Source: Vanrija pseudolonga
Taxonomy: Eukaryota; Basidiomycota; Tremellomycetes; Trichosporonales; Trichosporonaceae
Reading direction: 5' to 3'
Length of the DNA: 64,000 nucleotides
NCBI RefSeq assembly: GCF_020906515.1
Contig: NC_085854.1
Location: 248,001-312,000 of the forward strand
The notes under the pieces: model-generated
Seen by the model: only the letters and a program-made list of their open reading frames with translations
Databases searched by the model: none
What the model was told of the DNA's origin: nothing
Made by a program: the position numbers and the translations under genes
Part shown: positions 1 to 64,000 of the stretch, piece after piece
How positions within the stretch are numbered: the stretch's first letter is position 1
Layout of the letters: every line of letters begins with the position of its first letter

Positions 1-1542
1 CCGCTACTACCGGACACGACCGACCCATCTGCGGCATTCCTCGGATCCACCGTGCGGCATGTCTCACCCCGGTGGGCACTGGGGCGAGGTTGGGCGCCGA
101 TTAGTTTGTCGTTGTTCGTCCTATCGCCGCCGCTCGCTCGCTGGCAGCGGTCGTGTTCCGCTCGTGTTTCCTCCAGCTTGGACAAGAAGACGTGGGCAAG
201 CTCTCATCAATGCAATCACATGCCTTGGGCAAGCTATTGCGAGCACACTCTGTGCCAGCCGCCTATGATCGGGCCGTCCCTCGAGGCATCGAGGCTGCAA
301 TATGTATCCCACCCAATTCTGTGTGTAGGTAGGTGGTGCCTTGGGCCTTGTTCCCGCGTGCACACACCCATCCCATGCGGCACCCGCGCAGTCGTTGCCG
401 CAGCCCGAAGCCGCACTATCCCCACCGCGATATACTCTGCCTCGACGGCCTTGTTTGCGCACCCCCCACGAGACGCATGTGGCGTGGCGAAACAGCCGTC
501 CGCCTGAGACATATGTCTGCGTACGCGATGTTTGCGGCCCGTGCAGTGTTTACCGCGTTCTTCGTGCGTGCGTGCGTGCGTGCTTGCCAAGGTGCTTCCC
601 CTCGCCCCCCGCGTTCCTTCCGTCCTATTCCATTTCAAGCCACGCGCAATCACGACCAAGCGGCCAAGCGCTAGTGTGATCATCCTTACGAAGCTGTCCC
701 CAGTCGAGCTGCCCACCGCCCACCCGCATCCGGGTGAGTTGTCAGACACATTCCGCAACGCCCTGTACCCAATTCCAGCGATGATTCCGGCGTATGGGAA
801 CTCACTCATGTCGACCGACTCGACTCGACACGACATGGGCAACAGCTGGACACGTCCTCGGCCGTCACCCCCGCCCACCCAATTGACAAGCGCAGGTACC
901 GCACGTCGTGCTGGCCTGCCTTTGATGTGCATCGCTCTCTTTCCCCTCCCTGTTTGCCTGCACGCAACCACAGCCTAGTCCAGGTGCGGCGGCGTCAGGT
1001 GAGGCGTCATTTTGTCAGGCGCCAGGCCGCAGCAAGCAAACGTCGAGTGAGGAAAGACCCACGGAGTCCATGCCCCGCCTCGCCTCGCCCCTCGCCTCGC
1101 CACGTTCTCGACCTAGTGCCGGCGCAGGCGAGCCGCTCACCTTCCCACACACCGCCTGCGGCTCTGCACTAACGGCTAATAATTTTGGGCCATTTTTACG
1201 ACCAAGCTCAAGCGGGTGACCACGAGACAGCCAATAGACAGCCTGGAACGGACATGCATGGACACATTGGCATACAGGTTAGGCCAAGTCGATAGACTAA
1301 TCGATACATAGTAGAACGGGCCGGTCGGATGGCGTGAGATGGACATGGGTTAATAGCCTTCCTATGCCGAGTGTGTAGACGTCGAGTAGTACCGGAATAC
1401 GAGCGGAAGAAAGGCGGGGGCTGAGGGGGTCGTAAAGTAGAACTAGGGCGGGTGCGATAGCCGCCTCGGGGCTAATAAGCCGGGTACATCTGCGTATGCA
1501 GGAAACACAGGAAACTAGGCTGGACGTGGACGGGCAAGCCTT
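1..1542. other. 3' flank, no gene supported
   Basis: No reading frame here has family resemblance, codon bias or a sensible splice pattern. The overlapping frames on both strands between about 50 and 980 are what GC-rich DNA gives by chance. The right part is the 3' flank of the minus-strand MedA-like gene. Confidence 0.6.
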
Positions 1543-4242
1543 CTAAGCCGGGGGAAACACATCCTGGTTGGGCGGGTGCTGGCGGTTGTCATAGGCCACA
1601 CGGAGATCCTGAGACGAGGCGCCGCGCGAGCCGGGGATGTGTGTGTATGGGAGATGCGATTGCGACTCGGCGTATCCTGGAGGCGCCGGATAGACAACGC
1701 CGGGTGGGTGGGACAGCTGGGCACCGCCGACAGATTGGTAACCAACGCCCATGTGAGGCGTGGCGTTGACTGGCGGTCCTCCGGCCGAGGGGTATGGCGT
1801 TCCGCCAGAGGGTGTCACGGCCGGAGACATGTTCACGTAGTTGCCAAACTCCTCGGTCTGCGGGCCTGGGTCCAGCGCTCCATAAGCGCTGGCCGAAGAG
1901 AGCAGCTCGGGGCGGTGGAATCCAGGCGACGCAGGAGACGTGTGGTACCCTCCTTGCTCATCGCTGTTGCCGGAAATGGACGTGGACGGGGCGTGAGAGT
2001 GAGCGTGGTGGGCCATCGTCGGGTGGCCGGCCGTCATGCTGCGACGGTCTTCGACATAGCTGAGCGATTCCGACGTGCCGAGCGCGTTGTGGGCATACGT
2101 GACATGCTGTTGGTCCTCAGCCATGTGCGGCGCGGCGATGGCGCCTGGGACACCAGTGAAGGGTGCCGTGATGTACGCAGACTGGCATGGCGTCAGCGGC
2201 CGTCGCACACCGCATCGTCGAGGTGGCATCGCATGCCACGGATGCCACGTAAGCTTTTCATTAGCCACTCACATAGTTGCCAAAAATCTTCTTGAGCGCC
2301 TGCTCGAGGTGAGCCCAGGGGAAAACCTTGAGGCCCTTGTCAATGTTGCGCGGCTTGGGGTTGGGGTAGTTCATGATGTGGGCGTAAAAGTCCTGCCATT
2401 GGCCTTCATTCTTCTGCAGGGTCGTCGGCTTGAAGCTCTCGAGGTTTCGACGGATGCGGTTCTTCTCCTCTGTCGTGTATCTCGTGGTCATGAGACACTC
2501 GAGCAGGTAGATGACGTCGACTGAAGTGAAGTAGCACTCGTTGCGGGCATCGTGATAGAGGCAGGAAATGACAATCATGTTTGGAGTCCAGTCCTTCTCC
2601 TCGACGGCGGAGAACGAGGCATGAACAATGGCACCGACCTGACGCCGACTGAATCGCACCAGGCACCGCCTGTTGGACCACATCTCGGGTGACCTGTGGA
2701 CACTGTTAGCGCTGTCGTCGACCCTGTTGTCGCCACCGCTCACCAGTTCATCTTCATCGTCATCAGGTCGCCCTGGACCTCCAGGCGGGCCTTGGTGCGC
2801 ACGACATACGGCGATGGCTGGCCTCCAGAGGGCATCATCTGTGTGGTGCGAATGAGGCCCGGTTGGGGAGTGAGTGGCGGAGAATCGTAAACGAACGAGG
2901 CCGTGGCGCCAGCGGGGATCGCCGTGGGAGGGGGGTATGAAGGCTCTGAGGATGATTTAGTCATGGAATGGAAGGATGAGGCGAGTGAATGGAAAGTATA
3001 AAGGAATGAAAGAAGGGAGATAGAGGTGATCTCGTCTGATCTAGTGGGCCAACAGTCTCCCTCTTATGATCGAGAATAAGACACGACCCACTGCCGTCCA
3101 CTACGACGAACAGCCGCCCACCACCCCAGGGGTGAGAAAATGGCGTCGCTGCCCACCCGGACTGGGTTGAAATAGGATTTTGGCACCAGAAACAGCCGAA
3201 TACGTACCGTCTTCGCGCCTACGGCGCATGGCCATCTTCTTTGGGCTGGCAGAGCCGGACATATCGAGCCTTCGACGCGCGCGTTTTGGCGTCGATCCTC
3301 CCGCATCCACTAAGGATGTCAGAATGACACTCAACAAGGTGGTGACGTACCGTCTGCAGTGTAGCGAAACTCTCCCAGTCCAAGACTCTCTGCGATACCA
3401 TAAGGCTTTGTAATGGCTTCCAGGAAAATCGGGACATTCCATGGCGTACTGCCGCGTATGCTGGTGGCGTTGCTGGACGGCACAGCAGCCGTCACGAGGT
3501 AAGATTGATCGACCGAGTCTGGTGGCGGAAGCTCTACCTTGGTCTCAATCGCGAGGTTGCCAAAGAGAATGCGAACGCGGTTGCCACTGTCTTGACCAGC
3601 TGCCTCGAGTTGTGGCGCCGGAGGAAAGTTGAGGTCGCAGTTGATGCGGATAACGGTGCCCTCGGGCCCTTGGAGTGGTCCGACGTCGTAAACTGCGATA
3701 ATGCCTGTACGGGACGTTGGGTAGGGTTGCGGGGCTGCTGCTAACTGAGGAACAGCTGTGGTCGGCGGCGGGGCGTGGTAGGCGAGTCCATAGGTGTTGC
3801 TGCTTGGGTTCGCACTGGCGCTTGTGCCGACGTGACTGCTGCCAACATGGCTGCTACCGACCTCGAGCGGAGGAACCTGGCTTACGAGACTCGGCAAACG
3901 AGAAGCGTCGCCGTCACCACGGCCGCCAACGTGTCCAGGGTACCAGGAGCCTGCCGTTGAGGACCCGGCGTTACTTGGGAAGGAAGAGCTAGCCACGCTA
4001 GGCGGAACGAGATGTGATACGAGAGGGGGAGGCTGTGTGGGGTGTGGTGCTGATTGTGCCTGTTGTTGTGGTGGTGGAGCAGCGTGCTGAGGCGGTGGTA
4101 ATGGGGGCTGCTGCTGCTGTTGGGGATGCTGCTGCTGTTGCTGTTGCGGCTGATGTTGCTGCTGCTGCTGTTGCGGAGCAGTCCCGTAGGAGGCGTAGCC
4201 ATTAACGCGGGGATCGTTGCCGCCGCCCGCGTTTGGGTACAT
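1543..4242 (-). CDS. MedA (Medusa)-like developmental regulator
   Basis: Likely nuclear regulator of the fungal Medusa family, which controls conidiation, adhesion or morphogenesis in filamentous fungi. My model has five exons (4242-3351, 3309-3208, 2945-2744, 2693-2273, 2181-1543) giving 751 residues; all phases agree. Residues 1-75 are Gln/Pro-rich with long Q runs. Residues about 180-297 form an IPT/TIG-like region (VIRINCDLNF, VRILFGNLAI, TPWNVPIFLEAITKPYG). A basic segment follows (KRARRRLD). Residues about 400-540 match the conserved C-terminal Medusa domain (DUF7082-type: SNRRCLVRFSRRQ, NECYFTSVDVIYLLE, NRIRRNLESF, NPKPRNIDKGLKVFPW). The last 210 residues are low-complexity. The start at 4242 (MYPNAGGG) is the first ATG of the frame. 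Introns are 41, 262, 50 and 91 nt; the 262-nt one is the least certain and contains an in-frame ATG at 2964 that could start a short form with only the C-terminal domain. No gene lies upstream for more than 11 kb. Confidence 0.85.
4107..4181. repeat. CTG/TTG trinucleotide tract (poly-Gln of MedA-like protein)
   Basis: Interrupted CTG/TTG repeats on the plus strand encode Gln/Pro runs on the minus strand near the N-terminus of the MedA-like protein. Such tracts are usually length-variable between strains. Confidence 0.8.
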
Positions 4243-5520
4243 TGCGAGGGGAGAGGAGTGGGAGAGAAACACGGTGGTTGATGTGAAGGGGGGGGAAGAG
4301 GTACGAGTTGAAGATGATGTTTATGTATCGCCAAAGGGGTGAAAGTGTGCAGTGTGGGACCAACCCAGGAGGCGGATACACTTTGCGCTATTAAACGGCA
4401 CTGTACGAGGGGGGAGGTATAGGGGAGGGGGAAGGCTTGGACCGAGATCCGATTCCAAGAAACACCAAGACGCGTGCGCACGAGCTGTCACGTCCCTACT
4501 CCTGCAAGGATTGCGGGATAACGGAAGCGTTGGGCTTACGATGTGCTGCGTGCACTGGCTTGCGGTCGGTTGTCGACGGACCGGGTCAACGCGAGTGCCA
4601 GTACCGGAAGATGAGGACGCAACCGTGTGAGGTTGGATCGGTGCCTTGATGGTGTAGTGTCCAGTAGCTACGGGCGGGGGAGGGAGGTGGGGGGAGGGGG
4701 GGAATGTGGACACGCCGACGAATGCGGGGGGGAGGGGGGCTCGGGTTGAATTGGCCGTTTGTGCGTGTGCTTCGACGACGGCTACTGCTGCTGCTCCAGC
4801 GACGACGATGCACTCGGTGTGGGACCAGGGCGGTACAGATCAAGGTGAGACTGTCAGGGTGTGCGGCGACGCCGGTGTGGGCAAGGTTGATTGTTCGCGC
4901 GCGATGGTCGGGGGCCTGAGGAGCCTGAGACGAGCCTTGGTTGCAGCGAGCTGACGGCGGCGGCGGCGGCGTCGGGGCGCGGGGTGACTAGCTAGACAAG
5001 AGCCCACGGCCGATCGGGGGCACGCTGTGTGTGCGCTCGGTGGTAGTGTCGTGTAGATCTGGGTCCTTTCAAGTGTCCGTGTGTGGGTGGGCGCAGGTGG
5101 GTGTGTGCGTGAGTGAGTGCCGCTACTACTACGTGATAAGCACTCTCTCGCTCGGTCGGTCCGCCGGGGCCAGTAAGGGATGTATGACCTGGCTGGGCTT
5201 GCTTTCTTGCTTTGCTTGCTGGGTTGCTTGATTGTTAGGTGGGCGAAGCAAGTAGGGACTCGGACTGGGATGGCCTGGACGCAATCGGCAATAACCTGCC
5301 AGCCTGGGTGGTGGACAGGGATTGTCCAAGCTGCTTGGTGCACACGACCGATGCAGGGAACAAGGTGAACCAGGTGTTATGCACGCATGCAGCTCGGGGG
5401 GGATGGCCTAGAGTCGAGTGGACAAGAGTGGGACGAGAGGGAGCACGAGTCGTGTGTGTGTTCTGAATTGATGATCGCTGGGTAGCTGGTTTGATGATTG
5501 TGATGATGTCGATGTCGAGG

Positions 5521-5580
5521 TAGTGGTGGTGGATGTGGTGGTGGTTGTGGTGGTGGTGGTGGTTGATGTGGTTGATTGTG
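5521..5580. repeat. GGT-rich trinucleotide tract
   Basis: Imperfect GGT/GTT/GAT triplets cover the whole interval, giving a strongly strand-asymmetric G/T-rich block. Confidence 0.75.
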
Positions 5581-5660
5581 GTCTTGTCTGGTCGGGGTAT
5601 TGCTTGGTACCTGCCTGCAGCCTTAAGCCTAAACGCAAACGCGCATCGCCAAACGTTGCA

Positions 5661-5695
5661 TCTCGTCTCGTCTCGTGTCGTGTCGTCTCGTGTCG
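5661..5695. repeat. Pentamer tandem repeat (TCTCG/TGTCG, seven units)
   Basis: Seven consecutive 5-nt units of either TCTCG or TGTCG. A short minisatellite-like tract in non-coding DNA. Confidence 0.85.
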
Positions 5696-8263
5696 TCTTT
5701 GGCCTCTCTGCTCTGCTCCTCTCCCTTCCCCTGGCTAGCAGACAGCCAGCCAGCCCAATGGCGCAAAGCCAGCCCTTGCATACCCTAAGCCTCCCATCCC
5801 ACATCCGGTGGCTCCTGATCGACCAAGTCTCCGAACGACCACTCGTCATGACGCTCCAACTCTCCGCCGCTCTTGCCTGCCTTCCTGCCTTCCTGCAGCG
5901 ACTAGTCGGCCTACCAGCCAGTCGGGCCAGCAACCCAGTCTGCCCAACCAGCCCAACCTCTGCTACAATTTGCGTGGGTGCCATGCCATGGCTTGGCTCT
6001 CGCTCCTCTCTCTCTCTGTGATTGCTGCACTTGCCGCACGAGGCCCTGTCTGCCTACATCCCCCTTATCCCCCCTCCCCCTGCGCGTGCTTTCACACTTT
6101 TGGCCCCCCGGGAACCCGTTGCACAAGACGAGTTTTCTGTTTCCCCTGGCGCGATTCCCCTTCCTTACCCCTTGTACCGAGTTTTTTTTTTTTTCGGTGA
6201 TGCTTTTGCAAGCGCAATCTCAGGCACAAGGACAGGCAACGACCAGGCAAGGCAACAAGGTCGGGTCGTGCATCATGTCTCTCCATGCACCTTCCTGGGC
6301 CTCGTCTCGCCTCGCTCTCGACACTCTCCGTTCGGCCCCTGGCGATGCATTCATCCAGCAGGAGCAGCAACAACTCTGTCCGCGGGTTGTAGTGATGCAA
6401 GCAGCAGGCAGACAACGTACGCAGCAGCAGCAGCAGCTCTACCAGCGTGCACGACCACCCCACGCGCTGCAGCTCACACGCACTCACGCCACGCACGTAC
6501 GCAAGCAAGCACCAACATGGGCCACAGCATGGGCCGCGCTCACGCACGCACAAGGCGAGCGACAACGAAAACGCGCGTGAGCTCTCAACCGCTCGCCCGC
6601 CTTGGACCTCAGGCATCATCAGGAACCCTGCGTCGAGTCGTGACCCGCCCGCCGCCGATGGCGCCGCTGGCGCCGCTCGTGGTTCATCCCAAAGAGCCGA
6701 CCAGTCACGAAACCCAGGTAGACAGGCAAGCCGGCAGGCAGGCAGGGGATGGAGGGCCCCGGCTCGCTCCCTCGCTCGGCCGTCGAGCATTCCGCCAAGG
6801 TAACCGGCGCCCAGTGTCAGTTGCTATCTCACGCACCGACATCTGCACGCACTGCCTTGGCGCATCCCAAGAGAGCGCCGACCTGCGACATGGCAACGGG
6901 TGGCTCGACGCCCCCGTTGCTCTGGTCAGGTATGCAGACAGGCATGTGGGCCGCACTAGTTGTCGTCTGCTGACCCCACATTCTTGGTCGGCCCGAATCG
7001 CTGAATGGTCATGTACCCGCGTCGCAGGGAGACGGAGGGAGGGTCGGCGCCGCACCCGCACGCTCCCAACCCCGACTTTCGAGATGCATCAGGCGCGCTG
7101 CAGAGGCGAGCGGCGTGAGTGTGCGCGCCCGCCGCCGCCGCCGAGGTGCACATTAAGCAGCATTGAGCGTGACGTCTGTATGCATTGCGTGGTGCAAGCC
7201 CAAAGCCCAAAATTCCCTCTTCAATTAAAGACCCTCATCTTACCCCACTCTGTTCACTTGCACGCACTTGCCCATCCAGGCCGATATTCCGTAGCGCCAG
7301 ATCTCCTTTGCTCCGTTTGGGTGCGCCACCGATGGGTTCGCTGGAACGGTCTAGCTCCATAATGGCATGACAGCCATGACGGCCAAGTGGGCAAGCAAGT
7401 GAGCAAGCAACGGTCATGGGCCACGGGTGTGACCGGGAACCCTGTGCTTGTCGCATGGTTGCAAAATGGGACGGACAGACAGCAGCACGCACAGCGTGCA
7501 GAGGCAGGCCAGGCCAGAAGCAAAAAAAAAAAATTGCATGGGGAAAGCGTGGCCGCCTCGCTGCTGCCATGCTGCATGACCGGCATAGCTAGGGAAGCCA
7601 GTGGAAGGTGGCCGAGTGGCGTCGGCGGTGGCGTCCTTTAGCCTGAAGGCAGCCACCGTTTGGTCGGTGTCGGCTCTGGGACCCACGAGGCGGCGAGGGG
7701 CTAAGGGAGAGGATCCACTCTGGGACCGAGGCGTTAGGGCAGGTTACCGCAACAATACCTCCTCATGCCCTCTCCGCAGGCCCATGCATGCAAAGCTGGT
7801 TGCTATTCATTCCAGCTGGGCTCGGCGCCATGCCCCTAGTCCCCCAAGACTGGGTCATCGTCATCGTCACGCGTGCTGCGCTGCCCTCGCTGGCTGGTAG
7901 GGGGCAAGACGGCAGCGTCGTAAAAAGGTCCAGAATCTCATGCATGTCTGCGCAAGATCCGGCGAAAGGATGCTTGTTGCCATGGCAGAGCGTCACCGCC
8001 TCGTTTCAGAGTCGCACTTTGTAGCCCCAGACTCGCAGAAGCTGTGCTGCATGCCTTTACAACGCGCCCGAGAACACCTGTCTCTCGTACATGTTGTTGC
8101 TCCTGCTGGCTGGTTGCTACAAAACTCCCCTTGCTGCTGCCGCCGCCGTCGGTGCCAGGTGCCAGGCATGCCAGGCCCCCGACAATGTGCATGATCAAGA
8201 CAAGACGCGCGCACCAGGACTGCCCTCAGCCCACCTTGTTTAATCAACGAGGCCTGCCATAGC

Positions 8264-8278
8264 CGTAACAAGGTTACG
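8264..8278. repeat. Short inverted repeat CGTAAC-3-GTTACG
   Basis: Perfect 6-bp arms separated by AAG. It could be a dyad site for a regulator or chance; a related half GGTAAC lies about 50 bp downstream. Confidence 0.4.
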
Positions 8279-11200
8279 TGATAACCGCCCTGAAAGTAAT
8301 AACACCGGGCCAAAACGCTCCATCTGATAGGTAACCCGGGCACTGCAGGACCAAGGATCCAAGCAGGTCATATGCTCCTCATCCTCTGTGCTTTCGCGCG
8401 CGCGCGGGGCATTCGGTTCGGCGACGGACGCACTCCGCGCGGCGGTTAACAGCGGCTCGGGGCTCGGTGTTGGAGCGCGTATGTTTGCCAGCACTAACCA
8501 AGCATCAACACGTACCGCACCGAAGCGAAGAAGAAACGGCAGCAGCGGACATTTGGCCCTGACACATTCCCGCACTACCGACCATCGGCGCACCAAACGT
8601 GATGTAACCCAACCGACTGCAGAAGCACCCCGCCCCAAGCTTCTGCACGGGAACGCGCTAGTGGACCTTAGCGACATTGCGCTGGCGCTCCGTCGTCGCC
8701 GGGGGCGGAACTCGCCGGCGGCTGCTAGCCAGCTAGCTCACTGGGCCTGGCGCCGACGCGGTTTGTACGTATCGGAGCGCATCATCATTTCGGCGTCGGT
8801 GGTCCGTCGCATTGCCTGCTATGCGTAGAGTTTGCGTTTCGTTTTGTATTTGATTTGCAGCCGAGTCGGTGGGACCGTGGGCCGCGGGTCTGTACCTTGC
8901 TGTACTCCAGCAGCATGCAGCTCCCTACACTCTCCCTTGCCTCGCGCACCTGCGGCGCGGCGCGCGCGCGCGTATTCCAGAGGTCTGGGTCAGCCGGGTT
9001 GCCCACATTCCAGGCCCGAGGCCGGACCATGCTTTCAGGCCCGTACACAAGGGGTAGGGTTTGGGTGGATCTCGATGCCGGCACGCGTGGAGAGGGAGTA
9101 CGTCGTGTGTTCGTCTTCGCGATGATGATGCCAGGTACCACTAGTGCACAAGCATGAGTCATGTGCGCTGGTGCATAGGCCCGGCGGCCGGGTGTGGGGT
9201 GGGGCAAAGCACGAGCGAGGTGGCGGCTGTGGTAGGTATCGAGAGGGGCCGAGTGGCGACATGGTCGAAGTGGGGTTGGAGGGGGAGGAGAAGAAAGTGG
9301 AGCTGCTGAGCTGCTGCGCTCTGGGTCAACTCCGACGGGCGAAGAGGCGAGCACGTCGCCGAACAGAAACAATCATCCACCCGCGTTGCAGCAGCAGCAC
9401 CGCGTGTGTCCATCCGCTGCTGCCTCGGCCGTGGCCTCGCCTCGCCACGCCACGCCACGCACGAGGCAGAGTGGCACGCACGGCCTTCTGGGCTTCCCTT
9501 GGATGCCGTTCAGTGCGTTTCGTCGCACACTCAAATCGCTATCCTCCGATAGGATTGGGCTTGACTCAGGGCGGCGGGGGAGGAGGGATCGAGGCCGACC
9601 GACCGAACTCTCACGATTGTTCACGTTTCATTCTGGGCCTGCTTCTTTCGGACGCAGATCGGACCTTCGGTGACCATGCGTGGATGTGGCGATGGATGAG
9701 CCAACGAGGCGGGCGCAGGGTGGGGTGTTGGGTGGCTAAGTGGGCTATTACACCGCCTCGTTTCATGTCTTCACACTAGCGCTATCGCGTGCCTTGGCAA
9801 CGGCAGCATCCTCGGCAACCTCTGTGTTTGTTTGTTTGCCTGCTCGTCGTAGTTGTTTGCAGCGTGTTTCGGTGGCACAGCCTCGAACCCTACCGGTGTA
9901 TGAGTTGCGTTGCATCAATCTCACCACCCTGTAACACTGGCATGGTTGTGTGGCCAACAGCCAACGGAACGAGGCGGGGAGGAGGGAAGCCCAGCCAGCC
10001 AGCCAACGCAACTGCGCAGCCTGCTCGGTTCCAGTCCGTTCCATCTCGAAACTACAACCGAGCCCACCGAGCCCGGTCACGCACGAGCAAACTAAAAACC
10101 AGTGACATGAGGATGACATGAGCATGAATTGCACTTGAAACCGGGCTCCGGCGGCAGCGCGAGTCGTCCAAGGCTCTCGCAGGCTCGCACTAGTGCACTC
10201 CATGTCCGCCGGTGGGCTCCGAGACCGGACTTGGGGCAGCGGCGCCCCAGTGCCGTAAGTAACGGGCCGCGAGTCTGCTGATCACTTGGCCCAGCCCAGT
10301 GGCCAGGTGTGGCGTGTTGTTGTGTGCTGTCCTCCGCCGACGACACAAGCGTGAAACGTGGCGATCAGCCACCATCCATACAGGTCGCGATGTGTGTGAG
10401 CTGCGCCGAGCGCCGAACACTGTTCCGAGACGGTTTGGGCATGGTCTGCTGCACTGCCTCGGATCGTCGGGTGGGCGGGCGTCTCTTGGTGTAGTTGGCG
10501 TGGCGACGGGGGTCGTGGCAGCAAGAAACAAGGTGGGCGAGTGGATCGGTCGGGGAGGTCGGTCATTGTCAGTGGCAGCATTAGCAGCGCGACGATGGGC
10601 ATTACTAGCAGTGGCGTTGTCTCGCATCTCCTTCACTTATCGCTCGCCACTCTCCCCGTGGCATTCAGCTCGACGATTCCATTCCGAGGCGAGTGTGTTA
10701 ACGCCTACACTCGGAGCATGCCACGCTGCGCAGCCGAACAGGATGCACACCGCCACGAGCCTCATCACACTACTCGCAGCAGCAGTGGCGAACGGCGCGC
10801 CATGTGTGCGATCATCTTCCTCGTGGCGAGCATGCACCAAATCCTACATTCCACAGCCCAGCCGACGGCCATGTCCGCATGTCCAAAGCAGCACCACTCT
10901 CCCTTAACGCCACGGTGTGATCGGCCTGGCATGCCTGGGACGCCTCCCTCCGACGCCACCACCAGCTAGTGACCCCACTTTGAATCAATTTTTTCGCCGC
11001 CGCCGCCGCGTGCTATTACCAGTCCAGTCGCGCCATGCCCGCTGGCTCTGTGTGCGCGCAGGCCCTTGGCATTCGGTGGTAGGCTACGTTCTGATGGGTG
11101 GGAGGTCTCCGAACGCCGTTGCCGCGGGGTTTCCACGGTGTACAGAACAAGCCTAAGCCTCACTCCTCATGGCGTGTGCGTGCGCGTGCATACCGCCAAG

Positions 11201-13242
11201 GCCAGCTGCAGTCGACGTAGTCCTTGTCGATACCTACCCTCATCCAACCTCGGCAGTTGGATACAAACGACTGCAGCCGACTGCAACAACGACGGCTGAC
11301 AGCTCGCACCACACCGCGCATCCGTCGCTTGAGCACGGCCTCGCCCGCGATCTACGGACTGTGCGCGCGCGCCCTCCGCGAAGCTTCAGCATACGCAGAT
11401 CGTGCCAAGAGCAAACCAAGCATTCTTACCAAGACAGTGTGGCTCAATGCGTTCGTCGAAGAGGAGCCGCGCCGGCCGGAGGCCGGAGCTTCGGCGCCTC
11501 CCTCTCTCGGACCTCGTGGCGAGAAGAGGGACCCGGAACTGACGAGCGGTAGAAGTCGTCGGTCGCGACTTCTGGCGGAAAGTTCCCTCGACCGAGCCCT
11601 GCATCCGAGCCGGAGGCAGAGTTTGAAGACACTGAGGACCGCAGCGGATACACTCCGTCCTCACCGCGGGGCGGCCGCGGCCGCTGCCGTGCTGACTTCT
11701 AGCACTGATGCGATTCGCCGCCGGCGCAGGACAGGACGCAGGTGGTCGTCGACGAGGCGCTCACACTGGCTGAAACACAGTCACAGGCGAGCATAGTCTG
11801 CTCCGTGCCGCGCCGTGCCGCGTCGGCGCGGGGCGGTGGTGGAGGCGGCGCAGCAGCCGTCTTTGATTGGAACACGGAGTCGGACGCCACGCGCCACGCG
11901 CGCCACGAAAAACTCCAACAGGCGAGCTCATGATTAATCACTACTGTCCATCAAATTTGTCGGTGCGGCGCCGCTTCCCTGTCTGCGGCGGCGCGATACT
12001 CGAAGCTACTACTCACCGCCACAGGGGGCCGAAGCCTCTGGCGTGCGCCACACACTGCCGAGCACCGCCGCGCCATCCGGCAGCGGCGGCGAGAATTTCG
12101 GCGACATATTACCTGTCTTCACGTCTAGGGAAGTCACGACGGTGGATGCCGCCTGCCTTTACATGACCCTCCGTCGGCACAGCGGTTCATTTGGGCGGGG
12201 GGGACGTGGTCGAGACGAGGCGAGGCGCTGGCGTCATCAACAAGCCGGCGCAGCACCGCCCCCGCCCTCTCGGCGCCGGCCCGAGCGGAGCGCTGGCGAC
12301 CTGGCCGCGGGCTACAGTACAGTGCGTCGAGGCAGCCGTTGGCTCGCGGCGCAATTATGTATTCACCGGCATGCCGACGTGCCGCGTCTTGGCGGCGCAC
12401 GAGCTGCGGATTGGCAGAGCGGTCCGGGCGGCGGCGGCGCGAGTCGGCGCGGCTGTCTTGCTCAAGAGGCCGCTCTTCTCGCCAAGGCCAACCAAGCAAG
12501 GGCTGGCTGGATGTTTCCCCATTCATTCGCTTACTCGGGTTTGGCCGGCCGGCCCCTGCGCGATGTCCTCCGGGACTGGCTGTGACTAACGCGCTTATTC
12601 ACCTATTCGGCGGGGCGAGATAGCCCCCCACCCACCCCGCGTCGGGAAGACCCGCCGTACTGTGGGCTGCGCTTTACCGTGGTTAAGCAGGCTTGTGGCG
12701 GTGTCTTGACGCACGGACTGGCGCCATGTGTTACGTCGCCGCCACTACACCGCGGCTTGAGGCGTGCTGAAAATCACTTGTTCTCCGCCGTGTGGAGGCC
12801 GAGTGAGTGCCCCACGACGGTGGGATGGAGAGCGATTTCCCCGCCTGCCCCACTGCTTGGTTGGTCACGCACTGAGTTGAAGACGCCATCCATGTGTCCG
12901 CGACTCTCCGAAGACGTCGTCCACTGGCCATCGCTGACCGAGGATCGGGTGCGAGGGGGATTCAGTGTGGCCGTTGGCGGTGGTGTCATGCCTTCAGGTG
13001 GTATGAGACATCAGTCTATTGTCAGCAAGCCTCACACTCCTTTCCGTGTCGGAATGATCTTCTGTTCTGCTTCCGACGACGACATTGCGCTTGGCATGAT
13101 CTCGCCCTTCCGGCCTTTGAAGGCAGCTGGCGCTTCGAGAAGAAGGGCGGCGACAATGAGAATTCCGGAGAGGAAGGTCGTTTCCTGTTCCCTTGGAGGT
13201 TGTATTCCCTCCAGTGCGCTTTTCCTGTGTCTTGCCTTGCGT

Positions 13243-13300
13243 CTGACTACCAGACGTTGACTGATTGATTCCTTTACCGGCTGACTACCAAAAGTTGACT
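13243..13300. repeat. Imperfect 20-nt direct repeat
   Basis: CTGACTACCA-NNN-GTTGACT occurs at 13243-13262 and 13281-13300 with 18 of 20 positions identical and an 18-nt spacer. No coding frame explains it. Confidence 0.7.
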
Positions 13301-15856
13301 AAACTCAAGGGGTGCGAGAGTTGGACCACAGGAGTCGCTGGCAGCTGTCTTCGGCATCGAGCTCTAGCGGAGCAAATTCTTCCTCGTCGCGCTCAGTTCA
13401 CGAGTCGCCATTATGCCGTATGATCCGTGCCAGGTGACCTTCACTCTCCCGATGTCTCTCATCTTGTTGCCTTTTCCCATCTGAAGGGCGGGCTTTAACT
13501 GAGTTGAGTTTGCGACGGTAGGAGGGAGACAGGAGCTGCGATTCTGAGTGGCGGTTGTTGACTGTCGAGCGAGCCGACTCCCGACTCCGCGATGTCGCTG
13601 CTTAATTTCACCACCACCACAGGTCAGGTCGTGAGTAATTCGTTCCTGATTACTCTCATCCTCGTCACACGAGCGTGTCTGCTCATCGGCGATTAATGCT
13701 TTGCCGTAGGCAGCCGCGGTTGATGGAAATGCGCCACTAGCGGTGGGTGTGGCACACAGCCGAGCGCGATGAGAAGAGGCGAGACACGGGGTAGGCCTGG
13801 GTACTGATTCAATCCGATTCGGTGTCACTCTGAGCCAGTTGGCCGTCAGAGATTTGACCGGTACCCGCTTTGGCGAGATCTGTCGAGTGTACTCACCTCC
13901 GATCAGCCGCGTTTGCCTAGCCATCACTCGGAATCACATTGCCGCCACGATTAAATTGTCGTCCACTTGGGAAACTCGGAGGTGGGCTCCTTTCTCGTTA
14001 TCATCCCGTTCTTTCACTCGACCTGTTCCGCGCAGTTCCTCATCCGACGGTGAGTGCACTACGGGTAAGCAGTCCATCGCTCCGAGTCAACTCACTTTCG
14101 CCACCCGACGCCCAACTGTCGACATCAGCCACTTCCGAAAGCTGCCAACTCCGCCATCCGCACAAGGTATTATTGACAAGTAGTCGACAAAGTGTGCACT
14201 TTGGATGTGTTCGTAAAATTACGTGCTACGCGTCCACATCATCCATGTGGCACCCTGTCTAATCGAGGGAGAGCCAGATCCCCCGCGGCGTAAACCCTTC
14301 CCACACACCATGGGGGTACGACTTCCGTCGGCGTTGCCCTTTTAGGCCAGGACCGTGGCACGCCGCATGCCTGCTGCCTCCCACGATGGCGCGCGGCAGG
14401 CCAGGCATGTGGCGTTGGCAGACGCTGCCGCTGCGGACCATGCGACTCACGCCCCCTTCAGTTCCCTCGTGACAAGGGCGACGCGGAGGGCCGGGGCGTG
14501 CGTGACTCGTCGAGGTGAGGTGAGGCGAGGGACGGAACGGCCAGGAGGCGGAAGTGGCACTTGCTCGAACGAGGGTGCCTGAGTGCCACGGCGCGCCGCT
14601 GCGGCGATCACTTGCTCCTCCCATCGCTCCAGGCGTCTCCTTCTGGCCTACCTCGGTCGGTCAGATAGTCAGAAAATCAGTCGCACAGGCAGCAGAAGGA
14701 GCCCGATGAGGCACCGTATTTTGGATTCTCGCCAAGAAATCAAAGGGGCAAAGCAGCAGTAGTAGTGTGGTACGTGCGGAGTTTTTGAGGAGCATTGAGG
14801 AGCAAGCAAGCAGCAATCATCAAAACTAGACCCCCACATTGCCCTGCGTTTCGTCTGCCTGCCCTTGCGATCGTCAGTTCGTTCCGGTGCCTACATATGT
14901 GGTTTCAACGCGGGTGTTGCTGGGATCGCTGGGAGTGTAGTTTTGCATGCCCTTCATTAAGTTTGATCGGAGGATAGAAGACAACAAGGGCGGTGGGCAA
15001 TGGTGAGTGAGTGGGCAGTGGGCAGTGATATCTCTTGGAGCGTGGTGCATGGTCAATGGTGGTGGGGTGGACCTGGGGGGTGGGCATGATCGCGGGAGTG
15101 AGTTTAACTGTTGGGGGAGACGTTCCAAGGAAAGGGAGCAAGGCAAATTAACTAACATAGGTCCCAGCTCGGTGCTGGCCGACATATGCCGATGGAGGGG
15201 ACAGAGCGAGATTGCGACGACGACTACATGGGGGTTGGGGGAGCAAGGTAGGCGCGAATTTAGGCTTGTGGAGCGGGTAGGCGCGCGTCTTCACTTGAAA
15301 CGCGCCTATTATCATCACCCTGGCTACGGTTGCCATGACGTCGTCGTCATGCTATAAATGTGAATCCAGAGAAGGAATGCCCAAAGTCACGCTCGCTGCG
15401 CGGCTTCCCTCACAACCACGGCATATCAGCTGCTGCCCCGCCAGTCCCCGTCGCGTTAAGCTCTCGGCGACTGTGCAATGCATTGTGGTAGCGCCGACGC
15501 GCCTTCTGCTAACGCCGAGCCAAGACTGGCTGTGAAAGGAATGGTGGCTGCTTGGTGCAGGGTGGGAGGTTGATTTTTGAGATGGCTGGCACATTATCAT
15601 CATGGATTCAGGGGCAGCAGCGCGAGCGACGCAGCAACAAGAAATCACTCGCCATTCCCATCCACCCCGTCGCCGCCCCTCCGCGCTTTTGACTTTGTCC
15701 TTTCTTCTTCTCTTCACATCCATCCATCCACCTTTCCACTCATCTCTGTTGCCAGGCGCACAGAGCACTCATTCCACTTCGACACCATCAACAAACGTCC
15801 CGGCGACGCTCTCCTCCTCCTCTCCCCTTCCCCCCTCCATTACTTTCCTCTTAATC

Positions 15857-17323
15857 ATGTCGCTTTTGGTCAAGACTCTGGCGGCTGGTCTCGCCCTCTC
15901 GTCGGTCAACGCGGCTGGTTCGCACAATGCTATCGTGGAGCGTAACGGTGTGCTTGCTGGCTCCTATGGTGAGTACAGTGTACTGTAGTGGTGGTGACGG
16001 TGCAAGCGGGAGGCAAGGCAGTAAGGAAGGCAGGCAGGGAAGACGTCGCGGCGTTAGCCCAACTGCTAGTGCTGGCGGTGGCTGCACATGCGCAGTCGCC
16101 GGGCTGCAAGGAGCAATGTTGTGCGACAACATGAGACTGGATGCCCATTAGCATGCCCAGTGTTCTCTCGGCGTGCTAGCCTCTGCGCCCCTCCGCCCTT
16201 GGTGACCACCTCGCCACCCACCGTACCCGCAGCCCCGCTCACCCCCGCCCAGTGAACAACATCACCGTCTCCGCTACCAATGTCGTTCAGTGCGGCCAGG
16301 CGACCGTTTCGTGGACTGGTACCACGGTGAGTGTCTTTTCTCCCCGAGTGATGGTGTCGGAGCGCCGTGTCCGTGCACTCCGAAGCTGTGCGCTAGGCTC
16401 CGCTCGCCGTTGGCTTGTCACACCGTGCCTGCTGCGAGCTTCTATTTGTGTCACACTGTGACGCCCCGTCGGCCACGCCGAATCTTCGTGTTCGGCGCAC
16501 ACATTCACATTCTTGTGCTTACACCGCCCAGGGCAACGTCGAGCTCGAGATCGGCTGGGGCGGCATGTACGTCGGCACCAAGGTCATCACGACGATCGAA
16601 AACCTCTCGGGCGGTAGCACCAGCTGGCAGGTGACTGCCCAGCCCAGCCAGGGCTCCCTCATCTTCCAGGTCACCGACGCCAACGGCAAGATCGGCTACA
16701 TCCAGGGCGTGCCCGTGCAGCCCAGCTCGGACTCTTCGTGTCTGTCTGGCTCCGGCGCGGCCCCCAGCAGCAGCCACGACCCGAACAACGACAACACGAC
16801 CCCCGACCCTCCTGCCCCCGTTCCGCAGACCACCAACGCTGGCAACCCGCCCAACCCCAATGCTTCGGGTGCTTCGGGCTCCAACGGCGGCGGCTCGTCC
16901 AACTCTGGCTCGAGCGGCTCGAACTCGAACGGTTCGGACTCGAACGGTTCCGGCAGCGCTGGCTCGGGTTCGGGTTCGGAAAACCCGGCGTCTCCGTCCA
17001 GCTCGTCGAGCGCTGCTGGCTCTGATGCCGGCTCAGGCTCCAACAACGGCGGCGCCGCCTCGCCCTCTCCTGCGGCTGGCTCGCCCGCCGCTCCTGGCGA
17101 CGCTGGCAACGCGGCTGCCACTCCCTCCTCCCAGTCGGTTGTCGTCGTGACTGCCACAAGCCAGGGCCCCATCGTGGTCACTCGCACCTCGTCCGTCGTC
17201 GCATCGGCTTCCAACGCCGCTGTCGGTGCCAATGCCGGCAGTGCCGCCTCGCCACGTGCGGTCGCGTCCTTCGCAATTACCCTTACCGCTGCGCTGGCTG
17301 CGATCGGCGCCTTTGCGCTCTAA
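15857..17323 (+). CDS. GPI-anchored Ser/Gly-rich cell-surface protein
   Basis: Predicted secreted wall or plasma-membrane protein of 325 residues. Three exons: 15857-15968, 16253-16326 and 16532-17323; introns of 284 and 205 nt are the longest convincing ones in the window, and phases agree. Residues 1-20 are a signal peptide (MSLLVKTLAAGLALSSVNA). Residues about 38-130 form a beta-rich domain (VVQCGQATVSWTG, VELEIGWGG, WQVTAQPSQGSLIFQVTDA) ending in SSDSSCL, the arrangement of a common basidiomycete secreted family with a QCGxVTxSWTG start and a closing SDSSCL. Then comes about 130 residues of Ser/Gly/Asn/Pro repeats (SGSNGGGSSNSGSSG type) and a hydrophobic C-terminus (AITLTAALAAIGAFAL) fitting a GPI signal. 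The start lies after a CT-rich leader. Exact binding function is unknown. Confidence 0.85.
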
Positions 17324-18715
17324 ACATGAGGCTTGGCGAAATGGCGTTCTAGAAGACTGCGTGGATCGCGTGGATCGCGGGGAGGAGCATTTGCTGAGGG
17401 TCGTTGCGGGCCCCAGCCAAGGAGACTTTGTAGGCTAAGTGGGCAGTATGCATTAGTGTGTGACATGTGCTCTCTGTTTATTTGTTTTGGACTGAGACAT
17501 GTTGTCCAGGTCGAGGTGTTTCGAGTAGCGAGTTTTCTTGTTTAATTTCGGAGACGCCGGGATGTTTTTCAGTGGTTTTTTTTTTGTTGACCTGCTTTGA
17601 GGTGCGCGTGGCTGGGCACTTTATTGGAATCTGAATCTGGACCTGACCTAGGGCGAGTTACCGCAAACCTACGATGCCCAACAAGGCCAGCCAGCAACAG
17701 CTAGCGTAGCGCGGTGCCTCGGTCACGATCGGTCGGTCGGTCGGCCTGTGGCAGCGGCCGTAACAAGGAGGACAAGGCAAGGCTAGGCAAGGCAAGGGCT
17801 ATGAGCGGGGCAACCGGGCTGGATTGAGCGGAGCGGCGACCGCACATGCTGCACGGCGGGGCAGGCCAGTGGCGCACGCTAGGTCTGCGTGGTGTGGTGC
17901 ATGAGTGAGTTAGTGAGCGAGCGAGTGAGTGCGCACGCACGCACTCGCTCTGACCTGACCTGGTTCTGGCCCACGGATCCGCCGCCGGAGCGCAAGCAGC
18001 ACGCGTGTGAACGCACGCACGTTGCATGGTATGCTGCGGGACGAGGAGGCACGGGGCGGGAAGTAAGGAAGCAAACGATCACACGCATGTGATATGTGAC
18101 AATGTGGCACCGCCGATGGAAGTGCGTGCGTGTGTGGCGGTTGTGCGGCGACGACGCGGGGGCCAATCGTGTGCTCCTGCCCGGCCGAGGTATCAGGTTG
18201 TGTGGGAAGGGTGGTGGGTGGTGCATGGTGAATACAATGGCGTTGACGATGCAGCGTAATGCTCGTACCAGCGAGACTGGTCAACGACAGCAGCAAGCAA
18301 CCAACGCAGCACAGACTCTGGAGCGCCGAGGTCGGTGGCGAATGGAGCAGCTGAGCGAACGATACCGGCTCGTTGGAATGCGGAGGAGCAGTGTCTCGGG
18401 AGTGCAGTGAAGGATGATGGTCGTGAGTGAAGAACACATAGCAGTTGACGAACGCTGACTCGCTGCAGTTATGCCGATGGTCGCTGACAGACCTACATGA
18501 GCGACACAATCTGACCCATTTGGTGGACTCCTCACGCTCCAGTAAGCTTCTCGTGGGTGTGCTAGAAAGTGAAGAGAGTATTAACATGAGAGAGACCGAC
18601 GCGCCAGATCTCTTCCAGAACGCAAGCGCACACTCGGCATATTCGACCGCACCCACAGCGCTGCTTCTTCAAGCCATCTGCACCGAACGCCGCTGCCACC
18701 CACGCTACCGATGGA
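17324..18715. other. Convergent intergenic region
   Basis: It lies between the 3' ends of the GPI protein gene (plus) and receptor-like copy A (minus). It holds a T-run near 17575-17584 and GC-rich simple sequence. Open frames on the minus strand (17910-18656) have no recognisable features and I do not call them. Confidence 0.55.
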
Positions 18716-21022
18716 CTACAACGTGCTCTGGCTGTTGCGCGCGTTGTTCCCGCGCGGGCGGGACGGGTCGTAAGCGGGGGGCACGCGCTCGACGACCGGT
18801 GGGCGTCCAAACTCGAGGATGACATTCGCGCCCGAGTCAACCTCCTGGATGGGGATGGGCAGCGGCGGGGGCGCCGCGCTGCCGGAACGTACGCGCACCT
18901 CGGGGACAGGCAGCGGCCTGCGGGCGCGGGGGACGATCAGCTCCGCGCCGTACCCCGACCCCGTCTCATTCTGCACGTGGAGCAGCGAGGACGAGCGGCG
19001 CTGCTCCCAGCTCTTGTGGCCCGTGCTGTCGCGCGAGCTCGTCGCCTCGCTCGTCGCGTCCACCAGCTGCTGCTGCTGCTGCTGCTGCTGGCGCGTATCC
19101 ACCGCCGAGGCGTTGCTCTGCGCGCGCGTGTCGAGCGTCGCGATAGTCGGGGTCACCATCGAGTCCCGCGCTTGGTCGCTCGTATTGCCCAGCAGGCTGG
19201 TGTGCCCCGTCGTGTTGGTCACGTTGGTCGTGCCGAGGTCGAGCGTCGTGCGCGAGTTGTGGTACGGCACAAGGTTGGGGTCAGAGTGTGCGTGTTGCGT
19301 GTCGACCATGAACGGCGAGGCGGGCGGCGGTCTGCAAGCGGAGGTCACTAACTGCCACAGGGACCAACTTGACTGCATACTCACTGCTTCTTGTACCGGC
19401 CGAAGAGGAACCAACCGACAGCTACGCAGAGCGCTACAGCCCCGACGAAGGTACCGACCTGGAGGTGGTTGGACCATGATCACGGCAGAAGCAGAGATAC
19501 TCACGATCACTCCGGCGAGCTCGCCGGCATGCAGGCGGATGGTGCCTGCCTCTACCGACGCAGCATGAGGTGCGCTGATTGAGGTGGTGTGCGTGGTACT
19601 GTTGGTACCGTTGGAGGGTGTGCTGCTGGTGCGAGTCAGTCAGGCAGGTAATGGCAGAGATGGAGAGAGGCAGGCACTTACTGGTCGGTCATGTACTCAA
19701 CGCCGTAGATTTCGATCCAGGCATTCGAGCTGACTTCAATCATGATCATGTAATCTGATACATTGGGGTCAAGCACGGCGAATCCCAATAACTGCCATGG
19801 GGCATAGTATGGTGAGTTGGCGGTGTAACTGGCTCCCGGGTTGAATGGGGGCACGGGCGAGATGGTGAGCGTGTAGTCTGAGAAACCAAAGCCGATCGAG
19901 CCGTAAATCTCGAAAAACGTCGTCCCAGCCGGGATTTTGAAGTGCAGAAACTGTCCTTTCACCTTGGAGCGCAGGACCTTGTAGCCTTGAGGAGGTTGGA
20001 ATGCCAACCAGTCCTCTGTAGCAGGGAAACAGAGTAGTCAGTTGTGGACGTTCGAGTGAGGGCCTGCAGCAACGTGCCGCTACCAGGCTCAGAGATGCTT
20101 GCACAGACCCACCTGACACCGGTTGCTGCTGTGGCGTGTAAACCTCCCATGGTTGTCCGTCTGCGCTCATGAAACTACTGGACGCCATGCCGGTTGCGTC
20201 GACGGCAAAGACCCTGTTCTTGGAGGTGCTATGGCCGTCTACCAACAGCCCGCTGCCGTGCGCGTGCGCGTGAGCACAGGCCCTACTTAATCGACACCGC
20301 TCCGCTCGCTCGGCAACTCACCCCTGCACGCCGGTCGTAATTAGCACCTCGAGGACCGTGATCTGGGGACTGGTCGACACGACGCTCAGCGAACACGAGT
20401 GCAGGCCCCAGGCGAGATTGCGCGCGAACGCGAGTTCTCCCAGCGATGTCGTTCCGAGATTGGGGCCCACGGACGCCATGGTCATGGGTATGCCGTTCAT
20501 CGTCATGACCATGGGCGTCGCCGTCGTGGAGGGGGGCACGGCGGACCCCCCGGCCAGGGTGGGCGGCGCGAACATGGTCGAGGTGAGGCCCATGGTCGAC
20601 GCGGCCGAGGACGACGTGTCGCATCCCCACACGACAATGTCGTTGGGCCCGCCGACGCCGATGATGCTGATGCCCGTGCCGACGAACTGGATGTCGATGT
20701 TGGCGCTCCTGTTCCCAAGCGAGGTGGAGCACGCCGCTTCTCCGAGACCGAGTGGGCCAGACGTGCTGTTGCTGTTCAGGCTCGCGGGGAACGTGAGGCT
20801 CCACGCGATGTCCGGCGTGCCGAGGTTTCTGGGCGAGAAGCGCACGACGGGCGAGCTGACGGGGAGGGTGTAGATTGCTTGTTGGGGAACGGGGATGTCG
20901 CGCGCCGTGAGCGCGTGCGGCACCGAGGCGGCAGCGACGGTGTTCAGGCCGAGCAGAAGGGAGGAGGCTGCCAGCCGCGCGAAGGTGGCAGCTGCTGGTC
21001 GGCGTCTTCGGCGAGCGGCCAT
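18716..21022 (-). CDS. Receptor-like type I membrane protein, copy A (PPAY tail)
   Basis: First of nine paralogues. Six exons: 21022-20322, 20252-20113, 20015-19682, 19625-19505, 19458-19385, 19331-18716, giving 661 residues, the longest copy. The signal peptide is basic then hydrophobic (MAARRRRRP, then LAASSLLLGLNTVAAAS). Ectodomain 1 begins IPVPQQAIY and has a unique insert of about 45 Ser/Thr/Met-rich residues after VVWGCDT. Ectodomain 2 runs GYKVLRSKVKG to YGVEYMTDQ. The membrane exon reads VGTFVGAVALCVAVGWFLF with stop-transfer GRYKKQ. The tail carries a run of eight Gln, LLHVQNETG, RRPLPVPEV, DSGANVI and VERVPPAYD. PPAY is a WW-domain ligand consensus. The start at 21022 is the first ATG that gives a signal peptide; earlier in-frame codons are not needed. 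Function is unknown; a surface sensor or ubiquitin-ligase adaptor is inferred only from the layout. Confidence 0.85.
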
Positions 21023-21688
21023 GGCGGTGATGCAGTAGTGGCAAAGGCTCTGTCGAGAGAAGGTGAGGACCAAGTAGCTCGCCGCTGGCAATGTTGTTTA
21101 TAACCCTCACCTCTGCACCACCAGACTTGCGGCCCGTGAGCGGAAATCCTGCGAGGAGCGTGTACAGAATCCAGGAACCAGCTGAACCGAGCTCGACTGG
21201 AACCAAGCAAGGCGTCAGGCAGCGGTAGCCTGCCGCGTGCCGACGAGACGGAGACATGCCACCAGGCTCGACCGGACGTGGCTGATCGCGAGAAGCATAG
21301 CTCGACACCGCCACAAACGCCTGATCGCCGCGTGACCCGCCACCAAGTAGAGCAGCCGCACCGAACCGAGGTGGCCGTCCCCTCGTTCCTCGGACCGAAC
21401 CCAAGTGAGATGGGGCGGTGTCTGTCCCGCTGACGCCCCATGCGTGCTGAGGCGACTTCCCAACGTGCATACTTGACTAGCCTCGGTGTCGCTTGAGGAC
21501 ATTGCGGCAACGCGTAGAGGCCAGTGAGTGCTCTGACCACCTCGAGTCATACTTCTCACGGACACTGAACGTGTTATGGTCCAAGCGCCTACAATAACAA
21601 AGCTGAAATGTCCCCCTGCCTCCACTCGCCGAGCAACGTGCCGGCGCCACCTGTGGCGCGATGCGCACCCCCACGGGGAACGTAAGTA
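21023..21688. other. Intergenic, promoter side of copy A
   Basis: Holds the upstream region of copy A and the 3' end of copy B. No TATA-like box stands out; no gene supported. Confidence 0.5.
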
Positions 21689-23762
21689 CTATAGCTTGCC
21701 TTCCCTCGTGGTCATCATCGCCGGGGCACGTGAGTGATCGTAGGCAGGAGGGCCGTGCTCGACGACCGGCGGCGGTCCCATCTCAAGCAGCGTCTCCGAG
21801 TCCACTGCCTGGATGGCGATGGTGGGCGGCGGCGGGACGGGCGGAGAGGGAAGTGGGCGATGGCGAAGGCCTGGTACACGGGCGGCAGGGGGGACCACTT
21901 TGGAAGGGAGGGGATCGGCGTCGACGTTTGACGGGTCTCTGTTCTGGTCCTGCAGCCAGGACGTGGGACGTTCCACGCCCTTCGGAGGTGCTTCGCTACC
22001 TGGCGAGCCACTCGCTAGGTCGTTGACTGCCGTGACGGCCGCATGTCCGTCGACGGGTGTACCGGTGCTACTGCTGGGCTGCTCATTGACAGTGTTGGAG
22101 TTAGTGCCTTCGATGTTCGTGTCCGACGTCACTGGAATGAAGTGTGAGCAAGCGAGCGCGAGTCTTCGGGCACGATGGAACGTACATGGTGATGTGGCGG
22201 AGGTGGTGTTTGGGTCAACATTCGACGGAGCGTTCTCTATCACGGTGTCGCTGAGACCACTTTCTTCGTGCCGTTGACTGACGAATGTCAATACTGTCAT
22301 TGTCACCTACTGTATGGCGCCGCTGACCGTCTTTTATTGTACTCCCTAAAACCGACATTACCCGCGACTCCGATGGCGATACCGAACAGAAAGGTGACGA
22401 CCTGGGGCGTTGGCTCGCGGTATATCTAGTCAAGAACTCACAATTGCACCCGCTAGTCCCCCGACGGGCACGCCGTTGCTGCTGCCAGCTTGAACGTTAA
22501 CAAGGCTGGAGGTTTCACTGGGTGGGTCGCGTTAGACGGCTGAGTCGGGGCACCCTTCAAGTGCTTACTGGGCGGTCAGGTACGCGATGTTGTAGATCTC
22601 GAGCCAGCCGTTGGTCGACGACTCAAGTCGGAGGGTATAGCTTACGCCCGGGTCGAGCACGGCAAAGCCCAGAATCTGCCACGGGGCGTAGTAGGGTGAG
22701 TTGGCAGAGTACCGCGTCGTGGCGGGGGGGTTGAACGGCGGCGCGGGGGTGATCGTGATCGTGTAGTCTGCGAACCCGGCCCCAATCGAGCCGTACAGCT
22801 CGACAAACGATGCGCCGGGTGGAACGTCGACTTGGAGAAACGTCGTGTAGGGGACCCGAGACTCGGCGCGGAGGACCGAATAGCCACCAGCTGGGAACAT
22901 GCTCGCAGCTGACCGGCAAACGTCAACGAGAGAGCCATGTTTGGATACGCATTTGTGCGTCTCACGAGCCCATCGCGCAACGTGCATACGTACCTGAGGC
23001 GCTTTGGTTCGGAGTGTAGACCGCCCACGGCGTGTCTAACGGCTGTGACCCCTTAAAAGCTGGGTTCGCCTTGCCGCTACTGTCGACAGCGAAGAGGCCA
23101 ATCTTGCCCCCACCATGGCCGTTCACGAGCAGTCCACTGCACGGTGAGCGTCACCCCCACGCAAGAGCGCCCACTCACCCCTGCATACCGGTGAGCAGTA
23201 ACACCTCTTGGACGGTAGTCTGCGCCGTGGAGAAGATGTTGAACACGCACGAGTGGAGCCCCCAGTCGAGATTGCGCGCATACGCGAGCTCGGAGAGCCA
23301 GTACGTGCCGACCCGGTCCGTGTTGCTGCTGTTCAACGCGTCGCACTGCCACGTCGTGTGGTCTGCCGGACTCCCAGTCCCGACGAGCGCGATCCCCGTG
23401 CCGACAAACTCCACAGCGACGGTCGTGTACGACGATCCCCCGACGGCGCTCGTGGTCGCAGCGTACCGCGGCTGTCCGACCCCGATGGCGCCGGGCGTGA
23501 AGTTGCCACTGGTGGGAGTTTCAGAGTACGTCAAGTTCCACGCGCTCCCCGTCAACCCTGTGGCGGGGGGCGAGAACCGCACGATGAGCGAGTTGACTGG
23601 CAGGCTGTAGATGACCTGCTGGGGGATCGGGATGCCGCTGTTGTCGCGCGTGGAGAGGGAGTGACCATGCGCCACGCTCGCCGACGCAGCCGGTTGCACT
23701 GCGACGAAGCAGGTACCTAGGAGCTGCAGTAGCGCTGCCGCGCGGCGTCTTCGGACGATCAT
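21689..23762 (-). CDS. Receptor-like type I membrane protein, copy B (PPAY tail)
   Basis: Six exons: 23762-23179, 23136-22994, 22908-22569, 22517-22442, 22401-22328, 22277-21689, giving 601 residues. Signal peptide MIVRRRRAAALLQLLGTCF. Ectodomain 1 starts IPIPQQVIY and has FVGTGIALVG and LDWGLHSCVF. Ectodomain 2 has FVELYGSIGAGFADYT and ends YNIAYLTAQ. The stalk ends GVPVGGLAGAI; the membrane exon reads VVTFLFGIAIGVAGNVGF then REYNKRR. The intron after it has a GTCAGC donor, weaker than the others, so this junction is less sure. The tail has RPLPSPP (class I SH3 ligand form), a decayed DSETLLEM in place of DSGAxVI, and EHGPPAYDHSRAP. Within the tail, 22185-22132 is 54 nt, in frame, and framed by GTACGT and CAG, so it may be an optional intron (583 residues if removed). 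Confidence 0.8.
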
Positions 23763-24066
23763 GGGCCGTCGTCGTCGTCGTTCGAGGTGTCGAGGGAGAG
23801 GAGGGGCAAAGAGCTGGGCTGGGCGCTCGGTCGCCATTTAACTGTTTACACCTTCACGGCTGGCTTCAGGGGGCAAGAAGTCACGCACAAAGCTGAGGAA
23901 CAAAGCCCAGGCCACCACAAGTGGCCCGGCACGCATGGTTGCACCTGACATAGCTACAGCGTATGGCAAATCTGTCCAGTCTTCGAACTCTCGACTACGG
24001 TTGCGGCGGCAGGTTCACCGCCACAACAGGGGCTTGACAACACCCGTCATGCTACGCAGACCACGG
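23763..24066. other. Short intergenic gap between copies B and C
   Basis: About 300 bp with the upstream region of copy B and the end of copy C. Nothing else seen. Confidence 0.6.
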
Positions 24067-26174
24067 TCAGAGACCCGTGTTGTTGCCGGGAGCACGCGCG
24101 TGGTCGTACGCTGGCGGAACGTGCTCGACGGGGCCGGCATAGTGCTGCTGCTGGACGGGTGGGGCGGGGGGCTGGACATACTGGATGATGATGTTCGCGC
24201 CCGAGTCGCGCTCCTGCAAGGTTTGAAGCGGGAGAGCGATTGGAAGTGGCGCGGGGGCGGACGTGCCCGCTTGCTGCTGGGGCAGGGCTGGCAGCCCGCG
24301 CGCCGACTTGGTGAAGCCCGACTCGGCGGTAGAGCTGTCTTGGTTGGAGACGTGGAGCGAGTACCCCCGGCTCGTGCGCCCTCCGCTGCCGCTCGAGCTC
24401 AGCATCTCCTCCGTCGGTACACCGAGCATTCCACCACGTGAGTCGAGCGGGGACGTCGGACTCAAGGGCCGCACGCCTGTGACCGATGTCATGACAGACT
24501 CGCGTTGAGTCATGTCTGGGTGTGGCATCAGCGGGACCAGCTCTTCGTGGTCGCGGCGAAAAGTGAGCGTACCAGGGGCAGGTTCTGCCTGGGGGAAGGG
24601 GTCGACCTCGGGGTGGTCGACGATGAACCGGCCCGCTGAAACCGGTTTGCTGCAAGCCCGGTCAGCTGGCTCTAAGTGAGGTCTATCGTACTCACTTTCT
24701 CCGCTTGTATTGATTAAAGACAACCAAGCCGATCACCGCGCAGATGGCGGCGCCCCCTAGCAGGCCACCAACCTTGGTGGCACTCAGCACTATCCGGGGC
24801 TACCACTCACAATGCCGCCTGCAAGTGCACCGACACTGATGCCAGTTGATGTACCACCGCTATGAGTTGAAACCGTTGTTCCACTGTACTCCGTCAGCCA
24901 GACACCCGCCTGACTCGCTTTCCACCCACTTGTCGGTGAAGTACTGGACAGCATAGACTTCCATGGTCCCATCCGAGACTGTGTCGACGCGAAGACTGTA
25001 GGTGATGCTCGGGTCCAGAACGGTAAAGCTTAAGACTTGATTTGGGCTGTAATAAGGAGAAAATGGGACGTAAGGCCCATTCGGGGGACTGAAGGGAGGC
25101 GTAGGCGTGAACGTGACGGTGTAGTTTGCAAAGCCCCACCCGGCCGTTCCCCACAACTCTATGAAGGAGGTTCGCGGGGGCACCTTGTACGTCACCGAGG
25201 ACCCAGAGGTGTTGGTACGCAGAACATAGTAATAGTCGGGCGCAGCTGGGAACGATCCTTGTTCCTCTGGTTTAAAGGGAGACCTAGTGTCAGCGAGCCA
25301 CTCGGTAGGAGCCAGTTGTAAGGAGAAGCAGATTCTTTCTGAACCCTCCAAGGAGCGCTTTTGGGGCCCATGTATCTTGAGGGCCTGCGCGCACGTAGAC
25401 TCACCGTGACCACCCTGGAAGGGTTGATTGACCTCCCAAGGCGACCCATTTGCCTGATGACTACTCCAATCGGCAGTTAACATCTTGTTGGGTTGGACGG
25501 CATGAACTTTTGTTCTTGCCCCACCTGGGCCATTCCGCAAGACAGCGCTGAGGATGTGTGAGTGCATTCCACTGCAGGCCACTCCAATGAGAACCTACTC
25601 ACTCCGGGATTCCCGTCAGTATGAGGAGTTCGGTGACAACAACTTGTGCACGAGTCGTCTGCACGGCGATATCGCACGAGTGCAGGCCCCAAGAAAGACC
25701 ACGAACCCAGGCGAGTTCACCCTGCCAGGAATTTAAACTGTCGAGGTCTGGAGATTGGTTGCCGTCGCATGTGATAGCCACATTGTCAGTGTCTCCGGAA
25801 GTGCCGAGGATCGAAATGGCGGTCCCTACAAAGCTGACGTGGAAGGTTGCAGCGCTGCTGTTGAGAGAAGTCGTATAGGCCACGTTTCCCACCATAATGG
25901 CGTTGGGATAGAAGGTGGACGGCGTCAGACCACTGCTTGTCATGTTCCAACCGACCGAAGCGGGTCCCAAAATGCGAGGGTAGAATTGGAGAGTGGGCGA
26001 ATTGGCAGGAATTCCGTACAATGCCTGCTGGGGCATCGGAACTACGCCGCCGCCGCCTGCGGCGAGGGCCATGTCAATGGAGAGGGTCGTTGCCAGCAGC
26101 AATGTGAGCATGACTTGAGTCGCGAACAGGGTGATGGCGGTATACCGGGGTCTTCCCATCGTCGTGGACAGCAT
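24067..26174 (-). CDS. Receptor-like type I membrane protein, copy C (PPAY tail)
   Basis: Six exons: 26174-25603, 25547-25405, 25266-24930, 24883-24811, 24772-24696, 24649-24067, giving 594 residues with all phases in agreement. The start may instead be the ATG at 26159 (MGRPRYTA). Signal region FATQVMLTLLLATTLSIDMA. Ectodomain 1 opens VPMPQQALYGIPANSP; ectodomain 2 has FIELWGTAGWGFANYTVT and ends VQYFTDK. Stalk ends STGISVGALAGGI; membrane exon VGGLLGGAAICAVIGLVVF, then NQYKRRK. Of the three minus-strand copies its tail is closest to the plus arm: it keeps ELVPLMP, SLHVSNQ, RGLPALP, LQERDSGANIIIQYV and VEHVPPAYDHARAP. RGLPALP fits RxLPxxP exactly. It looks like a bridge between the two arms. 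Confidence 0.85.
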
Positions 26175-26895
26175 GCAGGGGTGGGTGAGGTGTGAAGAGA
26201 TGGGCACCGCCCCCTTGGCCACCTTAATATATCTCCCCACCGCGAGCTCGTTGGCAGGAAATCAGAAGCAAGTGTCAACAAGGAGCGGAACGTTGAGGGT
26301 GGAGGTCCATGCTGGCTGCTGCGAGGTGGTCTGTGGGACGGAGATCTCTCAAACAAACGAAGTCCTCTGCCTTGTTGTACCGAGTGCCCTCACGGGGATC
26401 GTGCCATTGCGTGCTTTGAATTTAGGTCGGCCCTGGCGAGAGGCAACACATTGCGCTTTGACCTTCAGCTGTCAGAAGTCAGTCCGCGGCGGTACCTGGC
26501 GAGCTCTTGCGCTACACCGCCACGAAATGTTTTTGACAATGCGCGTTGTTGCTGTGGGGGTGAGCGCCAGGGGCTGAGGCGGTTGCCCTCCGGGGCTGGA
26601 TTCAGCTGGATCGCCAAGAGGTAGTCTCCAAAACACATATTGCGAAAGATCTAGAAGTCTAACTATCGCCTCGAGGGCGTCATTTTGCGGGATATCTGCC
26701 AACCGGGGCAGACGGTTGCGCGGGCACGACTAGGCGGAGCGATGATAGAGCGAAGATGTTCGGTGCAGGGGTCCCTCACCTGCACGCGGATCGCAAGTGC
26801 CCAGGCGAGCCGCAAACACTTAATGATATGGTGGCGGCGCCTGCAATCCCACGCTATACCCGCCGCCAAGCGCAAATCGCACAGTCCCGAGGTGT
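26175..26895. other. Intergenic, upstream of copy C and downstream of the MFS gene
   Basis: No gene supported. It is the promoter side of copy C and the 3' flank of the MFS transporter gene; base composition is less GC-rich than the neighbours around 26.6 kb. Confidence 0.5.
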
Positions 26896-28646
26896 CTAAG
26901 CCTCGGTGTCCGCGTCCTCGTCTCGTGCCCCGCCAGCAGACTCGGGCATGTGCTCGTTGTCCGCGACCGACATGATAGCGAGGGTGAGGAGGGCCAGGCC
27001 AAGGTTGAAGACCCAGACGCGGTGCAAGCCGTGTGCATATGCGTCGACGGCGATGCGCCGGATGTGGCTGGGCAGGCCAGGAATGATGGTCGTAGAGTGG
27101 CGAATGGCGTCGACAAGCGCTCGGTCTGACAGCTGAGCCGTCAGGTCAGTTTCGAGGGTCGCCTGAAGGATGGCTGCGGATAGGGCAACGCCGAGGACCT
27201 GTCCCACAGTGCGGAACATATAGGTCATGGACGTTGCGACGGCGCTGAGGGTCAGCAGGGCTCGGACCTGTTCGCTTACATTTCGCTCCGCCCATTCTTG
27301 GTCACCTCGGCAATGATCGCCACGAGCGTGCTCGTCAAAGCGCCGGCGTACCCAAATCCGGCAGGCGTCGGCGCAAGCCAGGTGAGCCACTCTGGCACCT
27401 CGGTTGTCCACGTGAGCATGAGCGCGCAGCTGATGACGATGAGCACGCCGCTGAACATCATGGCGGGGTAGTAACGGCCCGTGCGGCGCATCGCGTATCC
27501 TATCGCAAGGGATCCGAAGCCGATGAGGACCGAGTAGGGTAAGAGGTGGGCGCCAGCAACGCTCGAGCTCTGCAGGCGCACGGCGGTGAAGAAGAGCGGC
27601 ACGTTGTAGAGCATGGAGAAGATGCAAGCCGCCATCGTGAGGTTCGCGAAAGCGACGCTCGCCGGCGTGCGGCGTGTGAGCAGGCTGAGGGGGAGGACTG
27701 GCTCGGCAGCATACTTGCCCTCAATGGCGAGGAAGATGCCAGTGAGGACGAGGGACCCGACGAGGAGGCCAACGACGAGTGGGTCCGACCACGCGTACTC
27801 GCCCCCTCCGGGCTTGGACGCCGCGGTCTTGAGGCTCACGCCAAGGAGGAGCGACCCGATAGCGGCAGCGAGGAACGTGCTCCCGGCGTAGTCGATCTTC
27901 TTGAGCTTGTCGGACCACGAGGCGTCGTCGTCGCCGCCAGCTCCGAGCGAGGAAGGCACGAAGATCAGGATGGAGACGACACTGGCAGCCAGGAGAGGGA
28001 CCTGGGCCGAGAATGCGGCGCGCCAGCCAAACGTGTCGGCGCACCAGCCACCGACTGGCCCACCGAGACTTGCACCCAGGCCGAACAGTACGTTTGCGTA
28101 GCCTTGATACAGGCCACGGTGTCTAATGTCGACGAGGTCGGAAAGGAGGATCGAGCCGACCGAAGTCAGCCCGCCGCCGCCGACGCCGGCGAGCACGCGG
28201 GCAGCGATGAGGGAGCCCATGCTCGGCGCAACGGCGCACGCCGCAGTGCCGAGGGTGAAGGACCCCAGGGCGACGAGGAGCGCGTTCCGGCGGCCCAGGG
28301 CGTCCGACAGCCGCCCATACACGGGGGTAAAGGAGCACAGAGAGAGGAGGTATGCTGTGCCGAGCCAGCTGGCCTGGTTGAGCGCGTTGAACGAGCTGCC
28401 GATGGACGAGAGGAGCGTCGCGACCACCGTGCCGTCAAAGGCCGCGAGGAAGGTCGCCGACCAGATCGCGAGGCAGGCGATGTGGAAGCGCCAGGCGGGC
28501 AGGCCGGCGAGGTTGTGGTGTCCCCGCGACCGCGGGCGGCGCGCCTCTCCTTCCTCCGGAGAGCTGGCAGCAGCGACAGCGGCGTAGCTCCGCCCGTTGG
28601 TGTGCGCGACGAGCGGCGCGCGCTCGTCAGCATGCGTGTGTGCCAT
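26896..28646 (-). CDS. MFS transporter, DHA2/Vba-like (14 helices)
   Basis: Predicted proton-coupled major facilitator. The best match by eye is the fungal DHA2 group that includes vacuolar basic amino acid transporters (Vba) and related drug exporters. Two exons, 28646-27280 and 27244-26896, give 571 residues; the intron between them is only 35 nt (GTAAGC donor, CTGAC branch, CAG). Motif C-side FDGTVVATLLSSIGSSF and NQASWLGTAYLLS in helix 1-2, motif A GRLSDALGRR after helix 2, and DIRHRGLYQGYANVLFGLG are all typical. After the intron the frame gives SMTYMFRTVGQVLGVALSA, the expected late-helix motif, which supports the splice. The first 50 residues are a soluble Ser/Arg-rich arm. Substrate cannot be read from sequence. 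It sits between the two arms of the receptor-like family and faces away from the PQ-loop gene with a shared promoter region. Confidence 0.9.
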
Positions 28647-29614
28647 TGTAGGCCGTGTGTCGCGAGTCGTGTAATGGCAGAGTGGACAGAGGAAGGTATG
28701 TGTTTTGGTTTTGGCTGCTTATGTCTGCTGTGTCGCGGCAAAACCTGTCGGGTCTGGCCGACGGACCGGCGAGCCGCCGGTAAGTGGTGACAGCGGCGAG
28801 TCCACAACCCGCACAGCGCCAGACGCCTCTGCACCACGCCTCTCGGCCAAGCGCTGCACCGCGGCCTCGGAGGTGGCGCTGCTGATGCGCGGATGCGATG
28901 TGGGGTCGAGCATGGGCAGCAGCCTTGGCCGAGGCCCCGCGATCCCCACCCATCAGTGTCAGTTGCTCCGCACCGACCTGGCTGGCTCACCGCGCGCCTC
29001 TGCGTCACTGGCGCAACTCACTGCTCCGTGCCAAGCATCTCCTCATCTGCTCTGCTCCCCCCCTGTCGCTCGTTGGCTGACTTTTCTAGCGCCGCGCCGC
29101 GCATCAAAACTTGCACTGTAAGCGAGGCTTGACCCCTCTTCTGCGCGCTTATCGCGCTTATCCGCTTCCACTTTTGTAATAGTCTTTTAATTGCCCGCCG
29201 TGCAGCCACGTGGCAAATCGTAATAGCGATATGGTGCGAAATGTGCGGCGATTAGGAAATTTGATTCCGGTGTTGCCCTCCTTCGCCTGCCCCAGCCAGC
29301 CCCGACGCGCGCGGGGCGCGGCCAAGTCGTCAGTTGAGTTGCCCAAGCCACGACGACCTTTGGACCATCGCATTCCTGTACTTTGCACCCTCCCCATTCG
29401 TTGGCTCCATTCAGTGTCGAGCGCAGCAGCAGGGACAGCGACGACACCGACATCCTCGACAGCGATCACTTGCACCCCGTCGGCGCGCAGATGAAACGCT
29501 GACCACGATACCCATCACTTTCGCCGCCGACCCCGCCGCCCCACTCTTATCACCCCCAGCCGCCGCCGCTCCATCTCCGGTTCTCCCGTCCCAGCGCGCC
29601 CACCCCCACACGCA
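28647..29614. promoter_or_regulatory. Divergent promoter region of MFS and PQ-loop transporter genes
   Basis: Nearly 1 kb between two divergent starts. No gene supported. The shared intergenic space makes co-regulation of the two transporters possible; I could not name a binding site. Confidence 0.5.
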
Positions 29615-31836
29615 ATGGGCGGCGACGAAGCTCTTGCAGAGTGGTTTGGCCTCCTGTCCATCGGGTTCTGGCTCTGTGCCCAGCTCCCGTGAGTGCGCTG
29701 CTATCAGAGCTTGCTGACTCCCCGCAGGCAGGTGATCAAGAACTACCAGCTCAAGTCGTGCGATGGCCTGTCCCTGCCGTTCCTTGTCAACTGGCTCTTC
29801 GGTGTGTACCCGCCCCGCCGCCGCCCCATCGGCGGTTCTGACGATCATCGCGATGCGCGCCACTGACTCCATCATAGGCGATCTCACAAATTTCATCGGT
29901 TGTGTGCTCACCGACCAGCTGCCGTTTCAGGTGAGTTCCGCGGTGTCGGAGTGGACGGCTCCCGAGGTTGTCTCGGCGGTGCCGACGGCGACAAGACGGC
30001 GCGGCGTCTTCGGCGTCATTCCACGTTGCCGTGCTCACACGCCCAGACCTACCTTGCCGCCTACTTCTGCGTAGTCGACGTCACACTTGTCGGCCAGTTC
30101 TTCCACTACAGGCCCAAAGTTGCTGCAGCGACGCCAAGGCAGAGCTCGCTCTCCCACCCCTCACCGCGCACCTCGCTTATCCTTCCCCCACCCGCCCAGC
30201 GCGACCGGTCCCATGTCCGGAGCACGACATTACCTGGTGGCGGACCACCATCACCAACCCCGTTGTACGGCCATGTCCATGGTCACGCGCACGCAAACAG
30301 CTTACCGTTGACACGGCCGACGAGTGGGCGCGGCACCAGGCGCGGACGACCGCCCCTTTCGCGTGACCCATCACAGGGCGACTTTAGCCGCCTCCCGACG
30401 ACCGACTCAGCAGAGGCGCTGTACGCTGCCGCGCTCGATGTTGCGCGTGCCGCGGAGCGCGTCCACGCCCGGAGGTCAACAAGCAACCGCCCCCGCCCTC
30501 GCCATGCTGCTACTGTACCAGCGCCTCGGTCAGACTCTCAAGCCGCATTAAACAGCACGCAGAGCGAGGTGTCGTTACATTCAAGCAGCACCGATGACGA
30601 GGACGAGGACGCGGCTCATGCGCGGTTAACGCAGAGCGTTGGCGCGCTCGCCGAGCCGCGCGGCCGCACTCTGACGCGCAACTCGACTGGCCTGGCCACG
30701 CCGCAGAACGAGCTGGAGCAAAGCGACACACTCGACGACCTACGCGACTCGCACGTCCTCGAGATCCGGCGCAGGGTAGGCAGCCGCAGCCAGAATCGGA
30801 GCGGGAGCCAGGCGCGTGCTCGTGGCTCGGGGCGCAGGGCGGCCACTGTCGCCTTCATGGGGCTGGGGCTATTGTTCTGGCGCGGGGCGGTGCCTGGTGT
30901 GGTCGTCCCCCGCGGTGGTGGTGGAGAGGGACACGTCGTGGAGCGGATAGAGCAAGTGTCGGCCGCGTCCTCGGTCTCGGCATGGCACACTGCGCCTTTG
31001 CACCCGCCAGTGCTTGGCTACCGACCGAGAACTTTCGTCACGTTCGAGGACCCGGAGGACCCGCGCGACCCGCCTCCCCCGCCGCCACCCAAGGACGAGG
31101 AACCGGATCTTAAAGAAGTCATTGGACGCATATCGGCGTGGTGCTGTACCACGCTGTACCTGACGTCGCGTCTGCCCCAGATCTGGAAGAATGTGAGCGC
31201 CAGCACCGCCACCCCACCCCACCGCACCCCCACTGACACCCCCCACAGTTCCAGCGCAAATCCGTCGAAGGCCTCTCGATCCTTCTCTTCATCTTTGCAT
31301 TCTTAGGCAACGTGGCGTACGTCGCGTCGATCGTGTTCCGCCCGGCGCCACCCGGCGAGGGCGCACACTACCTGCTCAAGGCCCTGCCTTATCTGCTCGG
31401 ATCCGGAGGGACGCTCCTCTTCGACCTGACGATCATGATCCAGTCGGTGATTTACGGCTCGGCGCCACCAGTGCCCGAGTCGCCGCTCGACCACCCGCGG
31501 CCCCGGCGCACTTACTCGAGCCGCCGTCGCCCGCGGCACGCCGACACATGGTCTGCTGGGCAGCACGCGAGCTTCCACGCCGAAGATGGATTGGCCACGA
31601 GCGAGCGCCGCCCTCTGCTTTCGGCTGGTGCGAGCCCGATCCGGACGACTTCCGACGCCTGGGGCGCGCGTAAGGACAGCGGGACGAGCGCCCACAGCTC
31701 GGGCGGCAGCGCTGGGAACTCGGGCCTTGTGATGACTAGCGGCGGCGGCAGCGCGAGCGGCCTCGGCGTCCGGCTGTACGGGAGTACTGGCGACGCGAGC
31801 GCCCCAAGCGCAGGGGCGAGCCCCGGCGGACAGTAG
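29615..31836 (+). CDS. PQ-loop transporter (Ypq/Stm1-like, cationic amino acid)
   Basis: Predicted seven-helix PQ-loop carrier; yeast relatives (Ypq1-3) move lysine and arginine across the vacuolar membrane. Five exons: 29615-29688, 29728-29801, 29878-29930, 30047-31192, 31249-31836, giving 644 residues with all phases in agreement; introns are 39, 76, 116 and 56 nt. The first PQ motif is LPQVIKNYQLKSCDGLS (split by intron 1), followed by LVNWLFGDLTNFIGC. The second is LPQIWKNFQRKSVEGLS (split by intron 4), followed by LLFIFAFLGNVAYVASI. Between them lies an unusually long hydrophilic loop of about 280 residues rich in Arg/Ser/Pro with acidic DDEDED, and the C-terminus adds about 120 Ser/Gly-rich residues. 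This loop makes it much longer than yeast Ypq proteins. It is the start of the plus-strand run that leads into copies D-I. Confidence 0.9.
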
Positions 31837-32314
31837 GCAATTGCATAAGGAGTGCATAGAATGTTGTACAAGTAGATGACTTGTGTGCGTGTGTGGTGGC
31901 CTGACTTAGACTAACCGTACTAATCTCGGAGACGGTGACAAGGCACGGGGCGCTGGCGAGCCGTGATGGCCGTGCTTAACTATCCGTGGCGGCGTTAAGA
32001 GGCCGATGTGCTGACGCCAAGGACGGCTCTACACGAGTATTAACAGCGACAAGGCTCAGTGCTCGACGCTCACACCGTCCGGCCCGTGCAGCGCAGCAGG
32101 TTGCTCAGGCCGTCGGCTGTACATCATGCCGCTAACCACTGCCTCGAGCTTCCTCCTCGCACACGCATCGGCCGCCAGCGAACGACAAAGCAGGCGGTCA
32201 TGAGGTGAGTCGAGCAGGCAGCAGCCGCAGCAGCAGTCGACATACCTCGCCCTTCCCCCTTTTCTTCCTCTTTGTCTCTTCCTCCTCCTCACCCTCACGA
32301 AAAAAGCAAGCACC
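31837..32314. promoter_or_regulatory. Upstream region of copy D
   Basis: Holds the 3' flank of the PQ-loop gene and the promoter of copy D, ending in a long pyrimidine tract just before the ATG. A block here (about 32080-32200) resembles the region before copy E. Confidence 0.55.
32080..32091 (+). promoter_or_regulatory. Shared upstream element CGGCCCGTGCAG (copy D)
   Basis: The same word, CGGCCYGTGCAG, occurs about 210-225 bp before the ATG of copies D, E and F, and its core before copy I. It may be a regulator site or simply sequence carried along by tandem duplication. Confidence 0.45.
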
Positions 32315-34471
32315 ATGCGCCTCGTCGCCGCCGCAGTAGCGGCGCTTCTCGTGCCTTGCGCCGGCGTGCTCGCGAGCCCCGTGGCCGTGACTGACGCCGC
32401 GCCGCTCTCGCCCTTCCTCGCGTCGTCGGCACAGACAAACACCATCCCAATGCCCCCGCAGGGCATCTACATGATCGGGGTGACGAGTCCGCTCGTGCAG
32501 CTCGGCCCGACGGGGCTGGGCTCGCCCGCGCAGACGTGGAACATGTCCTTCACGAACGTGACCAACGACAAGTTTGTGCCGGGCATGATTGGGCTCGGGC
32601 AGGCGAGCTTCATCACCAGCCTCCAGGGCAGTGCCGGCGCGACCGTCCACATGCAGTTTGTGGGGACGGGCCTGAGCCTGCTCGGCAGTGCGGGGCTGTT
32701 TGACGCGCTCGACTGGCGCGTCGACGGCGTGCCATACAACCCCGAGAGCGGGACCACCAACTGGGGCTTTGCGTGGGCCGCCGAGGTCGCGTGGGCGCGT
32801 AACCTCCCATACGGGCTGCACAACGTCTCGATGGTGGTCACGACGACGTACGACAAGATTATGATCTCGGAGGCGATGGTGATCACTGGCATTCAGGGGT
32901 GAGTCAGAGGTGGAGCGGGGGTGGGTGGCGGGGTAGACGGACGAAGCAGAAGGCGCCGGGGCAGAGAGACAGCGAGGAAGTGGACATGGCGGAGAGTGCG
33001 AGAGCAGGAGAAGCCGAGACCGAAGAAATAGTCCTGACACCCCACCCCAGCGCCACGCTCACCGACTCGTCCACCGACCCGCTCCGCCAAATCACCCCCG
33101 CAGTCGACGGCACAGGCAGCCCCAACAAGCTTTTCCAGACCACGGGCCAGTGGGATGTGTACTCGCCGAACGAGGGCGACGTTGGTGAGTTGCTATCAGA
33201 GCAGAGCCGGCGCCGCTCAGCCCACCGCTACTGCTGCTTCTCGGCGGCCCCAGTCACTCCCTCACTCACGTCCACCCGCAGTCACGCGTCAAGCCTTCCC
33301 GTGGGCGGGGTACACTGTGCTGCGCACCAACAACAGCGCGTCATTCAACTTTGTGCTGCCCAAGCGAACGTCGTATGTCGAGGTCTGGGGGTCTACCGGG
33401 TGGGGCTTCGCCAACTACACGGTGACTATCACGCCGTCGCCACCCTTCAATCCGCCGGTGATCACGTACTCGGCCCAAACGGCGTACTATGTCCCGGTGT
33501 ACATCCTCTCGTCGGCGATTCTCGACCCTGCCGTCGACTACCAGGTCGAGTACAAGTGCTTTGGCGGCGGCACGGCAGAGATCTACAACGTACAGTACTT
33601 CCTTGCCAAGTAGGTCGGGTCGGCGTGCGGCGAGCTGCCCAGCTAACGGGGACACCAGCACCACGTCGTCGACCGGTGGAACAGGGTCAAGCAGCGGCGT
33701 GTCGGTCGGCGCGCTCGCAGGTGGCATCGTAAGTCGCCTCCACGGCAAAGCTGATGCAGGCCGGCGCGCTCGTCGTAGGCCTCGCAATTGCGGGTCTTAT
33801 CGGCTTCGCCTACCACCGGTCATACAAGAAGAAGAAGTACGTCCCAATGGCACCTGTCCACCGCTAATAACGCCAGCGTGACCCAGCCGATGTTCGAAGT
33901 GGAAAGCGCGCACGACGCGCGCCCCGAGCCCTTCTATGCCACCTCGCCAGGTGCGCTGGCCTCCGAGCGCGTCCGGCTGATGTCAGAGATGCAGGGGTAC
34001 GCCGACGGCGAGCTGGGTCTCGGGTCCGCGACGGCCACGTCGCTCGGGGGCTCGACGGTGCGCGCGCACAGCCCCGTGTCGCCGCGCCGGTCGAGCCAGG
34101 GCGGTGTGGGCGACGACGCGACCTCCTCCGGCGCAGGAGGGGACGCGAGCAGCCCGCGCTCGTCGCGCACGACGTTCAAGTCGCCGCGACTCAGCATCGT
34201 GCCCGAGCTGAGCCTGCCTCTGCGCCGCGCGAACGCCCCCCTGCCCGTCACTGTGCAAGAGCGCGACTCGGGCGCCCATGTCATCCACATTGTCGAGTAC
34301 GTGCCCCCCCCGTACGACGCCAGCCTGCGCGCCACAACCCCGACCGGGACGACAATCGCCAGCCCGGCCGCGACGCTCACGGCGCCTACTGCCACCTCGA
34401 TGGAGGGCACGCTCGAAGACGACCCCATCAAGCCGGGCGGCGTGCGCCCCCTCCCCAGCGCGCCGAACTAG
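32315..34471 (+). CDS. Receptor-like type I membrane protein, copy D (PPPY, RPLPxxP tail)
   Basis: First copy of the plus arm. Six exons: 32315-32898, 33051-33184, 33282-33609, 33659-33728, 33760-33836, 33877-34471, giving 595 residues. Signal peptide 1-20 (MRLVAAAVAALLVPCAGVLA). Ectodomain 1 about 44-195: IPMPPQGIY, QTWNMSFTN, FVPGMIGLGQ, FVGTGLSLLGSAG, DWRVDGV, EVAWARNLPYGLHN. Ectodomain 2 about 240-348: YVEVWGSTGWGFANYTV, FNPPVITYSAQTAYYVP, YNVQYFLAK. Stalk SSTGGTGSSSGVSVGAL. The intron before the membrane exon is only 31 nt; without its removal the helix AGALVVGLAIAGLIGFAY is not made. The stop-transfer is HRSYKKKK. Tail: FEVESAHDARPEPFY, VRLMSEMQGYADG, QERDSGAHVIHIV, EYVPPPYD, and C-terminal RPLPSAPN. 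PPPY fits the WW ligand and RPLPSAP the class I SH3 ligand. Partner proteins are unknown. Confidence 0.9.
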
Positions 34472-35059
34472 CCGCTGCAGCGCTGGCGTGTCGTTGTGCC
34501 GCTGATTCCGCAGTGCGAGCGCCGCGCGCGGGTGCGCAGCTACGTGTTATTGACCACGCGCGCCGCGCGACCACCCTCGCGACCACCCTCTACTCTATTA
34601 TACTCTCCAATGGGAATAATACCTCGTCGATGGGCGCGCAGAGCAGTGCAGGTCGCTGACCTGACTGACGAGCAGTGCTGATCTCGGTGTGGTGAAGGCA
34701 CGGGGCACGGGGCGCGCGTCGGGCCGTGCGTTTATTGACGGGCGCGACGGGGCGGCGCCGAGAGTCCGAGGCGGTGGGGGCCCGAGGCCGCCGTGCACCG
34801 ACACAGAAACATACGCCGACAGACCGACGCCCTATGCGCCCGGCCTGTGCAGCGCTGCACTGACGCCGTACGTCGTTGCGCCACTCACCGCCTCGAGCTT
34901 CTCGCACGCCGCGCATCGACCGCCAAAAAGAGATCTGATCTGGACCACAGTTTGGTTGAGTGACACGAGTCGACCACAACCATCAAGTGGCCACAACTCG
35001 TCCTCTCGTCGCTCTCCCTTCCTCGCCTCCTCTCACACCACCAGCGCTACAGTAGCAAC
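34472..35059. promoter_or_regulatory. Intergenic D-E, promoter of copy E
   Basis: Contains a block (about 34838-34925) similar to the region upstream of copy D, and a CT-rich stretch before the ATG. No gene. Confidence 0.55.
34841..34852 (+). promoter_or_regulatory. Shared upstream element CGGCCTGTGCAG (copy E)
   Basis: Second instance of the CGGCCYGTGCAG word, 208 bp before the ATG at 35060. Confidence 0.45.
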
Positions 35060-37122
35060 ATGCGCTACGGCCTCGCGACGCTCGCGGTGCTGATCGCTCC
35101 CCTGCTCACCACCGGTCATGCCCTCCCCGGCACCCCCGCCGTCTCCGTCTCGTCTTCCCTGGAACCGCCCGCGAAGATCTTAGCGGCCCAGACCAACGGC
35201 ATCCCGATGCCCCCACAGGGCATCTACGTCTTTGGCATCAACAGCCCGCACATACAGCTCACGCCGACGGTGCTCGGCCCGCCCTCCCAGACGTGGAACA
35301 TGAGCTACTCGAACATCTCGGCGGCGTCCTTCGTGCCCGGCATGATCTCGCTCGGCCAGGCGAGCTACGTAACAAGTTTGCAGGGCACCGGCGGCGCGAC
35401 CTTAACCTTCCAGTTTGTCGGGACTGGCGTGTCGCTGCTCGGCAGCGCAGGCTTCTTTGACGTGTTCGACTGGCGCGTCGATGGCGTCCCGTATAACCCA
35501 GACGGCAGCGCCAGCAGCAACCAGAACGCCGGGTTTGGGTGGGAGGCTGAGGTCGCCTGGGTGCGCGACTTGCCCTGGGGGCTGCATACCTGCACGTTCG
35601 TCGTGCAGACGACCTATGACAAGGTCGTGCTGTACGAGGTTATGGTGCTGACGGGTATCGAGGGGTGAGTTGACCCGCTGGGTGTGGCCTTCCCCGCACA
35701 CATGGTGCAACACTCACGGCCCCAGCGCTGTACTCACCGACTCGCCCACCGACACGCTCCGCCAGATCGAGCCCGCCGTCGACGGTGTCAGGTCACCAAG
35801 CACTCACTTCAACACTACCGGCAGATGGGAAGTGTACACGCCCAACGAGGGTGATGCCGGTGAGTAAGGGTTACACCTCGGGTGTAACCTTTGGCGGCGG
35901 AGCGCAGGCACGAGGCGAGGACCACGGTCTCGCTCGCTCACTGACCCCCGACCAGTCTCGCGCCAGGCCTTCCCCTCGTCAGGCTACACCGTACTGCGAA
36001 CCAACGTGACCGCCTCCCTACACTACGTGCTGCCCAAGCGCACCGCGTACGTCGAGGTCTGGGAGTCCACGGGCTGGGGGTTCGCAAACTACACCGTCAC
36101 CCTGACGCCGAGCCCGCCATTAAACCCCCCAGTCATCACATACTCTGCCAACACAGCCTACTATGTGCCGGCGTACATCTTGTCCTGGGCGATCCTCGAC
36201 CCCAACGTTGACTACGTGCTCGAGTTCCAGTCATACGGCGGGTGGAGCGAGGTGTACAATATCCAGTACTTCCTTGCCAAGTGAGCCTCCACCGATAGAG
36301 CGGGCTGACGGAAGTGAGACGAGCCCGACAGTGGACACTGGCAAGAGCTCAGGCGTGTCCGTCGCCGCGTTGGCGGGCGGCATCGTGAGTCGAGCCGTGG
36401 TGAAGAAACCGCTGACATCAGGCCGGCGCGTTCATCGCTGGCGTATTCGTGTGTGCGCTCGCCGCGCTCGCCCTCTTCCGGTCCTACAAGAAGAAGCAGT
36501 AAGCCAGTGTGGCGACCGACCCTGTGTGGCACAGCTGACACACGCCAGGCCATCCCAGCCCGTGTTCGAAGTCGACCACTCGCACGACGCTCGCCCGGAG
36601 CCATTCTACCACTCGCCAGGTGCGCCGGGGCCAGAACTCGTCCCGCTGATGTCAGAGATGCAGGGGTACGGGGACGGTGTGCTGGGTCTGAACGCGGCCG
36701 CGAGCGCGTCCAACCGCGCAGTGGACATGAGCCCCGTCTCGCCCGCTTCGCCTGTGCGCTCAGGCCGTGCCGGCACCGACGACGCAAGCTCGAGCAGCGG
36801 CGGCGCGTCGCGCCACTCGAGCCGCCACACCGGCCCCTCGATGCACGTCACCAACGACGCGTTCGCCCCGGCCACCTTCAAGTCGCCGCGCAACTCGTCC
36901 GCCGTGCCTGAGCATCGTAACCGCGGATCCGCGCCGGCCCCCCTCCCGCTCACCGAGCAGGAGCGCGACTCGGGCGCCCAGGTCATCCACATTGTTGAAT
37001 ACGTCCCCCCCGCGTACGACGACAACCTGCGCGCCACGACGAGCGGCAGTACCCGCGGAGACGTGACCGACGACCCCGCCAAGCCGGGCGGTGTGCGCCC
37101 CCTTCCGACCACCCCGAACTAG
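35060..37122 (+). CDS. Receptor-like type I membrane protein, copy E (PPAY, RPLPxxP tail)
   Basis: Six exons: 35060-35664, 35726-35859, 35956-36280, 36315-36384, 36422-36498, 36549-37122, giving 594 residues. Introns 61, 96, 34, 37 and 50 nt. Signal peptide MRYGLATLAVLIAPLLTTG. Ectodomain 1 has IPMPPQGIYVFGINSP, FVPGMISLGQ, FVGTGVSLLGSAGFFDVF and PWGLHTCTF. Ectodomain 2 has AYVEVWESTGWGFANYTV and YNIQYFLAK. Membrane exon AGAFIAGVFVCALAALALF followed by RSYKKKQ. Tail: FEVDHSHDARPEPFY, ELVPLMSEMQGYGDG, GPSMHVTNDAFAP, TFKSPR, QERDSGAQVIHIV, EYVPPAYD and terminal RPLPTTPN. This is the cleanest copy, with every shared motif present, and the best reference for the family. Confidence 0.92.
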
Positions 37123-37994
37123 ATACTGCAAGACAAGAAGGACGTTTGGGCTGGGTTTGACTGTGCGCTGAGCCCTGGATGCATATATTGGCGGCTATGT
37201 TCGAAGCAAAGGGCTTTACCCCTCGCAGACCTGATTCTTCGCGGACTTGACCTCTCGCGGATTACATGTCACCCTGTCACCACAGCAGTACAGACCAGTC
37301 CACTTCCTGTATGTTGACGCTCGACTGGTCGGGATCCAGACTCACGGCGACCTTGCGCACGGCAGTGGCAGGAATAATAGTAATGCCATGACCTTGGGGC
37401 CTAAACGGAAAGTGCCAGCAACTCGGGCCTCGTGACGGCCACCCAGCCTCCGCACAAGGCGGTGCTGGGACGGCATCGATGCCGGCGCCCCGAGCCTTCA
37501 TCGACCACAAGGGAAGCGGGTACAAATGAGCCACCAAGAGCATGCCATGGGTAAAAAAAGGTTTCATGCACCGGTCGGACAGTGCACAGTACGTGCAGTA
37601 CCCATACCTTGGTGGTGACCACGCTAACCTGCGGGGTTGAGTGTGGCGGGCCCGTGAAGGCCTGTGTGTGGCGCTCAAACTGTCGGGATTGCTGATGCGC
37701 CGGACGGTCCACCTGCACACACACATCTTTGCATCCAGGGCCTGTACCTCATCCCTCCATCCACTCGGCCCGTGCAGGGTCGCACCACCATCTTTGGTGT
37801 GCTCACTCTGACCGTCTTCAATCTTTCAACCATCTCATTCCGCACCGCCTCGCTCTTTGGGAGATTCGCCTTGACCGCCATGGATGTCTAACGCGGCCCA
37901 GTGGAAGTCGCCACTGCGTTAGACTGTCAAGAAGTCGATAACCACCACATCGCTTTGTCTCTCGTCCTTCACTTCCTTCTCGACAGACACCACA
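37123..37994. promoter_or_regulatory. Intergenic E-F, promoter of copy F
   Basis: Begins with a 3' flank that has a GATGCATATAT word also seen after copies F and G. Further on it shares short blocks (AACTCGGGCCTCG, GTGTGGCGG) with the regions before G and H. Holds the shared element at 37766. No gene. Confidence 0.5.
37766..37777 (+). promoter_or_regulatory. Shared upstream element CGGCCCGTGCAG (copy F)
   Basis: Third instance of the CGGCCYGTGCAG word, 218 bp before the ATG at 37995. Confidence 0.45.
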
Positions 37995-39923
37995 ATGCGG
38001 TACCTCACGATCGTCTCGGCGATAGTGCTGCTCGCGTCTATGCTCTCAGGCCAGGTGCGCGCGGCATCCCCTTCGTCCTCCTCCTCCCCCGCCCCCGCCG
38101 TCTCACAGAACTCGACTTTCCCGATGCCCACCCAAGGCATCTACGTGTTCGGTATCAACTCGCCCGTCATCCAGCTCTCGCCGACCGCTATTGGGCCCTC
38201 GAACCAGACATGGAACATGACGTACTCGAACGTTTCGTCCTCCTCCTTCGTACCCGGCATGCTCGGTCTCGGACAGGCAAGCTACGCCACGTCCCTGTCG
38301 GGTGCGTCTCTCACCTTCCAGTTTGTCGGCACTGGCGTTTCGCTGCTCGGATCGGCGGGGTTCTTTGACGTCCTCGACTGGCGCGTTGACGGCATTTCGG
38401 TCAACCCGGACGGGAGCACGACCGACAACCAGAACGTAGGCTACGGGTGGGAGTCGGAAGTGGCGTGGGCCCGCGACCTCAAGTGGGGGCTGCACACGGC
38501 GACGCTGGTCTTAAATGCTATTTACGAAGGGGTCGTGCTGCGTGAAATCATGATTCTGACCGGAATCCAAGGGTGAGTCGCCCACCAGGGCCGACGCTGA
38601 CACTAGCGCTGTGCTCACCGACTCACCTACCGATCCGGTACGCAAGATCACGTACAGTGTCGACGGCACGAATCCGAACAAGGATCTGAACCTGACGGGA
38701 AATTGGGCGGTCTACACTCCCAACGAGGGCGACACGCGTGAGTAGAGATATTTTCTAGGCGTCCGACCCAACTACAGCAGCTCACACTTGCAGTGTCCAA
38801 GTTCGCCTACCCTCCCTCGGGGTACACCGTCATCCGTACGAACGCCACCACCACCACCTCATCGCTCAGGTTTGCCTTGCCCAGCGGCATATCATATGTC
38901 GAGCTCTGGGGGTCCACCGGCTGGGGCTTTGCAAACTACACGGTGATCCTCACGCCTCCTCCACCGTTTAACCCCCCCGTGGGCCCGTACCAGGGGAACA
39001 CCGCATACTATGTCCCGGCGTACATCCTCTCATGGGCCGTCCTTGATCCGAATGTGAACTACGTTCTGGAATACAAGGCTTATGGAGGTTTGGCTGAGGT
39101 ATGGAGTGTGCAGTACTTCTTTTCCAAGTGCGTCGCGACTCGGCAGGTTGGAAGGGCTGACGGAAGTACCACGACGCCAAAGGCCGTCGTCGAGACTGGC
39201 AAGAAGGGAAGCAGTATCCCAGTCGGAGCGATCGCCGGCGGCATTGTGAGTGTGACCTTTGGATGGAGCTGACGCAGGCGGCCGCACTCCTCGTAGGTCT
39301 AGCACTCTCGGCCCTCGTCGCGATGGCGCTCTTCCGCGCCTACAAGAAGAGGCAGTACGTCAATCTGTCCTGCTCGGTCCACAGCTGATCTCTCCTGCAG
39401 TAGGCCAGCACAGCTAGTCTTCGAAGCCGACCAGGGACGCGAGACCACCCCGCAGCCGTTCTACTCTCCAAGCTCACAGGGGCCGGCACACTTCGGGTAC
39501 GGTGACGGCTTGCTGGGTCTCAATCCCGCCCCCGGCGCGTCCAGTCCCCCGCCCATGAGCCCCACGTCGCAGCCCACGGAAACAAGCAGCAGCGGTAATG
39601 CCTCACGCTCGAGTCGCCACACCAGACCCTCGATGCACGCCGTCAACGACCCGTTCGCACCGGCGACCTTCAAGACCCCGCGCGCGTCCCTCAGCTCAGA
39701 GCAACCGCACGCTCGCGTCTCTGCCCCCGCTCCCCTCCCCGTCACGGTCCAGGAGCGCGATTCCGGCGCCCAGGTCATCCATATCGTCGAGTATGTGCCA
39801 CCCGCGTACGACTCCAATCTGCAGGCCGCCGACAGCGTCGGCGCCACCCCCTCGCACGCAGGGGTCGCCGATGATCCTGCCAAGCCCCGTGGTGTGCGCC
39901 CCCTCCCCACCACGCCCCACTAG
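37995..39923 (+). CDS. Receptor-like type I membrane protein, copy F (PPAY, RPLPxxP tail)
   Basis: Six exons: 37995-38572, 38607-38737, 38794-39127, 39167-39245, 39278-39354, 39401-39923, giving 573 residues, the shortest open copy. Introns 34, 56, 39, 32 and 46 nt. Signal peptide MRYLTIVSAIVLLASMLSG. Ectodomain 1 begins FPMPTQGIYVFGINSP (a variant first residue) and has FVGTGVSLLGSAGFFDVL. Ectodomain 2 has YVELWGSTGWGFANYTV and ends VQYFFSK. Stalk contains KKGSSIPVGAIAGGI; membrane exon AAALLVGLALSALVAMALF then RAYKKRQ. The tail is shortened around the MQGY region (SQGPAHFGYGDG in its place) but keeps PSMHAVNDPFAP, TFKTPR, QERDSGAQVIHIV, EYVPPAYD and ends RPLPTTPH. Confidence 0.9.
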
Positions 39924-40635
39924 GTGCGATGATACAGGACTTTCGTCTGCAGACACCTGTGCACTGAGACATTGATGCATGTACATACTTCGTGTGGTTT
40001 GTGTCCCATGCATGCAGTATGGTCTGTGTCACAGGCAACCCTTGGGCTCTGAACATAACTCGGCCTCGGCGCAGGCTGTAGCTGCACAACATCGATGCGG
40101 GTGCCCCGAGCGGAGCACCCCCGGACCTTAAGGAGAGGGAGACAAGTGCACGGCCCAGAGGGTGCATGGTCAGTCAGACGGTGCATACGCGGGCATGTAG
40201 GTGAATTGTGCCCACGACTTGGTGACAGTCCTCACCTGAAAGAGGCTATTCTCCTCCGCGACGCCGCCGGCACGGAGTGTGGCGGGGCGTACTGTACCGG
40301 ACTGGGGGTGGCGGCGCCGACTGTCTGAGCGGCCGGCACGACGGACGGCCCACACAGGCATCAGCGGCCTCGGCGTGTCCTGCACAGCCCACACGGCCAG
40401 TGCGCGTGCCTTCTTGTCGCCATCCATGTCATCCATGCCATCCACACAAATACCATCCACTCATCCTCCACCCACATTCTTATGCTTCGCGCAGGCGCAC
40501 CGGCCCTGAAAAGCGATACTGCAGGGATCCAAGCTGGAGGGTGTTTATGTCGGCGGCGAGTGCGCTACTTACACCTCTACATTCGATATTTTCTCTTCTC
40601 TTCTCTCTTCCTCACCATTCACCGCAGTTAGCATC
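39924..40635. promoter_or_regulatory. Intergenic F-G, promoter of copy G
   Basis: Shares several blocks with the region before copy H: GCCCCGAGCGGAGCA, CACGGAGTGTGGCGG, and about 70 nt ending in GATCCAAGCTGGAGGG before the ATG. This marks G and H as a recent duplication that included the promoter. No gene. Confidence 0.6.
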
Positions 40636-42751
40636 ATGCGCTGCCTTCTCACCGCCGTCGCGGCGTTCCTGCCCGCGATTGGCGCACATGTGCTCGCGGC
40701 CACTTCGTCGGCTCTCTCGGTCCCGCCTCGCCCAGTGTCGTTCAGCAATTCGAACGGCATCCCCATGCCGCCCCAAGGTATCTACCCGTTCAGTGTCAAC
40801 ACCCCACTCGTCCAAATGACGCCGACCGGCCTCGGCCCGCCGTCGCAAGTATGGAACATGACGTACACGAACATATCCTCCTCGGACTTTGTCCCCGGTA
40901 TGATCGGTCTCGGTCAAGCGCAGTACACGACCACGCTGGGAAGCACCACGGGAATGGGCACCGCAAGTTTGTCATTCCAGTTTGTCGGGACTGCTGTGTC
41001 CTTCCTTGGATCCGCCGGCTTCTTTGACGTCATCGACTGGCGGGTGGACGGTGTGACCGCCCTGCCTGACGGTAGCAACGGCATAAACCCAGACATGGGC
41101 TTTGGATGGTCAGCCGAGGTGGCGTGGGCGCGCAACCTGGAATGGGGGCTACATAACTGCACACTCGCTGTTACGACTACGTATCAGGAGGTTATGCTGC
41201 GGGAAGTCATCATCGTGACCGGCATTCAGGGGTGAGTGGCTAGAAGGGGTGGTACAAGAGAAGCTGACACTCATAGTGCGACACTCGCCGACACCCCCAG
41301 CGACAAAAAGCGAATTCAGATCAACGCCGTTGAAGATACGAATACCCCGAGTGCTAGTTTCAATAAGACGGGGAATTGGTATGTCTTCACACCCCCCGAG
41401 GGGGACACTCGTGAGTTGAGTTGTTCGAGATGTTTTGGCGGCGGTGTGGTGTATGCAGTAAACGGTCTTGCACAGCAAGGCTTTTTACCTTCACTCAGGC
41501 CTCGATCTCTCGCTGGACACTCTCCTTCGCTGTCGCTAACATTCGTGCTCTCAAAGTCACCCGCGATTCCTTTCCCACCACAGGCTACACTGTCCTCCGA
41601 ACGAACGAAACCGGGTCCCTGCGCTACAAGGTACCCAAAAACACAAGCTACATCGAGGTTTGGGGGTCCACGGGGTGGAATTATTCCAACTACTCCGTCA
41701 CGCTTACGCCGCCGCCACCTTTCAACCCGCCGGTATTCAACTATTCGGCCAGTACCCCCTACTATGTGTCCGCGTATACCCTTTCATGGGCCATTCTGGA
41801 CCCCAGTGTGAACTATACGCTGGAGTACAAGACGTATGGTGGCCCTGCCGAGGTGTGGCAGGTGCAGTACTACCTTGCTGAGTGGGTCTGGCCGTGGCCT
41901 GAGTTGGACTGACGGCAGGGAGACGCCTGTCAAGAGTACGACCACCAACTCAAACTCAAAGGCGGGTGGTAGCGGCATGTCCGTTGGTGCTATCGCCGGC
42001 GCAGTCGTAAGTTTCCAGCAGGAGCAAGCTAACCGCAGGTTGGTGCACTCCTAGGTGGGCTGGCAATCGCAACACTAGTCGGACTCGCCCTCTTCCGGCA
42101 GTACAAGAAGAAGCAGTGGGTTACTCTCACCCCTGTGCCTCGGCCCGCGCGCAACGCCGCTCACGCCCCAGGCCCAGGCGCGAAGTTTTTCAAGTGGACA
42201 GCGGAAGTGACACCCGCCCGGACCCCTTCTACAGCAATCCAGGTGCGTAGCGGCGAGAATGCACCCCGTTGACGTCAGAGACACAGGGATACGGCGACGG
42301 CCAGCTGGGACTCAACCCCGCCGGCAACGCGACGAGCCCGACCTCGCCCATCCGCTCACAGCACACCGAGGACACAAGCAGCTCTGGCGGTCCGAGCTGG
42401 AACTCGAGTTCCAACACGGGGCCCACGATGCACGTCACGAACGAAACCCTCGCACCGGCGACATTTAAGACCTTGGCCACCACGCCTAGCCCACAGGCAG
42501 ATCGACCCCACCCGCGAATCTCCGCCACCGCTCCCCACCCCGTCACGGTGCAGGAGCGCGATGCTGGGGCCCAGGTCATTCACATCGTCCAGTATGTGCC
42601 GCCCGCCTACGACAACAGTCTGCGCCCTGCGAACATCGCCACAGCGACGGTCGATGCCAGGAGCACTGGGGCGAGCACATCGCACGGAATGATCGCCGAC
42701 GATCCCACCAAACCTGGCGGTGTGCGCCCCCTCCCCAACACGCCAAGCTAG
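40636..42751 (+). CDS. Receptor-like type I membrane protein, copy G (needs an extra intron)
   Basis: Exons 40636-41231, 41277-41410, 41557-41881, 41919-42006, 42039-42115, then the tail from 42172 to 42751. Signal peptide MRCLLTAVAAFLPAIGAHV. Ectodomain 1 has IPMPPQGIYPFSVNTP and FVGTAVSFLGSAGFFDVI; ectodomain 2 has YIEVWGSTGWNYSNYSV and ends VQYYLAE. Membrane exon VGALLGGLAIATLVGLALF then RQYKKKQ; the intron before it is 32 nt. The tail frame meets TAG at 42248-42250, 25 codons into the exon. That stop lies inside a 36-nt in-frame segment (42243-42278) with a GTGCGT donor, a TTGAC branch and CAG; if it is spliced, the protein is 587 residues and the tail joins PFYSNP to ETQGYGDG. Without splicing, the protein would end just past the membrane and lose PPAY and RPLPNTPS. 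So either a gained intron or an early pseudogene. Confidence 0.75.
42243..42278 (+). other. Candidate 36-nt optional intron (exitron-like) in copy G tail
   Basis: Length is a multiple of three, borders are GTGCGT and CAG, and it holds the only stop of the exon. The matching segment in copies D, E and I is also exactly 36 nt with GTGC at the left and AG at the right, but open and apparently coding (VPLMSE). Confidence 0.55.
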
Positions 42752-43472
42752 ATACCATGAAACAGGACTTTGGGTTGAGGCGGCCTGTGTACTGAGAGAT
42801 GAATGCATATAGTAATGTGTGTGTTAAGGACCCAAGCGTGGGTATGAAGGAAGTATTAGAAGAACTGTCAAACTCGGGCCTCGCGATGACGACCGGTGCC
42901 GTCAGCTCAAGTCGGTACTGTAACTCAGTCCATGCGAGCGCCCCGAGCGGAGCAACCACCCCGAACCTAAGGGTGAGAATAAGTGTACGGGCAAGTACAT
43001 GAAAGGGCAGACAGACGGTGCGGTGCATGTGCCGGCGTACCCATGTCTTTGTGGGCAGACATGATGACCTGACTGAGGTTAATCCCCAGGCAGCGCTGCC
43101 CGCACGGAGTGTGGCGGATGGTGGAGGAATGGGGTGACGGCGCCGCGAGTCCACAGGGCCGACGCCATGGACGGGATACACATGTTGAGTACTCCGTGCT
43201 GTGCAGCGCCGGTGGCCATTCCGGGTGCCTTCGGGATGGCCTAGATGGCGACAGGCCGCTGTAGCCATCCAGGACATCCGTGCCATCCGCACACCCCATC
43301 CACCCACACACCGCTTCGCGCTTGGCGCGCACGCGCACCGGCCCTCAAAGCGACACCACGGCGATCCAAGCTGGAGGGCTTTGTGTCAGCGGTGAACGCG
43401 TTACACAGCTGCTGTTGACATTCCGTCCTCTCTTCTCTTCTCCCCACTCTCTCATCCACTGCACACAGAATC
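42752..43472. promoter_or_regulatory. Intergenic G-H, promoter of copy H
   Basis: Same blocks as before copy G (see there), plus AACTCGGGCCTCG shared with the E-F gap. A degenerate GTGCTGTGCAGCGC lies about 265 bp before the ATG. No gene. Confidence 0.55.
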
Positions 43473-45594
43473 ATGCGCTATCTTCTGGCGCTCGTCGCGG
43501 CGTTCCTGCCCGCGATCGGTGCGAGAGTGCTCGACGCCTCGGTCTCGGCACTCTCGGCCCCAGCCCCAGCTGCGCAGGTCTTGGCCAGCGGCGCAAACAA
43601 CACCATCCCCATGCCCCCGCAAGGCATCTACCCGTTCATTATCGGCTGCCCCATTTTCCAATTGACGCCGACGGTGCTCGGGCCTCCATCCCAGACTTGG
43701 AACATGACGTTCTCGGAAATCGATTCCTCAAAGTTCGTTCCCGGCATGATCGGTCTCGGTCAAGCGCAGTACAGCACGACCAAGAATGGGACCGGGACAT
43801 CCGGTGCAAGCGTCACGGTCTGGTTTGTTGGGACGGGTATTAGTATCCTGGGATCCGCTGGCTTCTTCGACGTGTTCGACTGGCGGATTGACGGTGGTGA
43901 CGCCACCAATCCTGTCGGCAGCAACTCCGGCAACCAGGATGTCGGGTTTGGGTGGGCAGCCGAGGTGGCGTGGGCACGCGGCCTGGACTGGGGCTTGCAC
44001 AACGCCACCGTAGTTGTGCAGACAACGGAAAAGGGGGTCGTACTGCGAGAAGTGATGATTCAGACCGGCATACAGGGGTAGGTGGGCTGGGGCGGAGCAA
44101 GCTGTTTGCAAAGACCAAGCTGACCCCTCAGCGCGTTCCTTACCGATACCCCCTCCGACAAACAACGCCTAACCTTGGCCGCCGTCGACGGTACTGGTCC
44201 CAGCACGTCAGTCGCTGTGACGGGCAAGTGGGAACCCTTCACTCCTGACGAGGGGGACACTCGTGAGTTGTTTGGTGGTGGCGGAGAGTACCTATGCATT
44301 GTACAGGCAGCCTCATGCTGGCTCCGACGTCGGCCTCTCTTACCCCACGTACTCGCTGACACTCTCTGCCAAAAGCCACTCGCTCAGCCTTCCCTCCAAG
44401 CGGCTACACGGTTCTGCGCACCAATGCCACTGGATCGCTTCGCTATGTCCTGCCAAAAAACACCACCTACGTCGAGGTCTGGGGGTCCACAGGGTACCAG
44501 TTTTCGACATACTCTGTCACACTTTACCCGCCGCCTCCATTCAATCCCCCTGTTCTCAACTTCTCAGCTAGTACAGCATACTACGTGCCATATTACATGC
44601 TGTAATGGGCCATTCTTAACCCCAGCATCAATTACACCCTGGAGTACCAGACGTATGGAGGGCCCGCCGAAGTGTGGGGCATCAACTACTATCTCCCCAA
44701 GTAGGTTTGGGAGTGGAACCCGTAGGGTTAACTACATACAGTGAAACGCCGGTCAACGGCCACACGACGACCACCACTACCTCTGCAGTCACGAAGACGA
44801 CAATCGCGAAGGGAGGTGGCGGAGGGGTGTCCGTTGGGGCTATTGCAGGGGCAGCGGTGAGTTACTCACCCGATAAGGCTGACCGAAGGTCGGCGGCGTC
44901 GTTGGCGGTCTGGTCATCGCGATACTCGTCGGGTTTATCCTCTTCCGACAATACAAGAAGAAGCAGTGCGTAGTCCCTCGTACTCACCCGTCACAGCGCC
45001 ACTCACCGCCCAGGCCCACGCCCCCCGCTTTCGAAGTTGACCATGGGAATGATGCCCGCCCCGAGCCGTTCTACGACAGTCAAGGAACGCGGCAGTACCA
45101 TGAAAGGACCCCGCTGACTCCAAGAAGCACAGGGGTATGGTGACGGCCAGTTGGGGCTCAATCCCACGGGCAGCACGCCTGGCCCGACCTCGCCCATCCG
45201 GTCGCAACATACCGACGAGGGGAGCAGCTCGGGAAGGCCCAGCTGGAATTCGACTTCAAACACGGGTCCCTCGATGCACGTCACCAACAACACCTTAGAC
45301 ACTGGACTCATGAGCAAGACTGCGGCCACCCCGTTGGTGGTGGACTCTCGTCGCAACCGCAGGCCGGCCGCCATCCCCGTCACGGTTCAGGAGAGCGACT
45401 CTGGCGCGCAGGTCATCCACATTGTCGAGTATGTGCCGCCCGCGTACGACCCCACCCGCCCCCACTCGGGCGCTGTTACCAACACGACCGTGAGGCCCAG
45501 CGCCGCCGCCGTGACCGTCGCTGGCACCGAGACCGTCGTGGACGACCCCACCAAGCCGGGTGGCATGCGCCCCCTCCCCTCGACGCCATTTTAG
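43473..45594 (+). pseudogene. Receptor-like family, copy H (probable pseudogene)
   Basis: Closest to copy G. Exon pieces by comparison: 43473-44077, 44131-44262, 44376-44700, 44742-44856, 44889-44965, then the tail from 45014. Ectodomain 1 is open (IPMPPQGIYPFIIGCP, VWFVGTGISILGSAGFFD). In ectodomain 2 a TAA at 44602-44604 stands where all other copies have the Ser (or equivalent) codon of LSWAILDP, a one-base TCA to TAA change. In the tail the frame is off by one at about 45121-45123, where CCAAGAAG seems to have one extra A compared with the expected CCAGAAG; this falls in the same segment that is intron-like in copy G. Membrane exon (VGGVVGGLVIAILVGFILF, RQYKKKQ), QVIHIV, EYVPPAYD and terminal RPLPSTPF are intact. 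Reads as a recent pseudogene, or as a gene that now makes only a soluble ectodomain-1 product. A sequencing error is not excluded. Confidence 0.75.
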
Positions 45595-46363
45595 CTTCAC
45601 AAGACAAGACAGGACGTTATTCAGCTGGGCCAGCTGTGAATGTATAAATGGCATGTATATAATGGCAACTACCACTTAGTGAATGGCTGTGTTCTACAAC
45701 GCACCTAGTCATGAATGGCGGCCGGGATGCCATTCCGACTGGATCAGTCTCACGCGTCTGATTTGTTTCTATTTTTTGCGGTTTTTCCATTTTGGTTCCG
45801 TCGTCGCCTGCTCACACCATTCGTCCTCCCGTCCTGAGATCATGTTAATGTTACATACCATCCACACGTCTAGTCTGCGAGATTGTTGTTGACCGTGTAC
45901 CCACTCCCCTGTTCCACCAGCCCTTCCCCTCACTGCCGCCACCGCGGTCCCCGCCGCCGCCGCCGGGGCTCCGGCACAAACGACGTTGGGCCATAACCTC
46001 TCGCCCCTCTATGTACCCTGGCCGCTCGCGCCTGCCTCGTGCGCGCGAGGCCTGACCTGACCCGATTGACGCCGTTCAGCGGACAAGTGGGCACGGAGAC
46101 TGACCATCTGAATGCACACACTCACCGCTACCTCTCGCAATGGCGATGCGCAATGGCCTGTGCAGTACTACTGGCAGGCAGTGCACCGGCCACCTGCCCT
46201 TCGGCGTCCCCTCGCTCCATTTAACACCACATCGTCGCTCTCGCACGCGCATCGGCCTCATGAGGTGGAAGAGTATTTGTGACTCGCGACGTGAGCGGAA
46301 TGCAAGGTGTCAACTTATCTCCATCCGCAGTCGGTCCTCATCAACATGGCAGCAGCCAGAGCC
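45595..46363. promoter_or_regulatory. Intergenic H-I, promoter of copy I
   Basis: Contains a GC-only GCC/CCG-rich stretch near 45945-45975 and the core of the shared element at 46155. No gene. Confidence 0.5.
46155..46165 (+). promoter_or_regulatory. Shared upstream element core GGCCTGTGCAG (copy I)
   Basis: Fourth instance of the element, lacking only the leading C, 199 bp before the ATG at 46364. Confidence 0.4.
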
Positions 46364-48425
46364 ATGCGTTATCTACTCAGGGCCGTGGCACTGCTGCCCG
46401 TGATCTCGGCTCAGACGACCAACTCCAAGTCGGCCAGCTCGGCCAGCTCGGCCACCGTCTCCGCCCCGCCGCAAGCGTCAACCATCCCAATGCCTCCCCA
46501 GCGCGTGTACCCGTTGGGCATCGACTCGCCCCTGCTCCAGCTCAATCCAGTGGTAATAGGACCCCCGTCGCAAGGGTGGAACTTGAGCTACTCGAACATC
46601 TCAAACAGCCACTTCGTCCCCGGCATGACGGGTATCGGATGGGCGAGCTTTGAGACAACGCTCGCCGGCAGCTCGGGGGCAAGCCTCAGCTTCCAGTTTG
46701 TTGGGACGGGGGTAAGCTTGCTCGGCTATGTGGGCTTGTTTGACGAGCTCGATTGGCGGGTCGATGGCGTGCAGTCCAACGACACCCCGGACTTCGCGTA
46801 CGGGTACCAGTCCGAGGTAGCATGGGCACGCAACCTGCCGTGGGGGCTGCATAATTGTTCGCTGCGCGTGACCTCAACCGATGACAAGGTTGTGCTAACC
46901 GAGGCCATTGTGATGACGGGCATTGAAGGGTGAGTGTGGTGCGAGATGGGCCCGTGCAGCCCTTGCAGGTGACATTACGTGCACAGTGCGCTGACCAGCA
47001 CCTTGTTGCCATCCGCAGTGCGGCACTCGTTTCAAGCTCCGCCGACCCGCTGCGCAAGGGTCCCTCCACCCTTAACGCGAGCGAAATCAACCAGGGGGCC
47101 CAAGTCACCATCAACTGGGCTCTGTACACACCCAACGAAGGCGACTCGAGTGAGTAACGCGGGCCGCCAAAGTGCAGTGATGATGAACACGGACATCCGG
47201 GAGGGCTTCTGCCCTCGCTGCCCAGACCCTGGGCCTCCATCCTCAATTCCTGCTGTCGCTCACTAACGCCCGCCCGCCAGTTATGCAGGCCGCCTACCCC
47301 CCAGGTGGCTATACCGTCTTGACGACCAATAGCACTGGCGCCATCCAGTACACGCTGCCGAAAAACACGGCCTTCGCCGAGGTCTGGGGGTCTGCTGGGT
47401 ATGGGTTTGGCAACTACTCGGTCACCATCACCCCTCCCCCGCCGTTTAACCCGCCTGTTATCAAGTACTCGGCCAACAACGCGTACTACATGCCTGCCAT
47501 CGTCCTCTCATGGGCCATCCTCGACCCGAGCCAGGACTATGTGCCGCATCGAAGTGTGGCAGTTGCAATACTATGTTTCCAAGTGAGTCTTGTGGTGCGT
47601 CGGGCAGGATAACCGAAGTGTGACGAGTACGACGAGTACGCCGACCTCGACGAGTCCCAGTGCCAGCAGCGCGGCGGCGCGCGGCGTGTCCGTCGCCACT
47701 CTGGCCGGCGCCATCGTGAGTGCATGGTTCATACAAGGGCAGAGCTGACTCAGGCCGGCACCATCGTCGCGTGTCTCGCCGTGTCGTCCCTGGTGGCTTT
47801 TGCCCTCATCCGCAAATACAAGAAGAAGTCCGAGTACGTCATCCCGCCGAACCGCTGAGCTGATTCCAGGTCCTCACGACTCGCGTTCGAGGTCGACCAC
47901 AGCCCCGAGCCACACCTGGCGCCATTCTTATCGAACCGAGGTGCCCATGCCGTCGAGAACACCCCGCTAATGCCAGAAATGCAAGGACACTCCGCCGGCG
48001 TCTTAGGTCTCGACGGTGACCGTGCCGCACACAGCTCGAACACGTCACTCCCCCGACCAAGAGAGCATACCGTCACTTCGAGCTCGGGTGGAGCCGACCT
48101 CGACGGCGATAGCGACACGCGCCGCCAATCGTCGCTGCACACCGACTCGCCACCAATCCTCATCAAGACGCCGCCCCGCATCTCCACGCCCGAGCTCCAT
48201 CTTCAGCCCCGCCGCGGCACGGCACCCGTACCCCTGCCCGTCACGGTGCAAGAACGCGATTCTGGCGCCCAGGTGATCCATATTGTCGAGTACGTGCCGC
48301 CCGCGTACGACGCCACCCTGCCCCACTCGAGCGCAGTGGTCGCCGCGAGCCCGACTGATGCCGTCGACGACGACCCCTTCAAGCGGGACGGCTTGCGCCC
48401 CCTCCCTACTCTGCCGCCCGCTTAA
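46364..48425 (+). pseudogene. Receptor-like family, copy I (frameshifted in ectodomain 2)
   Basis: Most distal and most divergent plus-arm copy. Start at 46364 (MRYLLRAVALLPVISA) by alignment to MRYL of E, F and H; an upstream in-frame ATG at 46346 is possible. Exons 46364-46929, 47019-47149, 47281-47582, 47619-47715, 47754-47833, 47870-48425. Exon 3 is 302 nt instead of 325: about 23 nt are missing between DYV and EVWQLQYYVSK, so the frame shifts and closes about 25 codons later at 47612. The membrane exon (AGTIVACLAVSSLVAFALI, RKYKKKS) and tail (VENTPLMPEMQGHSAG, QERDSGAQVIHIV, EYVPPAYD, RPLPTLPPA) are open and well kept. The lesion therefore looks young, or the gene gives a secreted ectodomain only. 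It ends about 150 bp from the end of the convergent minus-strand gene. Confidence 0.75.
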
Positions 48426-48578
48426 CTGGAGGTATGAGGAGCCAGGTCTCTATTTGAGAAGGTTCCTCTGTGTATTTAGATGTGAATGGAAGCTCTTTGA
48501 TGACGCGATTCATTGGTGTATTCTACATGGCGTCTAATAATGACAGGGTACTATTACAACTGGCAACTCTGTGCCGCT

Positions 48579-51494
48579 CTACAACTGGCCGAGGCCCACT
48601 ACCTCGTCCCGCTTCATCGTCTGGCTGCAGCCAGGGCACCGAACCCTCTCGGTCGGCCCATATGACACCAGCGACACCTTCTTCGCGTTCGCACCCGCCT
48701 GCATCGCGAGCATGCCCGCGTTCAGCTCCTCGCCATCCACGACGTCGTCGGCACCGTCACGGGTGTATAGCGCCCGCGTAACTCCCTTGATGTGCTGGCC
48801 CATCTTGGAGTGCGCCTCCGTGATGAGGTCAGGTGGCGCCCGAGGCCGGCGATACACCACCTCGTATGTCGACTTCGCGGCTCGCTTCTTGTGGTCATCC
48901 TTGTCCCGCGCAAAGCGGCCCAAGTCTGCGACAACAACCTGCGACCACTGCTGCGCCCAGGCGTCATCGGGGCGTACCTTGCGACCGTCCGGGCCCTTGA
49001 TCAGTGCCGTCGGCTTATAGTTGTTGGTTGACGACGGGGAGCAGTAAAGCCAATAGTGGAGAGCCCCCCCTGCGTTGGGGAAGATTGTGTCGGCCTCGTG
49101 GAAGTAGACGCCCTTCACATCTGGCCCCGCGTACTGCACGATTGCAGCGATGGTGTCGCTGACCCCGACGACTGTCTCATCATTCATAGCCTTGAGATTA
49201 ACATCGAAGCAGATCGAGGTTGGACGAGCAATCGAGACGAAGCCGGCGAGGTCCTCGGGGTAGTCGCACAGATGTTCAAATGAGGTCTCGCGGAGAATAA
49301 CCGTCGTCACTGATGGGAAGACGCAGTGGACAACAGGCTTGCCTCCAGGGTCCGTAGGCTGCCAAGGCCACTCTGACTTCTCCTCGTCGATGTAGAGTGG
49401 GAACTGAAAGATGGTCTCGGCGAGATCAGCGAAGCGGCTGGGCTTGACGCCGCGCGAGATGAACGGCAGCTCTACCGTGTCTGCAGAGTGAAGCCGGCGC
49501 CGCACGAGATATGCCGCGATGCGTTCCGTGACCCGAAACTTAAAGCATGGGCGGAGCGGCAAGTAGGTTTGAGAGTCGGTGACCGTGGCCAAAAGCACGG
49601 CGGCAGCCTCCTCGTCAAGCACAAACGGGCGGGCAGGCTCGAAGAGCTTGTGGAACACCTTGCTCAGCCGGGCATGGCTCCACTCGTGCTGTTTGACCAT
49701 GATATCCGGGACAAGGCCCAGTAGATGGGTCTGCAGGGAGGAAGGAAAGTCTCGAGTTATCGCCTTGATGACATAAGCGAGGTGCCCCTCCGCGTCACGA
49801 TACGGCGAGGGAACAGCGTACACGGGCTCCGACGAGGTTGCCGACGAGGCAGTCTCTTGCGACAGGTGGCGTAGCGCGGGCCGCTCGGCAAGGGTAGCCG
49901 AAGGAAGATGGAGGGTGCTCGTCGAGGGGGGCGAAGTAGTGGTACCAGCACTGGCGACGGTGGTCGGCTTCGACGAAGTAGCCGTGGACGCAGACGCAGA
50001 CTTTGACGCTGCCATCTTGGGCTCATAAGACGCAAGGGTCTTGGTGGCGTAACCTTGAAGTGGGAGAACTGTCTTGAGGGGGAACTTCGCCCCGATATCC
50101 TCAAGAGACGACAGGCGCTCGACCGCGTCTTCCTTGGACAGCTCGGAGTGTGGTGATGTCGGACGGGTAGGCAGCATGTGCTCCATCGATGTGTCGTGGC
50201 CTCCGACATCACCTCCAAAGAGCTCGGAGGCAGCACCATGCTCGTCACCTGCACCAATGCTGCCACTCTCTGAGGGCGATCGGGTGCGGTACCTGTTCTT
50301 CTGCGAGATGGGGAAGAGGGGTGGTGGCGGGGAAGACCGGCGGCGGTGGGGAGGCGGGGAAGACTGGCGGTGGTGAAGCGAGGGAGAGCCGCGGTTCTGG
50401 GTCGGGGGAAGACTGGGGGTCCTCGGCCCGGGGAGGAAGAGAGGCTCCTCGGTCGGCTCACGCTTGGTCCACCTGCGCGGCACAGGCTTGACAATATCTG
50501 GGGCGGCGTGCCTCGTGTCGCCTGACACCGCGTCCTCGGTGTCGCTAGACGAAAGGAGAATGGCCGTGTCCTTGCTCGTGCCCGTTCCCTTACCCTTGCC
50601 CTTGTCGAAGGGAGCGGGAGTGGCAGATGAGGCTCGGCCGACACCCGCTCGCTGGCCCATGCCTGTTGACTCGCTCTGGCTGGACTGTTGACGCTGTTCG
50701 GGTCAGCTGGGTGGATCGCAAGTACCCGACTCACCTTGTCCTTCCGGGATTCCGCTGCCGCAGCAGCCTCAAGGTCAAACACTTCAGTTTCCGCCGCTGC
50801 GGCTGCCTCGAGGCCAAAGGCTCGGCGCGCTCGCGGCGCCTTCGGAGGGCTGCTGTGGAGGTCAATGGCTGTCACACGACATTACTCACCTGACAGGAAG
50901 ACGTCTAGGTATGTTGTTCAGGCTGAAGGAAGGCAGGCGTGAGGAGGAAGGCGTGGACGCGAAGTGGTTCGGCCTCGATGAGGCAATCTCTGAGGCAGCG
51001 GTTGGTGCTGCGGCCGGAGTGCGAAGTACGGGTGGCGCATCAGCATGGTGCTGTCTACGGTGGAGCAACGATGAGCTCGCTGACCTGCACGTCAGTCAAG
51101 CGTCGTGTCAGCTAATCTTACTGGCTCGGGCCTGTAGCGGTGGACGGAAGGGTGTGGTGGTCCGTGGAGGAAGACGCGTAGTTATTGGTGGAGGAAGACG
51201 CACGCGGGGTGGTTGATGCAGCGAGGTCAGGCTCGTCGTCTAAGTGGGACCCCACGTAGTCATGAGCGCGGCGAGACTGCTGTTGCTTGCGGCGCTTGTT
51301 GTAGTTGGCCAGCTTGTAGGGGCTGTCGTCGGGCTCGCTAGAGACTGAGTATGGAGCAATGAACGCGAGGAAGACGCGACTCACGCTGCCTGGGCCGCCT
51401 CATAACGCCTCATTATAGCTTGTACGTCTTCTACCTCAGTGTCTGGTACGCTGTTCTGGCGCTTTCGGGGACCTTGCTCTAACGTAGAGGGCAT
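48579..51494 (-). CDS. Unrecognised 907-residue protein
   Basis: Five exons: 51494-51385, 51337-51122, 51054-50890, 50852-50735 and 50693-48579; phases agree throughout and introns are 47, 67, 37 and 41 nt. I do not recognise a named family. The first 450 residues are mostly disordered: acidic and polar stretches, EAAAAAETEVFDLEAAAAAE, and Pro/Ser/Arg-rich runs. The C-terminal half looks globular (AVPSPYRDAEGHLAYVIKAI, FRVTERIAAYLVRRRL, VHCVFPSVTTVILRETSF, GPDVKGVYFHEADTIFPNA, TYEVVYRRPRAPPDLI) with alternating hydrophobic strands and helices. The last 20 residues hold one CPGC pair, too little for a zinc site alone. It is convergent with copy I. It may be a lineage-specific protein; no function is claimed. 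Confidence 0.8.
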
Positions 51495-51835
51495 GCGGTG
51501 ATGAGTTGAGAGAGTGAGTGAATGTGAGAGGGAGAAATGTTGGGACAAACAAATGTTGACAAGTGGGGGAGAGAAGGCGGCGCTCGGGGGTGGAGGCGAG
51601 TGAGTATGGGCCTGGGTGGGTGGGGTCGAGGCGGTCCGTGCGCAGGTTGAGTCACTCGCTGATGCTTCTTCGCCACCGCCAGCACCCCGCCGTCGCCGTC
51701 GTGCTCGCCGCCATCGCCGTAGCCATCAGTCACAACGTATACACATGGTTTGGCGATATAATACAGTCGGACCTATCCCGTATGTCGAACAACAAGCCGC
51801 TAGTAGTCACACTTTACACAATACCCTTCGCCCCA
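51495..51835. other. Intergenic, upstream of the 907-residue protein gene
   Basis: Promoter side of the minus-strand gene and 3' flank of the F-box gene. Open frames seen here on the plus strand are antisense shadows. Confidence 0.5.
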
Positions 51836-52303
51836 CTAGGCCACCTTTGGCCGCTTGGTGTGGTAAGGGATAAGCGTCGATACCACGACCGTCCGGATGG
51901 CGGGGAACACGCCTCTGTTGATGGGGCAAGGGACGAGGCGCTTTGGGTCGGGGTCGGGCACGCCGAGGACGCGGAGGGCGGTCGTATGGGCGAGGAGGGC
52001 GCGCTTGCGCTTGTCGCTCTCGAGCGAGGGGTATTGTTCCACGAGGAGCTCAGGGGACGCTTCCCTCGACGACTGGGACGACCACTCGCCGCCTGCGCCG
52101 TCGAGCAGGCCGGTGAACACGCTCGGCAGGTTACGGTCCGTGATGGACAGGTCGTGGTAGAGGCGCGGCGCGGCGAGCGTGTACGTCACCTTGCACACGC
52201 GCATGAGGGCCGCGAGTGTTGGCTGGTCGGCGGCTGCGGCGTCGACTATGGCGGCGAGGACCTCGTTGGGGAGGTGCAGTGGGTCGGGTGGTGGGGACGT
52301 CAT
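51836..52303 (-). CDS. Short F-box-like protein
   Basis: Single exon, 155 residues, ATG at 52303. Residues 8-50 fit a fungal F-box: LHLPNEVLAAIVDAAAADQ, then LAALMRVCKVTYTLAAPRLYHDLSI. F-box proteins recruit targets to SCF ubiquitin ligases through Skp1. The family in fungi is usually 300-600 residues with leucine-rich or other repeats after the F-box, so this one is short: it stops soon after a region that would lead into the first repeat (AIRTVVVSTLIPY). It may be a truncated copy or a small functional one. No intron that would extend it was found. Confidence 0.65.
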   Translation of the reverse strand: MTSPPPDPLHLPNEVLAAIVDAAAADQPTLAALMRVCKVTYTLAAPRLYHDLSITDRNLPSVFTGLLDGAGGEWSSQSSREASPELLVEQYPSLESDKRKRALLAHTTALRVLGVPDPDPKRLVPCPINRGVFPAIRTVVVSTLIPYHTKRPKVA

Positions 52304-52431
52304 TGCGCGACAAGGTGGGAGCGTGGGATGATGGCGCCGAGGTGGGTACTGGTGGCGACGACGGGAGTTTGGTGAGCTGGAAAGGAGGAGTGTGTTAGGA
52401 CGAATGAGTTGAGTTGAGAAGCAAGCCAGCG

Positions 52432-52463
52432 CGACGACGACGACGACGACGATGATGATGATG
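52432..52463. repeat. CGA/GAT trinucleotide microsatellite
   Basis: About six CGA units followed by four GAT units, upstream of the F-box gene. Confidence 0.8.
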
Positions 52464-53429
52464 GGCGCGCAAGAGGCGCCGTGGCCGTGTATTATCGAGC
52501 AGAGTTGGGGCCTCCACTTTGACGTCGTCAGGAACCATGCGGCCAGCTAGCTGTGGGACGACTGACGGCGGACAATCGCCGAAGGCGCAAAGGGGGACGC
52601 CACCAGGCCACGGCCAGTGGTTGTCGGCGTTGCTGATGCTGATGCTTGGTGGTGCCGAGGGGTGCTGCCGTGGCTGCCGAATGCGACGCGCGGTGGCCAG
52701 TGCCGAGAACACTCAAGACGAAGGTGACGCGGCGACGACAAGGACAATGATAACGACCATGTGGGGCAACAACGACCAGTGACGTGCTTGGCAGGCAAAA
52801 TGAATAATCAGCCAGCAAGCATTGCTAATGCGGGCGGGCAATGCGACTAATAAGGGGCGGAATTACCGACTATTAGTGGGTCTCATTAGCCGACATTACG
52901 TGCCTGGATGCGGGGCTTTAGAAATTGGCGAGCCTAGTGCAAACGGCGGCGGCAACAGGGCCGATGATGGTGAGGTGCTTGACTGCGGCGTTGGGCAAGC
53001 TCTGCCTGCGCCGCGTCGTGCCGTTGCATACGCCGAGATGCCGAAGCGCCGCCAGCTGCTGCGCAGATCAGAGGGCTGATCAGCCCGCGCACGCCGCGCG
53101 CAAAACCTTCAACCTTGTTTGCGTCGCGAGTGGAACGACCAGTGAGTGAGTGAGTCACAAAGCCAAGCCCATCATGAACCCATCCCGACGCAATAATGCT
53201 GTGCCTCGCGTCCTTGTTATTGTTGTTGTCTGGCTTATTCGACATGCTACATGCTGACCCAACCCATAGGGAAGATGTAGGTGCAGACAGAGGGTGGCTG
53301 CGGTACAGCGGCGGCAGAGAGCGAGTCGCGGGCAGAGGGCAGCAGATGTCTGGCCAGGCACCACTGACTGTGTCCTCTGCTCTTCTGCCTGGCCGTCTGC
53401 CAGCGGTCCCTCCGACTCACCCTGTGCTG

Positions 53430-53433
<4 letters not shown>

Positions 53434-53460
<27 letters not shown>
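53434..53460. repeat. TGC/CTG microsatellite (nine units)
   Basis: Nine uninterrupted triplets in non-coding DNA between the F-box and phosphatase genes. Confidence 0.85.
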
Positions 53461-53462
<2 letters not shown>

Positions 53463-54293
53463 CTGCTCCCCCTCTGGTGCTTTGCTGCTGGCCGCCTCGG
53501 CAGATGACTGACTGAGCGACGACGACGACAATGACAGCCGGCACGCGGCGGGCGGCGTTGTGGTGGGCGTGTTGTATGCATGCAGTCATTGAATCATCCA
53601 TTCTCTCGTACCACAAAGTGCATCGCATTTTGCTGCTTTGCATCACACAACAACACCAACACCCAACACCCACCTTCCCTCACCCTTCCCTCTCTCTTGC
53701 ATCCATTTCACTCTCTCTGCTCTCACCTCGTCGCTCCCTTTTGCCCCTTGCTCGCTAGCAACCCGTCTGTTGTCGCCGCGTCGCCGTTGCTCCCCGAAAA
53801 GCCCATCTTGCTTGGCCTCGGCCACGGCCAACGACGCACAGATCAACACCGCCTCTCTTCCACCTTCCACCACACACCTTCCCCCCGATCCCGGGTTTCA
53901 TCTTGCTGCCATTCAAACAACCAACACTTTGGGCCTTCTTCCCTTGCAAGCAAGGGCGCGCGCGCGTTCCACCAACAAACGACCACTCGACGCGACACAC
54001 CCACCCACTCCCCATCCAACCACCACCTTCCTTCACCAACCATTGAGAATCCATAACAGCAACACCAGCATCAACAGTCATCGGTGCACGTCTGTGCGGA
54101 CAGTCAGTGCTGCACTGCTCGCCTGCCCGGCTGCATCCGTCAAACGACGACAATCGACAAAGACCACGCGCAAAGCCAACTCCAACACGCGTGTGCACCG
54201 CCTCGTTCGTCGTGTTGCCGCGGCTTCATCGACGACGACGTCAACGACAAGTTGCCAGACGCTGACGCTGACGCCGCCGTCGCCGCCGCATCA

Positions 54294-57041
54294 ATGAGCG
54301 GCCTCGCCAGCGGCAATCCTCTTGCTACTGCTGCTGCCGCAGCAACAGCAGAGGATTCGCCGCCGTCGGCAACGACACGGATGCATCACTACCTCTCGCT
54401 GGCAACACACGTCTCGCATCCCACGCCGCTGTCCCCGGTAATGGAGCCAAGCAACGGCCCGTCGCCCATCAGTGAAACAGCTACACCACCTCGCGGAGAC
54501 TCGCCAAACCTCCCTGCGCTCCATGCCGGTAACAGCAGTCTCTCGACGGCGCCCAGCGACTACAATCCACGCATCAGAACTCCCATCTCCCCGCTCTCGG
54601 CCAGCGCTCCGTTTGGCCGCTACCTCGACTCGCCTGCCCGCTTCTCCATGTCGCCCAACATCATGTCCCCGGCCAGCGGGCTCCCACACCCGCACGACAC
54701 GGAGCTGATTGAAAAGGTCGCCCCTGGCGATGTTGTTGTTGGTCATGGAGCCGCGGATAACGCCGCATCGTTACCGAGCAGCAAACGCCGTCCTGTGCCG
54801 CTCGATCTCAACCGCCGCGCTGGTGCCGAGCCTGGGCACGAGCAAGCTCCTCTCACTGGAATGTCAGCTGAGAGCGGTGAGTGGAGTGGCCGTGGAGTTG
54901 CAATGTCTGACCCCCCGCAAGCACACAGCACGCTCAGCAACGAACTGCTCGACCTCTCGGCCCTCCGCCGCTCAGTGCAGCAAAACCTTCATGACCGGCC
55001 ATTCTCATCCATGGATGAGTACACCGGAGACAGCGATTCCGACATGGAATCCGCGGGGAGCGGACGTGCATCTCCGGGTCCTCTGGCTACACCAAATGAC
55101 GACAGGTTTATTGGCGCGAGCGAGGCGCTGTCACTTATTCGTACCTCTGCACAGCCTCTCTTCATCGACACGCGTACCCTAGACGACTTTCTCGCCGCCC
55201 ACGTACACCGCTCAACCAACGTCTCTATCCCAACATTGATCGTTCGCCGCCTCCGGAAGCACGCCTCGTCAGGAGAACCAGCTGACAAGTGGGCGTCTCT
55301 CGGGTCGTATGTGAGCACCCCTGCCGGCCGCCGTGTATGGGACAGCATCGACCTCGGGCTACACACGGATATTGTTATCGTGGGCGCAGACGAATCGGAC
55401 CGCGAGACCCCGAGATTACTCGCATCCATCCTCACAGCAATCGTTCCTGTGGTATCTGCGCGTGTCCTGAGCGGTGGCTGGGCAGCGCTTAGTGGCCTTG
55501 CGCAACACGCTGGGCTGATCGTTTCCGGAGAATCGAGCGAGTCGCCCAGGGTACAAAAGACCCACACCGACCCAACATTCTACAACCAAGCACCCGCTCC
55601 TTCACAAATGGCCGTCCCCCCTCGCCACCTGGTCAGCTCGCTGGCCGTCAGCCCGGTGTCGCCACCCAGGCTCAGTCCGGCCCGCAGCCTCCCATCACTA
55701 TCCATCAACCCTACCAGGCAACAACCCCCCAAGCTCTGTCTCAAGATTGACAAGACAATACGAACGTCGCCGGTCCCGCCAATCCTTCCGACTGTGGCGA
55801 CGCGACGCGACAATGCGCGCCCCAAGCCCATGCAGCTTACGCTCGACGTTGGCGAGTCGAACCACCATGTCCTAGGTGGGCCCCGCAGCGCCATGCTCGG
55901 TGGCTCGGTGATGAGCAGCATCCCTCATACGCCACGAGCGGCGTACAGTGACCACGGGCACGACGGCTCGCTTCGCACCAGTTCACTCGCCCCATCAGGC
56001 GAACCATGGTCGCACAACCGCCTCACGGTCGATACGAGTCTTCACAACGTGCCTGTGTCGCCCGGTCTTCGCCACCTCTCGGCAAGTTCCTCCGGTGCCC
56101 GACACGGACACGAACCAGAAGCCATCCAGGTCTCGACAATTCTTCCGTCGTTCCTTTACCTCGGTCCTGAGATCACCACTCGGCAGGACGTCGAGGCGCT
56201 GCAGGCCCTCGGCGTGAAACGAATCCTCAACGTCGCTTTCGAATGCGATGACGACGAGGGTCTTGGTCTGCGGCAAGAGTTTGACCGCTACCTCAAGATC
56301 CCCATGAGAGATACAGTGGAGGAGTCTGGCGTTGGCAAAGGAATCCGGGATGCCTGTGACTTTTTGGGTAAGTAAGCTGTGCAATGTTGTTTTGTTATTG
56401 CTGTGCTGAGACTTTTAGACGACGCGCGTTTGCACTCTGCCCCCGCATACGTGCATTGCAAGGCCGGCAAGTCTCGCTCCGTCACCGTCGTGCTGGCATA
56501 CTTGATACATGCCAATGCGTGGACGCTCAAGACATCGTACGCCTATGTCGCCGAGCGGCGGCCGGGAATCTCGCCCAACATTGGCTTTGTTGCCGAGCTC
56601 ATCCAGTTTGAGGAATCCGAGCTCGGGAGCAAGCAGGCGACGGGCGTGCACGATTCGACGGCGAGCCCGGTCGAGGTTGACGAGAACAACCCGCCGCTGG
56701 TGCACCGTGAGCCCAAGCCGGGGCCACGGTATACACGTGAATCCATGCCGCCAGAGTACGGCCCGGACCTGGACGACGACGGTCAGGAGAAGGCTGATGC
56801 CGACCTAGACCTTGGCGCGCCCGAGCCGACGGCGACGACGAGACTGCGGCGTAGATCTGGCGCCGACATTGAAGTGCGCAAGAACGGACAGTGGGTGCAC
56901 CATCGCAGAGCGCCCGTCGACAGAACGACGCTGCAGCCTGGCAGACGCGTGTCCAAGGCCGGCCTCGAGTCGATGGCCATCAGACCAATCGAGCACGGTG
57001 ACCGCCCGAGACCCACGCGCCCAGGCACCATGGACACCTAG
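54294..57041 (+). CDS. MAP-kinase phosphatase (rhodanese plus dual-specificity phosphatase)
   Basis: Predicted to dephosphorylate Thr and Tyr of a MAP kinase activation loop. Two exons, 54294-56367 and 56419-57041, give 898 residues; the 51-nt intron lies just before the catalytic loop and the splice restores FLDDARLHS. Residues about 1-275 are disordered with many SP/TP sites and a clean MAPK docking motif, KRRPVPLDL (near residue 165). Residues about 280-400 look like a rhodanese-type domain (SLIRTSAQPLFIDTRTLDDF, HVHRSTNVSIPTLIVRRLRK). Residues about 625-780 are the phosphatase: ILPSFLYLGPEITTRQD, ILNVAFECD, and the P-loop VHCKAGKSRSVTVVLAYLI, which has the catalytic Cys and Arg of HCxxGxxRS. 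The general acid is probably in IPMRDTVEES. The C-terminus is basic and disordered. The domain order matches fungal and animal MKPs. Start at 54294 is the first ATG in frame, in a good context. Confidence 0.92.
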
Positions 57042-60000
57042 TCCTGTATCATTATAATAGATTGCATGCGCATGGGTTTGTAGCAATGGTAGACGTGATC
57101 CGATGTGACGGTGTGGAAGGTGCTGGGCAAGAAGCGCGTGACTTCGGATGCGAGCGGAAAGTGTCCAAGGCGAGTGCGTGGGCTTGGGGGTGGGCGTATG
57201 CGTGATATCCCCATGGACCGAGGGCGCACGGGCTGGTGCAAACGAGTAGCTGATCGACACGGACCGTGCGGTGCGGTGGCTCTGGCCATAGTGCAAGGGA
57301 AGTGACGCGCGTGCAGAGCAGGCAGTCGCAGTCGGCCAGTGCTGGCGAGAAGGGCAACAGGGGACGGTCGGTCGCGCGCATGGTCCCTCGCCACAACCCG
57401 TGAGATGATCCGAGAGCGCACGGCCGGCCGGGCAGAAGCGCGCGCCAGAGGGATCGACAGGCGCGTGCGCGCATGCGCAATGCGTATGAGGCCCGGGGCG
57501 CATGATACGGGGCGGGGCGTCAACGCGCAGAAGTCCCGGCGAGAGAGACGAGAGCGGCGCACAAGGCCCGCCGCCGGCCACATCGTCTCGTCGGGAGCGC
57601 CCGACCCCGCCGTCGCCCGCGTAACCGCCGCCCCCGCGCAACGCCCGCCCGCGCCGCCCGCGCGGTGCCAAGCCAAGCGAGGACACTGGCCGGCCTGAAA
57701 TACACCGCGCTCTGAAACCAGCTCCACATGCTCCACAAATAGTCGAATGGCCGGGTTATCAGATACGATGCGACGTATGCGTGTTTGCGGGGGGTGGCGA
57801 GGGTGGCGTGGTTGACGAGGTAGCCGGTGTGCGTTGGCGAGGTGATAGATGAGCCCGCTTGCGCGCTCGTTCGCTCGCACCGCTTGACGGCGGGCAGCGG
57901 TGACACGGCCGACTATGTAGACGATGATTCGTGGCGGACCGCTCGCTTGGCGATGCAGTGGTGCGTGCAGTGCAACTTCCCGGCGACCCGGCCACATGGC
58001 TGCGTGCCTTGGCCACCGCGCGAGCGGCGGCAGTGGGGAGGGAGAAGGAGATGCCGGGCCTGAGGCGCGTCCGCGGTCGTCGTTCGCCGTGCGCACTGAT
58101 CTCGCCGCGGACGGCGCGGCGACACGGGGACGCGGCGAGACAGAGGCACAGCCACGCCGCGGCGAGAAGCGCACAGCACCGGTGTGAGGAAGCTGGGCGC
58201 GATGGGAACCACCCAGCCGGCGCGTCTGAGGGCTGTGCCAGTCCTAGCCGCTTCGGTGTCGTCCCACCCCCGCTGAAGGCAGCCGATGGCTCCCACGCAG
58301 CATTGCAGCGGGGATGGACGGCCTCCCGCCCGACGAGGCCAGTGACAATTTGCCTGGCACGAGGCGATGCGGATGTGTGGTCGAAGGGGCCGAGAGTGCG
58401 GTCGTCGTCAACTGCCGCGGGTGTCTGGTTGTTTGTGGCCGGCGGCAGGGGCTCTTGGCAGCCTCGGCTGGCCGCACCATCGTCGGATGGCCTTCTCTCA
58501 CCGCCTTCTCCTAACTGTCCCCTTGGTCGCCGTCCCTCCCCTCGCAGCTTGCGCTTTGTGTCGCTCTTGGCGGCGGTACACCAGTCGTGCTCGTCCTTGG
58601 TCCGTCGATCCGTGTGCCTCAGCTTCGTCCGCACAAGGCGGCCGTCCGTCGCTCCAGTCGGTCCTGTCGTCTTGTCCACATACCTTACCTCAATGACACG
58701 ACGAGAAAGGAAGACATGCGGGTCTTGCGACGCAGATATCGGCGCACCATCGAGTTCGGAGGCGGTGTACCGAGCCAACGCCGGCAAGGGTATCTCGCCC
58801 ACAATCCAGGGATCTCGGAGGACGACGTCGGCGCACCTCGTCTCCGCGTCGACGACTCGTCTCGTGTGTCCGGTGCGTGTCGCTTCCGACGTGACTTGGT
58901 GGGGCTGTATACGAGACGTCGAGCCTCGATGCGGACATTTTGCACGTTGTCTCATGTCGAGGACGACGGCGTTTGTGTCCCCCTCTGAACCGCGGCGTTT
59001 GTCACTCCGTCTGTTTGGCTTGGTCTTCTCCGCTGCCTGATTCCTTGGCACGAACGATGGTCCGACAGGCTGGCCGCGTCAAGTTGGTTTTGAGGCGAGG
59101 AGAAGCCTACACGCGGACACTTTGTTCACGTTGCCTGCTGATACTCGCCACGGTGAGGACAGCGTCGGTGAAGCTTGTCCGCCTGACAGCTTTCCAGGGG
59201 TCTCCTGGCGCAGAGGCAGCGAAGATGTGACTCGGCGCCTGTAGAACAAGGAGGGTTCGCCATACTGTCCAAGGGGCGAGAGGCGATCTCACTTCAAGCT
59301 GGACCAGCTCGGATGCCAACCCCAAAAGCGAGTGGGCGCTCCGCCAGCATCGCACCATCTGTGCGCAGCTGTGGCGACCACGGAACAGCAGTAGTACTGC
59401 TACTCCCTCTGGTCACCACGGCGGGGGTTCGAGCCCGCTCGCTGAATCCGGACCTCTCCCAGGAGGAAGGGGACTGGCCGCCGGGGTTCAGGAGTGGGGT
59501 AGATTCTCTTTTGTGTGTGCAGTGCGTGTATGTGTGTGTGTGTTGTGCGACATGTGTGCGGTCGCGGCGCGGCGTCTCCTCGCACCCACGCACCGGTCGC
59601 ACCAGTCTCACCGATTTTTATCGGCGATGCCCCTGCCACGGCTGAGGGTTTCGTGGAGCAGCGAACACACTCACTCGGACAATGGCTCGCCTGTGAAGTG
59701 TGTCAGCGCAGGACACGGTGCGGGCGAGCGGGCCTAGCAGCCAACTGGTAATCGCCCTGGCTCGTTCGCATCTATCTCACCTGCTTCAGACGAAATCAAC
59801 AAAGATTCAAGACCCGCAGCCGCGGCGAGAGAAGCGTGCCGGGGCCGACGAGTCTAGCGGGGACGAGTAAGAGGGACGCTCGACGACAGCCACCCCGTCC
59901 ATATCGCCAGCCAGTCGCCGCGAGCGGTGCGCTGACGAGTCTGCAGTCTCTCTTCCCCAGAAAGAAGGCATCGGCGTGTCGAACCCTCACAGCTGGAGCG

Positions 60001-63000
60001 CCTTGACACATTTTGAAGGCCACATGCATGACGTGCGCGTGGATGAGGGGTCGTTGGTTACTGTGGATATGGCCGACCCCCGCGTATGTGCCTTTGAGAT
60101 TGTGCGGCTGTGTGCTCAGTGACCCACCCCCCCCCCCCCCCTCGAATTCCTCGCCTTCGCGGTCAAAGTGAGTTCCTTCAGGCTGAGTGATGGTCATTGT
60201 CCTCAACCCACATTTCTCGCGCTGCAAGAACAGCAGGCTACACTACCCTCGGACACGAGCGTCTCGGGTCACTCCTAGCAACCCCGCGCGCCCCCCAACG
60301 GCATGGGGGAGGCCACGGCCATCGACTGTTTGGAACAGCGAGCTCGTCCTCGCCTCCCCTTGATTTTGCTCTCTGCTCTCCATCTGTGGAAGACGGCGAC
60401 GTCTCATCCCATCACCGCCAAACCACCTCGATGCCACCACCCACACACGCTCCTCACCTCCTCGAAAGAAACGGCATCGACTGGCCCGGATAAACGAGCC
60501 GGCACGCGATTGGAGGGTCGCCTCCACTCATGACGTGTGTTTCTTGCCACTGCTGGAGGTTACCATGCGACAAGTAGTCAGTCCTGAGCGGCGTCCAGGG
60601 AGACAGTGAGCACGGCTACGCGCAGTTTTGTGGCTTGGGGCAGCCACACCTGCTCGGCAGCGGGCGCTTCGAGAAGGGGTCTATCTGCTCGAGGGCCGTC
60701 GACCTCTTGCCCAATGTCTGGACCTCGACGCCAGCTGCTGTTAATGAATCGGCGTCAGCCTCTCACACTGCCTCGTCCTGCTGTGGTGGTAGCTCAAAGG
60801 GACATGGTGTGGCGAGGTGGCGACAAAGACAAGTTTCGCGGCTTCGCCCTGTGGTCCGGCGCCGCCGGCGAAGGGGTTCAAAGGTCGAGAACTCGAGCTC
60901 TAGTCGTCGGGGGCGCCGTTTAAGTGCCTTGCCCTCAGGAAGTTGATTAATCGACTTTTGTAGCAGTGATGGCGAGCAGCGGTTCCTCTCTTCTCAGTTG
61001 CTCTGCATCTCAAGGCTCGGGTGCACCCGAGGGGTTGGACACAACGCCAACGGTCCGCGCGGGTCGACGCCCCGGCGCCTTGCGCCACCAGCGCCAGCCT
61101 GTCCCTGGTTTGCTGGGGAGATGTCGTGGTCAGTACTGAGGCGAGGCTGCGACGCCATGATAGCCTGGGTGAAGTCGAGGTGGTGTGCGCTGAGTGCGAG
61201 AGTCGACAGTTAGACAGTAAGACGGCACAAGGACAGTTCCCATTCTGCGCAGCAGTTCGACGACTAGGCGTTATTGGGGTGGTTTGTACTAGGGGTTGGC
61301 GTGCTTGTCTTGGTTCCCCACGCATGCGCAAAATGTTGGTTTAGTGCCACAGTTGGGGAATGTAAACCTGATCAACGGTCCAATAAGGATGCAGGCGACC
61401 CAGATCCCTTTGCGCAACCGTCGGAAGGTATTGGAGCACCCATGATCTCTCACATTCCCCACTCGCTCATAGCACCATCATGTGCCCACCACTAGCGTCA
61501 ACGGTGTGGGACATGTGCCTGCATAGACAGACTTCATCATCACGGGGTACACTGGTGCACAGACTGACTCCGCTCGACATCGGCCTAGCTAACGAGCTCG
61601 AAAGACGGAACCCAGGAGAGAAACTGGCCGTGCGCAAAGAAAAATGGCCGATGGTGCCCACGACCGGCTGGTTCACGGCAACTGTGCTGGGTTGGTCGTC
61701 AGTGTCAGCCAGACTCACCCAGACCTAGTGAAGCACCAAAAGTGCCAAGTGAGAACCGAGTGCCAAGTGAGGACTGCCTGAAAGCCATTCGCTGACTCGT
61801 CAGGAGCAGATCTCGTTGCAGCGCGGGGTGCGCAATTTAATCTCGCTACCACGCTCCAGACTCGACCAAGAGCCCCACACTGGCCGAGCGGCGCCTCCCC
61901 TCACAACGCAAAACAACGCAAAAACAACGCAAACCGCTTGTTGCTTTCGGACCGCGGCCCCCCTGTGCGCCGGCCGGTCGGGGAGTATTGGACAGAGGCC
62001 GAGGAGGACGCGTCAACTTACCCGCTGTCTTCTCGTCATCTGGCCCAGGCTGGCAGTCGTCGCAGTGTCAATGACGATTTGCCCACCATCGTTCCGCAGG
62101 TCACGGCACCGTCGTCTGTCCTTGCCATTGCGGGCCTTTTTTGTTTGCTCCACCTCCCCGCACACTAGCTTCGATGGCTCTCGACGGCTCCAAGAAAAAT
62201 AAGACTACTGCTGTGGGGTTGTCGACTTCATAACCACCCCAGCCCAGTTGGCCAGTTGGGTGGTGTAGTCGCCGTGCCTGGTGCCTCGATAAGCAACGAG
62301 AGACTCTGTCGTGAAGCTCAATGTAGCCACGACCCGCGCATCACCCGATGGAGCACGCTGGAGTCGTGCACCCGCTCGGCGATTCCGCTCCGGCCGAACG
62401 GCAGAACAACAGTGGGTACTACCCGCACGCGAATTCTGGGAACCATCATCGTGTGCTGGTATTGGGTGTCAGCACATGACTTGTGTCATCAGTGAGGACG
62501 TATTGGAGCGCGGCTGCGTGGGCTACTGGGCGGGGCCTGGCAAAGATTAGCTTGCATTCCGCCGTGGATTACTCCACAACGAATGTGTGGTGCTTGCACA
62601 AACCATATGTCACACTGCCTGCCAATCCGCCGCAAGCCATACAATCTGCGGTGAGATTGCGGCGACTATTCGAACCCGGGTCAGCTGCCTGATGCCATGG
62701 TGCGTCTTGACACCGTCGCGGCACAGTCGTCGGCAGTCACCGCCATCCCACGCTGCACACGACCTCCCATGTCTATTCGTTTGCGCCTGCCTCCCGACGC
62801 CAGGCCTCTCGGAAGCAGATGAGGAATGTAGCTCCGATACTTACGTGTTACTGGGTCTCGGTGTGCGAACCAAAGCGCGGTTTGATTTGTTACGCGCGAG
62901 ACTAGGCAAATTATTCGCCCAGAGGCCGTGCTGCTCCCAATCAGATTATGCATCCCCCACTCCCCCCCGGTCTCCGGGCACACGCTCGCTCCTTAGCCCC

Positions 63001-64000
63001 AGGCCGGTGTACAGTGCCTCAGTTTCACAATTGTGCCTTCGTCGCTTCTGCGATGCCAGGACACTACGTTACCACCAGGCGGGGGACGCCGCTGCTAGGA
63101 CAATGCCGCCCCCACGGCAATTGACGTTGACCACGTCAAGGCTACGCTTGCCCTGCACCGGCGGGCCGCGGCCACATAGGCGCCACCCTACACCGGTCGG
63201 CGTAGCGGCCGTCGCCGCCACCTTTAGTTACTGCATGTATTCGTTACTACACGTATGCATTCCTAAACCCCGTTAGCAAATGAATCGACGTGAGTCAGTC
63301 GGAAGCCCCGATTTGGTGACGGGGGAGGCGCACAGGACAGGAGACGTGTTAACCAAACATAGGGACCCAACGCCACCTGTTCTGGATCCGAAATTCAGAA
63401 CACGGAACCATCAGCGCCTGCCAAGGGACTCGTGTCTGCCGCTGATTCTGTGGCTTCGCCTGAGAGCCAACAACCCCGAAAAGGCACTGGGGTTGCGACG
63501 CGCCGCGGCAAGCGTAAGGTCCGCGCTTTCGCATCGTGCACGGCGAGTCTCCTCCCTCACGCAAGAGTGTAGGACACGTTACGTTGCACCATACGATGGC
63601 GCGCAACACCTCGTGGTGGCTCAAGGCACTTGAATGGGCAGCCACGATGACGCAGCGGCGGCGGCGAACAGGGAGGGAGGGGTTGGGTTGGGTTCGTTGA
63701 CGGTCTGTAGCGCGGCCCCCCTCCCAACTTTCGAGGCGGCAGTAGTCATGGTGGCACAAGGTCCCAGCTCCAACAGCACCCGCTCCCCAGTCTTCAGGCT
63801 ATCCTCATGGTGCAGGCTGCTGCCGTTGGGGGATGACAGCATCCGCCTCGAGACCCACGTACATGCCGATACGCGGGCGCCACGGTCGTGAGCGCCGGGG
63901 CCGAGTCGGACTGCGCATCTTGTCACACTCGGATGGTAACACAACACAACACCAAGCAGTTTCAGACAGCTTCCTTGTGTCGCCGTGAAGGCGCCTCGTG
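57042..64000. other. 7-kb tail of the window, no gene supported
   Basis: Large overlapping open frames exist on both strands (57038-58174 and 57759-59051 minus, 57931-59040 plus), which is the usual result of high GC; none has a recognisable domain, and they contradict each other. A C15 run lies at 60127-60141. A B-box-like word near 59419 has no matching A box. I saw no transposon gene. A non-coding RNA or a gene with many short exons could be missed here. Confidence 0.5.
60127..60141. repeat. C15 homopolymer
   Basis: Fifteen consecutive C on the plus strand in non-coding DNA; a likely length-variable and error-prone site. Confidence 0.9.

Follow-up and report, generated by a model that had tools for sequence, protein, structure and literature searches.

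Contig C6 of the basidiomycete yeast Vanrija pseudolonga carries, within a window of 64,000 nucleotides (the whole stretch of DNA analysed here), a cluster of related genes for receptor-like membrane proteins, for which an earlier note made from the letters alone knew of no named family. The locus raises the question of what this family is, whether the cluster stands by itself in the genome, and to what its conserved tail might couple.

Nine homologous loci flank two transporter genes

Spliced alignment and whole-genome searches recovered nine homologous loci: copies A–C on the minus strand and D–I on the plus strand (Table 1). This bears out both the count of paralogues and the three-left, six-right layout described earlier. 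Nine working copies, however, were not found. Copy H has an in-frame stop (TAA 44603-44605), where its public model ends after 317 residues, and copy I loses the family frame near 47541, at the end of ectodomain 2, as judged by eye across the three frames. In copy G a TAG in frame (42248-42250) falls within a GT..AG segment of 36 nt (42243-42278), and this codon is harmless only if the segment is spliced out. About seven of the nine copies look intact.

The spliced model of copy E, our type copy, was identical letter for letter to the 594-residue public NCBI model LOC62_06G007899. Elsewhere in the cluster public annotation is partly wrong, with one fused model (LOC62_06G007896, which joins part of copy B to copy C), one truncated and one apparently mis-framed. 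The intron phases 2,1,2,0,2 reported for all copies were exact in six of the nine models (B, C, D, E, F and G), whereas A and H gain extra short introns, those in the stalk and tail of A being uncertain, and I reads 2,1,0,0,2. Likewise, a membrane exon of 74 or 77 nt held in eight copies (77 nt in C, D, E, F, G and H; 74 nt in A, and in B with a hand-chosen donor, against 95 nt in the automatic model) but not in I, where it measures 80 nt. Pfam matches confirmed the two-gene transporter core between C and D. The MFS gene additionally gave DHA2-type NCBIfam matches below cut-off, with no Pfam match in its second piece; the PQ-loop gene scored 34.9 bits, over the Pfam cut-off, in one piece and 21.4 against a cut-off of 22 in the other.

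Table 1. Features of the cluster, in window coordinates.
Feature	Position	Strand	Description	Basis
Copy A	18716..21022	-	two ectodomains; 74-nt membrane exon 19385-19458; tail ends VERVPPAYD plus short C-terminus	spliced model
Copy B	21689..23837	-	membrane exon about 22328-22401	spliced model
Copy C	24067..26174	-	membrane exon 24696-24772; four in-frame ATGs leave the start codon uncertain	spliced model
MFS transporter gene	26899..28646	-	approximate ends; at least 2 exons	Pfam MFS_1, E 1.7e-39
PQ-loop transporter gene	29615..31836	+	approximate ends; Ypq-like by eye	Pfam PQ-loop, E 1.3e-8 in last piece
Copy D	32315..34471	+	public LOC62_06G007898	spliced model
36-nt segment, tail of D	33951..33986	+	GTGCG..CAG; open frame here; spliced out in LOC62_06G007898	
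Copy E, type copy	35060..37122	+	exons 35060-35664, 35726-35859, 35956-36280, 36315-36384, 36422-36498 (membrane), 36549-37122	
36-nt segment, tail of E	36620..36655	+	same as in D; kept in public model	
Tail core of E	36946..37020	+	PLTEQERDSGAQVIHIVEYVPPAYD; DSG, then PPxY at 37006-37017	
C-terminal RPLPTTPN of E	37096..37119	+	RxLPxxP	
Copy F	37995..39923	+	membrane exon 39278-39354	spliced model
Copy G	40636..42751	+	membrane exon 42039-42115	spliced model
Copy H	43473..45594	+	truncated; stop in ectodomain 2	spliced model; genome search also shows one TAA
Copy I	46346..48425	+	apparently damaged; membrane exon 47754-47833	spliced model

Conservation peaks in the tail core, and the mid-tail evolves fast

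Outer domains and tails had both been described as diverging, and this was borne out for the tails only. Among the six right-hand copies, mean identity was 62% in ectodomain 1 and 61% in ectodomain 2, compared with 52% in the membrane segment and 42% in the tail outside its core, which itself reached 81%. Median dN/dS was about 0.25 and 0.17 in the two ectodomains, 0.62 in the mid-tail and 0.19 in the tail core, ratios that are rough, given high synonymous change and the inclusion of the damaged copies H and I in the averages. Both sets of figures reject the fast evolution proposed for the ectodomains: it is the mid-tail that changes fast, and the C-terminal core is the most conserved stretch.

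The tail motifs, by contrast, hold as claimed. PPxYD ends the tail core in all ten sequences compared, the nine copies plus one from V. albida (shuffle mean 0.03; 0 of 2000 shuffles), although the copies are related and do not amount to ten independent events. Nine of these ten clade tails carry D-[AGST]-G, and nine carry RxLPxxP (shuffle mean 0.11; 0 of 2000 shuffles), which we take to be SH3-ligand-like.

The cluster is one branch of a genome-wide superfamily

We found 36 more genes with ectodomain 2 outside the cluster, 31 of them in eight arrays, and 26 of the 36 also have ectodomain 1 (the upstream DNA often lay beyond the region scanned). With the window copies, the superfamily comes to 45 gene copies or more. 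Both ectodomains are homologous across it: exon 1 of copy E finds contig C3 at E 6.4e-6, ectodomain 1 of the C3 gene in turn matches copies in the window (E 5e-7 and below 1e-4), and ectodomain 2 has 10 matching places on other contigs than C6 (E below 0.01), with iterated profiles agreeing for each domain. Homology between ectodomains 1 and 2 is not claimed (profile comparison probability 1.5% over 22 columns).

In the tree, the nine copies form one clade with support of 100/99 on a long branch. The cluster is not a standalone family, a context that lay outside what the window alone could show. On our reading, the nine copies are an old, locally duplicated branch whose tail type is common genome-wide while ectodomains differ between branches.

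The outside paralogues are far more diverged than the window copies, and still keep the motif. At the DNA level the genome holds 42 instances of the PPxYxPxW pattern and 7 of the reversed one, and at 22 of the 30 excised loci a DxG (x = A, D, G, S or T) lies at most 45 residues upstream. Downstream of outside genes defined by ectodomain matches, PPxY appeared in 32 of 36 against 4 of 36 antisense, in a scan of all three frames without exon models that may catch chance or neighbouring motifs; in the other four genes none was seen within the up to 1400 bases scanned. For a subset of 20 genes that had been located through their ectodomains, the figures were 16 of 20 and 3 of 20. The fuller form PPxY[DN]PxW stands downstream of 25 of the 36, and the window copies keep PPxYD without PxW. 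RxLPxxP was found in 12 of 36 (2 of 36 antisense), making PPxY the more widely kept motif. The DxG-plus-PPxY tail of the superfamily is thus present in the window clade; a GAI-type helix was noted, with no call of its own exon, in 12 of the 36 outside genes.

Searches by shared 5-residue words, some scoring only the best 8000 candidates, returned six relatives, all from V. pseudolonga or V. albida; copies A, F and G and the outside paralogues were not returned either, so relatives in other genera may have been missed. Similar PPxY-tailed proteins presumably occur in mushrooms.

Domain and literature searches

The absence of a named family was upheld within the scans made. No family sequence scanned passed a Pfam or NCBIfam cut-off, and no credible PDB sequence match was seen among those scanned. 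We dropped weak PDB matches over short stretches at E 0.006 or worse (Tri1, esterase, CWC25, amyloid precursor, F-BAR, darpin, gp41, contactin-5, pirin and others); the hits that the membrane segment gave to ErbB1 and amyloid precursor protein were put down to glycine-rich helix composition. The sole Pfam fold hint, far below the cut-off of 27.9 bits, was to part of CE2_N (N-terminal domain of carbohydrate esterase family 2). Of 22 first ectodomains, 2 gave it (16.2 and 15.4 bits; profile positions 17-82 and 18-82), both from paralogues outside the window; the window ectodomains scanned gave no CE2_N match. A description of the family was not found in the literature searched, including the available parts of PMC12820176 and PMC12345238. 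This one small genome holds at least 45 receptor-like gene copies, none above cut-off in the domain libraries used, and the fungal order concerned includes saprotrophs and opportunistic pathogens.

A candidate link to an Rsp5-type ubiquitin ligase

The receptor-like architecture with a conserved tail end is supported, and a likely partner for that end can now be named. A 720-residue frame on contig C3 contains three WW domains and a HECT domain, the Rsp5 type. We suggest that each family member spans the membrane once, in type I orientation. Behind a signal sequence would come a tandem pair of ectodomains, perhaps of beta-sandwich and lectin-like fold, and then a short stalk; the membrane helix has a small exon to itself, and PPxY closes the conserved core of the low-complexity tail. 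Both the signal peptide and the topology are calls made by eye, and the signal sequence together with basic residues after the helix would place the PPxY on the cytosolic side, the motif expected in the tail of an Rsp5/Nedd4 membrane adaptor. The ectodomain would recognise something extracellular or in the endomembrane lumen, and the PPxY would recruit an Rsp5/Nedd4-type ligase. This would lead to ubiquitination of the protein itself or of neighboring membrane proteins, and to their sorting for endocytic uptake and degradation. The genome has WW domains in other places too (10 matches), and the partner therefore need not be Rsp5. On balance, we favor, as somewhat more probable than not, receptors or adaptors that link luminal or extracellular recognition to Rsp5.

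The same motifs could be read differently. If RxLPxxP were bound by an SH3 protein, and PPxY by some WW partner that is not Rsp5, the proteins could be surface sensors relaying wall or surface stress, with ubiquitination for turnover only. The recurrence of RxLPxxP in the clade tails, and its excess over antisense outside, fit such a relay, but the wider retention of PPxY argues against it, and Pfam scans of C, E and the ectodomain part of A, read up to E 1, listed no WSC or Mid2 domain (other copies being scanned as ectodomain pieces), a result that leaves room for an unrelated type of sensor. We regard this relay as unlikely. Slightly less probable still are adhesins or wall-bound lectins, whose ectodomain would bind glycans in adhesion or mating while the tail only timed removal from the surface. 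The two-domain ectodomain with four to ten N-glycosylation sequons, the growth of the array with decay of copies, and the weak esterase-type hints (CE2_N, and a PDB esterase match at E 0.61 for copy E) would suit that role, yet by eye there is neither a long repetitive stalk nor a GPI-type C-terminus, and the strongly conserved tail core argues for an intracellular one.

Very improbable, in our judgment, is that the copies are adaptors dedicated to the transporters they flank, removing the PQ-loop and MFS neighbors by ubiquitin on nutrient change, as in the Ssh4-Ypq1 system. Both core genes are transporters, one of them PQ-loop, and a yeast PY-motif type I protein acts on Ypq1 in the portion of PMC5507667 consulted; against this, the gene order comes from one genome, the one outside flank read by eye (around the gene at 481-483k of contig C3) had no such pair, SPRY was not listed for the same three copies (A in its ectodomain part), and the sequons suit a luminal and a surface site alike.

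Should the tails prove to recruit Rsp5, many ectodomains would be tied directly, and in a way open to experiment, to a single ubiquitin ligase. More speculatively, and with considerable doubt, some 45 or more recognition proteins might share this single output, their ectodomain arrays serving as different inputs. They would be ubiquitin-ligase adaptors under ligand control, a set expanded in this lineage that remodels the membrane with no need of kinase or G-protein signaling.

Comparison with known systems

Ssh4 has a SPRY domain, an Ssh4/Ear1-type feature absent by Pfam at E up to 1 from A (ectodomain part), C and E; the Vanrija copies instead have two tandem unnamed ectodomains and many tandem copies. 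Sna3 differs from the Vanrija proteins in size and topology, these having a large ectodomain and one helix. Like Ssh4, the Vanrija proteins would cross the membrane once as type I proteins and carry a PY motif, and their genome encodes an Rsp5-type ligase; in yeast a protein of this kind acts on the vacuolar lysine transporter Ypq1, according to the excerpted text of PMC5507667. Rsp5 also interacts with PPXY-containing membrane proteins and sorts Sna3, as the available part of PMC2171029 describes. In Cryptococcus, the accessible section of PMC11481503 gives Rsp5 a C2 domain, three WW domains and a HECT domain, working with PxY adaptors. Among these the Ali proteins are alpha-arrestin-like, whereas those of Vanrija are membrane proteins without a Pfam domain; what the two would have in common is that both are PxY-bearing partners of a basidiomycete Rsp5.

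Gene models of the nine copies

A protein search identified copy E as LOC62_06G007899 of the basidiomycete yeast Vanrija pseudolonga, whose public 594-residue protein is identical to the model that we built by hand; the other eight copies were modelled by splice-aware protein-to-DNA alignment. Copy D matches LOC62_06G007898 except over 36 nt, which are treated as intron in the public model, and BLASTP confirmed that all nine copies are related to one another. The intron phases reported in the earlier note (2,1,2,0,2) hold exactly in B, C, D, E, F and G, but not in A, H and I. The membrane exon, described there as 74 or 77 nt, measures 77 nt in six copies and 74 nt in A and in B (donor chosen by hand), but 80 nt in I. 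Public gene models look wrong at window positions 21689-26174, 43473-45594 and 46346-48425; LOC62_06G007896 joins pieces of C and B.

Ectodomain 2 of copy H carries an in-frame TAA, at which the public model (007902) ends after 317 residues. In copy I, inspection of three frames by eye indicated that the family frame is lost at the end of ectodomain 2, and the public model (007904) goes on with residues unlike the family. Copy G has a TAG in its tail, within a 36-nt GTGCG...CAG stretch that is also found, open, in D and E. The reading frame of G needs this stretch to be spliced out, and alternative isoforms are possible. A spliced tail would lack 12 residues, among them an LVPLM-like stretch found in several copies.

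Intron-like 36-nt tail segments
Copy	Window positions
D	33951-33986
E	36620-36655
G	42243-42278

Relationships and rates of change

A tree built from 33 first ectodomains places the nine copies and a V. albida protein in one clade (support 100/99) on a branch of 2.02. Within this clade, D to I group with the V. albida protein (99/99) and, with weaker support, A to C with one another (95/72); this pattern suggests that the left-right split of the cluster predates the two species.

Over the 15 pairs formed by the six right-hand copies, mean identity is 62% in ectodomain 1, 61% in ectodomain 2, 52% in the membrane segment, 42% in the mid-tail and 81% in the C-terminal core, with median dN/dS of 0.25, 0.17, 0.36, 0.62 and 0.19, respectively, at high synonymous divergence and with one of the 15 ectodomain-2 pairs saturated. 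The ectodomains are thus under purifying selection and are not the diverging, fast-evolving outer domains previously proposed, while the divergence proposed for the tails is evident in the mid-tail.

A genome-wide superfamily

We searched the 24.87-Mb genome (nine contigs; window at C6:248001-312000) with exon 1 of E, and at E up to 0.001 recovered all nine copies in the window, A as two pieces, plus one weak match elsewhere. This match, on contig C3, is a gene that encodes the two ectodomains together with a helix of the GAIVGGVVGG type and a tail containing RRLPELP...ERDTG...LPPTYDPSW. When its ectodomain 1 and ectodomain 2 of E were used as queries, related exons turned up on C6 and also on C1 to C4 (E below 0.01). 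The PPxYxPxW pattern, written as DNA, has 42 occurrences in the genome, against 7 for the same pattern read backwards. Iterated profiles over the retrieved loci yielded 36 genes with ectodomain 2 outside the window; ectodomain 1 was present as well in 26, although for many of the other ten the retrieved DNA did not cover the upstream part. Eight arrays (neighbours within 15 kb) hold 31 of the 36. Together with the nine window copies, the superfamily comprises at least 45 gene copies, intact or not.

Nine superfamily genes lie at C3:490215-508105 (loci L052, L023, L025, L022, L029 and L026) and appear to form three repeats of a unit of three genes (one on the minus strand, two on the plus strand), spaced at a period of about 6.2-6.7 kb. 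A paralogue at C3:481-483k lies near a gene that by eye resembles an NAD(P) transhydrogenase subunit (L009, about 6900-7800, minus strand).

Pfam gave no family above cut-off for A (ectodomain part), C, E or seven outside pieces, and across larger sets of ectodomains (22 first, 27 second) no match reached E 0.01. The best E was 0.011; two outside first ectodomains had weak CE2_N matches (E 0.011 and 0.021) that covered the same part of the profile. With P0001 and P0002, NCBIfam gave no match at E up to 1, and PDB sequence searches gave no credible match.

Tail motifs and membrane helix

PPxYD is present in all ten tails of the clade, RxLPxxP in nine (missing in A) and D-[AGST]-G in nine (missing in B); each count was reached in 0 of 2000 shuffles, the tails being related and hence non-independent. 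Downstream of ectodomain 2, PPxY occurs in 32/36 outside genes versus 4/36 antisense, and RxLPxxP in 12/36 versus 2/36. Because 30 loci had been picked by the PPxY pattern, we recounted PPxY in the 20 genes from loci retrieved with ectodomain queries (16/20 versus 3/20). Of the plus-strand genes at C3:494087-508105, C3:494087 has two PPxY motifs downstream (PPPEYKNG near the membrane, PPPSYYG at a C-terminus); in the DNA examined, C3:500294 shows a C-terminal one (LPPTYHD) and C3:506948 a membrane-side one (SPPEYKNG).

By a strict test, the helix occupies its own phase-0 exon in 7/36 outside genes (0/36 antisense); 12/36 have a GAI-type helix without an own-exon call and 17/36 neither. The one-exon helix is therefore neither peculiar to the window cluster nor universal.

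Comparison with known systems

A single 720-aa frame at C3:1202489-1204192 encodes three WW domains and a HECT domain, as in Rsp5. The Cryptococcus Rsp5 is described as a protein with C2, three WW and HECT domains that acts with PxY adaptors (PMC11481503). In yeast, Ypq1, a vacuolar transporter, is the target to which the PY-motif type I membrane protein Ssh4 brings Rsp5 (PMC5507667). The cluster core consists of a PQ-loop gene and an MFS gene, and by gene order alone the former is suggestive of a parallel with Ypq1. The MFS gene (window 26899-28646) is similar to efflux permeases of the DHA2 type at scores under the NCBIfam cut-offs. We place the cluster, as a single branch, in an unnamed superfamily of two-ectodomain, PPxY-tailed membrane proteins. 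Its proteins share the tail motif with Ssh4 and Sna3 but are not assigned to either family, and most likely work as Rsp5 clients or membrane adaptors do.
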